The notes below the pieces were generated by a model that saw only the letters and a list, made by a program, of their open reading frames with translations, searched no databases and was not told the origin of the DNA. 64,000 bases of DNA, taken from Bacteroidaceae bacterium. GTDB lineage: Bacteria; Bacteroidota; Bacteroidia; Bacteroidales; Bacteroidaceae. The stretch's first letter is position 1. Each line of letters begins with the position of its first letter. Location: contig JAFTVE010000028.1 in assembly GCA_017465905.1 (NCBI GenBank), positions 1-64,000 of the forward strand, given 5' to 3'. Below, piece after piece: positions 1-64,000 of the stretch. A program made the translations under genes and the position numbers.

Positions 1-99
1 ACCAGCTTGTAAGGTAAATATTTCTCCCAATGTTGTCCACTCCCACAAACTCGGTACCTCAAACGGCACCTGCTCATAATGGGGCGTATGTAAAGGTTG
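1..99 (-). CDS. Partial type I restriction specificity subunit (HsdS fragment)
   Basis: Reading the minus strand from 99 down to the window edge gives 33 open codons whose translation contains PHYEQVPFEVPSLWEW and then TTLGEIFTLQAG. This is the usual entry into a target-recognition domain of HsdS, the DNA-specificity subunit of type I restriction-modification enzymes. The frame is the same as that of the metallophosphoesterase upstream, and begins directly after its TAA. No ATG is present; a GTG at 67-69 could start it, or it is a 5'-truncated piece or silent cassette. The rest lies outside the window, so completeness cannot be judged. Confidence 0.55.
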
Positions 100-912
100 T
101 TAATACACCTCCCGAAACTCCATAATGTCGAGCATGGTGAAGAGCACGCCCTCAATGGAGTTGTGCCACGACTGATGGAAATGCCCATAAAACCAATGCG
201 TGATAGGGTGGGCATCGTGGATAAGGCGATTGTAGATGTCGGTCATCGTCGTTCGCTCGGCATCGACATCGCGTAGCAGCGTATCGTCAGAAGTAGCAAA
301 AGAGAGTAATCCGCGCTTGCTCAACAGCTGACAGAAGGTGGGTGCCGTATGGCTGACAACAATATCTATGGCAAAGGACTCATTGATGCGCGAGAGCATA
401 GCGTCATCATATACTGGCGGCTCGTCGGCCCAGTAATAGTGACGGGAGAGGCGAGTATCTTTAAGAACGGCATGCTGATGAGTACGGCGATTGTCCTCCT
501 CCCACTTGTGAAGACGATAGTTGCGGTCGATGGAGATGGCACCACCCACACATAATATGGTGTGGCGACAAGCCTTTATAATGGTATAATCAGGAACAGC
601 CACGAAACGACGGTGATGGAAAGTGCGTCCATCGAAATAGGCTGGATTATCATGATTGCCTCTGACGAAGACTATCCAGTTATTAGCCTCAGACATACGG
701 CGACTGTTCTTCTTGACCATCTCGTCGTAATAGCCTGGACTGTCAAAGCCGAAACCACAATCGCCAGCAACAATGAGCAAAGTGTCGCGCATGGAGTATT
801 GTACACAGAGCTTGAAGACAAGTTGATTGAATTCGCCATGTATATCGCCCGACACCAATACGCTCTTGGCATGAGGGAAACTGAGGGTGTAAATATCACT
901 AACCTTTGTCAT
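100..912 (-). CDS. Calcineurin-like metallophosphoesterase
   Basis: A 270-residue cytoplasmic phosphoesterase of the calcineurin-like superfamily. All five metal-binding blocks are visible in order: GDIHG near residue 22, GDCG near 50, GNHDN near 85, VSHTAP near 190 and GHFH near 245, so a two-metal active site should be intact. The substrate is unknown. I start it at the ATG at 912 because AAAGGGA lies about 7 bases upstream; an in-frame GTG at 936 would add eight residues but overlaps that site. The stop abuts an HsdS-like reading frame, and a divergent broken rhuM gene lies upstream. A role linked to the restriction locus is possible, but the sequence does not show it. Confidence 0.85.
   Translation of the reverse strand: MTKVSDIYTLSFPHAKSVLVSGDIHGEFNQLVFKLCVQYSMRDTLLIVAGDCGFGFDSPGYYDEMVKKNSRRMSEANNWIVFVRGNHDNPAYFDGRTFHHRRFVAVPDYTIIKACRHTILCVGGAISIDRNYRLHKWEEDNRRTHQHAVLKDTRLSRHYYWADEPPVYDDAMLSRINESFAIDIVVSHTAPTFCQLLSKRGLLSFATSDDTLLRDVDAERTTMTDIYNRLIHDAHPITHWFYGHFHQSWHNSIEGVLFTMLDIMEFREVY
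103..117. repeat. 15-bp direct repeat, copy A
   Basis: ATACACCTCCCGAAA occurs here and again at 2441-2455. Copy A covers the last codons and part of the stop of the metallophosphoesterase gene. On the minus strand, similarity continues weakly a few bases past the repeat. The two copies bracket the metallophosphoesterase and the broken rhuM gene. It could be a trace of site-specific or illegitimate recombination; no integrase is present. Confidence 0.6.
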
Positions 913-948
913 CGATGTCCCTTTATTTGAAAACACTAATTGCTTTTA

Positions 949-956
949 CAAATATA
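949..956 (-). promoter_or_regulatory. Promoter -7 box for the metallophosphoesterase
   Basis: On the minus strand this reads TATATTTG, a perfect Bacteroidetes -7 element (TAnnTTTG). It lies 36 bases upstream of the chosen ATG at 912. A TTG lies about 23 bases further upstream as a weak -33 candidate. Confidence 0.5.
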
Positions 957-1069
957 ATACAAATATCAGACACCTCCAATTTTGAGAGCGTCGAAAATCT
1001 TGACAAAGAAAATCAGGGTTAACGATTTGATGAAGAAAACATTATGCCGAAAATCAGCCTCTGAGAATT

Positions 1070-1109
1070 CGATATTTCCGATCGCCCGACCATTTGCACG
1101 GAAATATCG
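1070..1109. repeat. 11-bp perfect inverted repeat upstream of rhuM
   Basis: CGATATTTCCG (1070-1080) and CGGAAATATCG (1099-1109) are exact inverted copies separated by 18 bases. No T-run follows, so an operator or simple hairpin is more likely than a terminator. The right arm with its flank (1099-1117) recurs with one mismatch at 2614-2632, downstream of the rhuM remnant. Confidence 0.5.
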
Positions 1110-1195
1110 CAAGGATGGAGTAATAGAATCTGGAGGTAGGACCGATGCTCAGAAATGTTTTTAGTGAGCATGGGTGTTCTATACAGAAAAAGTGT

Positions 1196-1203
1196 TAACT
1201 TTG
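1196..1203 (+). promoter_or_regulatory. Promoter -7 box for the dinD-rhuM remnant
   Basis: TAACTTTG matches TAnnTTTG exactly. It ends only five bases before the ATG at 1208, so transcription would start at or near the initiation codon. Either the message is almost leaderless, or translation starts at the second ATG (1235). Confidence 0.5.
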
Positions 1204-1207
1204 CAAT

Positions 1208-2385
1208 ATGAGTGAAAGTAACAACATATCACCGATGTACTCTGACTTTGAGCAAATAAAAAGGACGACAGAGGACGGACAAGAGTATTGGACATCAAGA
1301 GAGTTGGGCAATGCCCTTGGATATAGTACCTATCAGAAGTTTACCCGAATTCTGAATAAGGCTATTGCGGTAGCCAATAATAAAGGTATGAAAACAGCTG
1401 ACCATTTTAACCAAACGGTTGAAATGGTTAAGTTGGGTTCTGGCACTTTTCGCAAGGTTGAGAATATGCATTTATCACGCATGGCTTGCCTAATTATAGC
1501 AGAGAATGCTGACGGGAAAAAGCCTCAGGTGCAAATTGCAAGAGAGTATTTCAAGCAGGAAGTGACGACCACAGAACTTGCCATTAATACGCTATCATCC
1601 AATATCTTATTATATAAAACGAAGCAAGGAGAAGCTCGTATTGAAGTTGTCTTCAACAATGAAACCTTCTGGATGTCGCAAAAGCGCATGGCTGAATTGT
1701 ATGATGTGGATGTAAGGACTGTGAATTATCATCTCGCACAGATATTTGAGTCCGGCGAACTGCAAGAATCAGCAACTATCCGAAAAATTGGGATAGTTCA
1801 AATGGAAGGGGATAGGGAGGTTAATCGTCCTCAGATGCTATACAATCTTGATGCAATCATTGCCGTAGGCTATCGTGTAAATAGTTATCAGGCCACTCAG
1901 TTCAGAATATGGGCGACATCTGTTCTGAAGGAAATGATTGTTAAAGGCTTTGTTCTTGATGATGAACGATTGAAGCAGGGCAAGCATTTCGGCAAGGATT
2001 ACTTCGATGACTTGTTGGAACGCATCCGAGAGATTAGGGCTTCGGAACGTCGATACTATCAGAAAATTACCGATGTGTATGTTCAGATAAAGAGGTTACT
2101 GCACTTGATCGCCTATCAACGAGTTTCCTGGATTTAGCGGAGTCACTCGCATCGCAGCAGATACCCTTCACGATGGCCGATTGGAAAAAGAAGCTGGATG
2201 ATTTTTTGACGATGTATGGCTATGAGAAATTAAATAATGCTGGTGCCATATCAACAGAGCAGGCAAAGGAAAAGGCATACGCTGAATACGATAAGTTCCG
2301 TATCATTCAAGATAGAGAATACCTTTCAGACTTTGACAAAGAAATAAAACTCTTAAAAGATAAGGGTTTGTTTGATGCCGAATAA
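1208..2385 (+). pseudogene. Broken DinD/BRO-N-RhuM fusion gene
   Basis: The first 309-codon frame starts with a DinD-like (BRO-N type) domain (FEQIKRTTEDGQEYWTSREL, about residues 14-120) and continues into RhuM (KTKQGEARIEVVFNNETFWM onward to YYQKITDVY). It then runs out of frame and stops at 2137. RhuM resumes in another frame from about 2081 (DKEVTALDRLSTSFLDLAES) through MADWKKKLDDF to the natural end at 2385. About 75-80 residues that normally join these two parts are missing, so one internal deletion with a frameshift explains the structure. RhuM proteins were named as Salmonella virulence factors but are widespread with type I restriction loci; their biochemistry is unclear. The truncated N-terminal product could still be made. 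Confidence 0.8.
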
Positions 2386-2440
2386 GGAATTAAGGAAGTG
2401 AGCGGTGCTGTCTCGTTTAATTTTGAGTAAGGTGGTTTTT

Positions 2441-2455
2441 ATACACCTCCCGAAA
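2441..2455. repeat. 15-bp direct repeat, copy B
   Basis: Exact copy of ATACACCTCCCGAAA found at 103-117, here 55 bases after the end of the rhuM remnant. Confidence 0.6.
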
Positions 2456-2690
2456 GTAAAAACAAGCGCATATGCAGCAGAGCTACAAGCTACTGGCCAT
2501 TAGCCATTGGCTTTTGGATACTCGAATAACAGAAGAAACATTACCTCACGTTCCAATTTCTCCCTACTTCCCATCGGTTTCTCCCTACTTTTTTGCAGAT
2601 AGTGACATCCGGTCGGAAATATGGCAAGGATGATGGCGTTTCTTACATAAGAAAAACGGACAATCAAGAAGTTGTAGACGAAAATAGTTG

Positions 2691-2698
2691 TACTTTTG
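2691..2698 (+). promoter_or_regulatory. Promoter -7 box for the DUF45 metallopeptidase
   Basis: TACTTTTG fits TAnnTTTG, with TTG at 2672-2674 as a -33 candidate (16-base spacing). It lies 25 bases before the ATG at 2723. Confidence 0.55.
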
Positions 2699-2722
2699 TA
2701 GGGAAAAGGAATAGATGATACG

Positions 2723-3451
2723 ATGCGCCTGACAATAGGTAGAAAGAGAAAAGAAGTGAACGTCATCGAGGTGGCGGATATGGCGGTGGAAGTGGAGCGG
2801 AAGTGGATCAAGAACCTCTACTTGAGGGTCTCCCCAACGAATGCCCGCATACGTGTATCTGCACCCATGATGATGAGCGAGGAGGCGATACGGCGGTTTG
2901 TCCTCTCCAAAGAGGCGTGGATAAGGCAGCGCGTGAAGAGGGTTGGTGAGAAGAAACAGCCCACGCCACGGGAGTACATATCAGGTGAGGTGCATTACTA
3001 CAAGGGGCACAGCTATAGGCTGAAGGTTATATACAATAATGGCCCGGCAAAGGTGGAGACCGAAGGCAACGAATACATTATATTATATGTACGCGAGGGA
3101 GCCACGAAGGAGCGCCGAGCAGCGATACTGCAGGAATGGTATCGTGCAGAACTGAAGACGCTGCTCGCTGAACTCATCGGGAAATGGGAGCAAACGATAG
3201 GGGTGAAAGCCAACCGAACGACCATAAAGCAGATGAAGACAAGGTGGGGAAGCTGCAACCACAGGACTCACGACATCAACTTCAACCTGGAGCTGATGAA
3301 GCGACCGGTGCACTGCATAGAGTATGTGGTGGTGCACGAGCTGCTGCACATCATAGTGCGTCTACACAATGAGCAGTTCAAATCGCTACTCACTCACTAC
3401 CTACCCAACTGGCGCCTGACAAAGGAGGAGCTAAATAGGTGTATAGTGTGA
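2723..3451 (+). CDS. YgjP/DUF45-type zinc metallopeptidase
   Basis: A 242-residue cytoplasmic protein of the YgjP (DUF45, M48-like) family. The C-terminal third has the family hallmarks: KTRWGSC near residue 172 and the zinc motif HELLH near 210, then a histidine (RLHN) and FKSLL...LPNW as expected downstream. No signal peptide is seen. Genes of this family often lie beside type I restriction genes, which fits the HsdS fragment and rhuM remnant nearby. The gene looks intact and has its own promoter. The cellular substrate is unknown; a peptidase is inferred from the HExxH motif only. Confidence 0.85.
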   Translation: MRLTIGRKRKEVNVIEVADMAVEVERKWIKNLYLRVSPTNARIRVSAPMMMSEEAIRRFVLSKEAWIRQRVKRVGEKKQPTPREYISGEVHYYKGHSYRLKVIYNNGPAKVETEGNEYIILYVREGATKERRAAILQEWYRAELKTLLAELIGKWEQTIGVKANRTTIKQMKTRWGSCNHRTHDINFNLELMKRPVHCIEYVVVHELLHIIVRLHNEQFKSLLTHYLPNWRLTKEELNRCIV

Positions 3452-3550
3452 CGACATCTCCCCAAAAGTCCACGAAACGAGCAATCGGATACTCCCAATG
3501 CTGAGAAGGAGAAAAATCCAGATAAAGAGAATTGGAGATAAAACACTAAT

Positions 3551-3580
3551 AGAGGCCAGCACGATGGCGTGCTGACCTCT
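3551..3580. terminator. Bidirectional terminator between convergent genes
   Basis: AGAGGCCAGCACG and CGTGCTGACCTCT pair over 12 of 13 positions around a 4-base loop. The single mismatch becomes a G-U pair in the minus-strand RNA. T-rich tracts follow on the plus side. It sits between the DUF45 gene (plus) and the HIT gene (minus). Confidence 0.75.
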
Positions 3581-3637
3581 GATTAAGTTTTCTTTTCTCA
3601 CAGGGCCAAGGTGACCCGAAGGGAGTGTGATAGGTGA

Positions 3638-4063
3638 TTATAGGCAAGCCTTTACGGCATCGATGAGCTGTGCATACTCCTCATCGGTAAGGTATACCTT
3701 GCCGGGATTCATCTGGAAGGTGCCGCCATAGTCGGGACCATCGACGTACTTGGGCGCGAGATGGAAGTGCAGATGGCAGAGCTTATCGCTGTAGGCACCG
3801 TAGTTGATCTTCTCGGGATTGAAGGCCTTCTGCATAGCACGGGTAGCCTGTGCCACATCGGCCATAAAGGCGTTGCGCTCCTCATCGGTGAGCTCATTGA
3901 GGTCGTTCACATGCTTGTCATAAGCTACAAGACAACGGCCATGATAGGTCTGCTCCTTGAACAGGAAAAGACGAGATACACGAAGATGGCAAATCTCGAT
4001 CATGAGGTTGTGGAGGTTCTCATTGTTCTGACAATAGAGACATTCTTCTGGATTGCTGTACAT
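3638..4063 (-). CDS. HIT-family nucleotide hydrolase/transferase
   Basis: A 141-residue histidine-triad protein. The catalytic triad CHLHFHLAPKY places histidines at about 97, 99 and 101, which is the H-x-H-x-H signature of HIT phosphoramidases and nucleotidyl hydrolases acting on AMP- or dinucleotide-type substrates. The start is the ATG at 4061-4063 (MYSNPEECLYC); upstream in-frame codons would extend it into the cotH-like gene and lack family similarity. It follows the CotH-like gene by 43 bases and precedes the strong hairpin at 3551-3580, so it is probably the last gene of that transcript. It has no export signal, unlike the preceding genes, so functional linkage is doubtful. Confidence 0.85.
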   Translation of the reverse strand: MYSNPEECLYCQNNENLHNLMIEICHLRVSRLFLFKEQTYHGRCLVAYDKHVNDLNELTDEERNAFMADVAQATRAMQKAFNPEKINYGAYSDKLCHLHFHLAPKYVDGPDYGGTFQMNPGKVYLTDEEYAQLIDAVKACL

Positions 4064-4106
4064 GTTTCTTGTTTTTTTAAGATTCTTATTCTTATGGATG
4101 TTGCCA

Positions 4107-5555
4107 TTAAGGTAACGGATAGTCTTTGATGATGCCGTCGAGGTAGTCGACACGGCGGACGAGCCAGTCGTGCATGGCATAAACCTCGTTCATGTAGGTC
4201 TTGCCACGGAGGGGCCAGCGGGTAAGGTCGCGAGTGATGGTGCCGCGATGTAGTTCGTCGAGATAGAGCTCCATCTCGGCCCAGTTGCGCGACACAATCT
4301 CTTTCTTCATGGCGCTCCACTCCTCCTTGAAGAGGGTGACAAAGCCGTGATTTCCGAAGAGGCGGGTGAAGAAGGGGGATATGCCACCATCGTAACAGCC
4401 GCGGTGACGATAGGGGTCGGTACCGAGCACCAACTCGCGGTGGTTGGAGAAGTAGTTATGCCCGGTAGTCATCGTGGCCCAGTCAAAGTCGTAGCCGGCA
4501 TCGAAGTCCCACAGAGGGCCCATCGTCCACTTGCTATCGGCATCCTTGTGGATGAAGACACTGCGCGGTGCCACCAGCTCGACATTAAGCACCAGCTCCT
4601 GCAGGATGAGGTAGCGCACGAAGGAGCGGAGGTCCATCAGTTTGTTGGTCTGCGAGAAGCTCTTGTTGTTGATGGCTGTCTCCAACTCGGCAAACACCTG
4701 CTTGATGGAGTCCTTCAAGGCATCGGTGAGGTCATCCTCATCGGGATGCTTGATACAGACAGGCAGGCGGAACACCTCGGAGTAGAAATTGTCAGTAGCA
4801 CCGGGTGAGAGACCAGGACCATCGTCGAGGTCAAGCGCAAGGAGTATACCTCGCTGCTCATCTATGGCTACACGCCCCTTGCCCTGCTCTACCTGCTCGG
4901 TAAGCTGATAGAGCCCGATGTACTCTCCATTGAGGAAGACCTCGGTATAGCGTGTGTGGTTGGTGCAAGGCATATCGAGCCAATGGCCAGCCTCGAAGAC
5001 AAAGGTATTCATCAGGTCGGTAACATCACGATAGTTGGCCAGCAATACCCAGTCCTTATTGGCTTCGAGTCCAAGGATAGGGGCTTTCTTATCGAGCTTG
5101 ATGCGGTAGGGCTTCTTGTCATACCATTCCCACGTGCTGTTGCCACGGCCACGAATCTTGGCCTTACCCGAATAGTGAGAATAGCTACCACGGCCATTGA
5201 CAGAGACATAGCATGTAACATACTCCTCCTTGGAGGTCACTGCCTCGCCACTATTGATGGTGATGTACATCTGAAACACCTTGTAGCGGTTCTCCGTGAA
5301 GGTGGTGGGGGCATGCTGAAACGTGATGGTATCGACCTCGCTACTGCGGAAGGGCACTACTACCCCACCCTGCACATTGGTTTGAAGGCGGCTTTGATCG
5401 GCATTGAAGTCAAAGTAGTTGACATCGTCCATTGCGAGCGGGAACTCCCAATAAGAGCCGTAGGAATGGATGCGGATATGGATGTTGTCCTGAGCCACAG
5501 CCGTAGATGCAAGAAGCACCATCAGAAAGAGTAAACGGAATATCTTGCAACTCAT
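4107..5555 (-). CDS. Exported CotH-kinase-family protein
   Basis: A 482-residue protein with a clear signal peptide (cleavage after STAVAQ, about residue 22). It has a short front strand ending VDTITF (residues 74-79), a motif shared with several neighbours, and a CotH-type kinase domain from about residue 95. Visible CotH hallmarks are KIRGRGNSTW (133-142), KKPYRIKLDKK, KDWVLLANYRD, the acidic block near 241-246 and WDFDAGYDFDW (349-359). CotH proteins are atypical kinases; in Bacillus one phosphorylates spore-coat proteins, and homologues are exported in many Bacteroidetes. The target here is unknown. It is translationally close (2 bases) to the small protein upstream and belongs to the FAS1/SusCD/peptidase block. 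Confidence 0.85.
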   Translation of the reverse strand: MSCKIFRLLFLMVLLASTAVAQDNIHIRIHSYGSYWEFPLAMDDVNYFDFNADQSRLQTNVQGGVVVPFRSSEVDTITFQHAPTTFTENRYKVFQMYITINSGEAVTSKEEYVTCYVSVNGRGSYSHYSGKAKIRGRGNSTWEWYDKKPYRIKLDKKAPILGLEANKDWVLLANYRDVTDLMNTFVFEAGHWLDMPCTNHTRYTEVFLNGEYIGLYQLTEQVEQGKGRVAIDEQRGILLALDLDDGPGLSPGATDNFYSEVFRLPVCIKHPDEDDLTDALKDSIKQVFAELETAINNKSFSQTNKLMDLRSFVRYLILQELVLNVELVAPRSVFIHKDADSKWTMGPLWDFDAGYDFDWATMTTGHNYFSNHRELVLGTDPYRHRGCYDGGISPFFTRLFGNHGFVTLFKEEWSAMKKEIVSRNWAEMELYLDELHRGTITRDLTRWPLRGKTYMNEVYAMHDWLVRRVDYLDGIIKDYPLP

Positions 5556-5557
5556 AC

Positions 5558-5998
5558 CTACTTCTTATATATGGTGAAAGACTGCTCGCCACACTGCACC
5601 ACATAGGTACCGGCAGGGAGCTGTGTGAGATCTACATGCTGAGCCTCATCAGATGCAGTGACAACTACTTGGCAAGGAACACCCGCTGTATTGAATACAC
5701 GCAGAGGCTCGAGCGAGGTGATGGTAAACTGATATCCATCGGCCGAGAACTGCGGAGCAGTCTCTACGGCCTCAATACCCGAAGCATCATCAATCACTGC
5801 AAACTGTACGATACGGCTAAACTCAATCTTACGGGTAGAGACACGCATCACTCCATTCTCGAAACGTATCATAGGGACGTACTTCTCGAACGAATAGTAA
5901 ATCTTAGAACCTCCCGAAAGCTCTATCATCAGGCACTTGGCCGGAAAAGCCGAAGCACACACGAGGAGAAGAAACGCAAGACACAAAGAACGACGCAT
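5558..5998 (-). CDS. Small exported protein with C-terminal sorting-type tail
   Basis: A 146-residue protein with a signal peptide (MRRSLCLAFLLLVCASAFPA). It has a short beta-rich middle with KIEFSRIVQFAV, and a C-terminal domain ending LPAGTYVVQCGEQSFTIYKK, the look of the beta-sandwich tail fused to many exported Bacteroidetes proteins (type IX-sorting-like). It has no enzymatic domain. It lies 2 bases before the CotH-like gene, and its layout matches the 9033-9431 gene, which also precedes exported enzymes. It may be a surface anchor or partner module; no function can be assigned from sequence. Confidence 0.7.
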   Translation of the reverse strand: MRRSLCLAFLLLVCASAFPAKCLMIELSGGSKIYYSFEKYVPMIRFENGVMRVSTRKIEFSRIVQFAVIDDASGIEAVETAPQFSADGYQFTITSLEPLRVFNTAGVPCQVVVTASDEAQHVDLTQLPAGTYVVQCGEQSFTIYKK

Positions 5999-6015
5999 AG
6001 ACTGGATGTTAATTC

Positions 6016-6113
6016 ACAAGTGACAATTGACAAGTGACAATTGACAAGTGACAATTCACAAGTGACAATTCACAATTAATAATTCACAATTAACGATTCA
6101 GAATTCAGAATTC
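6016..6113. repeat. 14-bp tandem array
   Basis: Seven consecutive 14-bp units: four of ACAAGTGACAATT(G/C), two of ACAATTAAnnATTC type and AGAATTCAGAATTC. It fills the gap between the DUF6055-like gene (stop at 6098-6100) and the next gene, and its last units form the 3' end of that coding sequence. Each unit carries a CAATTG or GAATTC-like palindromic core. Function unknown. Confidence 0.85.
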
Positions 6114-7363
6114 AACTCCGTTCCCTTGAACTTTACCTCGTAGGGATACTGGCGATTGGGTTCGCGATTGCGCCAGGTGAGCATTTTATGTTCCTGCGGA
6201 GCACCCATCACAACTAAATAGAGGTGTTCAACCTTCTGTCCGCGAGGCATCTTCATCGCTGCCTTGCCTGTGCTCACGGGGGTGCCATAGTGAGTCTCGC
6301 CATCGGCCGTAACTGCTACAAAAGCATAGCGGAGCGGGGTGTCGCTCTTGACGATGGCACTCACCTTCTTACCTTCCTTGGCTGGCTGCAAGCGGATGGC
6401 ACTGAAGCCATAGTCCTCGGGCAGCACCTCATCGGTCGGGCTGTAGTAGCCTTTCGTTGCAGCGGGCTTCATGGGTGTATCGAAGGTGCAGGCATAGCGG
6501 CGTGTCTCGTTCCAGGCATGTCCGAGGTCGAGGGTCACGATACGCTGGCAGGCATCAATCATCTCATCACAAAACTGCTCCTGTGAGAGACCATATAGGC
6601 GCTTATAGGTAATCACAGGATCCTCGCCACGCTTACCGGCACGGTAGAGGTCGGCAATGCAGGTCTTGCCCCGCTTCATGGCCCAATACTGGAGCACATA
6701 GGGCGAGCGGTAGATATTCTCACCATCAAGGTAGGCCTTGTGGATAGCCTTGCTATATGCCTCGAAGTGGTAGTTCTCATCGGTGAGCCAATCGGGGTTG
6801 ACAAGCCAGAGCATCCACTGACTGGTCATCTCATAAAATCCCGAGCCGCCCCATGCATCACCTACGCTATCGGCAGGTATCTGCAGCTGGAACGAATGGC
6901 CCAGCTCGTGTGCCATGCAGTTGAGTTTCTTATCCTGTATACGATTGGGAGCGACCCACAGAGCTCCAATGAAGTTGTCGTATGTACCACCGTATGCTGT
7001 ACCATCGAGCGAGTAATTGAGCATCACCATCATCTTGTACTTGTCGGCCTTGGAGCCAGGCAAGGTGAAGCGCAAGGTATCGCGATAGTAGGTATAGAAC
7101 GATTCGATGCGCTCCTTGAGGTTTTCCAAATCGACCTTCATGGGCTTGCCCTCAAGCATGGGCGGATTGCTGAGGTCGTGGCCGAAGCCCTTCTCCCAGA
7201 AGAATACCAGGTTCTCGGTCTGAGCCGATCGTTTCCAGCTCCAACGGCTGTTATCGTCATCAAGGTCGTAGCAACGGATTGAGTCAGGCAGGAACACCTG
7301 CTTCTGGGCAATAGCGGAGAAGCTCAGCCCAACGAATGTCAATAGCAATAGATATTTCTTCAT
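6098..7363 (-). CDS. Exported DUF6055-like putative zinc metallopeptidase (second copy)
   Basis: A 421-residue protein with a signal peptide (cleavage near SAIAQ, residue 20). The motif AHELGHSFQ (HELGH at 152-156) followed by GFYEMTSQW, with Glu at 178, gives an HExxH + Glu arrangement as in gluzincin peptidases. The family resembles DUF6055, for which I know no established activity. It is a paralogue of the gene immediately upstream (9-base gap): both share LVFFW/FVVFW, ALWV, the HE(L/I)GHSFQ block, an aromatic-Glu...QW motif and a similar C-terminal beta domain (YLVVMGAP versus LWVVVQGAP). Surface or periplasmic location is expected. Peptidase activity is inferred from motifs only. Confidence 0.75.
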   Translation of the reverse strand: MKKYLLLLTFVGLSFSAIAQKQVFLPDSIRCYDLDDDNSRWSWKRSAQTENLVFFWEKGFGHDLSNPPMLEGKPMKVDLENLKERIESFYTYYRDTLRFTLPGSKADKYKMMVMLNYSLDGTAYGGTYDNFIGALWVAPNRIQDKKLNCMAHELGHSFQLQIPADSVGDAWGGSGFYEMTSQWMLWLVNPDWLTDENYHFEAYSKAIHKAYLDGENIYRSPYVLQYWAMKRGKTCIADLYRAGKRGEDPVITYKRLYGLSQEQFCDEMIDACQRIVTLDLGHAWNETRRYACTFDTPMKPAATKGYYSPTDEVLPEDYGFSAIRLQPAKEGKKVSAIVKSDTPLRYAFVAVTADGETHYGTPVSTGKAAMKMPRGQKVEHLYLVVMGAPQEHKMLTWRNREPNRQYPYEVKFKGTELNSEF

Positions 7364-7372
7364 TATATTATC

Positions 7373-9016
7373 TTACTTGATTGAAGTTCCTTCCACTTTA
7401 ATCTGATAAGGCAACTGATGGTCGGTGGCCTCCTTCTCGTCCCATGGACACTGGAAATACTTGGTAGGAGCACCCTGAACGACTACCCACAGATAGCGCA
7501 AGTTCTCGGGCACGGTAAAGGTAGCCGTACCATCTGCCGAGGGAGTAGCCAGATTCATGTCGCCATAGACACGAGTATTGTCCCACTTGATACCGACAAA
7601 GCCATAGGCCAACTGCTCGTAACCAGCCACGGCCGTATTATTATAAGCGGTAACAGTACCCACCTTATTGCCATCGCCATCGACCTGCTTGCCGGCATCA
7701 CCCGTTGCAAGAGCCGAGCCTGCAGCCAAAGGCTTGATAGTAACCTTCACCTCAGTACCCACCTCGGGCAATGTCAGGGGAATGACGTTGAAGCCTGTGG
7801 GCTGCGGACAACTTGCATAGGCCACCTGCTTCCATCCTTCAGCAAGGTTAACGAAAGAAGTTTTGTAGTTGGAGTATTTGCCCATCACGTAGCTGCGTAT
7901 CTGGTCGAAGTCAAAGGTAGTAGCCTTCTGAGCATACTCGAAATACTGCTTCAAGAACTCATTATAATCATTTCCACAGAATATACGCATATAGGCTTGC
8001 GAAGCATCTTCGGGATAGTAGCTCTCATTCCAAATGCGGCCAAGAGCCGACAGACCGTTCTTCTCAGTCCAATAATATTGTAACCAGTAGCTGGCATAGC
8101 GCATCCACTCATGTTCGAAGTGGCGATGATAGTTTCGCATCCATACATCGAAGTGGTAGCTGTTGATAGCCTCGGACGGATAGTCCTGATGAGCCTGCCA
8201 CTGCGCACACTGTTCCCAGAAGCCGCAACCACCATTGCTATTGGGATATCCGTAGCGGAAGCCCGAGCGATTGTCATTGGCCTTACCACGATAGATGTTG
8301 TCGCAATAGGTCTGATATTGGAACGAGTGGCCAATCTCGTGAGCTATCGTAGAGCCTACGGGTTGGCAGGTACTGGGATTGACCCACAGGGCTCCCACGG
8401 TATTGTCATAGCCCGAGCCTGTAGCCAGCCACTCGGTCTGATACAAGAGATAAATCATCATCTTGTAGGTATCGAGCTGCGACTTGTTGTCACCGGTAAC
8501 AACCATGCCCAACTCCTCCACATTGGTGGTGTAGAACTTTTCGGCCTTGAGGAGCAGGTCATCGATATTGACACGCATATTCGCAGGAACGGTAGAGGCA
8601 TTGGGGTCGTCACCGAAGCGACTGTCCCAGAACACCACGAAATGCTCTGACTCCTTGCTGTGCTTGAACGACCACTTGGCATTGGGGGCGGCATAATCGT
8701 TGTTGTAGCTATTATCTGAAGTGCGAGGTTTCCACAAGATGCGGCCGGGGTCGCCGATGATGAGTGCAGCGCCATCAGTACCAGTCATACCCGACAGACG
8801 ATAGTCAGCATAACCATTATCAAAAGATGTGGAGTAGCGGCGTATCACAGGCATCGTGCCACGAGCACGAAACTCTATGGAGTCAAACTCCGAAATGTCC
8901 ATCACAAACTTATTGGCCTTGAAACGGTCATCGTAACGTACCCAAAGAGAGTCTTGAGCATACATGCCAAGTATGCCCGACAGACAGAACAGAGCAGTAA
9001 GTATCTTTGCTTTCAT
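7373..9016 (-). CDS. Exported DUF6055-like putative zinc metallopeptidase (first copy)
   Basis: About 547 residues from the ATG at 9016 (an in-frame ATG at 9022 is equally possible; the longer start at 9043 would overlap the gene before it). It has a signal peptide ending near GMYAQ. A front module contains EFDSIEF, like the VDTITF motif of the CotH-like protein. The catalytic-looking region has AHEIGHSFQ (HEIGH 226-230) and then GFWEQCAQW with Glu at 268, fitting an HExxH + Glu zinc site; the 37-residue spacer is longer than in its paralogue and is rich in Gly, Asn and Tyr. A beta-rich C-terminal domain follows (FTVPENLRYLWVVVQGAP). It is in tight tandem with its paralogue. Proteolytic function is inferred. 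Confidence 0.75.
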   Translation of the reverse strand: MKAKILTALFCLSGILGMYAQDSLWVRYDDRFKANKFVMDISEFDSIEFRARGTMPVIRRYSTSFDNGYADYRLSGMTGTDGAALIIGDPGRILWKPRTSDNSYNNDYAAPNAKWSFKHSKESEHFVVFWDSRFGDDPNASTVPANMRVNIDDLLLKAEKFYTTNVEELGMVVTGDNKSQLDTYKMMIYLLYQTEWLATGSGYDNTVGALWVNPSTCQPVGSTIAHEIGHSFQYQTYCDNIYRGKANDNRSGFRYGYPNSNGGCGFWEQCAQWQAHQDYPSEAINSYHFDVWMRNYHRHFEHEWMRYASYWLQYYWTEKNGLSALGRIWNESYYPEDASQAYMRIFCGNDYNEFLKQYFEYAQKATTFDFDQIRSYVMGKYSNYKTSFVNLAEGWKQVAYASCPQPTGFNVIPLTLPEVGTEVKVTIKPLAAGSALATGDAGKQVDGDGNKVGTVTAYNNTAVAGYEQLAYGFVGIKWDNTRVYGDMNLATPSADGTATFTVPENLRYLWVVVQGAPTKYFQCPWDEKEATDHQLPYQIKVEGTSIK

Positions 9017-9032
9017 AGTCATTCCGTGTTTA

Positions 9033-9431
9033 TTATTTGACAACCATCTTCTTGCCGTTCATGATATATAGTCCTTTGGGAAGTCCCTCAAGAGAAGCAG
9101 CATTCTTGCGCACAAGGCGACCATCCATACCATATATGTCGGCTACTTCAGGCACCTCAACGGGCTTCACCTCGTCAACCACCTCGGTATCTATAAAGAA
9201 ACGGATCTCACGCACTCGAGAAAGCAGCATGGAGCGTCCCCCAATGACCAGACGCTTATCATCCATATATGCCTTCGGACCCCAAAAGTCATCGGTATCA
9301 TAGAGCGACACCGTAACCTCCTGATTGTTGGTGCGCACGGCCGTCATCTTCAGCACTTTCACCTCCTCTTGCGCCCAAGCAGAGAAAGAGAATGCAGCCA
9401 AACAAACTACTAAAAACAATAATCTCTTCAT
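9033..9431 (-). CDS. Small exported protein with C-terminal sorting-type tail
   Basis: A 132-residue protein started at the ATG 9429-9431, where a typical signal peptide begins (MKRLLFLVVCLAAFSFSAWA); upstream in-frame codons are not signal-like. The mature part is a short beta-rich segment (VIGGRSMLLSRVREIRFFID), a VEVPEV linker and a classic tail, VADIYGMDGRLVRK then GLPKGLYIMNGKKMVVK. This tail marks many exported proteins of Prevotella and Bacteroides. It is the first gene after the double terminator and precedes the two DUF6055-like genes by about 10-16 bases. Same architecture as the 5558-5998 gene. Function unknown. Confidence 0.7.
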   Translation of the reverse strand: MKRLLFLVVCLAAFSFSAWAQEEVKVLKMTAVRTNNQEVTVSLYDTDDFWGPKAYMDDKRLVIGGRSMLLSRVREIRFFIDTEVVDEVKPVEVPEVADIYGMDGRLVRKNAASLEGLPKGLYIMNGKKMVVK

Positions 9432-9448
9432 ATTTTCAATAATTTTAT

Positions 9449-9545
9449 ACCTATGAAAAAAAATTATCACGCTTATGAAAAAAGTTTTTCAAGCCTGTGA
9501 AAAAAAATTATCACACCTATGATAAAACTTTATCACAGGTGTGAC
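9449..9545 (-). terminator. Tandem double terminator made of 22-bp units
   Basis: Four 22-bp units (9449-9470, 9471-9492, 9493-9514, 9515-9536) plus a partial fifth follow the SusD2 stop on the minus strand. In RNA they fold as two consecutive hairpins. The first is 9512-9543, with CACACCT/AGGTGTG outer and GATAAA/TTTATC inner arms; the second is 9468-9499. Each is followed by ATAATTTTTTTT. This fits intrinsic termination after susD2 with partial read-through to the downstream genes. Arms differ between the hairpins but stay complementary. Confidence 0.7.
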
Positions 9546-9551
9546 ACTAAT

Positions 9552-11345
9552 TTATTCTTTCATGCCAATCTCACCGTTCCACTGAAGATACCAATTGGCA
9601 GGGTTGTACAAATCTTTAGCAATAAAGGATTTCATCTCATCCACCTTGGCTGCTCCACGACGAGCATACACACGGTCGGCAAGGTAAGCAGGTTCGCCTC
9701 GACGCAATGCCACACGCATCAGATCATAGAAGCGGTGACCCTCGAAAGCAAACTCTAATGCCTCTTCATCGACAATCAGGTCTTCTACCTTCTCTATCTG
9801 ATAAGCCAAGCGTGCATCGGGTGTAAGCGTAGAGTCATCGGGGAACACATAGTACTCATTGTATTCTGTCCAGCCCGCGCCTTTGGAGTGAATACCCATT
9901 GTGTTCTCTGTGGCCATCTCAACAGCCGTGCGCAATACATACTGGTTGTTGGGGAAGTTGAACTGACTAACCCAAGCAGAGTCTGCTGCCGTAGTGCAAT
10001 AGGGAAGCACCTCAGAGGCTATAACGCTGTTGTTGACACCCTTGCTCAATATATGGAAAGCAAAACGAGGATAGCCTGCACGATTGAGTGCCTCGGCCAT
10101 ACGCAGATATACCATCGTACGACGATAGAGGTGTACGTTGCGTGAAGAATACTTAGAATTCATCACCAACTTCGTCACAGAACCATCAAGGCCAAAGATA
10201 TTATACCCACCATATGCCGCAGCGAGACGCAAGTCACCTCTTTCAAATCCCTCCAATGAGGCAGGCGGATAAACCACATTATTAGAGTTTGTTAGATGAC
10301 AATAAATTTGCGAAGCTGATAATTCGGTCAGACTTTTAGAGGGTATGATTGATACCTCATAGTTATTACTTGTAGTTGAGTTAAAATAATCGCTCAGACG
10401 ACTATATTGGCTCTCCGAAGGAATAGAGTCGCCAGGAAACATAGTGATAAGTTCCACATTTATACCATCATAAGCCTCTATCCCGAAAGACATTGTAGAC
10501 CAAGAATCCGATTTAGACATCCAACGCAAATCTTCACGAGACCAATTAACGGTAGTAATATCTAAAGGATACCCAACATACGAAGTATTGCGAGTATTCA
10601 AGTAATTGTAATAGCACAATGCAGCCTCCTTATAATTGCCAGCCCAAAGATTGAGGTCGCCCTGCAATACATACATGGGGAAGTAGAAGAGGCGAGAATC
10701 GGTGTTTCGGATTGTTCCATAGCCAGGAACTTCGATTGTCTCCAATCCTTGAAGGTCATTGATGAAATATTCGCAAATCTCTTCGATGCCGTACTTAGGA
10801 TAGTCGCGCTCGGCCTCCTCTTGCGTAAGGATAGGCTCAGTAACGAAGGGTACTTCACCATAGTTGAGGGCAAGCTGCAAGTAGGTCCACGCACGATAGG
10901 CCTTGATCACAGCGTACTCTTTGCGAAAGATATATTCATTACGGTTATTCTTCATGTCAATGTCTACATTGGCCAGGAAGTAGTTGCAGTTGTTGATGAC
11001 CGCATAGTAGTCGCGTGGAGCATTGTATGCATTGTTGTCGCTGACATTGAACATGGCAATCTCCAAGAGGTCCGAAGAGGTGACATCGGTCACATCTGCC
11101 AGGTCGCCACGCAGTTCGCCCAATAGGATGGTTCTGTCAGAAAGGCTCTGCAGTTTATACAACACACCTATCACAGAGTAGAGCGTATCGGAAGGAGAGT
11201 CCAACTTGTTGTCAGAGAAGTGCGAGGACTCCGTATCCAGAAAGTCCTGACACCCCGACATCGAGGGCACAATAATCAGTGCAGAGAGCAGCAAGGCGGC
11301 ATAGCGCTTGCAGCATCCGGCGAGTATATCGATTGTTCGTTTCAT
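9552..11345 (-). CDS. SusD/RagB-family surface lipoprotein (SusD2)
   Basis: A 597-residue SusD/RagB-type substrate-binding lipoprotein. The signal ends in lipobox SMSGC, followed by QDFLDTESS typical of SusD N-termini. The TPR-like helical core includes YAVIKAYRAWTYLQLALNYG with the expected GEVPFVTEP, and the C-terminal signature EALEFAFEGHRFYDLMR is present. SusD proteins cap the SusC barrel and deliver glycan or peptide ligands; ligand type cannot be read from sequence. It follows susC2 by 20 bases and ends at a double terminator, so susC2-susD2 looks like the end of the upper part of the block. Confidence 0.93.
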   Translation of the reverse strand: MKRTIDILAGCCKRYAALLLSALIIVPSMSGCQDFLDTESSHFSDNKLDSPSDTLYSVIGVLYKLQSLSDRTILLGELRGDLADVTDVTSSDLLEIAMFNVSDNNAYNAPRDYYAVINNCNYFLANVDIDMKNNRNEYIFRKEYAVIKAYRAWTYLQLALNYGEVPFVTEPILTQEEAERDYPKYGIEEICEYFINDLQGLETIEVPGYGTIRNTDSRLFYFPMYVLQGDLNLWAGNYKEAALCYYNYLNTRNTSYVGYPLDITTVNWSREDLRWMSKSDSWSTMSFGIEAYDGINVELITMFPGDSIPSESQYSRLSDYFNSTTSNNYEVSIIPSKSLTELSASQIYCHLTNSNNVVYPPASLEGFERGDLRLAAAYGGYNIFGLDGSVTKLVMNSKYSSRNVHLYRRTMVYLRMAEALNRAGYPRFAFHILSKGVNNSVIASEVLPYCTTAADSAWVSQFNFPNNQYVLRTAVEMATENTMGIHSKGAGWTEYNEYYVFPDDSTLTPDARLAYQIEKVEDLIVDEEALEFAFEGHRFYDLMRVALRRGEPAYLADRVYARRGAAKVDEMKSFIAKDLYNPANWYLQWNGEIGMKE

Positions 11346-11365
11346 ACTATTATATATATAGGAGT

Positions 11366-14300
11366 TTAGAGATTTATTTTTATACCAGCAACAATACTGC
11401 GGCTCTGCGAGAGCTGACCGAGGTCGATACCCTGACCAATGACATTGGACGTAGCCGCAAACTCGGGATCACTGCCCAGATACTTGGAGAGCGTAAACAC
11501 ATTGTTAGCCTGCACCCAGAACTGGAAACCTTGAATGAAGGTGGAGTTGATGGGCAGATTATAGCTGAGTGTGGCCGACTTCAGACGCAAGTAGCTGCCA
11601 TCCTCAATCCAGCGGTCGCTGAAGCGGGCATTGCCCATAGGATCCTGGAAGGTAGCGCGAGGCATTGAGGTCTGCTGTCCCTCGGCCTGCCAACGATGCA
11701 GCATCGCTGTGGTCTGGTTCATAAATCGGTTGCCACCCTCAAGCTGGCTACGCATATAGTTGTATACATCGTTGCCCAAGCTATAGTTGAAGTTGACATC
11801 CAAACGGAAGCGCTTGTAGCTCATCGCGCTGAACAGGTTACCATAGATATCGGGATTTGGGTCACCGATGACTACCATATCCTTGGCATCAATGGCGCCA
11901 TCCTCATGGTTGTCTTTGAAGATGACATCGCCAGCACCAAAGGGTTTCTTGTCCACACCATTCTCGGCCAAGATATAGAGGCCCGACTCGGCAGCCTGCT
12001 CGCTCGTAGCAAAGACACCCTCGGTCTCATATCCATAGAAGAGGTTGGCAGCCTGCCCTACTTCGGTACGGATAGTAGCGCCATAGAGCTGTGTATCCAT
12101 AACGGTCTTATTGTCGGCAAGGCGAGTAATCTTATTCTTGTAATGGCCAACACTTGCACCCACTTCCCACTGGAAGTTCTTGGTAGCAATGAGCTTGCCC
12201 ATGACAGATGCATCGAAGCCTCTGTTGCTGAGTGCACCGCCGTTGCTCCAGTTATACTCCAAGCCCGAGAGGAATCCCAAAGATTGGAAGGTGAGCAGAT
12301 TGTCGGTGTTGCTGATGAATCCGTTCAAGCGGAGCGAGAGGCGATTCTTCAGCAGATTGGTCTCCAAGCCCACATTGAAGCGACGGGTAATCTCGGCCTG
12401 CAACTCTGAATTACCGATATTATCGAAGGCAATACCGGAGATACTGTTCATAAACTTGAATGCACGGAAGTAGCTGCGAGCAGCATAGTAGTCGATATCA
12501 TCATTTCCGCTGACATCGTAGCCTGCTGAAATTCGCAGATAGTCGATAGGCTCTACACCTGCCATCCAAGATTCATTGCTTACTACCCAAGCACCCTGAG
12601 CGCCGTAAAACATGGTCCAAGGAGCACCGAATGCCTTGATGCTGTTAATAGCATCAGCTCCAAAGCGCGAAGAGGTCTCGGCAGTAGCATTGAGCTGGAG
12701 ATAGTAGCGCTGCAGGTAGTTGTACTCACCCTGTGCATACCAAGCCCAAGAGTTCCACTTGTCATCAGAACCGCCATTGTTGGCATTGAGCAATGAGGAG
12801 CTCATAAACGGAGTCTTGTCATTACCCGTATTGTAACCCACCTGTGTATTGAGCGAGTAGCTCTCCATCTGCACACGGGCACCACCAAATACATGCCAGT
12901 CATGTGCACCATAGCAATTGCTCCAGTCAAGACGTGTATCAGAGAACATGGAACCCTGGTGCGAAGCCAATGCGCGGGTCTCATTGTCACGATAGGCGCT
13001 CACACTGGCCACAAAGTAGCTGGGCACACCATTCATCGGGATGTAATAGTTTTCCGAAGTGTTCACCAAGTTATAGGAGAAGTGTTCGCTCAAGGCCAAG
13101 TGATCGTTGAACTGATACTTGGGAGTTACCGAGATGTTCAGCATCGAATTCTCATAGAAGTTCTTGTTCTGGGCATTACCATAGTCATTGACGGCAATCG
13201 GATTGGCCAATTTGTAGTTGTAGTTGTTGTACTTCGACAAAGCCTCATCAAGGTAGCTTTCGTCGTTCACATCAATAAAGCTATTGGAGAGCACACCATC
13301 GGAATAGGTATAGGGGCTGAGCATAGGGCTCTTCACATAGGCAAGGAAGCCAGGCGCGGTAGAGGTGCCTTCACTATAGTCAAGTGTGGCGCCATCGTTG
13401 CGCAAGTTGCGCGACAGCTTGGCAAAAGAGATGTCGAAGCGGGCATCAAACTTGTCGGTAAACTCAATATCGGTATTGAAGCGGATATTGATACGGTCCA
13501 TGTCGTTGCCCACCAGTGTGCTCTGCTTGTCTACATAGCCCAAGGAAAGGTTATAGTTGGCCACATCATCACCACCACTTACATTGATGTTGTAGTTCTG
13601 ACTGATGCCAGTGCGGTACACATACTGCTTCCAGTCGGTATTGTTGTGATACTGGGGATAGTAGTAATAGGAAGGATTCTCGTTGAGGAACTTGAAGTCC
13701 TTGATGGTTGTATTTGTCGTAGACAAGAGATCTGAAGCATAGCTCTTGTACTGCGTTGCATCCATCATATCTATAAACTTAGGTTCCAAGGTAATACCTG
13801 AGGATACACTGGCGGTAATGCGTGTGGCCATAGTCTTGTTGCGACGTGTGTCGATCAAGATTACGCCATTGGCACCCTTGGCACCATAAAGCGATGTACC
13901 GTTGCGTAGCACGGTCACCTTCTCAATATCGTTCGGATTGATGTTCGACAGGATGTTATTGTAGAAACCCTGATGAAGCATCTGACGATTGTACTGCTGG
14001 TCTACAATAACACCATCGATGACAATCAGCGGCTGGGCGTTCACATTGAGTGAGTTGAGACCATTCATGAACATGACGCTACCGATTCCGGCAGTTCCGC
14101 TACGCGAAATGGTGTGAACAGCTGCACCAGCTTGCTTCTGAATTTCCTCTTCGATAGAGACAGCATCCGAATAGTCGAAATCACGAACAGCCTGTATGCC
14201 CAACATATTGTTGCGCTCGATATATTCGTCGGCAAAAGTCTCTGGATAGAGGTAGGAATTCTTCACCTGCTCACCCTCGACTACACCGACCAAGATGCCG

Positions 14301-14605
14301 TTCATATTGGGAGCCGAGATATACAGCTGACTTACACTGAGGGGAATATTCAGTGTATAGGTTCCGTCAGGTTCTGTGAATGTACTGTAACCATCCAGTG
14401 CAGCAGCGCTAACCAGCACACCAGACATAGGCTGACGGGTAGCTCCATTAAAGACTACACCTTTTACAACGCGAGTCGGCACTTGCTTTCCAGCCTTCAA
14501 TACTGCAATATCTGCCGATTGCTGTCCGTTGCTTGCATCTTGTGCCAAAGCGGGAGTCGACATCAGCAAGCAAGCAGACAAACTATATATTATATAATTC
14601 TTCAT
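11366..14605 (-). CDS. SusC/RagA-family TonB-dependent receptor (SusC2)
   Basis: About 1079 residues from the ATG at 14605, where the signal peptide starts (MKNYIIYSLSACLLMSTPALA). A carboxypeptidase-regulatory-like domain (VVKGVVFNGATRQPMSGVLV onward) comes first, then the plug with the SusC signature IEKVTVLRNGTSLYGAKGAN, then a long barrel ending SIVAGIKINL. It forms the energised outer-membrane channel for whatever SusD2 binds. The plug is atypical in carrying a long segment (YIERNNMLGIQAVRDFDYSD, SIEEEIQKQAGA) between the two domains. The gene lies between two FAS1 lipoprotein genes and susD2 with short gaps, consistent with one operon. Confidence 0.93.
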   Translation of the reverse strand: MKNYIIYSLSACLLMSTPALAQDASNGQQSADIAVLKAGKQVPTRVVKGVVFNGATRQPMSGVLVSAAALDGYSTFTEPDGTYTLNIPLSVSQLYISAPNMNGILVGVVEGEQVKNSYLYPETFADEYIERNNMLGIQAVRDFDYSDAVSIEEEIQKQAGAAVHTISRSGTAGIGSVMFMNGLNSLNVNAQPLIVIDGVIVDQQYNRQMLHQGFYNNILSNINPNDIEKVTVLRNGTSLYGAKGANGVILIDTRRNKTMATRITASVSSGITLEPKFIDMMDATQYKSYASDLLSTTNTTIKDFKFLNENPSYYYYPQYHNNTDWKQYVYRTGISQNYNINVSGGDDVANYNLSLGYVDKQSTLVGNDMDRINIRFNTDIEFTDKFDARFDISFAKLSRNLRNDGATLDYSEGTSTAPGFLAYVKSPMLSPYTYSDGVLSNSFIDVNDESYLDEALSKYNNYNYKLANPIAVNDYGNAQNKNFYENSMLNISVTPKYQFNDHLALSEHFSYNLVNTSENYYIPMNGVPSYFVASVSAYRDNETRALASHQGSMFSDTRLDWSNCYGAHDWHVFGGARVQMESYSLNTQVGYNTGNDKTPFMSSSLLNANNGGSDDKWNSWAWYAQGEYNYLQRYYLQLNATAETSSRFGADAINSIKAFGAPWTMFYGAQGAWVVSNESWMAGVEPIDYLRISAGYDVSGNDDIDYYAARSYFRAFKFMNSISGIAFDNIGNSELQAEITRRFNVGLETNLLKNRLSLRLNGFISNTDNLLTFQSLGFLSGLEYNWSNGGALSNRGFDASVMGKLIATKNFQWEVGASVGHYKNKITRLADNKTVMDTQLYGATIRTEVGQAANLFYGYETEGVFATSEQAAESGLYILAENGVDKKPFGAGDVIFKDNHEDGAIDAKDMVVIGDPNPDIYGNLFSAMSYKRFRLDVNFNYSLGNDVYNYMRSQLEGGNRFMNQTTAMLHRWQAEGQQTSMPRATFQDPMGNARFSDRWIEDGSYLRLKSATLSYNLPINSTFIQGFQFWVQANNVFTLSKYLGSDPEFAATSNVIGQGIDLGQLSQSRSIVAGIKINL

Positions 14606-14634
14606 ATCGTGTGAATTAAAATGCAACGTTACTC

Positions 14635-16305
14635 TTACTCTCCTTCAACTTCATCTACATGCGGTTTGAATATGATACAATCCAAATGCATCGTATTAGA
14701 ATACTGTGTAGTCTGATTACGACTCACCTGGCTCAAGATCTGCAGGTTCACTACAGGCTCGGCCAATCCGTATGCAGAGGTTGGGAACACCACATTGGAG
14801 CCTATCAAAAGAGTGTCAACACGACCCGATGTAGACTCTGCTGCGTTCAAACGCTTTGTCTGGGTCTTTCCATCAAGATTATTGAAGTTCAAGATACCGC
14901 GAATACGGTTAGGCAAGCGATCCTCATCCGTAGCATACGTATTGTAAGCCTCTACGGGTGCTGTCACGATATAGATATCATAGGGGATGTTTGACAATGT
15001 GCCAGGAATAGAGAAAGTCACCTTAGGAGCAGGGAACTTATCGGGATCTTCGGATGTATTCTTAGGAATAACATCCACATAAGCATTGCCCGACAGCTTA
15101 TTGTAGAAGGCATTGTCCATTGAGACGGTGCGGATAGTGAGCGGAGTTTCACACTCCAACAGACTCTTCTGATAGATTTGGTTCTCAGCCTCCACCTTGA
15201 TGGTTTGCAAGAAGGTCTTCGACTTGTCAATGTTGAATGTCTCAGCCTTACGTACATGACCGTTGCTACATACAATATCTTCTGTGCCATCAAATATACC
15301 ACCCGCCTCAAACGGTTTGTAGTAGATACCCTTAGGCTCGGCATCCTGCAGCAAGCGCATCAAGGCAGTGGGGGCGATGGTAGACAAAGCAGAATCCTGG
15401 AATGCTACATCAGGATTATCGGTCCTATTGAAAAAAGCACCCATCAGGATTGACATCTTGGCATTGTTCTCTTGCAAAGAGTCGGCAGCAGCCAATGACT
15501 TGTCATATACGAAATATTCGCGATATTCATTATACAACTCTGTCCAGACCTTATTGGTAGGAGCGAGCATCCAGTAGGTACTGTCCTCGGAGTTGATATA
15601 TCCATACTGACTGAGGAAACTGTTGCGAAGTACCACTACTGAGTCAAGGTATACGGTCTCACCATCGACAATACCGCCAGCCACACTCTGATTGGGGTCA
15701 AAGTCATATACGCTGTAGCTATTGATAAAGTTGTAAACGCTATCCAATTCTGAGTCAAGTCCCAGGTATTCGAACACATTGGGGAAATAGTCAACCTTAC
15801 CGTTCAGTGTGTAGAGCACACCGTTGCTATGCAGTTCGTTAGAAACACCAAAGGCTTTGCCGCCAATACTGGTCTGAGTAAGCACCTGATACTTTCCATT
15901 CATCATGGAAATGGAGTCATTGGTCATTGACGACACCGACTTACGATATAGCGCAATGTGATTGTGCACAAACTGCGTAATAACTCTATTGTCGTTTGTC
16001 TTTACTCCTTGATTCTTCTGCAGAGTATAGCTATCAATCAAGCTATCGGCCTCTGCGAGTGAAAGATAATCGTTCGTAGGTGCAAATACCGAATAGGTCT
16101 GGCTACCATTAAGCACGATATCATATTCACAAGCATCTATCACCTTGGCAAAATTGCTCAGTTCGCTACGCGAAGAGATTTCCTCCCACAATGTATTGCC
16201 ACCAGCAGCCTCCTGAGAATAGTGTTGTTCCCAAGTATCGGTACAGCTAGTGCCAAACAACAAGAGCAATGCTGCCCCTATACCATATATATATCTATTG
16301 TTCAT
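14635..16305 (-). CDS. Fasciclin (FAS1)-domain lipoprotein
   Basis: About 556 residues from the ATG at 16305 (ATGs at 16311 and 16332 are alternatives; the last is only 4 bases from the previous stop). It has a lipoprotein signal with lipobox FGTSC. FAS1-type segments are visible: YSVFAPTNDYLSLAEADSLI and VITQFVHNHIALY in the first, YWMLAPTNKVWTELY in a second, with NGVLYTLNGKVDYFPN as a typical FAS1 end. The C-terminal third is beta-rich without FAS1 motifs (NIPYDIYIVTAPVEA). FAS1 domains are adhesion/binding modules. FAS1 lipoproteins beside susCD genes are common in Bacteroidetes and may act as extra surface binding proteins. Ligand unknown. Confidence 0.85.
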   Translation of the reverse strand: MNNRYIYGIGAALLLLFGTSCTDTWEQHYSQEAAGGNTLWEEISSRSELSNFAKVIDACEYDIVLNGSQTYSVFAPTNDYLSLAEADSLIDSYTLQKNQGVKTNDNRVITQFVHNHIALYRKSVSSMTNDSISMMNGKYQVLTQTSIGGKAFGVSNELHSNGVLYTLNGKVDYFPNVFEYLGLDSELDSVYNFINSYSVYDFDPNQSVAGGIVDGETVYLDSVVVLRNSFLSQYGYINSEDSTYWMLAPTNKVWTELYNEYREYFVYDKSLAAADSLQENNAKMSILMGAFFNRTDNPDVAFQDSALSTIAPTALMRLLQDAEPKGIYYKPFEAGGIFDGTEDIVCSNGHVRKAETFNIDKSKTFLQTIKVEAENQIYQKSLLECETPLTIRTVSMDNAFYNKLSGNAYVDVIPKNTSEDPDKFPAPKVTFSIPGTLSNIPYDIYIVTAPVEAYNTYATDEDRLPNRIRGILNFNNLDGKTQTKRLNAAESTSGRVDTLLIGSNVVFPTSAYGLAEPVVNLQILSQVSRNQTTQYSNTMHLDCIIFKPHVDEVEGE

Positions 16306-16336
16306 AATCATTCTGTTTCTATAGTTCCTCATTCGA

Positions 16337-18358
16337 TTACAACATATCTTCCATAGCGCCCTCGTCGGTCACTCCGTATACACTCTTGGGCACCAGTTCG
16401 ATATAGTCGAGCATAAACTCATTGTCATTACCCTTCTTTGAAGATACACTGCGCACACGCAAGAAGTGGTCTTCGTTCGGGTCGATGTGTACTGTACACA
16501 ACACACGGCGGAAGGTACGGAGCTGTGTAGCAAAGACTACACGGTTGGTAGTACCCATATCGAAGCGATAGCCACCGGCAGCACCACGATAATAGCCCTT
16601 GTTCTTCAAAGCCTTTTGGTCGGCTGCCAAGTTCTGAGCCGACATGGTGGTATAGTTGGCCACCCAGTCAGCACCCAAGATAGAAGGATCATCCAATGTC
16701 TTGGTCATATCCAAAGGAATACCCTGAGGCTCGTTGTCAAAGTATACCTGAGCAATACCACGAGTAGGCTCGGCAGCATAGCCCAAGCGAATCTGCCACT
16801 CACCCTCATAAGGAACAGGAGGAAGTTTGAAGGTAATGTCATAGTTACCGAACAAGTTCATCTCATCACCTTCGTAGCTATCGTAGAAGCTGTGAGGACG
16901 ACGATATACAAAGAGTCCGTTCACCTTCACGTTCTTCAGATATCCATCGGGGAAGTAGTAGTTGCGTCCATACTTACCGGTTTCATCATATTCAGGGTCG
17001 TTCACAGTGGGATCGGTACCGTTCTGGCGAATGTTCATTGTCATCAACTCAGGGAATATGGTAGACATATCCATACGAATACGGCAGTTGTGTACTACGT
17101 CGCGTGTTGTCTCTGAGAATGCAAGCAAATCATCCACATAGAAGTAGCGTCCGTTGATGGCAGCATTGGCATATTCGTTTTCTACCGTCTGGCTAATCAT
17201 AGCTCCCTTGATCTGGTACTCATCGTCGTAACGACGGTTGATGTAACGCTCACCCAGAGCACTACCACCACCATACTTCAATACAGTCAGTTTCTCCACT
17301 CTTATCATGGTGTGAGGCAACAATGTTTCATACCAGTCGATAGGATTCATGATAGTAGTTTGGATACCAATGTCATTACGGGGCGTCAGCAAGTTCCAAC
17401 CAATCACATCACGGTCGAGAATATGGTAAGCGACCAAGCGGTTGAGCGGATTCTTACGATGAGTAAGTGCTACAGAGTCCATACTATAATAGCTTTCTCC
17501 CTGATCACCATATACAGCACCATAGATTTCGGCAGCCTTAGCATAGAGGTCTTGCCATGTCTCAATACCATACTTTTCCTTCAGCACCTTATCAGTAGGA
17601 ACAAAGGCTGTGAATCCTTGCTTCTTCTCATCGGGAGCAGTAGCAGTCTCACGGTTTACGTGAGAAGTATACTTCACGCGCTCATAGTCCTTGGGGTTGT
17701 AGCTGGGGTCACGATAAGCATACAACGAGTCGATAATCTTAGTTCTGCTCAGTGCCTCGGTAAAGATGGATATGGTAGGATTCTCCAACAGGATATCGGG
17801 GAGCATGCGGCTACTGCTCTTCAGCACACCACTTACAGGATGTACGATACCATTCTCAACCTCTTCGTCTTGTGTAGCAAAGAGAATGTGAGCCGAGCGG
17901 TTGAGATACACCACTGCATTGCTATTGCTGTCAACACCATGAGTGATTTCAATGTAGCAGCGGTTCATATTGGCTGTGGTCAACGTACCATCAGCCATGT
18001 CGGCCACCTCGTAAATATTCTTCACCAAGTGAGTACGTGCAATCGTATCGCAGTCCTCATCGGTCAGTTCATCGATGGAGCTAAGTCCTCTCTCACTCAG
18101 ATATGCCTTGAACGCATCATTATGAGGAGCAAAACAGGTATAATGGCCATATACAGACAAAGGCTCGAACAATTCGGCTCGCTTAAGAATAGCAGTGAAG
18201 TCGCTAAACTGTTCGCGCGACTCGAGATACTCACTCATCATCTCACCAGTAAATGTATAGTAGTTCGATGTGTCTACATCATTGCAACTGTAAAAGATGC
18301 CCGAAGCCAATATAAACTGCAGCAACAATAAAGCGATATTTTTTCCTTTACGTTTCAT
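16337..18358 (-). CDS. Fasciclin (FAS1)-domain lipoprotein
   Basis: A 673-residue lipoprotein (lipobox IFYSC). At least two FAS1 units are visible. The first includes FTAILKRAELFEPLSVYGHY, TCFAPHNDAFKAYLSERGLS, a TIARTHLVKN helix and GIVHPVSGVL. The second includes FTAFVPTDKVLKEKYGIETW and NRLVAYHILD. The C-terminal part (about 470-673) is beta-rich with GEWQIRLGYAAEPTRGIAQV and HFLRVRSVSSKKGNDNEFML, like the beta-sandwich tails of other SusCD-linked FAS1 lipoproteins. It is 26 bases after susD1 and probably serves as an accessory surface binder. No enzyme motif is present. Confidence 0.87.
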   Translation of the reverse strand: MKRKGKNIALLLLQFILASGIFYSCNDVDTSNYYTFTGEMMSEYLESREQFSDFTAILKRAELFEPLSVYGHYTCFAPHNDAFKAYLSERGLSSIDELTDEDCDTIARTHLVKNIYEVADMADGTLTTANMNRCYIEITHGVDSNSNAVVYLNRSAHILFATQDEEVENGIVHPVSGVLKSSSRMLPDILLENPTISIFTEALSRTKIIDSLYAYRDPSYNPKDYERVKYTSHVNRETATAPDEKKQGFTAFVPTDKVLKEKYGIETWQDLYAKAAEIYGAVYGDQGESYYSMDSVALTHRKNPLNRLVAYHILDRDVIGWNLLTPRNDIGIQTTIMNPIDWYETLLPHTMIRVEKLTVLKYGGGSALGERYINRRYDDEYQIKGAMISQTVENEYANAAINGRYFYVDDLLAFSETTRDVVHNCRIRMDMSTIFPELMTMNIRQNGTDPTVNDPEYDETGKYGRNYYFPDGYLKNVKVNGLFVYRRPHSFYDSYEGDEMNLFGNYDITFKLPPVPYEGEWQIRLGYAAEPTRGIAQVYFDNEPQGIPLDMTKTLDDPSILGADWVANYTTMSAQNLAADQKALKNKGYYRGAAGGYRFDMGTTNRVVFATQLRTFRRVLCTVHIDPNEDHFLRVRSVSSKKGNDNEFMLDYIELVPKSVYGVTDEGAMEDML

Positions 18359-18384
18359 AGTATTTCGTTTATATCATTGATTAC

Positions 18385-20112
18385 TTATTTCGTCATTGTG
18401 TTTTCGTATGAACCTTCATCCTCGGTCGGATAGGCAGGATTCTGCTTGAGATAAGGATTTACCTGAAGCTCCTCCTTATTATACGGCCAATACAAGCCAT
18501 CCATACGTGAGAGTTTACTCTGCACCACACTGGCATTGTCAGAGCCCTTACGAGTTACCTGTGCTATCAGATAGCTGGTACTGTTTTCGCGTTCGGCACG
18601 GCGCACGAGGTCAAACCATCGCTTGCCTTCAAACATCAGTTCACGGTTACGTTCGTCAAGTACAAGATTGGTCATCTGTGTCTTGCTGCTGAAATCACCG
18701 TATGATATTCCACCCTCAGTAGAAGCGAAGCTTGAACGGTTGTTGACAACACTGACAATTTCAAAGGCTCCACGGAGCAATGAGTCGCGCACGACAGCGG
18801 CATTATCTGTCGAGTCATTCTCATCAATCAACTGCACCATTGCTTCGGCCTTCATCAGCATCACATCGGTCAGGCGATATACTATCCAGTTAGCATAGCA
18901 ATTGTTTTTAGCATACAGACTACCATAAGCAGCATCCGGCGTAGAAGCCGAAGCATTCACTATACTACTGTTCGATGCGTACTTATTGATACCATAGGTA
19001 GCACCTGTCGACTGCATGTTTTCATAATAGCGGCTATCATACTTGTGGGCATACACATTCGGTCTGTCCAGAGTCATGTCAGTAGTGATAAACTCTGCTG
19101 GTTTCACGATACCGGGATATGTCTCTTGGTTACCATAGTAATAGCTTACAGCACCATTGGAGGGCATCGTTTCTTCTGAGGAGTAGTTGAGTTCGAAGAT
19201 GCTCTCACGACTGTTTCCTGTACCAAATATCATGTCGTATGCATTGCCATAATAGCTACTCAGCCTATCAGATATCAGCGGATAGCCGCCAATCATCTGG
19301 TCTTCGGCACTGGCATTACCGGCCAACTTGTCGAGTACCTTCTGGTAATCTGCAGTCTTGGCATCAATCACGAGATCGGCATAACGGACAGCAGCTTCAT
19401 AGTTCTGCTTCCACAGATGCAAGTCGCACAAGAGCGCATGGATAGCATCCTGTGTAACACGGCCAGTCTGATAATTCAGCTTATTGGCCGGATACTTCTT
19501 CACAGCATAAGGTTTGACAGCCTCCAGATTTGTAATCAGCGAGTCGAGCACATCATAGAATGGGGTTGCAGGCAACGCCATCTCCTGTGTATCTTCAATG
19601 AAGGGCTCTGTCACATAAGGTACATCACGGAATGCACGAATCAGGTAGAAGTAGCAGAGGGCACGAATTGTCGATACCTCGGCAATTGTTGCATCCAGCT
19701 CGCTCTTTGTAAAGGTGGGGTCCTTCTCGGCCACGCCTGGTGCATAGTGCAACACCGTGTTACATGTATTGATAATACTATAGAAGGCATCCCAATTGGT
19801 GAATGTATTATCCGACTTGATGTTCTCCTTGAACACATTCTCCAGACTCTCATTATCACTAATATTGGTACCACCTATTATATTATCGGAACGGAATTCA
19901 CCCCAAGCCATCATACGCTCCACCACTTCTTGAGACTGCAGTGAGGCATAACAACCTGCCACGATGTTCTCCACATCGCTCTTCTCATTCCAGAAGTTTT
20001 CCAAAATAATCTCGTTCAAAGGTTCCAAATTAAGGAAGTCACCACATGAAGTAAAAGTGAGTCCCATGCAACCTATCAGTCCTATAATCAATTTTCTTTT
20101 CATAGTCTTCAT
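18385..20112 (-). CDS. SusD/RagB-family surface lipoprotein (SusD1)
   Basis: About 575 residues with a lipoprotein signal ending TFTSC and SusD-like GDFLNLEPLNEI directly after. Core features include FWNEKSDVENIVAGCYASLQ, STIRALCYFYLIRAFRDVPY and the C-terminal LVLDERNRELMFEGKRWFDL typical of RagB/SusD. The start is uncertain: ATGs at 20103, 20112 and 20124 all fit, and the last would overlap the susC1 stop. It is the lid/binding partner of SusC1. Overlap or near-contact with susC1 implies coupled translation. Confidence 0.93.
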   Translation of the reverse strand: MKTMKRKLIIGLIGCMGLTFTSCGDFLNLEPLNEIILENFWNEKSDVENIVAGCYASLQSQEVVERMMAWGEFRSDNIIGGTNISDNESLENVFKENIKSDNTFTNWDAFYSIINTCNTVLHYAPGVAEKDPTFTKSELDATIAEVSTIRALCYFYLIRAFRDVPYVTEPFIEDTQEMALPATPFYDVLDSLITNLEAVKPYAVKKYPANKLNYQTGRVTQDAIHALLCDLHLWKQNYEAAVRYADLVIDAKTADYQKVLDKLAGNASAEDQMIGGYPLISDRLSSYYGNAYDMIFGTGNSRESIFELNYSSEETMPSNGAVSYYYGNQETYPGIVKPAEFITTDMTLDRPNVYAHKYDSRYYENMQSTGATYGINKYASNSSIVNASASTPDAAYGSLYAKNNCYANWIVYRLTDVMLMKAEAMVQLIDENDSTDNAAVVRDSLLRGAFEIVSVVNNRSSFASTEGGISYGDFSSKTQMTNLVLDERNRELMFEGKRWFDLVRRAERENSTSYLIAQVTRKGSDNASVVQSKLSRMDGLYWPYNKEELQVNPYLKQNPAYPTEDEGSYENTMTK

Positions 20113-20113
20113 T

Positions 20114-23100
20114 TTAGAAATCAACTGACAAACCTAATGTAAACGACTTCGCACGCGGTGTCTGTCCACTATCCGATGCAACGCCATAGCCACCATAACC
20201 CACTTCAGGGTCTACACCTTTATAACGTGTCAGGCAGAAGAGGTTGTTGGCACTCATATAGCATCTTACACCACGCAAGCCGAGACTCTTGACCCAATCT
20301 CTGTTCAACTCGTACGACAACTGTATATAGTTGAGACGAAGGAATGAGCCATCCTCCACAAAGCGGTCGCTAATCAAGGTGTTGTAGTTAGAACCGGCAC
20401 CAAACATTGCGCGAGGGATAGAGGTATTGTCACCCTCCTTACGCCAACGGTGGTTCACCGCCTTGCTCTGATTGTTGTTGCCTATCATCGCCTCGGCATC
20501 CAAGCGTGCAAGGTTGAGAATCTTGTTTCCTACACGATAGGTAAACTGTGTATTCAATCTCCACTTGCCATACTTGAGATTATATCCGAATCCACCCGTC
20601 AACTTAGGCAGCGAGCTACCCAAATAGACGATATCCAATGCGTTGATGTTACCGTCGTGGTTTACGTCCTCATAGATGGCATCACCACCCTTGAACTCAT
20701 AAGGCAGTGTGGTACCCTCATTAGAGTAGTTATACATCATCTGAAGGGGCAATCCATCCTCATCGTACACCATGCTACCATCGGCATTGAGAACAATAGG
20801 AGCAGTCTTGCCATCGGCAAGGAACTCAGCACGATCATCGTGCGACATGTCAGCTACAGTCTCATAATTATATTGGTATACACCCTTATATCGGAATCCG
20901 TAGATAGCTCCGAACGGATTACCAATCTGTACACGCTGCAGCACCTCGCGGTTGCCATAGTTAAAGTCACTGTTCAGCGATTTCAGCACGGTGGGGTCCA
21001 TCTCCAGAATCTCATTGTAGTTGTTACCGAATGCCAAGTTGAAGTCTAATCCAAACTTACCTCTCTTCACCACCTCACGAGTGTCGATATTCAATTCCCA
21101 ACCCGTATTGCGCATTGAGCCCACGTTCTTCACCGGCAATGTTTTGTAACCTGTGCTTGAGGGAATTCTCACATCGGGCATCAGCATATCCTCGGTCTTG
21201 GAGTTATACCAATCCAATGTCACATTCAACTTATCCTCGAAGAAACCGATATCCATACCCACATCGTAGGTCGAAACCTTCTCCCAACGAAGGTCAGAGA
21301 GACGGATATTGAGCGGCGACATACTGCTCATATCCAAGTAACGGTTACCTACACCATATTTACTTTCATAGAGGTAATCAGCATTAGGCGCATTGCCCAC
21401 ACGTCCCCAGCTGGGACGGATTGAAAGCATAGAGAGCCAATCCTTGGTAGGCTCCATCCACTCCTCGTCGATGACGTTCCAACGCAGCGATACGGCAGGG
21501 AAGACACCCCAGCGCTTGCCAGGACCAAACTTGGTGCTACCGTCAACACGCACCGAGAAGTCAAACATATACTTACTCTTATAGGCATAGTGCGTTGAGA
21601 AAGTATAGTACAACGAACGCCAACGGCTATAACCTGTAGACTGACCAGTAATCACACCACCGGCATTAGGGCTGGTGATACCACCCGTAGGCAATCCGTG
21701 ACCTGAAGAGGATTGACTGCTCGACTGACCTGTGGTCATCTCCATACGTCCCATCGCCATCAATGAATGGTCTGGGTTATTGAAATGAGGTATCAACGTC
21801 ACCGTTTGCTTCGTATTGAGTGCTACACTCTTGCTGCTTGCTGCGTATGCAGAGTTTACACCCGCATTCCATGCCACCGTCTTCAGTTCGCTCGGATAGA
21901 ATTGGTCGACATAGTCATTGAAGAGGTTCATGTAGAAACGTCCATCCCAATTCAGCTGCCATGACTCGTCGTCAAGACCCAGCAGTCGGTACTTGATCTG
22001 CAACTCGGGCATGATGTCATAGGTCTTCTGATTGTTGATGGCAAGATGAGCACTGGCCACAGGATTCACATAGTCTTTCTGATTAGGATTATTTCCACTT
22101 CCATTAAACTCCTTAGATGCTGACTGCAACATCGTATAATAACGATCCGTGTCAACACCTGTAATAGGATCTTGCTCATAGATACTCATATTAGGCATCT
22201 TCTTGTAGGCCAATGACAACAGATTGTCATAGTTTCTGTCGTTCTTCGTATAAGTGAGCGAGAAGTTGGTGGCAATAGAGATACGTTGGCTAACGAAGTA
22301 GTCGAGAGCCACACGTGTAGAGAATCGGCTCAGGTGCTGCTTGATCACGCTACCTGTTTCATTGTCGAAACCGCCGGAGATACGGAAGCTGGCCTTCTCA
22401 CCACCTCCCGATACGGAGATATGATGGTTCTGGCGCAAACCAACCTGTGTCACAGCCTTTGCCCAATCGGTATTGTTGTTGTACTGCTCATACTCCGAGA
22501 AGTTCTTGTCGTAGTTGAGCTCACGAATGTTGGCAGCAGCGTCACTCTGTGTGGGATTGAAGTATGACTCCTTCAAAAGCATGGTGTAGTCGTCACCATC
22601 GAGCAGTTGATAACCCTGGGGCTGATAGGTACCAGTCATACGCAGCGTATAGGCCAACATAGGCTTACCCTGCTTACCGCGCTTGGTGGTCAGCTCAATC
22701 ACACCATTGGCACCTTGCGAACCATAGATGGCCGTAGCAGCCGCGTCCTTCAACACGGTGATACTCTCGATATCCTCGGGATTGATGTTGAGCAATTGGG
22801 CAAACTGCTCGTCATTGGCCGACTGCACGTCGAAGTCCGACATGTCTACATTCCACGTGTTGCCGTTCACTACAATCAGCGGATTGCTGCTGGTGAGTGT
22901 ACTTACCGTAGAGGCACCACGAAGGCGCATGGTAGTACCAGCACCCAAGTTACCTGATACCGATACAATGTCAAGACCCGAGATACGTCCCTGCAAAGCC
23001 TCGTCAATCGTATTGATACCCAATCCCTCGAAGCCTTCGGTTGAGAGTGTCTGCGCAGCAAACGACACCTCACGCTCAGGGATAGCCAGACCGCCTGAGT

Positions 23101-23446
23101 TGATACGACGCTGCGATGTTACCACCACCTCAGTAATCGTATTCTCGGCCTTCATGTGTATCGTATATTGCTCACGGTCGATAGGAAGCAACACGGTGGT
23201 GCATCCTACATAGCTGAAGCGTATCTTGTTCTTCGGATTCTTCACTCGCATGGTAAAGTTACCATTGAGGTCGGTAGTGGCCGATTCTACAATACGGTCA
23301 GTACCGTCCATCTCACACACATTCACTCCAAACAACGGTCCCCAATCATCAGAAACAGTTCCGTATACCTGGGTAATCTGTGCCCTAAGCTGCACTGTAG
23401 TCAGTAGCAGCGCCATCATTGCGATAGTTCTCAATATGTTTTTCAT
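20114..23446 (-). CDS. SusC/RagA-family TonB-dependent receptor (SusC1)
   Basis: A 1110-residue outer-membrane receptor. It has a signal peptide (to about LRAQ, residue 23), a carboxypeptidase-regulatory-like domain (VYGTVSDDWGPLFGVNVCEM), the plug with INPEDIESITVLKDAAATAI and YGSQGANGVIELTTKRGK, and a TonB-dependent barrel closing in SFTLGLSVDF. It resembles the canonical SusC layout more closely than SusC2 and differs from it through most of the barrel, so the two pairs probably recognise different ligands or different parts of one. It lies 14 bases after a FAS1 lipoprotein gene and touches susD1. Confidence 0.95.
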   Translation of the reverse strand: MKNILRTIAMMALLLTTVQLRAQITQVYGTVSDDWGPLFGVNVCEMDGTDRIVESATTDLNGNFTMRVKNPKNKIRFSYVGCTTVLLPIDREQYTIHMKAENTITEVVVTSQRRINSGGLAIPEREVSFAAQTLSTEGFEGLGINTIDEALQGRISGLDIVSVSGNLGAGTTMRLRGASTVSTLTSSNPLIVVNGNTWNVDMSDFDVQSANDEQFAQLLNINPEDIESITVLKDAAATAIYGSQGANGVIELTTKRGKQGKPMLAYTLRMTGTYQPQGYQLLDGDDYTMLLKESYFNPTQSDAAANIRELNYDKNFSEYEQYNNNTDWAKAVTQVGLRQNHHISVSGGGEKASFRISGGFDNETGSVIKQHLSRFSTRVALDYFVSQRISIATNFSLTYTKNDRNYDNLLSLAYKKMPNMSIYEQDPITGVDTDRYYTMLQSASKEFNGSGNNPNQKDYVNPVASAHLAINNQKTYDIMPELQIKYRLLGLDDESWQLNWDGRFYMNLFNDYVDQFYPSELKTVAWNAGVNSAYAASSKSVALNTKQTVTLIPHFNNPDHSLMAMGRMEMTTGQSSSQSSSGHGLPTGGITSPNAGGVITGQSTGYSRWRSLYYTFSTHYAYKSKYMFDFSVRVDGSTKFGPGKRWGVFPAVSLRWNVIDEEWMEPTKDWLSMLSIRPSWGRVGNAPNADYLYESKYGVGNRYLDMSSMSPLNIRLSDLRWEKVSTYDVGMDIGFFEDKLNVTLDWYNSKTEDMLMPDVRIPSSTGYKTLPVKNVGSMRNTGWELNIDTREVVKRGKFGLDFNLAFGNNYNEILEMDPTVLKSLNSDFNYGNREVLQRVQIGNPFGAIYGFRYKGVYQYNYETVADMSHDDRAEFLADGKTAPIVLNADGSMVYDEDGLPLQMMYNYSNEGTTLPYEFKGGDAIYEDVNHDGNINALDIVYLGSSLPKLTGGFGYNLKYGKWRLNTQFTYRVGNKILNLARLDAEAMIGNNNQSKAVNHRWRKEGDNTSIPRAMFGAGSNYNTLISDRFVEDGSFLRLNYIQLSYELNRDWVKSLGLRGVRCYMSANNLFCLTRYKGVDPEVGYGGYGVASDSGQTPRAKSFTLGLSVDF

Positions 23447-23460
23447 CTTCGTCTGCTACT

Positions 23461-26022
23461 TTAGTTGTTTGTATTCCAATTTATATCTTCTCTCCATGGT
23501 TTCTTCTGACTATTATCATACAGGAGCACGCCATCAATCTGGTGTACCACTACGTCCGAAGCATTGTATATTTTGGTACGTTCGTTAGCGCCAGAGCCTA
23601 TGGTCTCAATCCAGTATTCGCGTCCCATGATATTATACAGGCCATTCTCGGTCATTACTTTTCGGGGAGTATCATTCACCTGGTCCTTCATGGTCATCTG
23701 ATAGTCATCGGCATCGACTGTAACGCTATAGAATCGCTTATTGGCTGAATTCATCTTTGAGGTCTCATACTTGCCACCACTCACAGGCTCACCACCGATA
23801 AAGATGGCATTATCCTGGATGTGATAACGCAAGAAGTCGGTGATGCGTGCTGCCACCTTCGACTGGGCAGCCTTCAGTGCTGCTGCATCGCCACCGAAGT
23901 CCTCGGCAGTCAGACTCTCATAGTCATCCCAAGTAGGCAACAGGCCCTCATCATGCAACTGCTGTATAGCCTCGTTGGTTGGTACATAGATGGTGTAGTT
24001 ATACGCATCGAACAGGCTGATGTTGCGGTCGATACAGGTATATCGGCCACTCATCTTCTCGGCAATCAGTGAGCTACCGCCCAAGAGTTCGTAGAATTTG
24101 GAGAACTCGGGAGTGTCACGCAGGATAGAATAGGCCGAACGCTTGCTGCTGAGAGGCATCTCGGTTTCCATCACGTATGACTTACCGTTACCCTTCTCGC
24201 TGAGGTCGTAGATTTGAGTTACCACAGGCGAGTTGCTGCCCTCCACGATTTGCCATCCGCCTTCGATAGTCATCGAGCCTTCGATGCCGGCATTGGCCAC
24301 CTTGATGGTGCTTCCACCCTTGGTCTTATAATAGGTATGTCCGTCCTCTACGTCGCCCACCACAATCATGTTGTCGATGATGTCTTCCAGGCGGTCGAGT
24401 ATTTCGTCGTTGTTTGCCTCCACCAGCTCTTCACCTTCGACAATGCTCCTGGTCTCCACATTATATCTGAAGCGGTTGGCCTTCACGGTCTTTCTCTCGT
24501 CATCGTAGTAGAATTGATAGAGGATAGTGAGCGGATAGGTCGCATACGAACAGGGGTCGATATACTCCAGCATGGCGTTGTTGGTAGGTATGATGAAGCT
24601 ATAGTACGAGTCCATAGAGTTGAGGTATGCCTCAAAGTTGAGTTGCTCCAAGCCCCAATAGATGACGCTCATCGTATTCTGGTTAATGAGAGCAGGGAAC
24701 GACACCGAAGAGTACTCGGCCGGGGTGAATACCTGATTGGTCATGTACACCACACCGTTGCATCCCATGAAGCAGCTGTCTACGTCCTCGGGCTTGATGC
24801 CGATGGGCACCTTGGTGGCATTGTCTACAATATTGTCGAACTTCGAGGGAACAGTCTCCGAGAAGGCATTGATCATGTTCAGGTTGAGCAACTTTACCAA
24901 AACCTTCATCGGCACTTTGTCCCACGTTCTGTACATATCCTGAATCACTTTACCGGCACCATTCCACCATTTATCAAGCGCCTCATTTGTAGGCACCAGC
25001 ATAGCACCGGCATCGTAGTGCAGGTCATATCCAGCAGTGTTGTCGTAGATATATTCGTTCCATCCCGGATCGAAAGCCAACTGTGCATCTACAGGCTGTC
25101 CGTTGGGGTCGGCATTGTTGTCGCCTATAGCCGATGTAGTGGCAAAGTAGCGAAGTACAAATACCGAGTCGGTATTCTTATACAATCGGTTATACTCTGC
25201 TGTAGCGAACGCATCATAATAGGGAGCGCTGAAGCGGTTGAGCAACGATGCGTAGGTGCTCATCTTGGGATGATTGTTGATGATATTCGCCATATTGTCG
25301 GCCGACATCATCACACCGTCTACCTTATGTATATAACCGTTCTTGCAAGTGATGTCGCGCTCAATCACCTTCATGCCGTTGACATACGAATCAGACACGC
25401 TATTGCACTGCCCGTTGGTAAGCTTGGCCAAGTCGGCATTGGTGATACCATGCTTGCGCATATAAGAGGGCAGGAAGTGAATCATGGGCTGAGGCGTATT
25501 GTCGCGCAACAGCACGATGCCTTCAGGGTTGTTCCTATACTTCTGCCAATATTGCGTATTAGGCATTTGGGCTGGAAGGATTCGCGATACAGAGTCGTAG
25601 ACGCTCACGGCTGTGGGTCGGCGCATACACTCTCCTCCTTCGGGCGGATTACCGCTTACATTACTCAGCAAGTCGATGAGGTAAGCGTTGTTGATCATGG
25701 CACTGTTGAGCAACATCTTAATCTGCGACTGGCTCAAATTCTCAAACTCAAGACCTTTGCTATGGAAATAGGCATCGTAGGTCTCATCATCCGTAACAAA
25801 GAGAGTCTTGCTGCCCGTCTGACGGAACACGTCGGTAAGCCCCAATGAGTCGATCAGGCGCAACGTATAGGTGTAGTTGCCCTCCTCTTCCAATCGCTCA
25901 TAAATGGAGTTACCCAACCATGCAGGTTCCTCATAGAGAGATTCATCTTTGCACGACTGCATCATGCCCACTCCACCAAGGAGGAGTGCGAATGCACATG
26001 CTTTCAGATACGTCTTTTTCAT
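23461..26022 (-). CDS. Large fasciclin (FAS1)-domain lipoprotein
   Basis: An 853-residue lipoprotein (lipobox MMQSC, then KDESLYEEPAWLGNSIYERL). Three or more FAS1 segments are recognisable: DVFRQTGSKTLFVTDDETYD with NGYIHKVDGVMM; AGAMLVPTNEALDKWWNGAG with NAFSETVPSKFDNIV; and a late unit with YTIYVPTNEAIQQLHDEGLL, TDFLRYHIQDNAIF and VVVHQIDGVLLYDN. It is the second gene of the block, with 14-base gaps on both sides, so co-transcription with the HExxH protein before it and susC1 after it is likely. Expected to be a surface binding or scaffolding protein. Ligand unknown. Confidence 0.88.
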   Translation of the reverse strand: MKKTYLKACAFALLLGGVGMMQSCKDESLYEEPAWLGNSIYERLEEEGNYTYTLRLIDSLGLTDVFRQTGSKTLFVTDDETYDAYFHSKGLEFENLSQSQIKMLLNSAMINNAYLIDLLSNVSGNPPEGGECMRRPTAVSVYDSVSRILPAQMPNTQYWQKYRNNPEGIVLLRDNTPQPMIHFLPSYMRKHGITNADLAKLTNGQCNSVSDSYVNGMKVIERDITCKNGYIHKVDGVMMSADNMANIINNHPKMSTYASLLNRFSAPYYDAFATAEYNRLYKNTDSVFVLRYFATTSAIGDNNADPNGQPVDAQLAFDPGWNEYIYDNTAGYDLHYDAGAMLVPTNEALDKWWNGAGKVIQDMYRTWDKVPMKVLVKLLNLNMINAFSETVPSKFDNIVDNATKVPIGIKPEDVDSCFMGCNGVVYMTNQVFTPAEYSSVSFPALINQNTMSVIYWGLEQLNFEAYLNSMDSYYSFIIPTNNAMLEYIDPCSYATYPLTILYQFYYDDERKTVKANRFRYNVETRSIVEGEELVEANNDEILDRLEDIIDNMIVVGDVEDGHTYYKTKGGSTIKVANAGIEGSMTIEGGWQIVEGSNSPVVTQIYDLSEKGNGKSYVMETEMPLSSKRSAYSILRDTPEFSKFYELLGGSSLIAEKMSGRYTCIDRNISLFDAYNYTIYVPTNEAIQQLHDEGLLPTWDDYESLTAEDFGGDAAALKAAQSKVAARITDFLRYHIQDNAIFIGGEPVSGGKYETSKMNSANKRFYSVTVDADDYQMTMKDQVNDTPRKVMTENGLYNIMGREYWIETIGSGANERTKIYNASDVVVHQIDGVLLYDNSQKKPWREDINWNTNN

Positions 26023-26036
26023 ATAGTAGTATTATG

Positions 26037-28346
26037 TTATTCCACCACAATTTTCACACTCGCCATCTCACGTCCATTCTGTGCTTGCAGGATATACATG
26101 CCTGGCTCCACATCGGCAGGGATGTAGTAGGCGCCATTACGCAAGAGGCTCTGGTTATACACGTTACGTCCGTTCATGGCAAACATACGCACCTGCACCA
26201 TCCATTGCGAAGCGCCAGTAAACGAAATATTCAAGGTCTCACCAGCCTTTACCACCTGCTTGTCGGTAGTGAAGCCAAACGTCACCGCCTCCTCGATAGG
26301 GGCTACCGATACGTAGTCATCCTTGTCGAAGTTCTTGTCCACAATCAGTCCGCGGTAGTTGTACCACTTATAGTTGGAGCTTGCCGGCTGATAGGCATTA
26401 TCCATCATCTTCAGACGGTAGTCATAGTGTGCCTTGCGAGTGGCCTCACCTTTATATATATAGTCGGTGTTGCACACCACGGCGATGATTACATTGTTGG
26501 CAGGCACATCGGCCAGTTCGATGGTTACCTCCCCGGCTCCCTGCACAGGCTGCGAGTAGTACACCTTGCCGCGCTTTGAGCGGAAAGCGAGCTGGCACTC
26601 CATATTGTCGCCCAGGGGCTCGAAGTAGATACGCACGATGTCGCCCTTCTCGCCACTCACATGGATAGGAATCTGATTGGCACCGCTCCATCCGGGCGTG
26701 GTGCGGTATTCGGGTTTCCACCATCCGAGGCTGTCGGCCTCATTGCACTTATACATATTGGCATAGGGAGTAGCTTTCCATACCTCCACCTTTCTGTCCG
26801 AGAGGGCCAACTCTTCCTTGATAGAGAGTTGCCAGTTATTGTCAATCAAGGCACGGCTGGCGTTCGACCACTTGCCGAAATCAATCATCGCCTGCTTCAC
26901 ACGATATTCACGCACCAGTCGGCGAGTCTCTACCTCACCGATAGAGTCGGCAATGCCCGACAACACGCGGTCCTTGCAGTAGCGCCATACCCAAGGCAAG
27001 GCACCATCGCCAAAGGTTACGGTGAGGAAGTGGGGGAACAATTCGCCATACTGATAGCCACCGAGCAGATTGCGCCATGTACCAATCTGATTTCCTTTCG
27101 AGTCACGCTTATTTACACCTTCCGCACCGGGACCACCAAAGCTGCCGTCGAGCAACCAGCCCGAATAGCATTCGATAGGAATAAACGGGGCAATCATATT
27201 GGCAGCGCTGAGGAATCCCATACTCTCGGGGATGGCGTTGGGCGTCTTGCTCAGCTCGGCATCGGCCTGCATAGAGGTGTTGCCGCTCTCGTGGAACCAG
27301 TCTGCATTCTTACAGCCTTCGAGGTCGGCAAACACGGCATGGATACCTTCATGCACACAAGCACTCTGCTGAGCGGCAGCATCGTTGACGGCCGACTTGT
27401 AATACTCGTCATACGTAAAATCAGGGTCAAAACAGGCTACGGGATAATAGCTCAATAGCACCATAGGCCAGCTGCTGCCATTGTGCCATGTCGCACTCTG
27501 CCATCCACCACGATCTGTATTTGAAGCGCCGTCTTCCAAACCACTACCGAACAAGCAAATGGTACTATAGTAACCATTACGTGCACGTTTGTCAGGAAGC
27601 CAACCTAACACATCACGGAAGTAAGCAAATTCCGTATCCATATGACGTAGCAGATTATCAATTGCCTCATCTGTCACATATTTGTTACGGTTCTTTCCCC
27701 ATACGAACGCCCACCAGCCATAGGTTTTATAACCGACCTGACCTTTCTCGGTGAACATTTTCGTAGGCGCCTCCACCCCATTGGGATAGTCGTTGCGGTA
27801 GTTATAGCTGAGTTTCGAACTGTACTCGGGCCACTCATAGAGCTCGCCCGGCACCACACGCTCATAACCAAAGATGCGCACCTCACGAAGGCCACAGATG
27901 GAGTCGCTCTTCATGTAGATACGCATCTTTTTTGTTTCGAAAGTATTTTCAAGAGTAGTCACGTTTGACTCATCTATCTCGTTCAAGCTTACGCCCTCAC
28001 TCCATGCCTCACCATCCCAATAGCAGAGATAGGCATCGGTGGGCAGGGCAATCGCCTTATAGCTGTTGGGGCGTGCCCAATAAACGACGGTCTGAACAAT
28101 TTGTGAAGTGGCCGACCATTCCATTTCCACATAGTGATACTGCGTGAGGTCTGCACCCTCGGTACTCCAACATGCCACACGTCCATTGTCATTGACAAGA
28201 GCAGCATCCTCAGCATTCACCGAGACTGTGACTTTACTAACTTTCTGTGCCAGATTGACCATCGTAGCTTCGGCATACGAAAGCATAGGAAACCCTACGA
28301 GTGCAACAGCACATAGGTGTTTCAGGTATTTTCCTAACTTATTCAT
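26037..28346 (-). CDS. Exported HExxH protein with discoidin-like front and sorting tail
   Basis: A 769-residue protein, first gene of the minus-strand block. It has a signal peptide (to about SYAEA). Residues about 30-165 form a discoidin (F5/8 type C)-like sandwich (DLTQYHYVEMEWSATSQIVQ, TKKMRIYMKS, LREVRIFGYE). The central region has ACVHEGIHAVF, with HEGIH at 332-336 and Glu at 353 in WFHESGNTSMQAD, consistent with a zinc metallopeptidase of the HExxH + Glu type. The C-terminus is a sorting-type tail (VQVRMFAMNGRNVYNQSL, then PGMYILQAQNGREMASVKIV). The family is not one I can name with certainty. It shares the HExxH + Glu logic with the DUF6055-like proteins at the other end of the block. 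Activity is inferred from the motif. Confidence 0.75.
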   Translation of the reverse strand: MNKLGKYLKHLCAVALVGFPMLSYAEATMVNLAQKVSKVTVSVNAEDAALVNDNGRVACWSTEGADLTQYHYVEMEWSATSQIVQTVVYWARPNSYKAIALPTDAYLCYWDGEAWSEGVSLNEIDESNVTTLENTFETKKMRIYMKSDSICGLREVRIFGYERVVPGELYEWPEYSSKLSYNYRNDYPNGVEAPTKMFTEKGQVGYKTYGWWAFVWGKNRNKYVTDEAIDNLLRHMDTEFAYFRDVLGWLPDKRARNGYYSTICLFGSGLEDGASNTDRGGWQSATWHNGSSWPMVLLSYYPVACFDPDFTYDEYYKSAVNDAAAQQSACVHEGIHAVFADLEGCKNADWFHESGNTSMQADAELSKTPNAIPESMGFLSAANMIAPFIPIECYSGWLLDGSFGGPGAEGVNKRDSKGNQIGTWRNLLGGYQYGELFPHFLTVTFGDGALPWVWRYCKDRVLSGIADSIGEVETRRLVREYRVKQAMIDFGKWSNASRALIDNNWQLSIKEELALSDRKVEVWKATPYANMYKCNEADSLGWWKPEYRTTPGWSGANQIPIHVSGEKGDIVRIYFEPLGDNMECQLAFRSKRGKVYYSQPVQGAGEVTIELADVPANNVIIAVVCNTDYIYKGEATRKAHYDYRLKMMDNAYQPASSNYKWYNYRGLIVDKNFDKDDYVSVAPIEEAVTFGFTTDKQVVKAGETLNISFTGASQWMVQVRMFAMNGRNVYNQSLLRNGAYYIPADVEPGMYILQAQNGREMASVKIVVE

Positions 28347-28407
28347 ATAGATTGTTTTTCATTCCATTAGTTTTAGCAGTCTTAGACACGTAATATCTAA
28401 AACTTGA

Positions 28408-28415
28408 CAAAGTAA
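28408..28415 (-). promoter_or_regulatory. Candidate promoter of the 24-kb minus-strand block
   Basis: On the minus strand this reads TTACTTTG, one mismatch from TAnnTTTG, with a TTG about 20 bases upstream. It would give a leader of about 55 bases before the ATG at 28346. No exact TAnnTTTG lies nearer. It is outside the MITE-like element. Confidence 0.35.
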
Positions 28416-28477
28416 CTGAAATAATCTTAATAAAGCAAAAGAAAACCATAAAAAAAACACACCACATTAATCGAGAA

Positions 28478-28933
28478 CAAGGTGAAAAAAGTTTATTTTT
28501 TGGGTGGCAATGGCACAACGTAGCGAGAGCAGAAACAAACTTGTTTGAACTATGCCGAGCAAGCAAGCCATCTTAAAGTATGCTTTATATGGCACAGCGT
28601 GATAGCGTGGCGAGGAGAAAGTAAAAATCGAGAACTATGCATATTGAAAAAAGTAGCTCTAACATCCATATTCGACCTACAATAATTTTACGCCACCGCG
28701 GTGACACTTTCACGTCATCGCGGTGACGTATTTACACCACCGCGGTGACATATTCACGCCACCGCGGTGACGTGAATTTTTCCTACTAAACAAATTGGTT
28801 TTTGAGAGTACAAGATTCACCTTATCGCTACTCTCTACCCAACATACATAAATCCCACGCTATCACGATGCCACATAAAGCATGCTTTAAAAGCTGTGCC
28901 ATGCCACCCTAAAAATAAACTTTTTTCACCTTG
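28478..28933. mobile_element. MITE-like inverted-repeat element
   Basis: The outer arms 28478-28517 and 28895-28933 are near-perfect inverted copies (about 38 of 40 positions, one single-base gap). A second complementary stretch lies inside (about 28573-28611 against 28855-28892, containing AAAG[T/C]ATGCTTTAT and GTGATAGCGTGG). The left arm additionally holds a 73-bp segment (28506-28578) that recurs at 54363-54435. The middle holds four 22-bp units. It has no ORF, no transposase and no evident target duplication. It occupies most of the gap between two divergent gene blocks. Confidence 0.65.
28687..28774. repeat. 22-bp tandem array with CACCGCGGTG palindrome
   Basis: Four 22-bp units with cores at 28693, 28715, 28737 and 28759, each (C/T)CA(C/T)CGCGGTGAC, spaced by AT-rich bases. 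Three of the four cores contain a perfect CACCGCGGTG palindrome. The array sits at the centre of the inverted-repeat element. Confidence 0.85.
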
Positions 28934-29052
28934 AATTGGGTTTCTGGGACGAAATCCAGATTGACGGGGCGAAAATCTCTTCATGTTCCAAGAATTAGAT
29001 TGGTCTATAACATTTTTTTACTGCTTTTTGAACAACATAACGATTTTTTCAT

Positions 29053-29060
29053 TAGCTTTG
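29053..29060 (+). promoter_or_regulatory. Promoter -7 box for the DUF4859 gene
   Basis: TAGCTTTG fits TAnnTTTG exactly, 43 bases before the ATG at 29103. A TTTG about 22 bases upstream may serve as the -33 element. Confidence 0.55.
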
Positions 29061-29102
29061 TCGGGAGAATAACAATTTGTATCACTTTAATAACTTTATT
29101 AC

Positions 29103-31550
29103 ATGAAGCATTTTACTTTAAAAATCAAGCAATTGTTTGCTGCCATGATGATGCTCGCCTGCATCCCTGCCAGCGCACAATTCAAGGCTACAGTGGAGCA
29201 GTATGCAAATACTGATCATTCAACCGTAGCAGCAGAGTTCAAACTCACAGAGATCGCCACTGCTCTGAGCACCGACACAGCGACACTCGTGGCTGCTCTT
29301 GATGCATGGTACAACTACGATGAGGAAAGCGGCGCCGAGAAGCCCGCCGACATGTTCTTCCTCAAGTCAGGCGAAGAGCTCATTGCCGACTACAACACCA
29401 ACGCACGCGGTGGTTTCTGGATGACACGCGATTACAAGGTTGGCTCGTATGCCGTAGATGCCGTTTTCTACGAGGACATCTGGTGGGACAACGAGAACAA
29501 TGCAGACTACTTCAGCATCAACCTCGGCCAGTTCCCCGACTCATTGAAAGCAGGTGCTACCCTCATCCCGACCTTCGTAATGCAGCATGGCGACAAGCAG
29601 GTGACTTTCGACATCACCTACATCGTTAATCCACTCCCCACAATGCCCGAGGCTGAGTTGGAGATTGCCAAGTTGGAGATTATTGGCGAGACAGAGGTTA
29701 CTGTAACACAATATCCTCGCACTGGATACGATGCTGACGTTGTTAAGGTAAGTATCGCTGGTGTTGCCGAGTCATTTGGACTCGACAAGGAGGTATTCGC
29801 TACGATGATTCCTAACCAAATGTACCAAGCATACACCGATGACACCTATGGAATGAAAGTTGATTCATTATTGGCTATCGGTTATTATGACGGTTGGGTA
29901 GGTCTCGCATTTGCAGAAAACGGCGACACTCTCACTGAAGCATGTGCAAAATCGTATAGTTCAGCAGATGCACGTTTCTATACCAATGCTTGGAGTTACA
30001 ATGGAGAAAACGACACTTTGACATGTAACCTCGGCCAAAGTCCTGAAAAGTTAGTAGCTGGTGACAACTTCTACTCATACGTATATATCGTATACGGCAA
30101 CAAAGCATTCCGCATCAAGTACAACTTGGTTATCGAGGCGGCTCCCTACGTTGATCCAAATGATTTCGTCAGCATAGGAACATCAACATACGTTGTTGAG
30201 CAAGTAAATCTTACAGATTACAGCTACTCGGAAATCTACATCCCCATTGACAGCATTGCAGAACTGCTTGGTACCACCGCAACTGCTCTTAGTTTTCAAG
30301 CCACAGGGCCAGAAGGCGGTTTCACCTCAAGTTCAACAGCTAATGCCGGTGGTTACTGGATGACACAAAATGGTATTGTCTGCAGTTGGAATAGCGGTGT
30401 ATTCTTCGTAGAGCCCCAAACATCAGGTGACTATTCAGTACTGCACGTTGGACAGCACGCTGAAAATCAGCTCAGCGTAGGTGATGAGGCACACACCCTT
30501 ATGTACCTTGTGAATGGAACTCAATATTACACCCTTGACATCACCTTAAAGATTGTACAGCGCGAAGCCGTTGCACAAGACTTCGAGAGCGTAGCTACTC
30601 GCAATTATACCGTACAGGCACTTGATGCCAACTACACTTGGTCTGAGATAGCAAACTCAGCAAGCATACCTTTCGCTGACATCTACAACCTCATCGGCAC
30701 CACCGATCCCGTGCTCTATGCACTTAACGTAGACTCAGTAGCAGCTCAGACAGGCGAGAAGTACACCAAGACCTACACCATGGGTGAAAAGCCCGGTTTC
30801 TGGCTCAACGAAGAAGGTCGTCAAGCGCCTTGGGGTAGCGCACCCTGGGGTATCACCGGCCTTAACTCAACAGCCGACAACTTCATCATCCAATGTATTC
30901 AGATGGAAAATATGGGTGTAGTAGGTGATGTATACACCGGTCAGTTCTTCCTCGTGAACGAAGAGAACAACAAGATGCTCACCATCAACCTCACCTATCA
31001 GATTGTTGAGACTATCGTACAGGCTGAGATTGTAGGCGAAGAGTGGATTAACCTGCCCGTAGGCATCAATATGGACGACCAAGAAGTTGAATATGATTTC
31101 ACTAAGATTGCCACAGCATTTGGTCTCGAAAGCGTAAACGCTCTCTTCGAAGGCTACTACGTGAAGGCTCTGAAGGCTGATGGCACATATACAGATGGTA
31201 TTGATGTTTTTGGTAGCGCAGTTATGCTCACCCTTACCGGCGCAGCTGACGAATATGGCGTAATTGGCATCCAAATTAGCGATGACTACAGCAAATTCAT
31301 CACATTCATCAACGAAAGCATCGAGGCTCCCTTCAAGGCTGAAGCGACTATCTGCTTCGAGATTGACGCTAAGCGTTATGTAATCCACATCACTCTGCTC
31401 GATCCCGAATCTTACGAAGCAGCTCAAGGCATTGCAGGCATCAACGCCGACAAGAAGGATGGCAAGATCTACAACCTCCAGGGTCAGGAAGTAGTTGCTC
31501 CTGCAAAGGGCATCTACATCATGAACGGCAAGAAGGTACTTGTAAAGTAA
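29103..31550 (+). CDS. Exported DUF4859-repeat protein with sorting tail
   Basis: An 815-residue protein with a signal peptide (to about PASAQ). At least three DUF4859-like units are visible through their Trp-rich hairpins: GGFWMTRDYKVGSYAVDAVF with INLGQFPDSLKAG; GGYWMTQNGIVCSWNSGVFF with HVGQHAENQLSVGD; and PGFWLNEEGRQAPWGSAPWG. Degenerate units lie between them. The C-terminus is a typical tail (KIYNLQGQEVVAPAKGIYIM, ending KKVLVK). DUF4859 has no established function; it is often attached to secreted glycan-related proteins, so a carbohydrate-binding role is a guess. It has its own promoter and a strong terminator, so it is transcribed apart from the glycosidase operon that follows. Confidence 0.8.
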   Translation: MKHFTLKIKQLFAAMMMLACIPASAQFKATVEQYANTDHSTVAAEFKLTEIATALSTDTATLVAALDAWYNYDEESGAEKPADMFFLKSGEELIADYNTNARGGFWMTRDYKVGSYAVDAVFYEDIWWDNENNADYFSINLGQFPDSLKAGATLIPTFVMQHGDKQVTFDITYIVNPLPTMPEAELEIAKLEIIGETEVTVTQYPRTGYDADVVKVSIAGVAESFGLDKEVFATMIPNQMYQAYTDDTYGMKVDSLLAIGYYDGWVGLAFAENGDTLTEACAKSYSSADARFYTNAWSYNGENDTLTCNLGQSPEKLVAGDNFYSYVYIVYGNKAFRIKYNLVIEAAPYVDPNDFVSIGTSTYVVEQVNLTDYSYSEIYIPIDSIAELLGTTATALSFQATGPEGGFTSSSTANAGGYWMTQNGIVCSWNSGVFFVEPQTSGDYSVLHVGQHAENQLSVGDEAHTLMYLVNGTQYYTLDITLKIVQREAVAQDFESVATRNYTVQALDANYTWSEIANSASIPFADIYNLIGTTDPVLYALNVDSVAAQTGEKYTKTYTMGEKPGFWLNEEGRQAPWGSAPWGITGLNSTADNFIIQCIQMENMGVVGDVYTGQFFLVNEENNKMLTINLTYQIVETIVQAEIVGEEWINLPVGINMDDQEVEYDFTKIATAFGLESVNALFEGYYVKALKADGTYTDGIDVFGSAVMLTLTGAADEYGVIGIQISDDYSKFITFINESIEAPFKAEATICFEIDAKRYVIHITLLDPESYEAAQGIAGINADKKDGKIYNLQGQEVVAPAKGIYIMNGKKVLVK

Positions 31551-31577
31551 TCCTGTTACACACAGAATAACTACTAA

Positions 31578-31608
31578 AGAGTTGGCTCGCATGAGCCAAC
31601 TCTTTTTA
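31578..31608 (+). terminator. Intrinsic terminator after the DUF4859 gene
   Basis: AGAGTTGGCTC and GAGCCAACTCT form a perfect 11-bp stem around GCAT, followed by TTTTT. Confidence 0.92.
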
Positions 31609-31654
31609 TATATATAAATGCCCATTTTTTATGTTCGCTTTTCTTTTTTTTTAT

Positions 31655-31662
31655 TACCTTTG
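31655..31662 (+). promoter_or_regulatory. Promoter -7 box for the DUF5020-GH operon
   Basis: TACCTTTG fits TAnnTTTG, 31 bases before the ATG at 31694, just after a T-rich tract. It is the only good promoter before the run DUF5020-GH97-GH43-GH127. Confidence 0.6.
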
Positions 31663-31693
31663 TAGCATATAGTAATTTAAAAAAAATACGACC

Positions 31694-32386
31694 ATGAAGC
31701 ATTATGCAATTATCACTCTCCTTGCTGTATTTATGATAGGTACAGTCAACAAGACTAATGCACAGAACCTTCAAGTATTCTACGACACAGAACGAGGATG
31801 CGTAACCTCTACACTCGAGATGTTCCGCCCCGATGCATTCGGTAGCACCTTCTACTTTGTAGACATGGACTACAACCCTACAGCAATAGGAGCCTATACG
31901 GAAATCGCCCGCGAATTCTGCTTCTGGCAAGATTCCGATTGGAACTGGCTGTCAGTTCATGCTGAATTCAACGGTGGATTAGCAGGCGCCTATTCCTTCT
32001 ATAACAACTGGCTCGGTGGTCTCACCTACTCTGGCCACACGGCAGATTTTTCAAAGACATGGTCACTCTCTGCCATGTACAAAGCCATCCCAGGACTGAA
32101 GACACTGACGGGAAAGTGCCAAATGCACAACTTCCAGCTCACTGGTGTATGGGGAATGAGCCTCTTTGACGGCTGGTGCTCATTCAGCGGATTTGCTGAC
32201 TTTTGGAGCGAAGGCTCAACACTCGTTTTCCTGAGCGAGCCGCAATTTTGGGTAAACCTCAACAAAATCGATGGTTGGGACAACATCAACCTTAGTGTAG
32301 GTGGCGAGGTGGAGCTGTCAAACAACTTTGGAGGAATGGACGGCTTCTACGTTAGACCAGCCCTCGGTGCCAAATGGACATTCTAA
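31694..32386 (+). CDS. DUF5020-family outer-membrane beta-barrel protein
   Basis: A 230-residue exported protein (signal peptide to about KTNAQ). It has many aromatic, alternating segments and a C-terminal Phe (VRPALGAKWTF), as expected for an outer-membrane barrel. Length and sequence fit the DUF5020 family, related in fold to Tsx-type nucleoside channels. It is the first gene of the glycosidase operon (36 bases before GH97), so it may be a channel for released sugars, but this is inferred from position only. Confidence 0.75.
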   Translation: MKHYAIITLLAVFMIGTVNKTNAQNLQVFYDTERGCVTSTLEMFRPDAFGSTFYFVDMDYNPTAIGAYTEIAREFCFWQDSDWNWLSVHAEFNGGLAGAYSFYNNWLGGLTYSGHTADFSKTWSLSAMYKAIPGLKTLTGKCQMHNFQLTGVWGMSLFDGWCSFSGFADFWSEGSTLVFLSEPQFWVNLNKIDGWDNINLSVGGEVELSNNFGGMDGFYVRPALGAKWTF

Positions 32387-32422
32387 GGGGTAATAATCGA
32401 AACCAATATACAACACGACACT

Positions 32423-34402
32423 ATGAGAAGAAGTCTCACGACCTTGCTATATAGCATAATTCTGCTCACATGCTCACAAAGCCTGTGGGCAAAAGAATAC
32501 AACGTTTCCTCTCCCAATGGCAAGCTCACTGCACGTGTAGAATTGGGCGAGAAGTGTCAGCTCAGCATCCTGCTCGACGGCAAGGAGCTGATGGCTCCCT
32601 CTACCATAGGATTCACTGTCGCAGAGGGCAAGCAACCCTTTACCCATGCCAAGGTGGCCCGCACCAAGAAGAGCAAGACAGACGAGGTCATCACATCCCC
32701 GATGTATCGTCAGCCATCGTTCCAGTTTGCAGCCAACCAACTCGACATCAAGCTGAAGAATGGGTTCGGACTCATCGTGCTGGTCTCAGACGAAGGCATT
32801 GCCTACCGTTTCTACTCTACTGCAAAAGGCGAGACCTATATATATAGCGAGACCGCTGACTATAACTTCGGCACCGACCGCTCGGCATGGCTGGCCTACT
32901 CGACCAACAAGGAGAAGCCCTATGCCATGGCCTTCCAAAACATCTATCACCACACGGCATTGGGCAATGCTCACGACCAGGCAGCCTTCCTGCCTGCTAC
33001 CGTTGACTGCGGAGCTGCCAAGGTGACCCTGCTCGAGACAGATGTAGTGAGCTATCCCGGCATGTTCGTCCGTGCCAATGGCGGAAAGCTGAAAGCAGAG
33101 TTTGCCCCCTACCCCAAGACCATGGACTATTACCGCTGGCGTGGCATGTCGTACGTCAAGGAGACCGAAGCATACATAGCCCGTCACACTGGAGCACACT
33201 CCTACCCCTGGCGCATACTGGCCGTAACGGAAGATGACACACAGATGCCTGTCAACAACCTGGTATATGCTCTCGCACGTGAGAACAAGATAGGCGCTAC
33301 CGACTGGATAAAGCCCGGCAAGGTAGCGTGGGACTGGTGGAACGACTGGAACCTGCGCGGCGTGGACTTCGTGGCTGGCATCAACTTCGATACCTATAAG
33401 TATTACATCGACTTCGCTGCTGCCCACGGACTCGAATACATCATCCTCGATGAGGGTTGGTACGACTCCAACAAGGCAAACATCATGCAGCCCATCGAAG
33501 CCATTCGCCTGCCCGAGCTCATTGCGTATGCCAACTCCAAGAACGTAGGCATCGTGCTATGGACGGTATTCAACGTTATTGACGAGAAGCTGGAGACTGC
33601 CTGCAAGCACTATGCCGACATGGGCATCAAGGGCTTCAAGGTGGACTTCCTCGACCGTAACGACCAGACAGCTTTTGAGATGGTAGAACGCCTGGCCGAG
33701 TGCGCAGCACGCCACCACCTCATCCTCGACCTTCACGGCATATATGCTCCTGTAGGACTCAACCGCACCTACCCCAATATTCTCAACTACGAAGGTGTGT
33801 TCGGTATGGAGGAGGTTCGCTGGACAGAATTGGAGAACAACATGCCGCTCTACGACGTCACCTTCCCCTACATTCGCATGATGGCCGGTGCCGTAGACTT
33901 CACACCGGGAGCCATGCGCAACGGAACCAAGGCCGACTGGAAGGCCATCTACAACAAGCCCATATCTATGGGTACCCGTTGCCATCAAGCAGCTTGCTAT
34001 ATCGTACACGACTCGCCCTTCACCATGCTGGCCGACTCGCCCACCAACTACGAGGACGACGAGCCTTACACACAGTACATTGCCTCGCTGCCCACCGTAT
34101 TTGACGAGACACGCATCCTGCAAGGCAAGATGGGCGAGTACATCGTCACCCTGCGCCGCCTCGGCGACACATGGTACATCGCGGGACAGACCAACTGGGA
34201 TGCTCGCGACCTCACCATCGACTTCAGCTTCCTCCCCGAAGGAAAGAGCTACAAGGCTCATCTGCTCACCGACGGCATCAACGCACACCACGATGCCGAG
34301 GACTACCGCTTAAGCACTATGGACTGCACCTCTACGACCCAACAAGCCATTCACTTGGCACCGGGCGGAGGATTCGTGATTAAATTGAGAATTGAAAATT
34401 GA
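32423..34402 (+). CDS. GH97 glycoside hydrolase, retaining alpha-galactosidase type
   Basis: A 659-residue exported enzyme (signal peptide MRRSLTTLLYSIILLTCSQS to about LWAKE). It has the GH97 plan: N-terminal beta-super-sandwich, then a (beta/alpha)8 barrel from about residue 270 (LEYIILDEGWYDSNK) and a C-terminal beta domain. GH97 splits into inverting alpha-glucosidases (SusB) and retaining alpha-galactosidases. Here the barrel has GIKGFKVDFLDRNDQ, with Asp where the retaining group has its nucleophile and SusB has Gly, and NYEGVFGMEEVRW with the conserved acid Glu. An alpha-galactosidase is therefore favoured over an alpha-glucosidase; this rests on recalled family alignments. It is the first glycosidase of the operon. 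Confidence 0.85.
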   Translation: MRRSLTTLLYSIILLTCSQSLWAKEYNVSSPNGKLTARVELGEKCQLSILLDGKELMAPSTIGFTVAEGKQPFTHAKVARTKKSKTDEVITSPMYRQPSFQFAANQLDIKLKNGFGLIVLVSDEGIAYRFYSTAKGETYIYSETADYNFGTDRSAWLAYSTNKEKPYAMAFQNIYHHTALGNAHDQAAFLPATVDCGAAKVTLLETDVVSYPGMFVRANGGKLKAEFAPYPKTMDYYRWRGMSYVKETEAYIARHTGAHSYPWRILAVTEDDTQMPVNNLVYALARENKIGATDWIKPGKVAWDWWNDWNLRGVDFVAGINFDTYKYYIDFAAAHGLEYIILDEGWYDSNKANIMQPIEAIRLPELIAYANSKNVGIVLWTVFNVIDEKLETACKHYADMGIKGFKVDFLDRNDQTAFEMVERLAECAARHHLILDLHGIYAPVGLNRTYPNILNYEGVFGMEEVRWTELENNMPLYDVTFPYIRMMAGAVDFTPGAMRNGTKADWKAIYNKPISMGTRCHQAACYIVHDSPFTMLADSPTNYEDDEPYTQYIASLPTVFDETRILQGKMGEYIVTLRRLGDTWYIAGQTNWDARDLTIDFSFLPEGKSYKAHLLTDGINAHHDAEDYRLSTMDCTSTTQQAIHLAPGGGFVIKLRIEN

Positions 34403-34403
34403 A

Positions 34404-34457
34404 AGTTCTCCAAGAAATCTGAGTTCTCTAAGCGCTCCGAGAACTCTGAGTCCTCCG
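34404..34457. repeat. 18-bp tandem array
   Basis: Three 18-bp units (AG(T/A)(T/A)CTC-rich; 34404-34421, 34422-34439, 34440-34457) and a partial fourth fill the 80-bp gap between GH97 and GH43. Units 2 and 3 include AGTTCTC...GAGAACT as an inverted pair, so the RNA could fold here. Confidence 0.65.
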
Positions 34458-34482
34458 AGAACATCATAAAGACACCACTATA

Positions 34483-37400
34483 ATGAAGAAACTACTCGCC
34501 GCCGCGCTACTACTCCTCACAGCCGCAGGAGCCCAAGCACAAGCCCTCCCTGCCGAATGGAACACTCCGGGAGCAGGCAACCCCCTACTACCCGGCTACT
34601 TTGCCGACCCCACCATAAAGAAGTTTGGTGACACCTATTATATATATGCCACTACCGATGGTACGGGCAATGGCTATGGCCCTGCCCAAGTGTGGATGTC
34701 GAAGGATTTTGTCAACTGGCGCAACGTCACCATGAACTGGCCCACGACAGAAGTGGTATGGGCACCCGACGTGGTGCAGCAGCCCGACGGCAGCTACCGC
34801 TACTACTACTGCACGCCGTGTGTGATTTATGTAGGCGAAAGTGATAGTCCTACAGGTCCGTGGACAAACCGCCTCGGAGCACCGGATGCCATCCTCGTGC
34901 AAGACCGCTTCGTACACAATGCCATCACCCTCGACCCACAGCTGTTTGTCGATGATGATGGCTCCGAGTATCTCTACTTCGGCACTTGGGGTATCTACGA
35001 GAACTTTGGCTGCGGTGTAGCCAAGCTTGCTCCCGACGGCAAATCGTTTACCGACAAGAAGCTCATCCTCAACACCGAGATTAAGGATTTCTTCGAGGCA
35101 CCCTTTGTGTTCAAGAAAGACGGCATCTACTATTTCACCTATTCGTCCGGCTCATGCCACGACCACACCTACCGCGTGCAGTATGCCATCAGCAAGGAGG
35201 GACCGATGGGGCCCTATGAGTACAAAGGTTGCATCTTGGAGACCAATGCCGATGGCACCATCCATGGCCCCGGCCACCACTCCGTACTCATCGACGGTGA
35301 CGATTACTACATCGTGTATCACCGTCACAACAATCCCCATTCCATCCATGGATTCCACCGTCAGATATGTATCGACAAGATGGAGTTCGATGCAGAGGGA
35401 AATATCCAGAAAATTATCCCCACACATGAGGGACTCATCCCTGAATCGTTCCAGAAGCAGGCCAAAAAGAACTATATAGAAAACTTGGCTTATGGTGCCA
35501 AGGTGACTGCTTCATCCTATTACGATGAGTGGTTCAAGCCCGAGTATGCAACCGACGACAACAACGCCACCCTATGGCGTGCCCGCCAATGCCATGGCGA
35601 GGAGTGGATTACGATTGACCTCGGCAAGGAGCAGAAGTTCAACCAGGTATGGACACAGTTTGAATACACCACCTTCTTCTACCAATACAAGATAGAGACC
35701 TCTGTCGACGGCATCAACTGGACACTCTATGCCGACAAGACACAAAACACACAGCAGGGCTCTCCCATGATAGATGAGGGAGAATGCAAAGCACGATACA
35801 TCCGCATCACGGTGACAGACACACAGAAGAACGGACACTTCCCTGCTATCTGGAACGTGAAGGTGTACAATGCCACCAAGCGTAAGAATCCGAAGAATCT
35901 GTTGCCCGAAGTAGCCATTGACGAAGAAGCGCTCTTGGCTGGCTATCCTTGGATTCATGAAAAGGACATCGAACCTGCCGAGCACCTGAAAACAGCCGAG
36001 AAGGGCAATAAGATTATAGACATCAATGCCGATGACTACGCTATGGGAAAGGCCTTGAGCCTCAAGGAAATCAAGAACCGCCCGGGCGGCACCTTCAGTG
36101 GCGACAAGAACATTGTGGTAGAGATTAAGAAAGGCAAATATGCCTTCTACTTCAATGGCCAGCAGTCACTCAAGAGCAGCTTCAGTCTCCCCAAGACGAT
36201 GACCTACAATGCGCCCTACACCATCACAGCATGGACACTCAACCCACAAGTAGGCAACATCGAGACGGTGGCCGAATTTACCGAGCGCCGCAACGACCTC
36301 GCCACGATTGAGTTCCGCCAAGGCCGCGACCGCAGCAATGGCCTCGTAGCACATAACGCTTCGTTCGAGAACTCGGGAGCACCGAGAGAATGCCTCAGCG
36401 GTGAGGGTGAATGGCAACATTGGGTAGTCACTTTTGACGGTTACTATGAGCGTGTATACCTTAACGGACAGAAGATCATCGAGAAGAACATGTTCCTCAT
36501 GATTCGCCCCGAAGGACGCATCACACTGGGAGCATCTATGGATGGGGGCAACAAGTTTAGCGGCTACCTGCACTCACTGCAGTTCTTTGATAAGAGCTTC
36601 ACGGAAGCCGATGTACAAGCAGCCTATGCTGCTCCATCAAGCACGAATGATAAGATTACATTCGACGGAGCACTCGACCTGCAAGTGCGCAGCCTCTCCC
36701 CTAACCTACTCAGCGTAAGCGTAGTGGATGGCAATGGAGAGCGCATGGAGTCGGGCCTGCTCAACTACCGATATGCTGTGACTGGCGTTGATAGTCCTAA
36801 ACGTGCCGGAAAGTCCAATACTACCCTAACCCTCCCCAGCACCACCATTCCCGCAGGCAATCAGTCATCGTTCATCCTCGCTACCGACGGGAAAGCCACA
36901 CAGAAGTGCCTCGTTCAGGTGACCGACGACAGCGGACAGTTCTCCCGCATACTGACTGCCGATGTCACCATCGCAGCCGACCAGTTCGTCCACTTCGGCG
37001 ACAAAGCAGACAAGCCTGCCGACTACATTGCCAACAAGGAGGGATGGGACGGTGTACTGGCCAATGGCGACCCACAATATGCCATGAGTGCACAAACCGT
37101 AGACGGTGCTATCAAGCTCACCTCAGCGAACGCCAACCTCAACACACGCAAAGAGGACAACGGCATTATATTATATAAGGAGTTGGAGGGCGACTTCCTC
37201 GTGCAGACCAAAGTGGTTGCACTCGACGGACAAGCCGAACACCGCACACCAGCCTACAACGAAGGTGGACTCATCGTATTGGACGACTCAGGCAACCGTG
37301 GCCAGGAAATTATCCACATCGGCGTATTCCCCAACTACAACTGCGGCAACATGCTCACCCATGTTCGTGGCTATAGCCGTCCACAATATCCGCGTGGCAA

Positions 37401-37650
37401 TGGATGGAACTACGATCCCTACCTGCAAATCGAGCGCACAGGCGACATCTTCACCATACGCACAAGTCAGGATGGCAAGAGCTGGACCGATATGCCAGGC
37501 TCACCCATCAACGCGCCACAGCTCAATGGCAAGAAGCTGAAGGTAGGCCTCTACCAGACGACATATACCGACAACAAGTCATGGGTATCGTTCGACGAAT
37601 TTGACTTATGGGAAAACAACAATAACCAAAACACCAATAATAACAAGTAA
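34483..37650 (+). CDS. Multidomain GH43 glycosidase (arabinofuranosidase-type)
   Basis: A 1055-residue exported protein. After a signal peptide (to AQAQ) comes a five-bladed GH43 propeller with the three expected acids: Asp42 in GYFADPTIKKF, Asp151 in ITLDPQLFVDDDG and Glu205 in FFEAPFVFKKDG. Next are an F5/8 type C (CBM32-like) domain (about 330-465, VTASSYYDEWFKPEYATDDN, WITIDLGKEQKFNQVWTQFE), a LamG-like sandwich (about 530-710, WQHWVVTFDGYYERVYLNGQ) and a C-terminal concanavalin-like domain (about 845-1045, GDFLVQTKVVALDGQAEHRT), as in many GH43 enzymes. GH43 acts mainly on alpha-L-arabinofuranosyl or beta-xylosyl linkages; the exact substrate is unknown. GH127 follows one base after its stop. 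Confidence 0.9.
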   Translation: MKKLLAAALLLLTAAGAQAQALPAEWNTPGAGNPLLPGYFADPTIKKFGDTYYIYATTDGTGNGYGPAQVWMSKDFVNWRNVTMNWPTTEVVWAPDVVQQPDGSYRYYYCTPCVIYVGESDSPTGPWTNRLGAPDAILVQDRFVHNAITLDPQLFVDDDGSEYLYFGTWGIYENFGCGVAKLAPDGKSFTDKKLILNTEIKDFFEAPFVFKKDGIYYFTYSSGSCHDHTYRVQYAISKEGPMGPYEYKGCILETNADGTIHGPGHHSVLIDGDDYYIVYHRHNNPHSIHGFHRQICIDKMEFDAEGNIQKIIPTHEGLIPESFQKQAKKNYIENLAYGAKVTASSYYDEWFKPEYATDDNNATLWRARQCHGEEWITIDLGKEQKFNQVWTQFEYTTFFYQYKIETSVDGINWTLYADKTQNTQQGSPMIDEGECKARYIRITVTDTQKNGHFPAIWNVKVYNATKRKNPKNLLPEVAIDEEALLAGYPWIHEKDIEPAEHLKTAEKGNKIIDINADDYAMGKALSLKEIKNRPGGTFSGDKNIVVEIKKGKYAFYFNGQQSLKSSFSLPKTMTYNAPYTITAWTLNPQVGNIETVAEFTERRNDLATIEFRQGRDRSNGLVAHNASFENSGAPRECLSGEGEWQHWVVTFDGYYERVYLNGQKIIEKNMFLMIRPEGRITLGASMDGGNKFSGYLHSLQFFDKSFTEADVQAAYAAPSSTNDKITFDGALDLQVRSLSPNLLSVSVVDGNGERMESGLLNYRYAVTGVDSPKRAGKSNTTLTLPSTTIPAGNQSSFILATDGKATQKCLVQVTDDSGQFSRILTADVTIAADQFVHFGDKADKPADYIANKEGWDGVLANGDPQYAMSAQTVDGAIKLTSANANLNTRKEDNGIILYKELEGDFLVQTKVVALDGQAEHRTPAYNEGGLIVLDDSGNRGQEIIHIGVFPNYNCGNMLTHVRGYSRPQYPRGNGWNYDPYLQIERTGDIFTIRTSQDGKSWTDMPGSPINAPQLNGKKLKVGLYQTTYTDNKSWVSFDEFDLWENNNNQNTNNNK

Positions 37651-37651
37651 C

Positions 37652-40138
37652 ATGAAAAAAGCAATTCTGACCGCACTTGCAGCAGCCATCATCCTGCCCA
37701 TCAGTGCACATCCCGGTCACAAGCACGACCACACCTCGGGTGGTTACCCCATCACCCCGGTTCCCTTTACCTCTGTAAAGGTTGAGAGCAACAGCTTCTG
37801 GGGCCAACGCCTCGAAGCAAGCCGTGTAGTCACCATTCCTCTTGCCTTCAGCAAATGTGAGAGCGAGGGACGCTACACCAACTTCTCCAATGCCGCCGAG
37901 CACATGAAGGATCCCTCTAAAGTGTTCAAGGTAAATGGCGTAGGATACTCTTTCGACGACACTGACCCCTACAAGACCATTGAAGGTGCCAGCTACATCC
38001 TGCAGACCTACCCCGACAAGAAGTTGAAGCAGTACATTGACAGCGTATTGAATGTAATCGCATCGGCTCAGGAGCCCGACGGATACCTCTATACTGCTCG
38101 TACACAGAACCCTGGAGACCCTCATCACTGGGCTGGCGACACCCGCTGGAGCAAGGTGGAGGACCTCAGCCACGAGTTCTACAACCTCGGCCACATGGTT
38201 GAGGGTGCCGTAGCACACTATCAGGCTACAGGCTCACGCAAGTTCCTCGACATCGCTATCCGCTATGCCGACTGCGTCATCCGCGAAGTAGGTGACAAGC
38301 CCGGACAAGCATGCGTAGTACCCGGCCACCAGATTGCCGAGATGGCTCTCTGCCGTCTTTACCTCGTGACTGGCGACCGCAAGTACCTTGACCAAGCCAA
38401 ATTCTTCCTCGACTATCGCGGCAAGACCACCATCAAGACTGAGTATTCACAGAGCCACAAGCCCGTAGTAGAGCAAGACGAGGCCGTAGGTCACGCCGTA
38501 CGTGCCACCTATATGTATGCCGGCATGGCCGATGTAGCTGCCCTCACAGGCGACTCTGCCTACATCAATGCTATCGACGCTATCTGGGACAACATCGTGA
38601 ACAAGAAACTCTACATCACTGGCGGTATCGGCGCTACAGCATCAGGCGAGGCCTTTGGTCCCAACTACTACCTCCCCAACATGAGTGCCTATTGCGAGAC
38701 ATGTGCAGCCATCGGTAATGTATATGTAAACCATCGTCTGTTCCTCCTTCATGGCGAGTCTAAGTACTACGATGTACTGGAGCGTTCACTCTACAACGGT
38801 CTCATCAGCGGTGTGAGCCTCGATGGTGGTAAATTCTTCTACCCCAACCCCTTGGAGTCAATGGGTCAGCATCAGCGCCAGGCATGGTTCGGTTGCGCAT
38901 GCTGCCCCTCAAACATCAGCCGTTTCGTGCCCTCACTGCCCGGTTATGTATATGCAGTAAAAGACCGTGCGGTATACGTAAACCTCTTCCTCAGCAACAC
39001 CTCAAACCTCACGGTAGCAGGCAAGAAGGTGGCTCTCACACAGAGCACCGGCTATCCCTACTGTGGCGACATCAACATCAAGGTTGACCGCAACAGCTGC
39101 GGACAGTTTGACCTCAAGATCCGTATCCCCGGCTGGCTCAAGAGCCGTCCGCTCCCCGGCGAGCTCTACAGCTACAGCGACAACAAGCGCCTCGGCTATA
39201 GCATCAAGGTTAATGGTGTAGAGGCCGAAGGTACCGTGACAGAGGACGGCTACTTCACCATTCCCCGCAAGTGGAAGAACGGTGATGAAGTGACCATCCA
39301 CTTCGACATGGAGCCCCGCACCGTACGTGCCAGTGAGAAGGTAGAGGCCGACCGCGGTATGGTAAGCATCGAGCGTGGTCCTATCGTATACTGCGCCGAG
39401 TGGCCCGACAACAAGTTCGATATCAAGAGCGTGCTCATAAACCAGAACCCCGAGTTCACCCTCGAGCAGCGCAGCCTCGATGCCTTCATCCCCGAAGCAA
39501 GCAAGGCTAAGCTCAACACCTACAAGACACAGAACATCACTACCCTCACCACCGATGCCCAGACCCTCGCCTTCGACAAGCAGGGTAAGCTCACCACCGA
39601 GGAGGTGAAGCTCACGCTCATCCCCTACTACGCATGGTGTCATCGTGGCAATGGCGACATGAAGGTATGGATTCCTCAGGACCTCAAGGCCACCAACCCC
39701 GCAGCTCCCGCTACCTTGGCCTCACTGAGTAAGATTCACTCATCCATGCGCATCCCCGCCCTGCAGAGCATCGCCGACCGCCTCGTGCCGAAGGATGGCA
39801 ACGACCGTTCCATGCCTTACACCCACTGGTGGCCCAAGAACAACTCTACAGAGTGGATCTCTTACACCTTCCCCGAGGAGGCTACCGTACAGAGCTCTAC
39901 CGTATACTGGTTTGACGACCAGCCTTGGGGCGGATGCCGTATCCCCGACAGTTGGAAGATCTATTACAAGGATGCCAATGGCAACTGGCAACCTGTAGAG
40001 AACCCCGACGGCTATCCCGTAGCTAAAGGTGAGCCTTGCACCGTTAACTTCAAGCCGGTGAAGACCACAGCCCTCAAGCTCGAGGTTACCATGAACAAGC
40101 GCCTCTCAGCAGGTGTGTTCGAGTGGATTGTGAAGTAA
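37652..40138 (+). CDS. GH127 beta-L-arabinofuranosidase
   Basis: 828 residues from the ATG at 37652, where the signal peptide starts (MKKAILTALAAAIILPISAH); in-frame codons from 37601 would overlap GH43 by 50 bases without reason. The zinc/catalytic set of GH127 is present: Glu349 and Cys351 in YCETC, and Cys417-Cys418 in CACCPSN, matching the Glu-Cys-Cys-Cys site in which a thiol is the nucleophile. An (alpha/alpha)6 barrel with DEAVGHAVRATYMYAG is seen, followed by beta domains and a C-terminal F5/8-like unit (STEWISYTFPEEATVQSSTV). Known members release L-arabinose from beta-1,2-linked arabinofuranosides of hydroxyproline-rich glycoproteins or RG-II side chains. Last gene of the operon. 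Confidence 0.93.
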   Translation: MKKAILTALAAAIILPISAHPGHKHDHTSGGYPITPVPFTSVKVESNSFWGQRLEASRVVTIPLAFSKCESEGRYTNFSNAAEHMKDPSKVFKVNGVGYSFDDTDPYKTIEGASYILQTYPDKKLKQYIDSVLNVIASAQEPDGYLYTARTQNPGDPHHWAGDTRWSKVEDLSHEFYNLGHMVEGAVAHYQATGSRKFLDIAIRYADCVIREVGDKPGQACVVPGHQIAEMALCRLYLVTGDRKYLDQAKFFLDYRGKTTIKTEYSQSHKPVVEQDEAVGHAVRATYMYAGMADVAALTGDSAYINAIDAIWDNIVNKKLYITGGIGATASGEAFGPNYYLPNMSAYCETCAAIGNVYVNHRLFLLHGESKYYDVLERSLYNGLISGVSLDGGKFFYPNPLESMGQHQRQAWFGCACCPSNISRFVPSLPGYVYAVKDRAVYVNLFLSNTSNLTVAGKKVALTQSTGYPYCGDINIKVDRNSCGQFDLKIRIPGWLKSRPLPGELYSYSDNKRLGYSIKVNGVEAEGTVTEDGYFTIPRKWKNGDEVTIHFDMEPRTVRASEKVEADRGMVSIERGPIVYCAEWPDNKFDIKSVLINQNPEFTLEQRSLDAFIPEASKAKLNTYKTQNITTLTTDAQTLAFDKQGKLTTEEVKLTLIPYYAWCHRGNGDMKVWIPQDLKATNPAAPATLASLSKIHSSMRIPALQSIADRLVPKDGNDRSMPYTHWWPKNNSTEWISYTFPEEATVQSSTVYWFDDQPWGGCRIPDSWKIYYKDANGNWQPVENPDGYPVAKGEPCTVNFKPVKTTALKLEVTMNKRLSAGVFEWIVK

Positions 40139-40178
40139 GAATACTTACAGAGCATATGTCCTATTAGCTACAATTATC

Positions 40179-40210
40179 GAGACACCACCTTTGGGTGGTG
40201 TCTCTTTTTT
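40179..40210 (+). terminator. Intrinsic terminator after GH127
   Basis: GAGACACCACC and GGTGGTGTCTC form a perfect 11-bp stem around TTTG and are followed by TTTTTT. Confidence 0.93.
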
Positions 40211-40338
40211 ACCACAACTCATGTAAAAATAAAGAAAGGCGAAGAAAACAACTTTACATCCGTTCTTTACATATAAGTTCAAAAGGTATATCAGCTACCT
40301 TATATACAAAGTTTTGGAAACTCCTTCTTGCAAAGATA
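40211..40338 (-). ncRNA. Candidate small RNA in the GH127-flotillin gap
   Basis: On the minus strand, an exact -7 box TATCTTTG (40331-40338) lies right after the flotillin terminator, with no coding gene to serve. The presumed transcript would contain a strong long hairpin: 40265-40277 pairs with 40299-40311 over 13 positions (two G-U), with an inner AAGGTA/TACCTT stem. It would reach the hairpin at 40179-40204, which lacks a U-tract in this direction. No open frame of note. Evidence is circumstantial. Confidence 0.25.
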
Positions 40339-40347
40339 CAAAAATAG

Positions 40348-40382
40348 AATGAGGGTATGTCATTCGCTAACACACCCTCATT
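40348..40382 (-). terminator. Intrinsic terminator after the flotillin gene
   Basis: In the minus-strand RNA, AATGAGGGTGTGT pairs with ACATACCCTCATT (one G-U) around a 9-base loop, followed by CTATTTTTG. It is 20 bases after the flotillin stop. Confidence 0.8.
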
Positions 40383-40401
40383 ATTATTGGATATAATACT
40401 A

Positions 40402-41784
40402 TTACTTTTCCTCTACCGGAGTCACATCCTCAACACTGCTCTTCTTGCCAAGATACTCAGGAAGGTTCATACCTGCAAGATCAAAAAGGTCGCTCAAGGG
40501 AGGTACAGACTTCATCAAGCCCGACACGAAGTTGGCTGTAGAACCCTTGCCATCACCATTGTTTCCTGAATCCCATACAGTAACATGGTCGATATTGACG
40601 CCCTTAACAGCCTCAACTTGAGTCTTAACCAACTCTGGAAGTTTCTCGAGCAAGAGCAACATATATGCTTTATTGGCATCGCCACCAGCTGCCTGCACCA
40701 TCTTATCGTAACCTGCAGCTTGCTTGGTAAGAATCTCATAAAGACCTTTAGCCTCGGCTTCCATCTTGGCAAAGATAGCATCGGCCTCACCCTTAGCATT
40801 AACACGTGCTTTTTCTGCCTCAGCTTCTGCCTCAATAATACGACGTTGCTTTTCGATTTCTTCTGGCACGATAATGTTAGCCTGTTGGGTTGAGCGTTCA
40901 CGCTCAGCACGAGCAAGTTCAGCCTCACGCTCAGCAGCATATGCCTCTTGCAAAGCTTTTGCCTGCTGAACCTTCTCTGCAGCAGTGGCCAGACGATTTG
41001 CCTCGGCCTCTTTCTCGCGACGGAAAGCATTTGAATTAGCAATTTCAATCTGAGCTGTGTTCTCTCCCTTCACTGCAATAGCATTAGCCTCAGAGGTTTT
41101 GATACGGGTATCACGAACAGCCTCGGCCTTACCGATCTCACCATACTTATCCTGCTCAGCCACGCTCACCTTAGCCTCGTTGATAGCCTTAGCAGCAGCC
41201 TCCTTACCGAGAGCCTCAATATACCCACTCTCGTCCTTGATGTCGGTTACATTGACATTAATAAGACGCAAACCTATCTTCTTCAACTCAACCTCTACAT
41301 TCTTTGAAATGTTATCAAGGAACTTATCGCGGTCACTATTGATTTCCTCAATAGACATCGTTGCAATAACCAGACGCAACTGACCGAAGAGTATATCACG
41401 AGCCAGTTCCTGTATTTCATTTGAGGTGAGCCCCAACAAGCGCTCGGCAGCATTATTCATAGAATCAGGTTCTGTAGATATACCAACCGTAAATCGACAA
41501 GGTACGTCTACGCGAATATTTTGTCGCGACAAAGCATTAGTCAAGTTAGCATCAATAGAGATAGGAGTCAAGTTCAAATAGGCATAGTCCTGAATGATAG
41601 GCCAAACAAACTTACCACCACCGTGAATACATTTTGCAGAGCCACCACCAGTCTTTCCATACACTACCAGAATTTTGTCTGACGGGCATCGTCTGTAACG
41701 ACGAATCACAAATGAGAAGGTTGCAAAAATCACAACCACGAGTATTACGACCAATAGGCCAACACTTCCAATACCTGTACTCAT
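40402..41784 (-). CDS. Flotillin-like SPFH-domain membrane protein
   Basis: A 460-residue protein with one N-terminal membrane segment (VGLLVVILVVVIFATFSFVI). An SPFH domain (about 35-200, including NVNVTDIKDESGYIEALGKE) follows, then a long Ala/Glu-rich coiled coil (about 200-350, AEREAELARAERERSTQQAN) and a C-terminal tail. This is the flotillin/YuaG layout of proteins that organise membrane microdomains. The NfeD-like gene lies 43 bases upstream, the usual partner in bacterial flotillin operons. Confidence 0.9.
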   Translation of the reverse strand: MSTGIGSVGLLVVILVVVIFATFSFVIRRYRRCPSDKILVVYGKTGGGSAKCIHGGGKFVWPIIQDYAYLNLTPISIDANLTNALSRQNIRVDVPCRFTVGISTEPDSMNNAAERLLGLTSNEIQELARDILFGQLRLVIATMSIEEINSDRDKFLDNISKNVEVELKKIGLRLINVNVTDIKDESGYIEALGKEAAAKAINEAKVSVAEQDKYGEIGKAEAVRDTRIKTSEANAIAVKGENTAQIEIANSNAFRREKEAEANRLATAAEKVQQAKALQEAYAAEREAELARAERERSTQQANIIVPEEIEKQRRIIEAEAEAEKARVNAKGEADAIFAKMEAEAKGLYEILTKQAAGYDKMVQAAGGDANKAYMLLLLEKLPELVKTQVEAVKGVNIDHVTVWDSGNNGDGKGSTANFVSGLMKSVPPLSDLFDLAGMNLPEYLGKKSSVEDVTPVEEK

Positions 41785-41827
41785 AACTTCGTTTGTTTTT
41801 AAAGGATTATTTATTATGCTATTATTA

Positions 41828-42391
41828 TCACACTCGCTCCACTTCCAAGAGTTCAGAGCCTATGACCTTCGCCACACGCACTTTGGTTCCTGTAGGTATT
41901 GTTTCGCCCAAGGTCATGGCATCAATCTCATGTACTGAGCCGCGTACGCTCACCATCACCTTACCTACCCCACTTTTCTCTGCAGGAATACGCAGATAGG
42001 TATCAGCAATCAAGCCGACAGCTTCGTCCAAATGAAATGTCTTGTCAGTAGAGAGCTTCATTACTTGCCTCAATATAACTACAAACACGATAACAAAGAG
42101 TAAACCTACACCCACTGCAGCAATCTCAAGCCATACCATGCTGGGGATCATATTGTGCAACAACACACCACCCCATCCATATCCTAAGAGGAAATTAACT
42201 AGATTTCTGAACGAAAAGTATCCCGACAATCCTTCCATCTCGACATCATCAAAGCCGGCACCGTCATTCGTATCGGAATCCAGCCCCATAAAGGCCATAA
42301 TAGTCTGTATCACGAAAAAGACGCTTGTTATTAGCGCTATTCCCCAAAAGATTTGCATGGGGAGTTCCAAAGCAAGAAATTTATCCATCAT
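41828..42391 (-). CDS. NfeD-like membrane protein, partner of flotillin
   Basis: About 187 residues from the ATG at 42391 (42388 is an adjacent alternative; starts nearer 42439 would overlap the promoter). Three hydrophobic segments (MQIFWGIALITSVFFVIQTI; FSFRNLVNFLLGYGWGGVLL; WLEIAAVGVGLLFVIVFVVI) are followed by an OB-like C-terminal domain (GLIADTYLRIPAEKSGVGKV, ELLEVERV) typical of short NfeD proteins. NfeD proteins act with SPFH/flotillin proteins at the membrane. Same operon as the flotillin. Confidence 0.8.
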   Translation of the reverse strand: MMDKFLALELPMQIFWGIALITSVFFVIQTIMAFMGLDSDTNDGAGFDDVEMEGLSGYFSFRNLVNFLLGYGWGGVLLHNMIPSMVWLEIAAVGVGLLFVIVFVVILRQVMKLSTDKTFHLDEAVGLIADTYLRIPAEKSGVGKVMVSVRGSVHEIDAMTLGETIPTGTKVRVAKVIGSELLEVERV

Positions 42392-42415
42392 AGTATTATT
42401 TATATATAACACATA

Positions 42416-42423
42416 CAAATGTA
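42416..42423 (-). promoter_or_regulatory. Promoter -7 box for nfeD-flotillin
   Basis: Minus strand TACATTTG, an exact TAnnTTTG match, about 25 bases before the ATG at 42391. Confidence 0.55.
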
Positions 42424-42512
42424 CAACAATAAATGACATATCCTACCATTTAACTATTTTTTTTTATTAGAAGACGGAAAAAAACAGCGAATAACAAACA
42501 TTTATATTAAAA

Positions 42513-42542
42513 GACAGCCACCTTCGATTGAAGGTGGCTGTC
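42513..42542 (-). terminator. Terminator after rubrerythrin
   Basis: GACAGCCACCTTC and GAAGGTGGCTGTC form a perfect 13-bp stem with a 4-base loop; on the minus strand TTTTAATATAAA follows. It lies 24 bases after the rubrerythrin stop. Confidence 0.88.
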
Positions 42543-42566
42543 ATAGTCAATCTAACTATATAAAGA

Positions 42567-43103
42567 TTAATAATTCTCAGGTTTGATTTGGAAGTGTGCC
42601 TGTGAGTGGTTACATACGGGGCATACCTCAGGAGCCTCCTTGCCAACATGGATATGACCACAGTTACGGCACTGCCAGATGCAGTCGCCATCACGAGAGA
42701 AGACGAGCTTACCCTTCACGTTTTCCAACAATTTGAGATAACGCTCTTCATGCTCCTTCTCGATAGCTGCAACACCCTCGAAAAGTTCTGCGATATGGTC
42801 AAAGCCCTCTTCACGAGCCTCAACAGCCATCTGAGCATACATATCTGTCCACTCCTCATGCTCGCCGGCAGCGGCAGCTACCAAGTTCTCAGCTGTGCAA
42901 CCAATACCGCCCAGGAGCTTGAACCACATCTTTGCATGCTCCTTCTCATTGTCAGCAGTTTCCTGGAAGATGGCAGCAATCTGCTCATAACCCTCCTTCT
43001 TTGCCTTAGAAGCAAAATATGTATACTTGTTACGTGCCTGTGACTCGCCTGCAAATGCTGTCCACAGGTTCTTCTCTGTTTTTGTTCCTTTCAGTTCGCT
43101 CAT
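42567..43103 (-). CDS. rbr: Rubrerythrin
   Basis: A 178-residue non-haem iron protein that reduces hydrogen peroxide in anaerobes. The N-terminal four-helix domain carries the diiron ligands (GESQARNKYTYFASKAKKEG, NEKEHAKMWF, EAREEGFDHIAELFEGVAAI, EKEHEERY). The C-terminal rubredoxin-like domain has two CxxC pairs (CRNCG and CPVC). No signal peptide; cytoplasmic. It lies 42 bases after the outer-membrane barrel gene without a clear promoter of its own, so co-transcription is possible. Confidence 0.95.
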   Translation of the reverse strand: MSELKGTKTEKNLWTAFAGESQARNKYTYFASKAKKEGYEQIAAIFQETADNEKEHAKMWFKLLGGIGCTAENLVAAAAGEHEEWTDMYAQMAVEAREEGFDHIAELFEGVAAIEKEHEERYLKLLENVKGKLVFSRDGDCIWQCRNCGHIHVGKEAPEVCPVCNHSQAHFQIKPENY

Positions 43104-43145
43104 AGTTCTGTCTTATTAAAATGTAATGAAAAATAGCTACTTAAA

Positions 43146-43871
43146 TTAAAAGTGGTAACCCAAACGGATAACAATCATTGAAGGATTGAGCTTACCAGAC
43201 TGGAACTCGTCTTTGAACTGGTCTGCCCAATTACCAATAGCTCCACCATCCTCAATATATGGATCACCGTTAATAGCAGAACTACCAAATGCATAGTAAT
43301 GGAGTCCCAAAGATACCTTATCAGCTACGCTCACACCAACACCTGCTTCCCAAGCGAAAGTTGTGGCCATCTTGTATGAAGTACCGGTTTCAATCTCACT
43401 ACCGAAAATATTTGACTCGCTCTCCAATGATGAAATATTGCGGAAGTTAACGCCTAATCCAGCCTCTACCCACAAGGCTGCACCAGCAATGTCAAGAAGT
43501 TCATAGTTTACACCAGCCATAACGGGGATGTTCATATATGTAGGCAACTTTGCATCGTCATCCAGCTTAAGCAAATCTTCCTTAAGGTCACCCTTCAATC
43601 CATTATAAAAGAGGTCAGCCGAAGCAAAAACACTCAGATTACCCAGAAGGTCAAACTGATACTTCAAACCGGCATTGAAACCTGTGGCTGCTCCACCCAA
43701 TTTTGAAGAAGCATTATTGAGGGCAATATCACTAAGGCTACCACCTTCAGCAAAAGCGCCCATAGGGAAATTACCACCAACACGTACAGAAAGGCCATTC
43801 TGTGCAAATGATGACATTGAAACTCCGAAGATGACTGCAACAAGAGCAATCGCTTTCTTTACATTTTTCAT
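43146..43871 (-). CDS. Outer-membrane beta-barrel (porin-family) protein
   Basis: A 241-residue exported protein with a signal peptide (MKNVKKAIALVAVIFGVSMS to about SFAQ). Repeated amphipathic strands (FNAGLKYQFDLLGNLSVFAS, LWVEAGLGVNFRNI, VSLGLHYYAFG) and a C-terminal aromatic (VIRLGYHF) mark an eight-strand-type barrel of the OMP_b-brl group. The promoter lies about 100 bases upstream, giving an unusually long leader for this genome. Function is unknown; many such proteins are structural. Confidence 0.85.
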   Translation of the reverse strand: MKNVKKAIALVAVIFGVSMSSFAQNGLSVRVGGNFPMGAFAEGGSLSDIALNNASSKLGGAATGFNAGLKYQFDLLGNLSVFASADLFYNGLKGDLKEDLLKLDDDAKLPTYMNIPVMAGVNYELLDIAGAALWVEAGLGVNFRNISSLESESNIFGSEIETGTSYKMATTFAWEAGVGVSVADKVSLGLHYYAFGSSAINGDPYIEDGGAIGNWADQFKDEFQSGKLNPSMIVIRLGYHF

Positions 43872-43977
43872 AACTTACTTAATTTTTTAATAGTTAATAG
43901 TTTTCATTTATCCGCTATACATTCAAATTCAATTACAAATGACATTTCACTCTCCTCTCATATCCTATACAGCAGTG

Positions 43978-43985
43978 CAAAGATA
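43978..43985 (-). promoter_or_regulatory. Promoter -7 box for the barrel gene
   Basis: Minus strand TATCTTTG followed by CA, an exact and strong-looking -7 box. It gives a leader of about 100 bases before the ATG at 43871. Confidence 0.6.
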
Positions 43986-44030
43986 CATTTTTTTTGTATA
44001 ATTGCATAAAAAACGTTAGAAAAAACTTAG

Positions 44031-45064
44031 TCACAACTTATCGATAGCCTCTATCAAGCAATCGACATTTTCGTGCTTTGTTGCCCAACTTGTGCAAATA
44101 CGCATAGCTACATGTGTGTCATCAATACGCTTCCATGGTGACAACAAGAAGTTTTGCGACAGGATAGCCGCTTGCTCATTGGTGAATATGGGGAACTGTT
44201 GATTGGTCGGACTGTCTATAAGGAAGCCAATGCCTTTGGCCTGCAGAGCTGCACGAATACGCATTGCCTCATCAATAGCATGACGAGATATCTGGAAATA
44301 TAGGTCATCTGTAAAGAGCGTTGCAAACTGTATACCTAAGAGGCGCCCCTTTGCAAGCATTCCTCCGTGTTGCTTAATGCTGTAACGGAAATCTTTCTTC
44401 AAAGCATCAGAAGTGATGATTACTGCCTCACCAAAAAGAGCTCCCACTTTAGTACCACCGATATAGAAGACATCGGCCAATTGCGACAGTTGGGGCAAAG
44501 TAAGGTCACACTCCGGTGAACAAAGTCCATAGCCAAGACGAGCACCATCAATAAAAAGCGGCAAATCATATTTGTCACACATGGCACGTATGGCCTTAAG
44601 CTCCTCGGCACTATATATGGTGCCTATTTCTGTCGGGAACGACAAATACACCATACCGGGCTGAACCATGTGCTCCGGACCATCCTCGTTGATATGCTCC
44701 AACATAGCTTCCTCAATCTGAGAAGCTGTGAGTTTGCCATCATCAGTAGGTATTGCCAACACTTTGTGGCCAGTACTCTCTATAGCTCCCGTTTCATGCA
44801 CATTGATATGACCAGAGCTAGCAGCAATCACTCCCTGATGAGGGCGTAATATATGTGCTATAACGGTCGTATTTGCCTGGGTACCCCCAACCAAAAAGTG
44901 AATATCAACATCTTCACGCTGGCAAGCTTTCTGTATCAGTTTACGAGCTTCATCGCAATAGGCATCTTCACCATACCCCACCGTCTGCTCCATATTGCTA
45001 TCAAGAAGACGTTGCAAGATACTGGGATGGCTCCTTCATTATAATCGCATTGGAATTGTATCAT
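44031..45064 (-). CDS. Low-specificity L-threonine aldolase with N-terminal frameshift
   Basis: A PLP-dependent aldolase that splits L-threonine or allo-threonine into glycine and acetaldehyde. The main frame carries VGGTQANTTVIAHIL, SFPTEIGTIYSAEEL, FIDGARLGYGL and the PLP-lysine region YIGGTKVGALFGEA. The natural start is the ATG at 45062-45064 (MIQFQCDYNEGA), but that frame breaks after GA: one base appears to be missing near 45029, and adding it restores GAHPSILQRLLDSNMEQT exactly. The uncorrected open frame would begin at a TTG at 45017, without the conserved N-terminal strand. It is either a real frameshift (pseudogene) or a sequence error. Last gene of the dcp operon. Confidence 0.8.
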
Positions 45065-45081
45065 GACTTCTATGTACTTTA

Positions 45082-46683
45082 TTATTTACGCTTATCGACC
45101 TGCGGTCTAGATAGCCCAGCATCCAGCACCTCAACAGCCTTAAGCACCACAGGATCCGTAAGGTTCAAATATTTCACATACTCCTGCATTCCCAGCATGT
45201 TATAAATGATATTACCATATATAATATCTTCCATCACATCGCGCGACTTGGCTATATGGTTATTACGACGTTTCACTCCCTTGCTCGTTGCATGCTGAAC
45301 TAACTGTTCCAACAGATTCTGCGTCTTCAGGTAAGCAAGCATACTATCCATCGTTGTGTATTGGGAGAGCTTTGCACGATTAGCATCGGTATACTGGAAG
45401 GGGAACTGCGTAAACAGTCCTCTTTTGGCTATTTCAGCATAATACGAAGTATACCCTGCAGTATCTTGCGGTACAAAGATATCAGGCATGATACCTCCAC
45501 CACCATATACGGTACGTCCATTCTTTGTCTGGTAGGCCAGACTTTCATCTTGCTTAATGCTATCTTGCGTAAAGAACTCTCCGTGCTCATAACGATTGAG
45601 CAAATCAAGTTCATATTCCTCGTTATGGCCATTGCTATAGGGTTTCTGTATACAACGTCCTGATGGTGTATAGTAGCGTGCTATTGTAAGACGAATAGCC
45701 GATCCATCTTCCAACTCGATAGGCTGTTGCACAAGCCCCTTGCCAAAGGTTCTGCGCCCGATAATCGTGCCTCGATCATTATCCTGGATAGCTCCTGCAA
45801 AGATTTCGCTGGCCGAGGCAGAGGTCTCATCGGTAAGAACAACAAGTGGCATATTCTGACAACTTCCTCCACCGGTAGCATACTCCTCGTAGCGTGGAGC
45901 ATTCTCTCCTTCGGTGTACACTATCATTTCACCCTTGGGCAAAAACTCATTCACCATCTGTATGGAGGCTCCCATATATCCGCCTGTATTTCCGCGCAGG
46001 TCGATAATACATCCTTGCGTTCCTTTCTGTATACCTTGAGCCAATGCCATCAGCATCTCAGGATAAGTGGTTTCGCCAAACTTGTTGATTTTGATATAGC
46101 ACCAACGGTCGTCAATCAGATAACTTGCGTCCACACTCTTGACCGGAATATTGCCACGCACGATCGTATACGATAGCAGTTCCTCCTCGCCATGACGTTT
46201 GATACCCAGAGTAACCTCACTACCTTTGGGACCTTTGAGGCGCTTCATGGCACCATCGTTGCTGATCTTCTTGCCCACATATAGAGAGTCGTCAATAGTG
46301 ACAATGCGGTCACCAGCCATGAGCCCTACCTTCTCTGCAGGCCCCCCATGAATAACATCGCTCACGTATATGGTGTCGGACTGTATCATAAACTGGATAC
46401 CAATACCACTGAAACTACCTCTGAGTTCCTGATTGGACTCTTCGGCATCTTTGGCCGGTATATAAACAGAATGCGGATCCAGTTCTGCCAACACTTTAGG
46501 GATTGTCTTTTCCACAATTTCGTCCATATCTACAGTATCTACATATTGACTGCCAATGACCTGCAGTATAGTAGACAGTTTGTTGGTCGAATGTACATGC
46601 TTTTCATGTTCTGTACAGGCAGCAAAGCTCATGCACACAAGCACAGCAAGTATAATATGGAGCCTATTTCTTTGAACTTTCAT
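45082..46683 (-). CDS. S41-family C-terminal processing peptidase (Ctp/Tsp-like)
   Basis: A 533-residue lipoprotein (lipobox SFAAC). It has an N-terminal helical region, a PDZ domain (about 90-175, GSFSGIGIQFMIQSDTIYVS, GPAEKVGLMAGDRIVTIDD) and an S41 protease core with the catalytic Ser in TSASASEIFAGA and Lys in RTFGKGLVQQP. The C-terminal 130 residues are helical and basic. It is a periplasmic serine protease that trims C-termini or degrades envelope proteins. Its ATG overlaps the stop of the dCMP deaminase gene by four bases (ATGA), indicating coupled translation. Confidence 0.93.
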   Translation of the reverse strand: MKVQRNRLHIILAVLVCMSFAACTEHEKHVHSTNKLSTILQVIGSQYVDTVDMDEIVEKTIPKVLAELDPHSVYIPAKDAEESNQELRGSFSGIGIQFMIQSDTIYVSDVIHGGPAEKVGLMAGDRIVTIDDSLYVGKKISNDGAMKRLKGPKGSEVTLGIKRHGEEELLSYTIVRGNIPVKSVDASYLIDDRWCYIKINKFGETTYPEMLMALAQGIQKGTQGCIIDLRGNTGGYMGASIQMVNEFLPKGEMIVYTEGENAPRYEEYATGGGSCQNMPLVVLTDETSASASEIFAGAIQDNDRGTIIGRRTFGKGLVQQPIELEDGSAIRLTIARYYTPSGRCIQKPYSNGHNEEYELDLLNRYEHGEFFTQDSIKQDESLAYQTKNGRTVYGGGGIMPDIFVPQDTAGYTSYYAEIAKRGLFTQFPFQYTDANRAKLSQYTTMDSMLAYLKTQNLLEQLVQHATSKGVKRRNNHIAKSRDVMEDIIYGNIIYNMLGMQEYVKYLNLTDPVVLKAVEVLDAGLSRPQVDKRK

Positions 46684-47114
46684 TTTTCGTTAGGTAAATA
46701 TTCAACGATAACACCTGCTCTTTCCAGCAAGTCAATACCATCTGTCAGTCGATACTTTTCGCCATACACCACTCGCTTGATGCCTGCCTGAATAATCAGT
46801 TTGGCACATTCTATACAGGGCGAAGCTGTCACATACAAAGTGGCACCTTCACTGTTGTTGTTTGAGCGGGCTATTTTCGTTATGGCATTTGCTTCAGCGT
46901 GCAGAACATAGGGTTTTGTCACGTTGTTCGCATCCTCACACACATTCTCGAATCCTGCAGGAGTACCATTGTAGCCGTCAGATATAATCATCTTATCCTT
47001 TACAATCAGCGCCCCCACCTTGCGGCGTTCACAATATGAGTTCTCGGCCCATATACAAGCCATTCGCATATAACGCTTGTCAAAAGCCTCTTTCTTATTA
47101 TCCGTCTCAGTCAT
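46680..47114 (-). CDS. Deoxycytidylate (dCMP) deaminase family protein
   Basis: A 144-residue zinc-dependent deaminase converting dCMP to dUMP in thymidylate synthesis. Zinc/catalytic residues are visible in VLHAEANAI (HAE) and ASPCIECAK (PCxxC). GYNGTPAGFENVCED is the substrate-binding segment of dCMP deaminases, including an extra Cys that often helps bind a second zinc. Cytoplasmic. It sits in the dcp operon, 3 bases after the lipoprotein gene and overlapping the S41 gene. Confidence 0.92.
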   Translation of the reverse strand: MTETDNKKEAFDKRYMRMACIWAENSYCERRKVGALIVKDKMIISDGYNGTPAGFENVCEDANNVTKPYVLHAEANAITKIARSNNNSEGATLYVTASPCIECAKLIIQAGIKRVVYGEKYRLTDGIDLLERAGVIVEYLPNEK

Positions 47115-47117
47115 TTT

Positions 47118-47597
47118 TTATTTGTTGAATTTTGAAAGGTCCCCAAACTGCATAAAGTATTTTCTGTTTTCATTAAACAGTCGTATATAATTGGAGTCAC
47201 CCTGATAAAATCGCACCTTGAGCAGTTCATCGTACATCTGTTTACCATACCCCATAAGTTTTTCCGGATTACCAGCTACGATTTTCCATTCTGAGAAACT
47301 AAACGTACGTTCCGCTCCATCTGCTTCCCATCGTGCCTGCAATTTACATCCTTGCGGTAGGGTCACTATAGCCAATCCATCGGTCAGAAGCGTCAGGTTA
47401 TAGGCTGCAAGATCACTATGACTGTTGTAGTCATTGATAGATGCTCCCATATTAGGATTGTCCCAGTCGGTAGTGCTATAGAATCCAGCCAAATGCCACA
47501 CCTTGCCAGTGAAGATGCCTTCGATGTCATCTTCTCTACTGCATCCCACAGCAAGCAGGACACACAATACGCTCAAGAGCAGACGATGAATTTTCAT
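47118..47597 (-). CDS. DUF4847-like lipoprotein
   Basis: About 159 residues from the ATG at 47597, where a lipoprotein signal starts (MKIHRLLLSVLCVLLAVGC). The mature part is a small beta-rich domain (GIFTGKVWHLAGFYSTTDWD, FSFSEWKIVAGNP, YIRLFNENRKYFMQF). It resembles the Bacteroidetes-specific DUF4847 lipoproteins, but I cannot verify the family. Position between dcp and the dCMP deaminase is the only context. Function unknown. Confidence 0.75.
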   Translation of the reverse strand: MKIHRLLLSVLCVLLAVGCSREDDIEGIFTGKVWHLAGFYSTTDWDNPNMGASINDYNSHSDLAAYNLTLLTDGLAIVTLPQGCKLQARWEADGAERTFSFSEWKIVAGNPEKLMGYGKQMYDELLKVRFYQGDSNYIRLFNENRKYFMQFGDLSKFNK

Positions 47598-47619
47598 GCG
47601 ATGCGTATGCACTCTAATT

Positions 47620-49755
47620 TTACTCTTTGATGATACCATCGCGCTTCATCATGGCGTCAATAGTAGCATCCTGGCCACGGAAACGGCGGTAAAGCACCTT
47701 CGGGTGCTCTGAACTACCCTTCTCCAAGATATTCTTACGGAAAGAGGTCGCTACAGCCTGATTGTAGATACCCAGCTTATCGAAAAGCGAGAAGGCATCA
47801 GCATCAAGCATCTCTGACCACTTGTAGCTGTAGTATCCAGCAGAATAACCTCCCGACATGATGTGTCCAAATCGTGTAGTCATATTGGTCTCAGCCACAA
47901 CCGGAAGTAATTGGGTAGGTGCCCATGCCTCCTGCTCATAAGCCAGTACATCGCCTTCGAACGGTGTAGTACGTGAATACCATGCCATATCAAGCAAGCC
48001 GAAGCTGAGCTGACGGATACACATATACGCCGCATTGTAGTTTTGGGCACGTACGATACGTTCGATGAGTTCATCAGGGATAAGTTCGCCTGTCTCATAG
48101 TGGAAGGCAAAGGTAGCCAGAAACTCCTTCTTGGGCAAGAAGTTCTCCATAATCTGCGAAGGTAACTCCACAAAATCACGATACACATTGGTGCCACCCA
48201 TAGAAGGATAGTTAGTAGCAGCAAAGATTCCGTGCAGAGCGTGGCCAAACTCGTGCAAGAAGGTCTCCACCTCATCCTGTGTAAGCAGTGCAGGCTTACT
48301 CTCGGTAGGCTTGGTGAAGTTCATCGTGATTGACACATGTGGACGACTATCTACACCATCCTTCACATACTGCTCCTTGTAGTTAGTCATCCATGCACCT
48401 GAACGCTTACCGGCTCTTGGAAAGAAGTCGGTATATATTACAGCCAAATAGCTTCCATCCTTATCGCACACATCGTATGCCTTCACATCGGGATGGAATA
48501 CGGGAATATCCTTGTTTTCCTCGAAGGTGATGCCATACAAGCGGGTAGCAAGGCCAAACACACCCTTGGTCACATTCTCCAGTTTGAAGTAGGGGCGCAC
48601 CATCTCGTCATTGAGGCTATACTTCTCATTGCGCAGTTTCTCTGAGTAGAACGACCAATCCCAGGGCATTAGTTCAAAGTTCTTCCCCTCGGTACGTGCT
48701 GCCATTTCCTGCACAGCCTTCACCTCTTCCTTAGCTGCGGGGAGATAAGCCGTGAGCAGTTGATCGAGCAGCTGGTTCACATTGGCAGCATTCTCGGCCA
48801 TACGGTTCTCGAGTACATAGTCGGCATGACTGTTGTAGCCCAGCAATTGAGCAATGGCAAGACGCAAGTTGGCTATCTTCTTTACATTCTCCTCGTTGTT
48901 GTATTCATTGTCCTGAACATTCTGTGTATTATAGGCCATATAGAGTTCACGACGCAAGTCACGGTCCTCGCAATACATCATCAGCGGACTGTAGCTCGGT
49001 GCGTGAAGAGTAAATGTCCATCCCTCCTGACCTTTCTCCTTAGCTGTCTGCGCAGCGGCCTCAAGAGCCGATTCGGGCATACCTTTCAAACGGGCAGCAT
49101 CAGTCACGTTCAGCGCATAACTGTTGGTAGCTTTCAGCATATTCTGACTGAAAGCCAATGTTGTCTTACTCAGTTCGGTGGTCAACTCACGATACTTTGC
49201 CTTATCCGCCTCACTGAGGTTTGCACCGTTGCGAGCAAAGCTATCGTAAGTCTTCTGCAACAAGCGCTGTTGTTCTGTAGTAAGGGTTTTCTTATCAGTA
49301 TTCTCATACACTGCCTTTACGCGAGCAAACAACTTCTCATTGAGGCTCACATTATTGGAATGCTCAGTAAGAATAGGCGAGAGTTTCTGCGCCAATGCCT
49401 GCATCTCGTCAGATGTCTCTGCACTGTTGAGATTGAAAAATACGGTTGACACGCGATCGAGCATATCACCGGCAAAGTCAAGTGCCACGATGGTATTCTC
49501 GAAAGTAGGTTCTTCCCTATTGTTTATAATGGCATCTACCTCAGCCTGATGCTGTTTGATACCTTCCAGGAATGCCGGTTCATAATGCTCCATCTTGATT
49601 TTGTCAAAGGGAGCCGTCTCGTGCGGAGTTGTATACTCACTGAAGAAGGGATTATCGTTCTTTTTATCCATACAAGAGGTTAGATTAAGTGTTGCGCCCA
49701 CTACTGCTAAAACGCCCAGAGCAAGCTTGATGTGATTAGTCTTGTTGTATTTCAT
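47620..49755 (-). CDS. dcp: M3-family peptidyl-dipeptidase Dcp
   Basis: A 711-residue zinc oligopeptidase of family M3 with a lipoprotein signal (lipobox NLTSC), so periplasmic or membrane-attached. Family M3 signature: EVETFLHEFGHALHGIF (HEFGH zinc site), with the typical downstream block FVELPSQIMENF and the tyrosine-rich MSGGYSAGYYSYKWSEMLDA that binds peptide. Dcp removes C-terminal dipeptides from short peptides. It is the first gene of a five-gene operon with its own promoter. Confidence 0.93.
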   Translation of the reverse strand: MKYNKTNHIKLALGVLAVVGATLNLTSCMDKKNDNPFFSEYTTPHETAPFDKIKMEHYEPAFLEGIKQHQAEVDAIINNREEPTFENTIVALDFAGDMLDRVSTVFFNLNSAETSDEMQALAQKLSPILTEHSNNVSLNEKLFARVKAVYENTDKKTLTTEQQRLLQKTYDSFARNGANLSEADKAKYRELTTELSKTTLAFSQNMLKATNSYALNVTDAARLKGMPESALEAAAQTAKEKGQEGWTFTLHAPSYSPLMMYCEDRDLRRELYMAYNTQNVQDNEYNNEENVKKIANLRLAIAQLLGYNSHADYVLENRMAENAANVNQLLDQLLTAYLPAAKEEVKAVQEMAARTEGKNFELMPWDWSFYSEKLRNEKYSLNDEMVRPYFKLENVTKGVFGLATRLYGITFEENKDIPVFHPDVKAYDVCDKDGSYLAVIYTDFFPRAGKRSGAWMTNYKEQYVKDGVDSRPHVSITMNFTKPTESKPALLTQDEVETFLHEFGHALHGIFAATNYPSMGGTNVYRDFVELPSQIMENFLPKKEFLATFAFHYETGELIPDELIERIVRAQNYNAAYMCIRQLSFGLLDMAWYSRTTPFEGDVLAYEQEAWAPTQLLPVVAETNMTTRFGHIMSGGYSAGYYSYKWSEMLDADAFSLFDKLGIYNQAVATSFRKNILEKGSSEHPKVLYRRFRGQDATIDAMMKRDGIIKE

Positions 49756-49778
49756 ATCATAAAATTTGTTTGAAACTG

Positions 49779-49786
49779 CAAAGATA
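49779..49786 (-). promoter_or_regulatory. Promoter -7 box of the dcp operon
   Basis: Minus strand TATCTTTG followed by CA, an exact TAnnTTTG match, 23 bases before the ATG at 49755. Confidence 0.65.
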
Positions 49787-49916
49787 CAAATAAACGAGTT
49801 AGAAATATGAAGTTTACTTCAATATTTTTTCAACGAGTGCCAGTATCTTTGAGGTTTACCTTCTCGGACTAGCCGAGCGCAAGCATTGCGACGACTACCG
49901 ATTATCGGCCACATCT

Positions 49917-50588
49917 TCAAATCGCCCTTAGTTGTGCTATATCATGAAAGACAAACTCCTTACGACGCATCTCAATGAGTCCTTCCTCCTGCCATTTATT
50001 GAGTACGCACGATACATTAAGGCGAGTATCGTCAAGCAGATTGGCCAAGTCATCCATCTTCACTTTCAGCACCTTTACTCCATGCAGCGACGTGCAGAGT
50101 CCGCGGACAAGATGAATGAGGCGTCCTTCAAGCTGTTGAGCGTCGATGCTCCACACGTACTCGTGCTGCTGCTCAACCTTACTGCAAAGCAGATTGAAGA
50201 AGTTCATGCGAAACACCTCATACCTGTCCAGCTCGGTATAGATATATTGCTTGTCTATAGTAAGTACTCCCACATCGCCTCGTGCCGTGTATGTCGACTT
50301 GAACGTCTGGCTTTTACCAAAAAGCGAATAAGGTTCAATGATCGTAGGGTGCTCAATCACCTCCTCAAAGGAGAAAGTACCGCAAGGAGCCGTCGTTTCA
50401 GCCACCAGATCGCCACTGAGCAGAAACACCAGCTTACCACACACGTCACCCTGAGAAAACAGTATCTCCTTATCGGCGTATTTTAAAAAATGAAACTTCA
50501 CTTTTTCTATTACTTCAGACAGCTCCGCCTTACTCATTCCCTGAAACAGAGGCAGCTGAAGCAACGTATCGTACATTGTATATTCCAT
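49917..50588 (-). CDS. Crp/Fnr-family transcriptional regulator
   Basis: About 223 residues from the ATG at 50588; a longer start at 50615 would overlap the -7 box. An N-terminal cyclic-nucleotide-binding-like domain (LPLFQGMSKAELSEVIEKVK, FSQGDVCGKLVFLLSGDLV) is joined to a C-terminal helix-turn-helix (VKMDDLANLLDDTRLNVSCV, LNKWQEEGLIEMRRKEFVFH). There is no cluster of cysteines for an iron-sulphur centre, so it is not a classic oxygen-sensing Fnr. Transcribed alone; targets unknown. Confidence 0.88.
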   Translation of the reverse strand: MEYTMYDTLLQLPLFQGMSKAELSEVIEKVKFHFLKYADKEILFSQGDVCGKLVFLLSGDLVAETTAPCGTFSFEEVIEHPTIIEPYSLFGKSQTFKSTYTARGDVGVLTIDKQYIYTELDRYEVFRMNFFNLLCSKVEQQHEYVWSIDAQQLEGRLIHLVRGLCTSLHGVKVLKVKMDDLANLLDDTRLNVSCVLNKWQEEGLIEMRRKEFVFHDIAQLRAI

Positions 50589-50614
50589 TATATATAATAT
50601 CTTTGCATGTGTCA

Positions 50615-50622
50615 CAAAGATA
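50615..50622 (-). promoter_or_regulatory. Promoter -7 box of the Crp/Fnr regulator
   Basis: Minus strand TATCTTTG, an exact match 26 bases before the ATG at 50588. A plus-strand TATCTTTG also lies at 50598-50605, inside the leader, 220 bases from engB. Confidence 0.6.
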
Positions 50623-50792
50623 CATATTATAAGACGCTCGAAAAGAATGCCATAATTTTATTTTTTTATTTTTAACGAAATTTTAAGGATTACGGTGACA
50701 CTGCAAACAACCTCCACGACCAACACAAAATAAAAAAGCACCATTTCCCGCACTTTCCCTTCCCGAGATTTGGCTTTTCACCCGTCTTACAT

Positions 50793-50800
50793 TATATTTG
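50793..50800 (+). promoter_or_regulatory. Promoter -7 box of engB
   Basis: TATATTTG followed by CAG, an exact TAnnTTTG match 28 bases before the GTG start at 50829. Confidence 0.6.
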
Positions 50801-50828
50801 CAGAGAACTTCTTTAAAACAGAAACAAC

Positions 50829-51425
50829 GTGGAAATAAAGAGTGCAGAATTCGTAATTAGCAACACCCGACTCGACCGTTGTCCTCAAGATGGGCTACCT
50901 GAATATGCCTTCATTGGTCGATCCAACGTAGGCAAGTCGAGCCTCATCAATATGCTCACCCGTAAGCCCAAGCTGGCCATGACATCAGCGACACCGGGCA
51001 AGACCATGCTCATCAACCACTTCCTCATCAACAAGGCGTGGTATCTCGTCGACCTCCCCGGATACGGATATGCCCAACGAGGGAAGAAGGCCAAGGATAA
51101 GCTCACACAAATTATCGAGAGCTATATTTTAGGGAGAGAGCAAATGACCAACCTCTTCTTACTCATCGACATACGCCACGAGCCATTAGCCATGGACCTT
51201 GAATTCATTGAATGGCTCGGAGAAAATGGAGTACCCTTCTCCATCGTCTTCACTAAAGCCGATAAATTGGGCACACAGCGCCAACGCGAGAACGTAGAGC
51301 GCTACCTTACCCGCCTTTCCGAGCAGTGGGAGGAACTACCGCCCCACTTCGTCACCTCATCGGAGAAGAACATCGGACGCGACGAGATCCTAAACTACAT
51401 AGAGCAAATCAACAAGAGCCTGTAA
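50829..51425 (+). CDS. engB: Ribosome biogenesis GTPase EngB/YsxC
   Basis: A 198-residue essential GTPase of the TrmE-Era-EngA-EngB family that helps assemble the large ribosomal subunit. G motifs are all present: G1 GRSNVGKSS (30-38), G2 region SATPGKT, G3 DLPGYG, G4 TKADKLG and G5 SSEK. It uses a GTG start (50829-50831); no in-frame ATG precedes it and the family begins a few residues before the conserved EFVISNT. A GH105 gene follows 25 bases later, perhaps on the same transcript. Confidence 0.95.
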
Positions 51426-51450
51426 ACCGCCCCGACAGAATTGACCAGCC

Positions 51451-52623
51451 ATGAAACTACGAGCTTTATTCCTCTTCTTATTATCCACCTGCTATTTAGC
51501 AGAGGGATTGATGGCCCAACCTTCCGATAGCTCCTATGCCAAGCGCTTTGCTGATTCGGAGATGAAGCGCTTCCCCGAAGCATGGCAGCTCGATCATGGC
51601 AAAAGGCTCTTCTTCGGATATGCCCAAGGAGTAGGATGCTGCGCCATGCTACGCATATGGAAAGCGACAGGCGACGACACCTATTACCACTACGTGCACC
51701 AATGGGCCGACTCTATAATCAACGAGCAAGGCGAGATACACCTTTACACTCCCGAAACCTACAATATCGACTTCATCAACTCAGGCAAGGTGCTTTTCGA
51801 CATCTACCACGCAACAGGTGACCCTAAGTACAAGAAAGCCATGAATACACTCATCAAGCAGTTGCGCAACCATCCCCGCACCCACATCGGAGGCTATTGG
51901 CACAAGCTATGCTACCCCCACCAGATGTGGCTCGATGGCATCTATATGGCTTCACCCTTCATGGCACAGTACGGCCACGAATTCAATGAGCCTGAATGGA
52001 TAGACGAAGCCGTGAAGCAGATTACAATATGCCACACACATACCTTCGATGCATCTACCGGCCTCTACCACCACGCTTGGGACGAGAGCAGAAACCAGCG
52101 TTGGGCCAATAAGGAGACAGGCACCTCACCTAACTTCTGGGGACGCAGCATCGGCTGGTGGTTCATGGCACTGGTAGACGTCCTCGACTTTATTCCCGAG
52201 AGCCATGAAGGGCGCGAGCGCATCATCGGATATATACAAGGACTCGCCGAGGCTTTGCCCAAGTACCAACGCAAGGGGCTATGGTATCAGGTGCTCGACT
52301 GCCCTGAGCGTGAAGGCAACTTCCCCGAAGCGTCAGTCACCACACAGTGCATGTATGCCTATGCCAAGGCGGTAAACAAAGGCTACTTAGACAAGAGATA
52401 CCGCAAGGTGGCACTGAAAGCCTTCCAAGGACTAAAGGATAATCTACTCATTGAAAATGAAGACGGCACACTGACACTTACACGATGCTGCCAGGTAGGC
52501 GGACTGGGCGGAAACCCCTATCGTGACGGCAGCTTTGAATACTATATTGGTGAGAAGATGCGCGACAATGATGCCAAAGCCACAGGTCCCTTCATCATGG
52601 GATGCGTCGAACTGGGACTATAG
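51451..52623 (+). CDS. GH105 unsaturated rhamnogalacturonyl hydrolase
   Basis: A 390-residue exported enzyme (signal peptide to about GLMAQ) with the (alpha/alpha)6 barrel of GH105. The catalytic Asp is in YPHQMWLDGIYMASPF, and SPNFWGRSIGWWFMALVDVL and EASVTTQCMYAYAKAV are family blocks. GH105 removes the terminal unsaturated galacturonic acid left by pectate or rhamnogalacturonan lyases, so the cell uses pectin fragments. No other pectin gene lies nearby. Alternative: a GH88/105-type enzyme with another unsaturated uronide. Confidence 0.9.
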   Translation: MKLRALFLFLLSTCYLAEGLMAQPSDSSYAKRFADSEMKRFPEAWQLDHGKRLFFGYAQGVGCCAMLRIWKATGDDTYYHYVHQWADSIINEQGEIHLYTPETYNIDFINSGKVLFDIYHATGDPKYKKAMNTLIKQLRNHPRTHIGGYWHKLCYPHQMWLDGIYMASPFMAQYGHEFNEPEWIDEAVKQITICHTHTFDASTGLYHHAWDESRNQRWANKETGTSPNFWGRSIGWWFMALVDVLDFIPESHEGRERIIGYIQGLAEALPKYQRKGLWYQVLDCPEREGNFPEASVTTQCMYAYAKAVNKGYLDKRYRKVALKAFQGLKDNLLIENEDGTLTLTRCCQVGGLGGNPYRDGSFEYYIGEKMRDNDAKATGPFIMGCVELGL

Positions 52624-52688
52624 CCCTACGATTCAAGCTTAGCATACCCATAGCCTAACAACAATTGAGCTACCTCATCCAAACAGAT

Positions 52689-52722
52689 GCGGTGAACCCT
52701 TTCTCACGAGAGAGTCCACCGC
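52689..52722. terminator. Hairpin between convergent GH105 and btuG
   Basis: GCGGTG (52689) pairs with CACCGC (52717-52722), and an inner TTCTC/GAGAG stem closes on ACGA. The stem is imperfect in the middle. T-rich sequence follows on the plus side (AGTATTTTAT). Confidence 0.45.
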
Positions 52723-52751
52723 CTGGCAAATAGTATTTTATAAATCAATTC

Positions 52752-53837
52752 TTATTGATAATTCACGAAGGCAGCCTGGTTGGGGTTGGCACCACCCACA
52801 TCGAAGCGGTGAATGAGGCGGCCCTCACGATCGCAACGGTGTATCATACCCGACGAAACGAACTTATTGCCTGCAAGGCCAATATAGAAGTCACCATTCT
52901 TCGGGTTCACCTCCATCATATATATACTATTGGAAGTCAGCTCCTCGGTATCACCCTGCAAAAACGACTGATTGCTTACGGTAGCCGTAGCCACATCGTA
53001 TGTGAAATAGGTATTTACCGTCTCATAGGTAGCCCAGTTGGTAGTCGAATTGCACAGATAGAGCGTGCCGTCATAGGCCACGGCACGTGTAGCATTGGTA
53101 ATGGTGCGCACCTTGCCAGACGCCACATCGATATGCTGCACCGGGTAATCGCAGTTCCAGTTCTCGTCGTACTGGCCATTGGCGAGGAGGTATACACTGT
53201 CTCCAGCCACGACAAACTGCTGAGGATTCCACTCCACAGTGATGGAGGCGATAGAGTCGAACGTCGCCACATCGATGACGGTCACCCGATTGTCTGCTCC
53301 CCATCCCGAGTTAGCCACGAGCAGCTGCCCCTTATGCAGGACAATATCCTCGGGATTCATACCCACAGGAGCATAATCCACGACACTCAAATCCGAAGCC
53401 TTCATCTTGGCCACCTTGCCGCTATAGAGCGTGACATAGATGTAATCTCCATCGGCCGTGAGGTAACGTGGCTGGCCCTCCTCGGCAGAGAATGAATAAC
53501 GCGCCAGTTCCTTGCCCTCAAGGTCCATCTTGGCAACATACGAAGAACCATACACCGACACATACAGGTGATTCTTGTGGTAGATGATGTCCTGTCCCGT
53601 GTCGCCCAAGTACTGGCCATTCTGTGCCAGATAATACTCAGGAGTACAAAGCAAGCTATCAGACTTATACGCCGAGATGTCGGCATTGTTAGCACCCCAC
53701 AATCCTTCGCAAAGGATAAACACATCGGGGTTAGAGACTACCGAGTCGTCCCTCTTGTAGGGATCCTCAGGTTCACAACTTGCAAGCACGAAGCCTGCCA
53801 AACAAGCGCACAATGCGCTACGATACACTTTCTTCAT
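52752..53837 (-). CDS. btuG: BtuG-like surface beta-propeller lipoprotein, B12-riboswitch controlled
   Basis: A 361-residue lipoprotein (lipobox VLASC) made of YncE/DUF5074-like propeller repeats, for example DVFILCEGLWGANNADISAY, VSVYGSSYVAKMDLEGKELA and NRVTVIDVATFDSIASITVE. Its leader contains a clear cobalamin riboswitch. Size, propeller fold, lipidation and B12 control match BtuG, the surface protein of Bacteroides that captures cobalamin for the BtuB receptor. Here it stands alone: no btuB, btuC/D/F or other B12 gene lies in the window, and the next gene downstream is convergent. It could also be a related propeller binding another corrinoid. Confidence 0.8.
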   Translation of the reverse strand: MKKVYRSALCACLAGFVLASCEPEDPYKRDDSVVSNPDVFILCEGLWGANNADISAYKSDSLLCTPEYYLAQNGQYLGDTGQDIIYHKNHLYVSVYGSSYVAKMDLEGKELARYSFSAEEGQPRYLTADGDYIYVTLYSGKVAKMKASDLSVVDYAPVGMNPEDIVLHKGQLLVANSGWGADNRVTVIDVATFDSIASITVEWNPQQFVVAGDSVYLLANGQYDENWNCDYPVQHIDVASGKVRTITNATRAVAYDGTLYLCNSTTNWATYETVNTYFTYDVATATVSNQSFLQGDTEELTSNSIYMMEVNPKNGDFYIGLAGNKFVSSGMIHRCDREGRLIHRFDVGGANPNQAAFVNYQ

Positions 53838-53914
53838 CTTTTTTGATTAATTGTAAGAAAGTAAAACAAAATGTGTCCCTACGCATACTTTCCTCGAATA
53901 CACGCGGTTTAACT

Positions 53915-54150
53915 GGTTTTGCAGGTCTTCTGACTCACCCCTGCACATCGGCCTTCCCAATGTCTTGTTTCCGGTTTTTAGAGTTCAGAATTTAGAGTTT
54001 ACGGTTTCTATCAACCTTCAACCATCATCCATCAACCATTATCCCAGACAGAGCATCAGTGGCAATAGATTCGATGTGCAACACAAGGGCACACAGCAGC
54101 GGGACTGTTCAGGACTCTCACCTGATTCCCTTTTCATCCGTAGCCCGCAA
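53915..54150 (-). promoter_or_regulatory. Cobalamin (B12) riboswitch
   Basis: Read on the minus strand, the conserved elements come in order: GGGAATCAGGTGAGAGTCC (about 54112-54130), CAGTCCCGCTGCTGTG (54093-54108), the B12 box GCCACTG (54057-54063), GGGAAGGCC (about 53948-53956) and GAGTCAGAAGACCTGC (53921-53936). A promoter stands just upstream. The stretch between the B12 box and GGGAAGGCC (about 95 bases) is long and low-complexity. It should repress btuG expression when adenosylcobalamin is abundant. Confidence 0.9.
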
Positions 54151-54177
54151 ACGAGGCATCCGGAACAAAACTGAGGG

Positions 54178-54185
54178 CAAAGATA
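54178..54185 (-). promoter_or_regulatory. Promoter -7 box of the riboswitch-btuG transcript
   Basis: Minus strand TATCTTTG, an exact match about 45 bases before the first conserved riboswitch element, giving a leader of some 330 bases. Confidence 0.6.
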
Positions 54186-54199
54186 CTACAAGCCGAGCG

Positions 54200-54353
54200 G
54201 AGAACAAAATAATTTCAGTTATTTTTATTCCACCGCAACCTAATTCCTATAATCCCTATGCCAAGCCCTCCCTGGCAACCCCTTGGCAAAAACGCCATTT
54301 CCACGACAATCCGCATTGATTATCAGCAAATAGCTCCATATAATGATTTGCAT
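54200..54353. other. Intergenic, no gene seen
   Basis: AT-rich sequence upstream of the btuG promoter. It includes a CCCCTTGGCAAAAACG motif near 54290, related to the inverted motifs at 54354, 54981 and 55003. I see no gene or RNA. Confidence 0.4.
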
Positions 54354-54362
54354 TTACCCCTT

Positions 54363-54435
54363 GGCAATGGCGCAGCGAAGCGAGAGCAGAGTCAAATATA
54401 TTTGAACTCTGCCGAGCGAGCAAGCCATCTTAAAG
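54363..54435. repeat. 73-bp interspersed repeat, copy B
   Basis: It matches 28506-28578 at 63 of 73 positions with no gaps. It contains GCAGAGT...ACTCTGC arms around CAAATATATTTG (54386-54412), a long imperfect palindrome that would fold as a hairpin. Most differences fall in or near the palindrome. Confidence 0.8.
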
Positions 54436-54444
54436 CGACTTAAC

Positions 54445-54600
54445 TATCTTAAAGAACTGTCGCCCTTTAAGGGGGCCAACGCGAGATGAGCGTTGGTTGC
54501 GACGACGGAAGCTTTAGCTTCCCAAAGGAGTCCCCGAAGGGGCAATATAGCGTAGTGTATTCGGAGCGGAACAGAGGGGGTAACTACAGATTCGACAACT
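54445..54600. other. Hairpin-rich intergenic segment
   Basis: Several short perfect inverted repeats stand side by side: GCCCTTTAAGGG-type, CCAACGC...GCGTTGG (about 54477-54497), GAAGCTTTAGCTTC (about 54509-54522) and CCCCGAAGGGG (about 54532-54542). No open frame or tRNA-like fold was recognised. Confidence 0.45.
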
Positions 54601-54650
54601 GCTATATTAACGCTTGTCCCTTCTTGAATTTGCAACTGCATTTTCATGCG

Positions 54651-54732
54651 TTTGTTGGCGACCATCCGCGCATATGCTCGCCACCATACGCGCGTATGTA
54701 GGCGACCATTCACGTGTACGCTCGCCAACAAA
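54651..54732. repeat. 22-bp tandem array with covarying palindromes
   Basis: Three 22-bp units (54657-54678, 54679-54700, 54701-54722) and a partial fourth alternate GGCG/CGCC starts, each with ACCAT and a palindromic core: GCGCATATGC-like, CATACGCGCGTATG and CACGTG. The whole is bounded by TTTGTTGGCG and its inverted copy CGCCAACAAA. Confidence 0.8.
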
Positions 54733-54739
54733 TAGCTTG

Positions 54740-55289
54740 AAATATTAATAAAAACTACGAATTTCACAAGTAAAAGATACGCAGCTTCCCACCCTATCAA
54801 CATCAATTATCCATAAACCATCATCCATCAACCATAAACCCTCATTCCTCCTGCCAAGGGTCAAATGAAATATTGCTATAGCACAGGTTTGATGGCCTAA
54901 TATTGCTTTTGCCACGACACGTAACATTCACATTGTCAAGACTTATACCCTTCGAAGAATTCACGCATTGCGAATCTTTCTGCCAAGGGGTAAGTACTGT
55001 TTTGCCAAGGGGTACAAACATAGGATGCGTTTTAGTTTTGAGGCTTCGTTTCGTATTTGCTGTTATTCAGGAGGGAAAGCGATACTCATTCATCACATCT
55101 ATAGTTATAAATGTCGTTTCTTTGCTTCCGAGAAACGAATATCTCAGAGCGTTTGCGTTGTTTGCAAGGTTGCGAAATGAGAGGTATGAAAGATTTTGGG
55201 GTGGTGTTAAGAAAATAATTCCTAATTGACTTTAGCCCCTATGGGCGTCGAACTGCGTTTCATAACTCCTAATTCCTAATTATTTTATA
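54740..55289. other. Long intergenic stretch, no gene supported
   Basis: AT-rich DNA with a 19-bp exact repeat ACCATCATCCATCAACCAT (54817-54835) that also occurs inside the riboswitch variable region (54021-54039), and TGCCAAGGGG motifs at 54850, 54981 and 55003. Short open frames exist but have no homologue I recognise, no promoter spacing and no coding character. Confidence 0.45.
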
Positions 55290-55707
55290 CCTTTAGCTTG
55301 CTGCGCAATCTGAAGATAGGCTGCGGCTCGCTGAAAAAAGTTCAAATAAATTTGGCTTCTTGCTCGCCTTGCACTATCTTTGCAGCATCCGAGGGGAGAA
55401 ATCCTTGGGTCAAGAATGCGTTTCTTGCTTTTACCCGTACATCGAAATCGCCAATTTCAAAGAGAAGGGTGGAAACAATGCAACGCTCATTCTGTTTGTA
55501 TATCCCCGTGTACAGCCCTTGCTGTACCTCACAAGGTATATACGACAGCGTGGGGTATTTGTTTCTCTGTTCATTTTCTCGTGGTGTTTGGCGATACCAG
55601 ATGTACGATGAGCGCGACAAGTCTCTACGCTTTTCTTGTATCCGTTAATCAAATACATTATTAACGCTGACTTTGGGGGATTTATAGGCAAAGTAAACAT
55701 TGTGAAT
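55290..55707 (+). other. Candidate long untranslated leader with embedded promoter
   Basis: A strong promoter-like block (TTCAAATAAATTTGG, then TATCTTTG at 55375-55382) is followed by about 325 bases before the next likely start codon at 55708. The stretch is open in several frames on both strands yet resembles no protein I know, which fits a structured or repeated non-coding leader. AAAAGTTCAAATAAATTTG is related to the palindromic part of the 73-bp repeat. Confidence 0.35.
55375..55382 (+). promoter_or_regulatory. Promoter -7 box upstream of the orphan gene and adhesin
   Basis: TATCTTTG followed by CAGC, an exact TAnnTTTG match. The nearest likely coding start is 55708. Confidence 0.5.
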
Positions 55708-56121
55708 ATGAGCGAGACGAAGTATTACTTACTACGTAAGGATGTTGCATTTAAGGATTCTCATGAGTTCAAATACAAATCAATACTGGAAAAGTATAAT
55801 GATGAAGATTATATTTATATTGAACAAGATGCCGAAGGCTTAACCACTATAGTATATTTCTATGATGAAAACAACACTCCTTGCCAAGTGCTTGATAGTA
55901 TTGACAACGAACACGAAGTAAACTATTTGTGGAATTCGTGCATAGAGTACTATCGTCATGAAAATGAATCATTAGACGAACTACGTAAACGGGCTGCGTT
56001 TGAGAATTTTCCTTTCTTTTTCTTTCATTCATCTGATGGTAAGATGAAAACCGAACTCCAATATTTAGTTCAAAGAGCCAAAAATGCAATTGCAGGAAAT
56101 ACTACAAATCAACAATTATAA
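55708..56121 (+). CDS. Hypothetical acidic cytoplasmic protein
   Basis: 137 residues from the ATG at 55708 (MSETKYYLLRKDVAFKDSHE); the frame is open upstream to 55636, but that part is not protein-like. No signal peptide or membrane segment; rich in Glu, Asp and Tyr (NDEDYIYIEQDAEGLTTIVY, YYRHENESLDELRKRAAFEN). I recognise no family. It is 10 bases before the adhesin gene and has the same AT-rich composition as the adhesin's first 700 bases, so they probably form one transcript and may have arrived together. Confidence 0.6.
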   Translation: MSETKYYLLRKDVAFKDSHEFKYKSILEKYNDEDYIYIEQDAEGLTTIVYFYDENNTPCQVLDSIDNEHEVNYLWNSCIEYYRHENESLDELRKRAAFENFPFFFFHSSDGKMKTELQYLVQRAKNAIAGNTTNQQL

Positions 56122-56131
56122 TTGAGTAAAA

Positions 56132-59002
56132 ATGAAACAAATTAAGACTTGGCTGACAACGATAGCAGTGCTATTGTGCAGCGGTACGGTGAGTGCTTAT
56201 GACTTTGAGGTTGATGGGATTTATTATGAACTTAATGGAGAGCAGTCTCTGACTGTTACTTATAAAGGCACCTATAGTTCACAGGCATATAGTGGTGATA
56301 TAATTATACCGTCAGTTGTAGTTATTGAGGGTTCAAATTATCTTGTCACAAGAATTGGTAGTATTGCTTTTGATGGAGATAAGAATGTGACTTCTATATC
56401 TTTACCTTCAACAATAACACATATTGAGACATGCGCCTTTCGTGATTGCTCAGGTCTTAAGAATGTAATAATACCAGAAAATGTAACAAAAATCGCTTCG
56501 TCTGCATTTAAATTTTGTAGCGAACTGCGTGAGGTTTTCTTTTTAGGCAGTAATTTTCCGGAATTGAGTTCCGGATGGGGCGCTGATGGAGCCTTTGATT
56601 CAAACCATGCATTAAGAAAGTTGTATGTTGTAAATAAACAAGCAGCATTGAATACAGAAACTTGGGATAGATATTCTGATGCTGTTGTGGAATATGTGAC
56701 TTTTGAACAGAATGTGTTTGGATATAACGGACAGGCCCCAGCCATTAGTTTTACAAACAATTTGGCTAACAAATATGAACTGGCTCTAGAAATCAAGGGG
56801 ATACAAAAAGATGCTGGAACACATGAAACGACCTTCAAGGCCGTTTATTCCAATGGTCTCGAAGTAGACATCCCCTATGCTTATACCATCAATAAAGCCC
56901 CATTGACCATTAATGTGAACGATGCAGAAAAGGTGTATGGTGACGAGAACCCACAGTTTACCTATTCGTTGAGTGGATTTGTCAACAATGAGGACGAGAG
57001 TGTATTGAGCAGTGCTGTATCGTTCTCCACCAAGGCAAATAAGAATAGTGGCGCAGGCACATATAGTGTGGCTGCAAGCGCAACGGCCAAGAACTATGAG
57101 ATTGGTTGCACGGAGGGTACGCTGACTGTGAAGAAAGCTCCGCTGAGCGTAAAGGTAAATGCTAAGTCAAGAGTGTATGGTGATGCCAATCCACAGTTTG
57201 ACTTTACATACGTAGGTTTGAAGAATAGCGATGGCGTGCCTGTGTTTACTTCGGAGCTGACGACCTCTACCAAGGCAACAAAGTATAGTGATGTAGGTGA
57301 CTACGAAGTGACGGTATCGGGTGGCGTGGCTACTAACTACTCGTTTACGGAATATATACCTGGTGCGCTTACCATTACCCAAGCACCGCTTGGCATCAGT
57401 GCGCAAAGTACGGTACGTGAGTATGGCGAGGCTAATCCAGAGTTCCAGTTTGCCTATTCGGGCTTCAAGAATGAGGATACAGAGGAGTGCCTGACTACTC
57501 TGCCTACGGTAGTGACTTCGGCAACTCCCACAAGCAGTGTTGGTGAATATGAGATAACGCCTAACGGTGCTGAAGCTAAAAACTACGCGATAAACTATAC
57601 CAGTGGTACACTGACCGTGAACAAGGCTCCATTGACCGTACAAGCAGAGGCTGCTGAGCGTGTATATGGTGATGAGAATCCGAAATTCACATTTGCATAC
57701 AGTGGATTTAAGAACGAAGAGACCGAAGAGATATTTACAAATCGTCCCTCGGCAACAACAGAGGCAGGGCTGACAAGCGCAGTAGGAACATACGACATCG
57801 TACCAAGCGGTGCCGAGGCACAGAATTACGACATCATCTATAAGAATGGTACACTTAGTGTAACCAAGGCTCCCCTTGCAGTAGGTATTGTTGACAATAA
57901 GCGAGAGTATGGTGAGGAGAATCCGGCAATAGCGCTCACGTATAGTGGTTTCAAGAATAGTGACAACGAGAATTGCATAACGGAGAAGCCTGTAGTTACT
58001 GTAAATGCAGAAAAGAAGAGTGATGTGGGTGAGTATACTATCAGTGTGGCGGGCGGATTGGCTCAGAACTATATGTTCACCGAATATAATGAAGGCAAGC
58101 TTACCATAGAAAAGGCACCGCTTACTGTAATTGCCGAGAATAAGGAACGTCTCTACTTTGAGGCTAATCCCGAATTTACCTATCGATGCGAGGGCTTCAA
58201 GAACGATGACACCAAGAGTGTAATTACTACTCAACCGAACTTTGAGTGTGGCGCAACTCAAACAAGTGGAGCTGGTGAATATGAAATCACCCTCTCGGGT
58301 GCTGAGGCCAAGAACTACGAGTTGAGCTATCAGGGAGCCAAACTGACAGTGGGCAAGCGCACGATTGATGTAAAAGTGGGTGATTGTACTAGAGTATATA
58401 ACGAGGAGAACCCCGAATTTGCAGTAAGCTATAGCGGATTTGTCAACAATGAGAGCGAAAAGGTGTTTACTGCAATGCCTACGTTGTATTGCTCGGCTGA
58501 TAAGACCACTGATGTAGGAAGCTATGAGATTACAGCTTCGGGAGCCGAGGCAGTCAACTATGACTTCAACTATAAGAGCGGTACGCTGACTATAGAAAAG
58601 GCAACACAAGAAATCGTGTGGGAGCAAGATTTGTCTGAGGTAGCTTTGGGCGATCAAGTAGAGTTGACCGCAACTGCAACTTCGGGCCTTGCCATCGAGT
58701 ATCAGTTGGCCGACAATAATTTTGTTTCGATTTATGAAGCCAATGGAAAGGTGTATTTGGATTGCAGCGGAGTGGGACAGGTTGTCATCAAGGCCATCCA
58801 AAATGGCAACAAGAACTACCATGCGGCAACACGTGTGAATAAGACTTTGGTGGTGACCGACCCGAGTGGAATAGAGAATACCACCATCAACGATTCAGAT
58901 GCTCCTATATATAATCTGAAGGGCGAGCGCATGGTTTGCAGCCGCAAGGAGTTGCAGAAAGGCATTTATATACAGAATGGAAAGAAATTTGTGGTGAAGT
59001 AA
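56132..59002 (+). CDS. Large exported adhesin: LRR front, seven MBG repeats, sorting tail
   Basis: A 956-residue protein with a signal peptide (to about VSAYD). Residues about 60-185 are BspA-type leucine-rich repeats (RIGSIAFDGDKNVTSISLPS, HIETCAFRDCSGLKNVIIPE). From about residue 250 come seven MBG-type beta repeats of about 80 residues, each starting like KAPLTINVNDAEKVYGDENP and ending near NYxxxYxxGTLTV. An Ig-like segment (QEIVWEQDLSEVALGDQVEL) and a tail (IYNLKGERMV, GIYIQNGKKFVVK) follow. This is a surface stalk with a binding tip. The DNA of the LRR part is more AT-rich than the repeat part, suggesting a mosaic origin. Ligand unknown. Confidence 0.88.
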   Translation: MKQIKTWLTTIAVLLCSGTVSAYDFEVDGIYYELNGEQSLTVTYKGTYSSQAYSGDIIIPSVVVIEGSNYLVTRIGSIAFDGDKNVTSISLPSTITHIETCAFRDCSGLKNVIIPENVTKIASSAFKFCSELREVFFLGSNFPELSSGWGADGAFDSNHALRKLYVVNKQAALNTETWDRYSDAVVEYVTFEQNVFGYNGQAPAISFTNNLANKYELALEIKGIQKDAGTHETTFKAVYSNGLEVDIPYAYTINKAPLTINVNDAEKVYGDENPQFTYSLSGFVNNEDESVLSSAVSFSTKANKNSGAGTYSVAASATAKNYEIGCTEGTLTVKKAPLSVKVNAKSRVYGDANPQFDFTYVGLKNSDGVPVFTSELTTSTKATKYSDVGDYEVTVSGGVATNYSFTEYIPGALTITQAPLGISAQSTVREYGEANPEFQFAYSGFKNEDTEECLTTLPTVVTSATPTSSVGEYEITPNGAEAKNYAINYTSGTLTVNKAPLTVQAEAAERVYGDENPKFTFAYSGFKNEETEEIFTNRPSATTEAGLTSAVGTYDIVPSGAEAQNYDIIYKNGTLSVTKAPLAVGIVDNKREYGEENPAIALTYSGFKNSDNENCITEKPVVTVNAEKKSDVGEYTISVAGGLAQNYMFTEYNEGKLTIEKAPLTVIAENKERLYFEANPEFTYRCEGFKNDDTKSVITTQPNFECGATQTSGAGEYEITLSGAEAKNYELSYQGAKLTVGKRTIDVKVGDCTRVYNEENPEFAVSYSGFVNNESEKVFTAMPTLYCSADKTTDVGSYEITASGAEAVNYDFNYKSGTLTIEKATQEIVWEQDLSEVALGDQVELTATATSGLAIEYQLADNNFVSIYEANGKVYLDCSGVGQVVIKAIQNGNKNYHAATRVNKTLVVTDPSGIENTTINDSDAPIYNLKGERMVCSRKELQKGIYIQNGKKFVVK

Positions 59003-59022
59003 ATTGCAGTCTGCATGAAGTA

Positions 59023-59060
59023 TTGGAGGGCTCAGCCGTGGCTGAGTCCTCCAATTTTAT
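59023..59060 (+). terminator. Intrinsic terminator after the adhesin gene
   Basis: TTGGAGGGCTCAGC and GCTGAGTCCTCCAA pair fully (one G-U) around CGTG and are followed by TTTTATTAT. Confidence 0.92.
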
Positions 59061-59152
59061 TATAAATGGGCAGTGTCCATTATTTTGTGTAAATGAAAAT
59101 AACTACCATCGTTTTTCTATGGTACGACATTGCTTGTGTCAAATAGTTCTAC

Positions 59153-59160
59153 TACCTTTG
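59153..59160 (+). promoter_or_regulatory. Promoter -7 box of the GNAT gene
   Basis: TACCTTTG is an exact TAnnTTTG match, only 8 bases before the ATG at 59169, implying a leader of a few bases. Confidence 0.55.
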
Positions 59161-59168
59161 TATCCATT

Positions 59169-59720
59169 ATGATACACTTCCATACCCTACGCAGCACCGA
59201 CGACCAGCATTGGAGCAGTTTCGTCGACACATACACCTCATCGTTTCCCCTCGATGAGCAACGCCCTACGGGCAGCATTGCCCAGCTGCTGACCTCAGAG
59301 GAACGGTTCACCGCGATGGTACTCCTCGACAAAAACAACAGCTTTGTAGGCATTCTTACCACATGGACGTTCGACACCTTTATTTATATAGAACATTTTG
59401 CCTTGCACCTCGCATTACGATCACAAGGCTACGGGAGCATCGCGCTGCAGACATTCATCCAACACAATACGCTCCCCATCATCTTGGAGGTGGAACCACC
59501 CACCGACACACTCACCCAACGCCGCGTAAGCTTCTATGAACGGTGTGGGCTAAGGCTATACGATTACCCCTACATACAGCCACCCTACACCCCCGAGCTC
59601 TCGGAAGTCCCCCTGCGCCTCATGGGCACCTTGCCACAGGAAACACCCCTGACAACTGTTGCCGAGCTGCTGCATAGAGAGGTATACGGAGTATCTCTCC
59701 CGAGCTTGCCAGCGCAATAA
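59169..59720 (+). CDS. GNAT-family N-acetyltransferase
   Basis: 183 residues from the ATG at 59169 (MIHFHTLRSTDDQHWSSFVD); an in-frame start at 59130 would precede the promoter. Acetyl-CoA-binding motif A is visible as HFALHLALRSQGYGSIALQT (R/Q-x-x-G-x-G/A type), followed by LEVEPPTDTLTQRRVSFYER CGL typical of motif B, and a Tyr-rich end. The acceptor is unknown; small-molecule or N-terminal acetylation are both possible. Near-leaderless promoter; convergent with the membrane-protein gene. Confidence 0.85.
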   Translation: MIHFHTLRSTDDQHWSSFVDTYTSSFPLDEQRPTGSIAQLLTSEERFTAMVLLDKNNSFVGILTTWTFDTFIYIEHFALHLALRSQGYGSIALQTFIQHNTLPIILEVEPPTDTLTQRRVSFYERCGLRLYDYPYIQPPYTPELSEVPLRLMGTLPQETPLTTVAELLHREVYGVSLPSLPAQ

Positions 59721-59763
59721 GCATTACATCTTGCACGGCACGATAAATTGAGAAATAATAATA

Positions 59764-60897
59764 TCAGAAGTCGTAGTAGAACCAATAAGTGTCGCCAAAC
59801 TTGCGCTTAGCCAGATTCTTGGCTACGATGCTATTGCCGACATGCTCTTGCTCCAAAGCACGGAACTCGGCAAAACGACTAACAACGGCACTATCGGGCG
59901 TAAACGCTACAGGGGTGCTCGGATGAAGGTCGTTGTACAAGACGAGTGCCTCCTGATAATGGGTAGGCAATGCGCTGCCTACAGCGTTCTTCACGGCGGA
60001 TTCTGCCACGAAGGTTGGCAGATTCTTTTCGAGCAGTAATGCAGCCAGATAGATGTCGCGATAGATGGCCGAATCGTTCTTGGCATACATACGATGACAA
60101 AATGCCATTCCAGACTCTCCGCCAAAAGGTTCGTTGCCCAAGCGAGTGTAATACTCTGAGGCACCATAGCTTGTTGTCTGCTGTGAATATTTGTTAAAGA
60201 TGAAGCCTTCTGCCCCATAGGGCTGCGGATAATGGAACATACGCTCGCCGAGCTGCCCCGTCTTGGCCATGGCAAGATTGCGCAGTGCGGTGAGTTCTGC
60301 ATTATAGTCATCGGAGCGTCTGCCTACCCGCAGGACCTTCTCATAGTCATCATCATGCATATACCTCCACGCCGCCAACTCCATGTGAGGCGCAGGAGCG
60401 TGATTGCCGATTTGGGAAGTGAGGACAAAAAGAAGTGAGAAGGTGAGCATATTGGGCCATAATACACCGAAGAAATCTCTCCGCCGCGCATGTTTGGTCA
60501 TACGTTCCAACCCAACCACTCCCAAATAGAGCAGCACGCACAGGGGAACTCCCCAAAGCCACTTGTTGGCGGAGTAAAGGATAGTGCCATCATTCACATC
60601 GGTAAGCAAGGCAAGCAGAGCGCAGGAAGGAATGTACGATAGTGCCTCCCAACGCCCGCACAGCCGAGAAACGCTATTGATGAGCCATTGCAGAAGCACC
60701 AGCAGAATGGTTATCACCATGGCTGTCACGAGTGTATTGCTCCGTGTCACTCCCTCAGAAAGATGGTCCTGCAGGAGTGCCAACAATTCCCCCTGAAACA
60801 TATATATATATATGAAGGAGAATGCGGCAAACACAACCGCACACAGTATGCGAATGAGTTTGTTATTTTGTTTCTTCACTTTCATCATCGTCAGCAA
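59764..60897 (-). CDS. Bacteroidetes membrane protein (DUF6057-like)
   Basis: A 377-residue protein with four or five N-terminal membrane helices (LIRILCAVVFAAFSFIYIYM; LVTAMVITILLVLLQWLINS; ALSYIPSCALLALLT; LWGVPLCVLLYLGVVGL; VLWPNMLTFSLLFVLTS). A C-terminal soluble helical half of TPR character follows (YEKVLRVGRRSDDYNAELTA LRNLAMAKTGQLGER, HYQEALVLYNDLHPSTP). It resembles the DUF6057 family; function unknown. ATGs at 60897, 60888 and 60885 are all possible starts. It lies 79 bases after glgB on the same strand. Confidence 0.75.
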   Translation of the reverse strand: MLTMMKVKKQNNKLIRILCAVVFAAFSFIYIYMFQGELLALLQDHLSEGVTRSNTLVTAMVITILLVLLQWLINSVSRLCGRWEALSYIPSCALLALLTDVNDGTILYSANKWLWGVPLCVLLYLGVVGLERMTKHARRRDFFGVLWPNMLTFSLLFVLTSQIGNHAPAPHMELAAWRYMHDDDYEKVLRVGRRSDDYNAELTALRNLAMAKTGQLGERMFHYPQPYGAEGFIFNKYSQQTTSYGASEYYTRLGNEPFGGESGMAFCHRMYAKNDSAIYRDIYLAALLLEKNLPTFVAESAVKNAVGSALPTHYQEALVLYNDLHPSTPVAFTPDSAVVSRFAEFRALEQEHVGNSIVAKNLAKRKFGDTYWFYYDF

Positions 60898-60976
60898 AGG
60901 GCCTTAAAGGGAAGGGCTTCAAGACCGAAGTCCTGAAGTCCTATATTCGTTTAATATACAATCAATACACAGCGTA

Positions 60977-62980
60977 TTAGTCGAGCTTCTTCAGCACAAT
61001 GGCCGAGCGAGCCGGTATGTACAACTTGAGCCACTCCTTGCGGTAGCGCTTATGCACGGGGTCGAAGCTGGTGAAGTGCGTGAGGCTCGGGTCGGTGAGT
61101 CCGTTGCCGCCAAACTCAGGTGTGTCGGTGTTGAGCACCTCCTTGTATGAGCCACGCGGCACAAGCAATCCATAGCCACTGTACGAACGAGTCGGGCTAA
61201 AGTTGAAGACAAACAACAGATCATCACGACGGTAGGCCATAATCTGGTCACCATCGTTGCAGTTGACCTCTACCACCTTGCTCTTCTCATACTTGGGCTG
61301 ACTGCCTATGAGCTTGATCATGGCCTGGTCGAACTTGCCCAGATACTCGTAGCAGAGCTTGTCGTTGTCCACGAGGCTCCACTGACGACGGGCATACTTA
61401 TAGCTCCATCCGTTGCCTTCGCGTGGGAAGTCGATCCACTCGGGATGGCCAAACTCATTGCCCATGAAGTTGAGGTAGCCACCGTTGATGGTCGATGCCG
61501 TGAGCAGGCGTATCATCTTGTGCAGTGCGATACCGCGGTGGGCCATGTAGTTCTCGTCGCCCTTCTGGAAGTGCCAGTACATATCGGCATCCACGAGGCG
61601 GAAGATGATGGTCTTGTCGCCCACGAGTGCCTGGTCATGGCTCTCGGCATACGAGATGGTCTTCTCGTCCTGACGGCGGTTGGTCACCTCCCAGAACATG
61701 CTGGTGGGCTTCCAGTTCTCGTCGGTCTGCTCCTTGATGAGCTTAATCCAGTAGTCGGGCACGTTCATCGCCATGCGGTAGTCGAAGCCGTAGCCGCCGT
61801 TCTTGATGGGGGCTGCCAAGCCGGGCATGCCCGATACCTCCTCGGCGATGGTGATGGCATTCTTGTTGAGCTCGTGGATGAGCGAGTTGGCCAGGGTGAG
61901 GTAACAGATGGCATCGCCGTCCTGATTCAGGTTGTAGTAGTCGCCATAGCCACAGAAGGCCTCGCCCAAGCCGTGGCTGCGGTAGAGCATAGAGGTGACA
62001 CCGTCGAAGCGGAAGCCGTCGAACTTATACTCCTCCATCCAGAAGCGGCAGTTAGAGAGCAGGAAGCACACCACATCGTTCTTGGAGTAGTCGAAGCAGA
62101 GTGAATCCCAAGCCGGATGCTCATGACGGTCGCCTGGGTAGAAATATTGGTTGGGGTCGCCAGCCAAGTTGCCAAGCCCCTCAAGCACATTCTTCACGGC
62201 GTGTGACTGCACCATATCCATAATCACGGCAATACCATTGGCATGAGCCTCATCGATGAGCTGCTTGAGTTCCTCGGGAGTACCCTGGCGTGACGATGCC
62301 GCGAAGAAGTTTGACACGTGGTAACCGAACGAGCCATAGTAGGGGTGCTCCTGGATGGCCATGATCTGTATGCAGTTGTACCCTGCGGCAATCACGCGCG
62401 GCAACACCTTCTCACGGAACTCATTGTAGGTCGATACCTTCTCCTCCTCGCCCGACATGCCCACGTGGCATTCGTAGATGAGCAGGGGTGAGGTGTTGGG
62501 CTTGAACTTCTTCACCTTGAACTCATAGGGCTCGGGCTCCCATACCTGTGCACTGAACAGGTAGGTCTTCTCGTCCTGTACCACACGACGAACGTAGGCA
62601 GGGATGCGTTCTCCCGAGCCACCTTGCCAGTACACCTTCATCTTATAGTAGTCCTCGTGATGGATGGCATCGGCAGACAGGTTCACCTCCCAGTCGCCAT
62701 GTCCGTTGAGTCGGGTGAGCTTATACTCGGGCTTCTCCTGCCACTCGTTGAAGTCACCTATGAGATATATCTCCGTAGCATTGGGTGCCCACTCGCGGAA
62801 TGTCCACCCCTTCTTTGTCTTGTGCAGGCCATAGTATTTGTGACCACAAGCCACATCTTTCAGTTTCTTGGCACCATTGTCGGTGAGTTCGTTCTTGCGG
62901 CGCACGTAGTAGTCGTAGCGTCCCTGAATCGCGGGTTCGTATGGTTCGAGCCACGGATCGTTTTCTATAAGTTTTAGCAT
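60977..62980 (-). CDS. glgB: 1,4-alpha-glucan branching enzyme (eukaryotic-type GH13)
   Basis: A 667-residue cytoplasmic enzyme that makes alpha-1,6 branches in glycogen. It has an N-terminal CBM48 (FREWAPNATEIYLIGDFNEW, about 60-150), a GH13 barrel and a C-terminal beta domain. Catalytic acids are visible: Asp326 in DGFRFDGVTSM, Glu381 in AEEVSGMPGL and Asp449 in SYAESHDQAL. Length and the short N-terminus match the GH13_8 (eukaryote-like) branching enzymes found in Bacteroidetes, rather than the longer E. coli type. It lies 94 bases downstream of the YhcH-family gene. Confidence 0.96.
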   Translation of the reverse strand: MLKLIENDPWLEPYEPAIQGRYDYYVRRKNELTDNGAKKLKDVACGHKYYGLHKTKKGWTFREWAPNATEIYLIGDFNEWQEKPEYKLTRLNGHGDWEVNLSADAIHHEDYYKMKVYWQGGSGERIPAYVRRVVQDEKTYLFSAQVWEPEPYEFKVKKFKPNTSPLLIYECHVGMSGEEEKVSTYNEFREKVLPRVIAAGYNCIQIMAIQEHPYYGSFGYHVSNFFAASSRQGTPEELKQLIDEAHANGIAVIMDMVQSHAVKNVLEGLGNLAGDPNQYFYPGDRHEHPAWDSLCFDYSKNDVVCFLLSNCRFWMEEYKFDGFRFDGVTSMLYRSHGLGEAFCGYGDYYNLNQDGDAICYLTLANSLIHELNKNAITIAEEVSGMPGLAAPIKNGGYGFDYRMAMNVPDYWIKLIKEQTDENWKPTSMFWEVTNRRQDEKTISYAESHDQALVGDKTIIFRLVDADMYWHFQKGDENYMAHRGIALHKMIRLLTASTINGGYLNFMGNEFGHPEWIDFPREGNGWSYKYARRQWSLVDNDKLCYEYLGKFDQAMIKLIGSQPKYEKSKVVEVNCNDGDQIMAYRRDDLLFVFNFSPTRSYSGYGLLVPRGSYKEVLNTDTPEFGGNGLTDPSLTHFTSFDPVHKRYRKEWLKLYIPARSAIVLKKLD

Positions 62981-63001
62981 AATATTTTAGTTTTTAAGTT
63001 T

Positions 63002-63078
63002 ATAAGTTTTTGAGTTTGTAGGTTATCATTCCCAGAAGGAACTTAAAATCCAACAAACTTATGAACTCACAAACTTAT
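63002..63078. repeat. Inverted repeat between the YhcH-family gene and glgB
   Basis: ATAAGTTTTTGAGTTT (63002-63017) and the complement of 63063-63078 agree at 14 of 16 positions. The right arm overlaps the stop of the YhcH-family gene. In RNA this folds as a long AU-rich hairpin, a possible weak terminator or processing site before glgB. Confidence 0.55.
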
Positions 63079-63515
63079 TTTTTCACTTTCACGATTATCT
63101 TCTTCAACCCAGTGGGAGTAATGCCGGGAGCATGACCATCGGAGGGGAAGAAAAGGGTAAACATACCTGGCTTCACGGTGAGATAGTCATCGGCCAAGCC
63201 TTCATACAAGGTAAGGTCCTTAACGGCATCGTACTCCGCTTCGGGGAGGTCGGCACGCTGGGTATAGCCCATCTGCTCCACGCCAGTCAGCGGTATCTGT
63301 ATGTCGATGTATTCATTGTGTGTCTCCAGCTTGGCCTCTTCCTTGGTCTTGGGGCCAATCTCGTTGACGTTGACAATCAACTCATTCTCTACAAGAACGA
63401 TTTTTCCAGGAGCAAGAGCCTTAAGGTCGGTGTTCTCAATGTAGTCGATAGCCTGTGCGAACAGGGGATTCAGCGAAGCATAGTCGCGTAAGTTTTTCAG
63501 ATTGTCTATTACCAT
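63075..63515 (-). CDS. YhcH/YjgK/YiaL (DUF386) family protein
   Basis: A 146-residue cupin-like cytoplasmic protein. Family blocks are visible: HNEYIDIQIPLTGVEQMGY, DDYLTVKPGMFTLFFPSDGH (with the metal-binding His) and GLKKIIVKVK at the end. Members such as YhcH and EbgC are thought to handle sugar epimers or sialic-acid products, but the reaction is not settled. First gene before glgB; promoter about 55 bases upstream. Confidence 0.92.
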   Translation of the reverse strand: MVIDNLKNLRDYASLNPLFAQAIDYIENTDLKALAPGKIVLVENELIVNVNEIGPKTKEEAKLETHNEYIDIQIPLTGVEQMGYTQRADLPEAEYDAVKDLTLYEGLADDYLTVKPGMFTLFFPSDGHAPGITPTGLKKIIVKVKK

Positions 63516-63569
63516 GGTTTAGTTTTTTTGAGGTTATTGTATATATTCCTATTTTCATTCGCAATAGTG

Positions 63570-63577
63570 CAAATGTA
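63570..63577 (-). promoter_or_regulatory. Promoter -7 box of the YhcH-family gene
   Basis: Minus strand TACATTTG, an exact TAnnTTTG match, about 55 bases before the ATG at 63515. Confidence 0.55.
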
Positions 63578-64000
63578 AGTATTATCTTCCTAACCTCCAA
63601 ATATACGACCCGAAAAAACGCCTAACCCTATTCGAGTATCTATCCCCAGATAAGATTCTACACTCGTGAGTGTACAACACAAAAGCTGCAAACCACCACC
63701 AAAATCGCCTATATAAATCGTGTATGTTTCTGTACGATTTTCCACCGAAAAAGCACTAAATAATTTATTAAAATTTCAACAACAAAACAGTAACCAATAC
63801 ATTGAGCATCAATGCATTGCCACAAACAACCTGTACAAATATACATAAAAATAAAATACAATATTGCCATCATGTAAATTTGTACATTTTCACATGTAGT
63901 CTATTTCCAATGAAAAAACAAAGTTTTCCTCAGAAACCATACTTATTATCGAGAGAATAGCTACAGAAACAGACATGACAAATTCATATATCAAAAGTAA
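63578..64000. other. AT-rich intergenic end of window
   Basis: It contains a small palindrome ACACTCGTGAGTGT (about 63661-63674), a plus-strand TAAATTTG (63875-63882) and an ATG at 63975 that stays open to the edge (MTNSYIKS). This could be the control region and first codons of a gene beyond the window, but eight codons do not prove it. Confidence 0.3.

What the first reader, a model, noticed from the sequence alone, without database searches (positions are those of the whole stretch)
4107..40138. Two divergent operons together match the chemistry of plant extensin
Seen: beside the peptidase-rich block lies an operon with GH97 (retaining alpha-galactosidase type by its KVDFLD motif), GH43 and GH127. 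Known: extensins carry serine-linked alpha-galactose and hydroxyproline-linked arabinosides with beta-1,2-linked L-Araf (GH127 substrate) capped by alpha-linked L-Araf (a plausible GH43 substrate). Inference: glycosidases strip the sugars, the HExxH proteins cut the backbone and the SusCD pairs import the products. I know of no described locus with exactly this combination, but cannot search.
Basis: inference. Interest (0 to 1): 0.75.

Follow-up and report, generated by a model that had tools for sequence, protein, structure and literature searches.

The report
Bacterial kit for digesting plant extensin
A bacterium, probably from the gut of plant-eating animals, carries two back-to-back gene clusters that look like one kit for stripping the sugars off, and cutting up, the hydroxyproline-rich glycoproteins (such as extensin) that reinforce plant cell walls, and relatives carry much the same set of enzymes in many arrangements, sometimes fused into single proteins.

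Summary
Observation confirmed: two divergent operons, 28346→4107 and 29103→40138. One has two SusCD pairs, three FAS1 proteins, three HExxH proteins (two DUF6055/M106, one divergent relative) and CotH; the other DUF4859, DUF5020, GH97, GH43, GH127. The extensin reading comes out stronger. (1) GH97 matches retaining alpha-galactosidases, not SusB-type glucosidases; GH127 keeps the beta-L-Araf site. (2) Relatives merge both operons, e.g. Phocaeicola plebeius: GH127'-SusC-SusD-DUF4859-M106-M106-aminopeptidase P-EamA-GH97/HExxH-GH43-GH127-DPPIV. (3) Single proteins fuse M106 to GH43 (11 of 80 loci) and GH97 to an HExxH domain (4 of 80). (4) X-Pro exopeptidases sit in several of these operons. (5) In a distant family 8 of 10 M106 loci carry at least one of DPPIV, GH43, alpha-galactosidase or GH127 kin. 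Against: a GH2 beta-galactosidase-type gene flanks the GH127 of all 7 compact genus loci read, GH127's nearest solved kin is tied to arabinogalactan, and nothing was assayed. Other Hyp-arabinosylated proteins cannot be told from extensin. Six literature searches aimed at this found HRGP enzymes in Bifidobacterium, Xanthomonas and (by annotation) Latescibacteria, but no Bacteroidota locus of this kind.

The parts
4107..5555 (-). CotH family protein, last gene of the peptidase/SusCD operon
   Evidence: PF08757 1.4e-40; CotH kin in 31 of 80 M106b loci
5558..5998 (-). small secreted protein, weak T9SS sorting tail
   Evidence: Por_Secre_tail E 0.009, below cut-off
6098..7363 (-). M106b: DUF6055 (MEROPS M106) metallopeptidase-like, HELGH; conserved Glu178 is the candidate third zinc ligand (inference)
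   Evidence: PF19527 5.3e-121; H152, E153, H156, E178 invariant in 49 rows
7373..9043 (-). M106a: DUF6055 metallopeptidase-like, HEIGH
   Evidence: PF19527 4.8e-130; HEIGH at residue 235
9033..9470 (-). small secreted protein
   Evidence: ORF only, no Pfam family
9552..11345 (-). SusD-like lipoprotein 2
   Evidence: PF07980 2.6e-8, PF14322 3e-7
11366..14626 (-). SusC-like transporter 2
   Evidence: Plug PF07715 1.3e-10
14635..16332 (-). FAS1-like protein c
   Evidence: PF02469 4.2e-4, just below cut-off
16337..18358 (-). FAS1 protein b
   Evidence: PF02469 2.1e-17
18385..20124 (-). SusD-like lipoprotein 1
   Evidence: PF07980 3.2e-22
20114..23446 (-). SusC-like transporter 1
   Evidence: Plug PF07715 4.1e-16
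23461..26022 (-). FAS1 protein a
   Evidence: PF02469 1.9e-16
26037..28346 (-). HEGIH protein: probable divergent M106 kin with a weak T9SS-type tail; first gene of the '-' operon
   Evidence: hhalign of its C-terminal domain to M106, prob 88, E 3.1e-6; a homologue (L032) hits PF19527 at 0.002, its own Por_Secre_tail match 0.0057, both below cut-off
28347..29102 (.). divergent intergenic region between the two operons
   Evidence: gap between ORFs
29103..31550 (+). DUF4859 repeat protein; candidate surface binder (inference)
   Evidence: PF16151 1.6e-29, 3 stretches; DUF4859 also follows DUF6055 in one frame at G000:C29
31694..32386 (+). DUF5020 protein
   Evidence: PF16412 1.6e-65
32423..34402 (+). 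GH97 retaining alpha-galactosidase type
   Evidence: 3a24 1.6e-183, nucleophile aligned
34483..37650 (+). GH43 with F5/8, LamG and DUF1349; probable alpha-L-arabinofuranosidase
   Evidence: 5msx 4e-46, 3qz4 2.3e-34
37652..40138 (+). GH127 beta-L-arabinofuranosidase type with C-terminal F5/8 domain (ORF listed from TTG 37601)
   Evidence: 6ex6 1014 bits, active-site motifs kept against 3wkw

Best explanation
The two operons are one utilisation system for hydroxyproline-rich plant O-glycoproteins of the extensin type. Surface SusD, FAS1, DUF4859 and F5/8 modules bind the glycoprotein; the secreted HExxH proteins (two M106 and the HEGIH relative) cut its backbone into glycopeptides; two SusCD pairs import them. 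In the periplasm GH43 removes the terminal alpha-1,3-L-Araf of Hyp-Ara4, GH127 removes the beta-linked L-Araf residues, and GH97 removes alpha-Gal from Ser. Proline-specific exopeptidases (a DPPIV orthologue encoded elsewhere in this genome; DPPIV and aminopeptidase P inside the operon in some relatives) finish the bare Pro/Hyp-rich peptides. Shown here: gene content, active-site residues, conservation, fusions, co-occurrence. Inferred: substrate, localisation, order of steps, peptidase activity, binding roles.
For: Glycosidase types. Compact locus in five genus genomes, [GH127-GH97] divergent from [SusC-SusD-...M106...] with DUF4859 (G001, G003, G013, G015, G016). One-operon version in P. plebeius and B. 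mediterraneensis; contiguous locus in B. cellulosilyticus. Fusions M106-GH43 (11 of 80) and GH97-HExxH (4 of 80) (one M106-GH43 frame checked with Pfam). 36 of 80 M106b loci hold at least one of these GHs in the held stretch. Full-length GH127 and DUF6055 in 161 genomes: DUF6055 in 53 of 64 with it, 13 of 97 without. X-Pro exopeptidases: DPPIV-family gene next to GH127, aminopeptidase P in 4 of 80. DPPIV orthologue in 14 of 19 genus genomes, 13 of which also have GH127 and an operon-type M106. Distant family: 8 of 10 M106 loci carry at least one of DPPIV, GH43, alpha-galactosidase or GH127 kin. Chemistry (Ser-Hyp3-5, beta-Araf chain, alpha-1,3-Araf, Gal on Ser): PMC7933510 passages. Precedent of a prolyl oligopeptidase-like gene beside xehypAA: PMC6085000 passages.
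Against: No assay or expression data. A GH2 beta-galactosidase-type gene lies by the GH127 in all 7 genus loci of the compact kind that I read (G001, G003, G008, G013, G015, G016, G017; Pfam-checked in two), with GH59 in two and GH92 in two: extensin needs no beta-galactosidase. No regulator in the window's two operons (relatives have HTCS). GH127 is 67.6% identical over 652 aa to 6ex6 (recalled as BT3674), a type tied to arabinogalactan. BT1871, the GH97 yardstick (3a24, by recall), serves raffinose-type sugars. GH43 is absent between GH97 and GH127 in the compact genus loci. The window's DPPIV is unlinked. G006 has two GH127 genes but neither DPPIV nor an operon-type M106 was found. Of 53 genomes with both genes only 17 have them on one contig within about 40 kb (hand count, whose DUF6055 list was cut). 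44 of 80 M106b loci show none of the GHs, some cut by contig ends. M106 activity rests on the motif and one paper's family label.
Confidence: 0.74

Rival explanations
1. The system targets arabinogalactan proteins (type II arabinogalactan), as the BT3674-87 locus of B. thetaiotaomicron does, with peptidases for the protein core.
For: GH127 close to 6ex6 (67.6% over 652 aa); GH43 nearest the type recalled as BT3675/BT3662; BT3674-87 is listed with arabinogalactan (PMC3243724 passages) and BT3674 acted with exo-galactanases on larch AG (PMC10850190 passages). A GH2 beta-galactosidase-type gene by the GH127 of all 7 compact genus loci read.
Against: No galactanase, rhamnosidase or glucuronidase family in the Pfam-scanned genes of 4107-40138 or among the assigned genes of the P. 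plebeius and B. cellulosilyticus loci (a few flanking genes there unassigned). No GH2 of that kind in the 80 M106b loci or the 10 other-genus family loci (cut-off 300 bits). 6ex6 falls with 6 short GH127s (fork 90) and all 31 rows labelled M106-linked in another fork (83, not starred) that also holds 5 short ones. 14 short-type loci read had no M106.
Confidence: 0.14
2. Two neighbouring but unrelated systems: a peptide or glycoprotein importer, and an arabinan/pectin or alpha-galactoside locus.
For: Separate divergent operons; 35 of 53 genomes with both genes have no listed pair on one contig (hand count; fragmented assemblies); a GH88 gene lies nearby at 51451-52623.
Against: Single-operon versions and protein fusions join the two halves; co-occurrence 53 of 64 against 13 of 97; recurrence in another family.
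Confidence: 0.06
3. The target is a Hyp-arabinosylated plant protein other than extensin proper (solanaceous lectin, LRX, proline-rich protein, arabinosylated peptide).
For: The same Hyp-O-arabinosides occur on solanaceous lectins (PMC6085000 passages); linkages of the inner three Araf also on CLE-type peptides (PMC7933510 passages).
Against: Ser-linked Gal is given for extensins in the passages read, and an alpha-galactosidase belongs to the kit; abundance in plant-fed guts favours wall extensins (inference).
Confidence: 0.06

Closest known systems
Bifidobacterium longum HypAA (GH43) / HypBA2 (GH121) / HypBA1 (GH127) system (PMC7263609, PMC6085000; passages)
   Same: alpha-L-Araf then beta-L-Araf removal from Hyp-Ara3/4 of extensin; GH127 active-site motifs conserved
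   Different: ABC import of beta-Ara2; GH121 not found among the Pfam-scanned proteins here; the passages read mention no alpha-galactosidase there; here SusCD, M106, GH97 and (in relatives) DPPIV and aminopeptidase P
Xanthomonas euvesicatoria XeHypAA/BA2/BA1 (PMC6085000; passages)
   Same: HRGP arabinoside enzymes with a prolyl oligopeptidase-like gene beside them
   Different: that paper calls the peptidase gene frameshifted; no M106, SusCD or alpha-galactosidase in the passages read; it says homologues of hypBA2 and hypAA are not in Bacteroides
B. thetaiotaomicron BT3674-87 arabinogalactan PUL (PMC3243724, PMC10850190; passages)
   Same: GH127 and (PMC8939339) GH43_34 types; Sus-like locus
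   Different: targets galactan-backed AG; its GH127 structure (6ex6, by recall) groups with short GH127s; no M106 seen in the 14 short-GH127 loci read here
BT1871 GH97 alpha-galactosidase, PUL24 (PMC11501099; passages)
   Same: alpha-galactosidase of the retaining GH97 type (3a24/5e1q identity recalled)
   Different: there tied to raffinose-type sugars; here in a peptidase/arabinofuranosidase locus, in some relatives fused to an HExxH domain
Latescibacteria single-cell genomes annotated for HRGP use (PMC4454575; passages)
   Same: GH127 and peptidases proposed, from annotation, to act on extensin glycan and protein
   Different: no locus, no M106, GH97 or fusion named in the passages read; most peptidases there called non-specific

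Membership tests
GH97 retaining alpha-galactosidase | Asp nucleophile in the KVDF motif and overall kinship to 3a24 | tested here: met
   614.7 bits; Asp aligned to the residue that is Gly in 5e1q
GH127 beta-L-arabinofuranosidase | Cys3-Glu zinc site and His/Tyr/His/Arg substrate site | tested here: met
   read by eye off the alignment to 3wkw, motifs located; substrate-site residues named in PMC10850190, HypBA1 zinc-site numbers and Glu338 recalled
GH43_34 alpha-1,3-L-arabinofuranosidase | subfamily assignment and linkage specificity | tested here: inconclusive
   nearest solved 5msx and 3qz4, locus names recalled; specificity not testable
M106 (DUF6055) | PF19527 match and HExxH with a conserved downstream Glu | tested here: met
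   two proteins, invariant H152, E153, H156, E178; HEGIH protein only distantly
M106 (DUF6055) | proteolytic activity | not testable with these tools
   no assay
Polysaccharide utilisation locus | SusC/SusD pairs with glycoside hydrolases | tested here: met
Polysaccharide utilisation locus | linked sensor/regulator | tested here: not met
   none in the window's two operons; HTCS or propeller-AraC linked in relatives
Arabinogalactan-protein PUL | galactan backbone and capping enzymes | tested here: not met
   none among the scanned genes of 4107-40138; but a GH2 beta-galactosidase-type gene flanks 7 of 7 compact genus loci
B. longum HypBA-type pathway | GH121 beta-L-arabinobiosidase | tested here: not met
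   no GH121 among the Pfam-scanned proteins of 4107-40138; rest of the genome not searched for it

The most novel reading that the evidence does not exclude
The M106 proteins, and the HExxH domain fused to GH97, are O-glycopeptidases that recognise or are coupled to arabinosylated-Hyp / galactosylated-Ser extensin repeats: the M106-GH43 and GH97-HExxH fusions would be enzymes that shave the glycan and cut the backbone at the same site, a plant-glycoprotein counterpart of mucinases.
Probability: 0.35. Interest if true: 0.88.

Novelty: new variant of a known kind. Interest (0 to 1): 0.74.

Why it matters
Extensins and related hydroxyproline-rich glycoproteins are a structural network of plant cell walls, yet my searches found no described locus by which Bacteroidota of rumen and gut take them apart. 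This gives a concrete, testable set of genes, present in named strains (P. plebeius DSM 17135, B. cellulosilyticus DSM 14838, B. mediterraneensis), proposes a substrate for the little-studied M106/DUF6055 proteins, and offers fused glycosidase-peptidase enzymes that could serve to analyse plant glycoproteins and to study forage digestion.

Tried and rejected
Rejected: GH97 as alpha-glucosidase. GH43 as xylan enzyme: depositors' names say 'endo-1,4-beta-xylanase', but the closest chains are, by recall, characterised arabinofuranosidases. Arabinogalactan as target: kept as a rival.

Led nowhere: structure prediction of M106 and the HEGIH protein (switched off). PDB sequence searches with the HEGIH and HEIGH proteins: no hit at E 1. 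PDB profile search with the GH97 C-terminal HExxH domain: no hit at E 0.1; its only named kin are Pfam matches below cut-off to PF07737 and, in one protein, PF06167, so I claim only 'HExxH domain'. M24 peptidases in the window genome: two matches, neither on the window's contig, a family found in all 14 control genomes, so uninformative. Papers PMC6217937 and PMC4110251 are not held. The last literature search returned nothing.

Known weak points: gene labels in relatives come from BLAST against window and relative proteins with thresholds I chose, checked with Pfam for a part only. The Fisher test ignores phylogeny, and its genome lists were typed by hand; two genomes (G101, G114) were counted as full-length from fragments; the 24 'short-only' genomes (2 with DUF6055) include one of the GH127' type (G120). 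In the tree the GH127 of G006 carries the label 'M106linked' although no M106 was seen near it, and 5 of 14 short rows fall in the same fork as the M106-linked ones. The M106a counts are inflated by cross-hits between the two M106 types and are not used. The five genus genomes without DPPIV are among the less complete (62-78%). 17 of 53 is a lower bound, as the DUF6055 match list was cut.


Full report
WHAT IS THERE. The window is part of contig C10 of a 2.84-Mb, 79.7% complete genome. The closest named records of its M106b protein are Bacteroidales/Bacteroidaceae MAGs, among them cattle and water-buffalo rectum and water-deer colon (rows L058-L062), so a herbivore-gut origin is an inference. 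Two operons diverge from a 756-bp gap. Leftward: HEGIH protein, FAS1a, SusC1, SusD1, FAS1b, FAS1c, SusC2, SusD2, a small protein, DUF6055 with HEIGH, DUF6055 with HELGH, a small protein, CotH. Rightward: DUF4859, DUF5020, GH97, GH43, GH127. DUF6055 is called peptidase family M106 in the one paper my search found that names it (PMC11241649, passage). The HEGIH protein has no Pfam family at cut-off, but its C-terminal domain aligns with M106 (hhalign prob 88, E 3.1e-6) and a homologue hits PF19527 at 0.002, so all three HExxH proteins are probably one broad kinship.

GLYCOSIDASE SPECIFICITY. GH97: 614.7 bits to alpha-galactosidase 3a24 and 611.8 to 5e1q, whose Gly in place of the nucleophile lines up with the window's KVDFLD Asp; glucosidase-named GH97s reach at most 138.9 bits. 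GH127: 1014 bits to 6ex6; against 3wkw it keeps the substrate-site His, Tyr, His and Arg that PMC10850190 names for HypBA1 and the Glu/Cys zinc-site motifs, whose HypBA1 numbers I recall. GH43: nearest 5msx and 3qz4; from recall these are BT_3662 and BT_3675, which PMC8939339 describes as GH43_34 alpha-1,3-arabinofuranosidases (passages).

CONSERVATION OF THE PAIRING. In the genus (19 genomes) 15 have a GH127 match and 15 a DUF6055 match. Five (G001, G003, G013, G015, G016) show a compact locus on one contig: GH127-GH97 divergent from SusC-SusD, DUF4859 and M106, plus HEGIH in G001, G003 and G013, with SusC proteins only about 25% identical to the window's (Pfam checks 29, 30). GH43 is absent between GH97 and GH127 there. 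A GH2 beta-galactosidase-type gene lies by the GH127 in these five and in G008 and G017. In the family (161 genomes) 66 have DUF6055 and 105 a GH127 match. Full-length GH127 (with the F5/8 tail) and DUF6055: 53 both, 11 GH127 only, 13 DUF6055 only, 84 neither (p 5e-19 without correction for kinship). By hand count 17 of the 53 have both on one contig within about 40 kb. Ten loci of other genera were read: each has M106 and GH127, with GH97 in five (G049, G146, G151, G158, G160) and GH43 in six (G035, G049, G061, G146, G151, G152) (these ten were picked because both lay on one contig). Fourteen short-type GH127 loci had no M106; their labelled neighbours were GH51, GH43 of 30-36% identity, GH2 and, in two, a GH97 of 25% identity. 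Of six full-length loci in genomes without M106, two (G053, G074) had GH127-GH127'-DPPIV. In a quick tree 6ex6 falls with 6 short GH127s; the 31 rows labelled M106-linked lie in another fork with support 83 (not starred) that also holds 5 short ones.

ONE LOCUS, AND FUSIONS. A scan of genome contigs with the M106b profile found 316 relatives; the best 80 were kept. Among these 80, 36 hold at least one of GH97, GH43, GH127 or its paralogues in the held stretch (up to 10 kb each side, often cut by contig ends), 44 SusC or SusD, 38 HTCS, 31 CotH, 9 DPPIV, 4 aminopeptidase P. In Phocaeicola plebeius DSM 17135 the order is GH127'-SusC-SusD-DUF4859-M106-M106-aminopeptidase P-EamA-GH97/HExxH-GH43-GH127-DPPIV. 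In Bacteroides cellulosilyticus DSM 14838: HTCS-EamA-M106-SusD (unlabelled by BLAST, SusD by position)-SusC-GH127' divergent from GH97 (967 aa, with the HEFAH motif)-GH43-GH127-DPPIV-propeller regulator. Single open frames join M106 and GH43 in 11 of 80 loci and GH97 and an HExxH domain in 4 of 80, the latter also in G049, G146 and G151. Pfam confirms one M106-GH43 fusion of 1321 aa.

PROLINE. A DPPIV-family peptidase (best solved kin 2d5l) follows GH127 in G049, G146 and G151, P. plebeius and B. cellulosilyticus and G053, G074, and stands downstream of M106 loci in rumen-type Prevotella, mostly of the FAS1/SusCD kind (9 of 80; Pfam check of one). Its orthologue (59% or more) is in 14 of 19 genus genomes, among them the window's, where it is unlinked. 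Thirteen of the 14 also have GH127 and an operon-type M106; G007 has GH127 but only a stand-alone-type DUF6055. Of the five without DPPIV, four have neither GH127 nor DUF6055; G006 has two GH127 genes, with no module genes found round them, and one stand-alone-type DUF6055. These five are among the less complete. Aminopeptidase P and DPPIV act on Xaa-Pro ends (established knowledge), which fits a Pro/Hyp-rich substrate.

AN INDEPENDENT LINEAGE. In 345 genomes of the class 5 matched the M106b profile at 1e-80, two in the window's family and three in another, f45. In 151 f45 genomes 10 matched at 1e-95. Their 10 neighbourhoods: DPPIV in 6, GH43 (58-63% to the window's catalytic domain) in 6, alpha-galactosidase in 4 (GH97 of 38-40% in 3; Melibiase_2, GH27 by recall, in G454, with no GH97 in the 35 kb held), GH127 kin in 5; G603 and G649 have none of these. 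Of the two further f45 genomes read, G405 has GH127 kin beside M106 and G518 nothing of the kind that I recognised except distant matches. A non-homologous alpha-galactosidase in the G454 locus suggests that the activity, not the family, is selected.

READING. Extensin carries Ser-Hyp3-5 repeats, Hyp-beta-Araf-beta-Araf-beta-Araf with a terminal alpha-1,3-Araf, and Gal on Ser (PMC7933510, passages); that the Ser-Gal bond is alpha is recalled. The kit has an enzyme type for each bond plus candidate endopeptidases and X-Pro exopeptidases, and no galactan backbone enzyme was found in the window's operons. The GH2 neighbours in the genus speak the other way. My confidence is 0.74 for a hydroxyproline-rich glycoprotein of extensin type. 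Shown: content, residues, conservation, fusions. Inferred: substrate, localisation, order. Not shown: any activity.

NOVELTY. Known kin are the HypAA/BA1/BA2 enzymes of B. longum and X. euvesicatoria; PMC6085000 says homologues of hypBA2 and hypAA are not in Bacteroides and mentions a prolyl oligopeptidase-like gene next to xehypAA (passages). PMC4454575 proposed from annotation that Latescibacteria use GH127 and peptidases on extensins (passages). Six of my 10 library searches were aimed at such loci (the others, 15, 16, 66 and 77, at single genes or papers); their listings showed no Bacteroidota extensin or HRGP locus. Subscription papers and preprints are mostly not held, so this is absence in that library only. 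I file it as a new variant of a known kind: a SusCD locus for a plant O-glycoprotein with integrated, partly fused peptidases.

Noticed in passing
L039 (G000:C29:48558-50333): A second kind of M106 protein in the same genome carries DUF6055 and then DUF4859 in one frame, tying DUF4859 (head of the '+' operon) to M106 proteins.
   Followed up: partly
L020 2-3241, L024 2013-5264 and five further genus loci: GH2 beta-galactosidase-type genes lie by the GH127 of all seven compact genus loci read, but not in the window's operons; they may widen the substrate range or belong to a neighbouring locus.
   Followed up: partly
L028 11379-17936 (G016): A 2185-aa protein with HELIH and weak MG2/Ig-like matches sits between GH97 and SusC in one genus relative.
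   Followed up: partly
L174 12495-13409 and L171 6551-7462 (G542, G531): The HExxH domain that is fused to GH97 in Bacteroides appears as a free-standing gene of about 300 aa (39-40% identity) beside SusCD in a distant family, followed by DPPIV and GH97 in G542.
   Followed up: partly
14635-26022: Three FAS1 or FAS1-like proteins are interleaved with the two SusCD pairs; DUF4859 proteins stand near that place in the compact loci, so the two may play the same binding role.
   Followed up: no
51451-52623: GH88 family protein (3.4e-113), about 11 kb from the GH operon.
   Followed up: no
56132-59002: Protein with a BspA-type leucine-rich repeat region and seven MBG domain stretches.
   Followed up: no
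PUL24 of B. thetaiotaomicron (PMC11501099, passages): BT1871's own locus is only weakly induced by raffinose-type sugars, so its true substrate may be open; a Ser-Gal glycopeptide would be worth testing.
   Followed up: no
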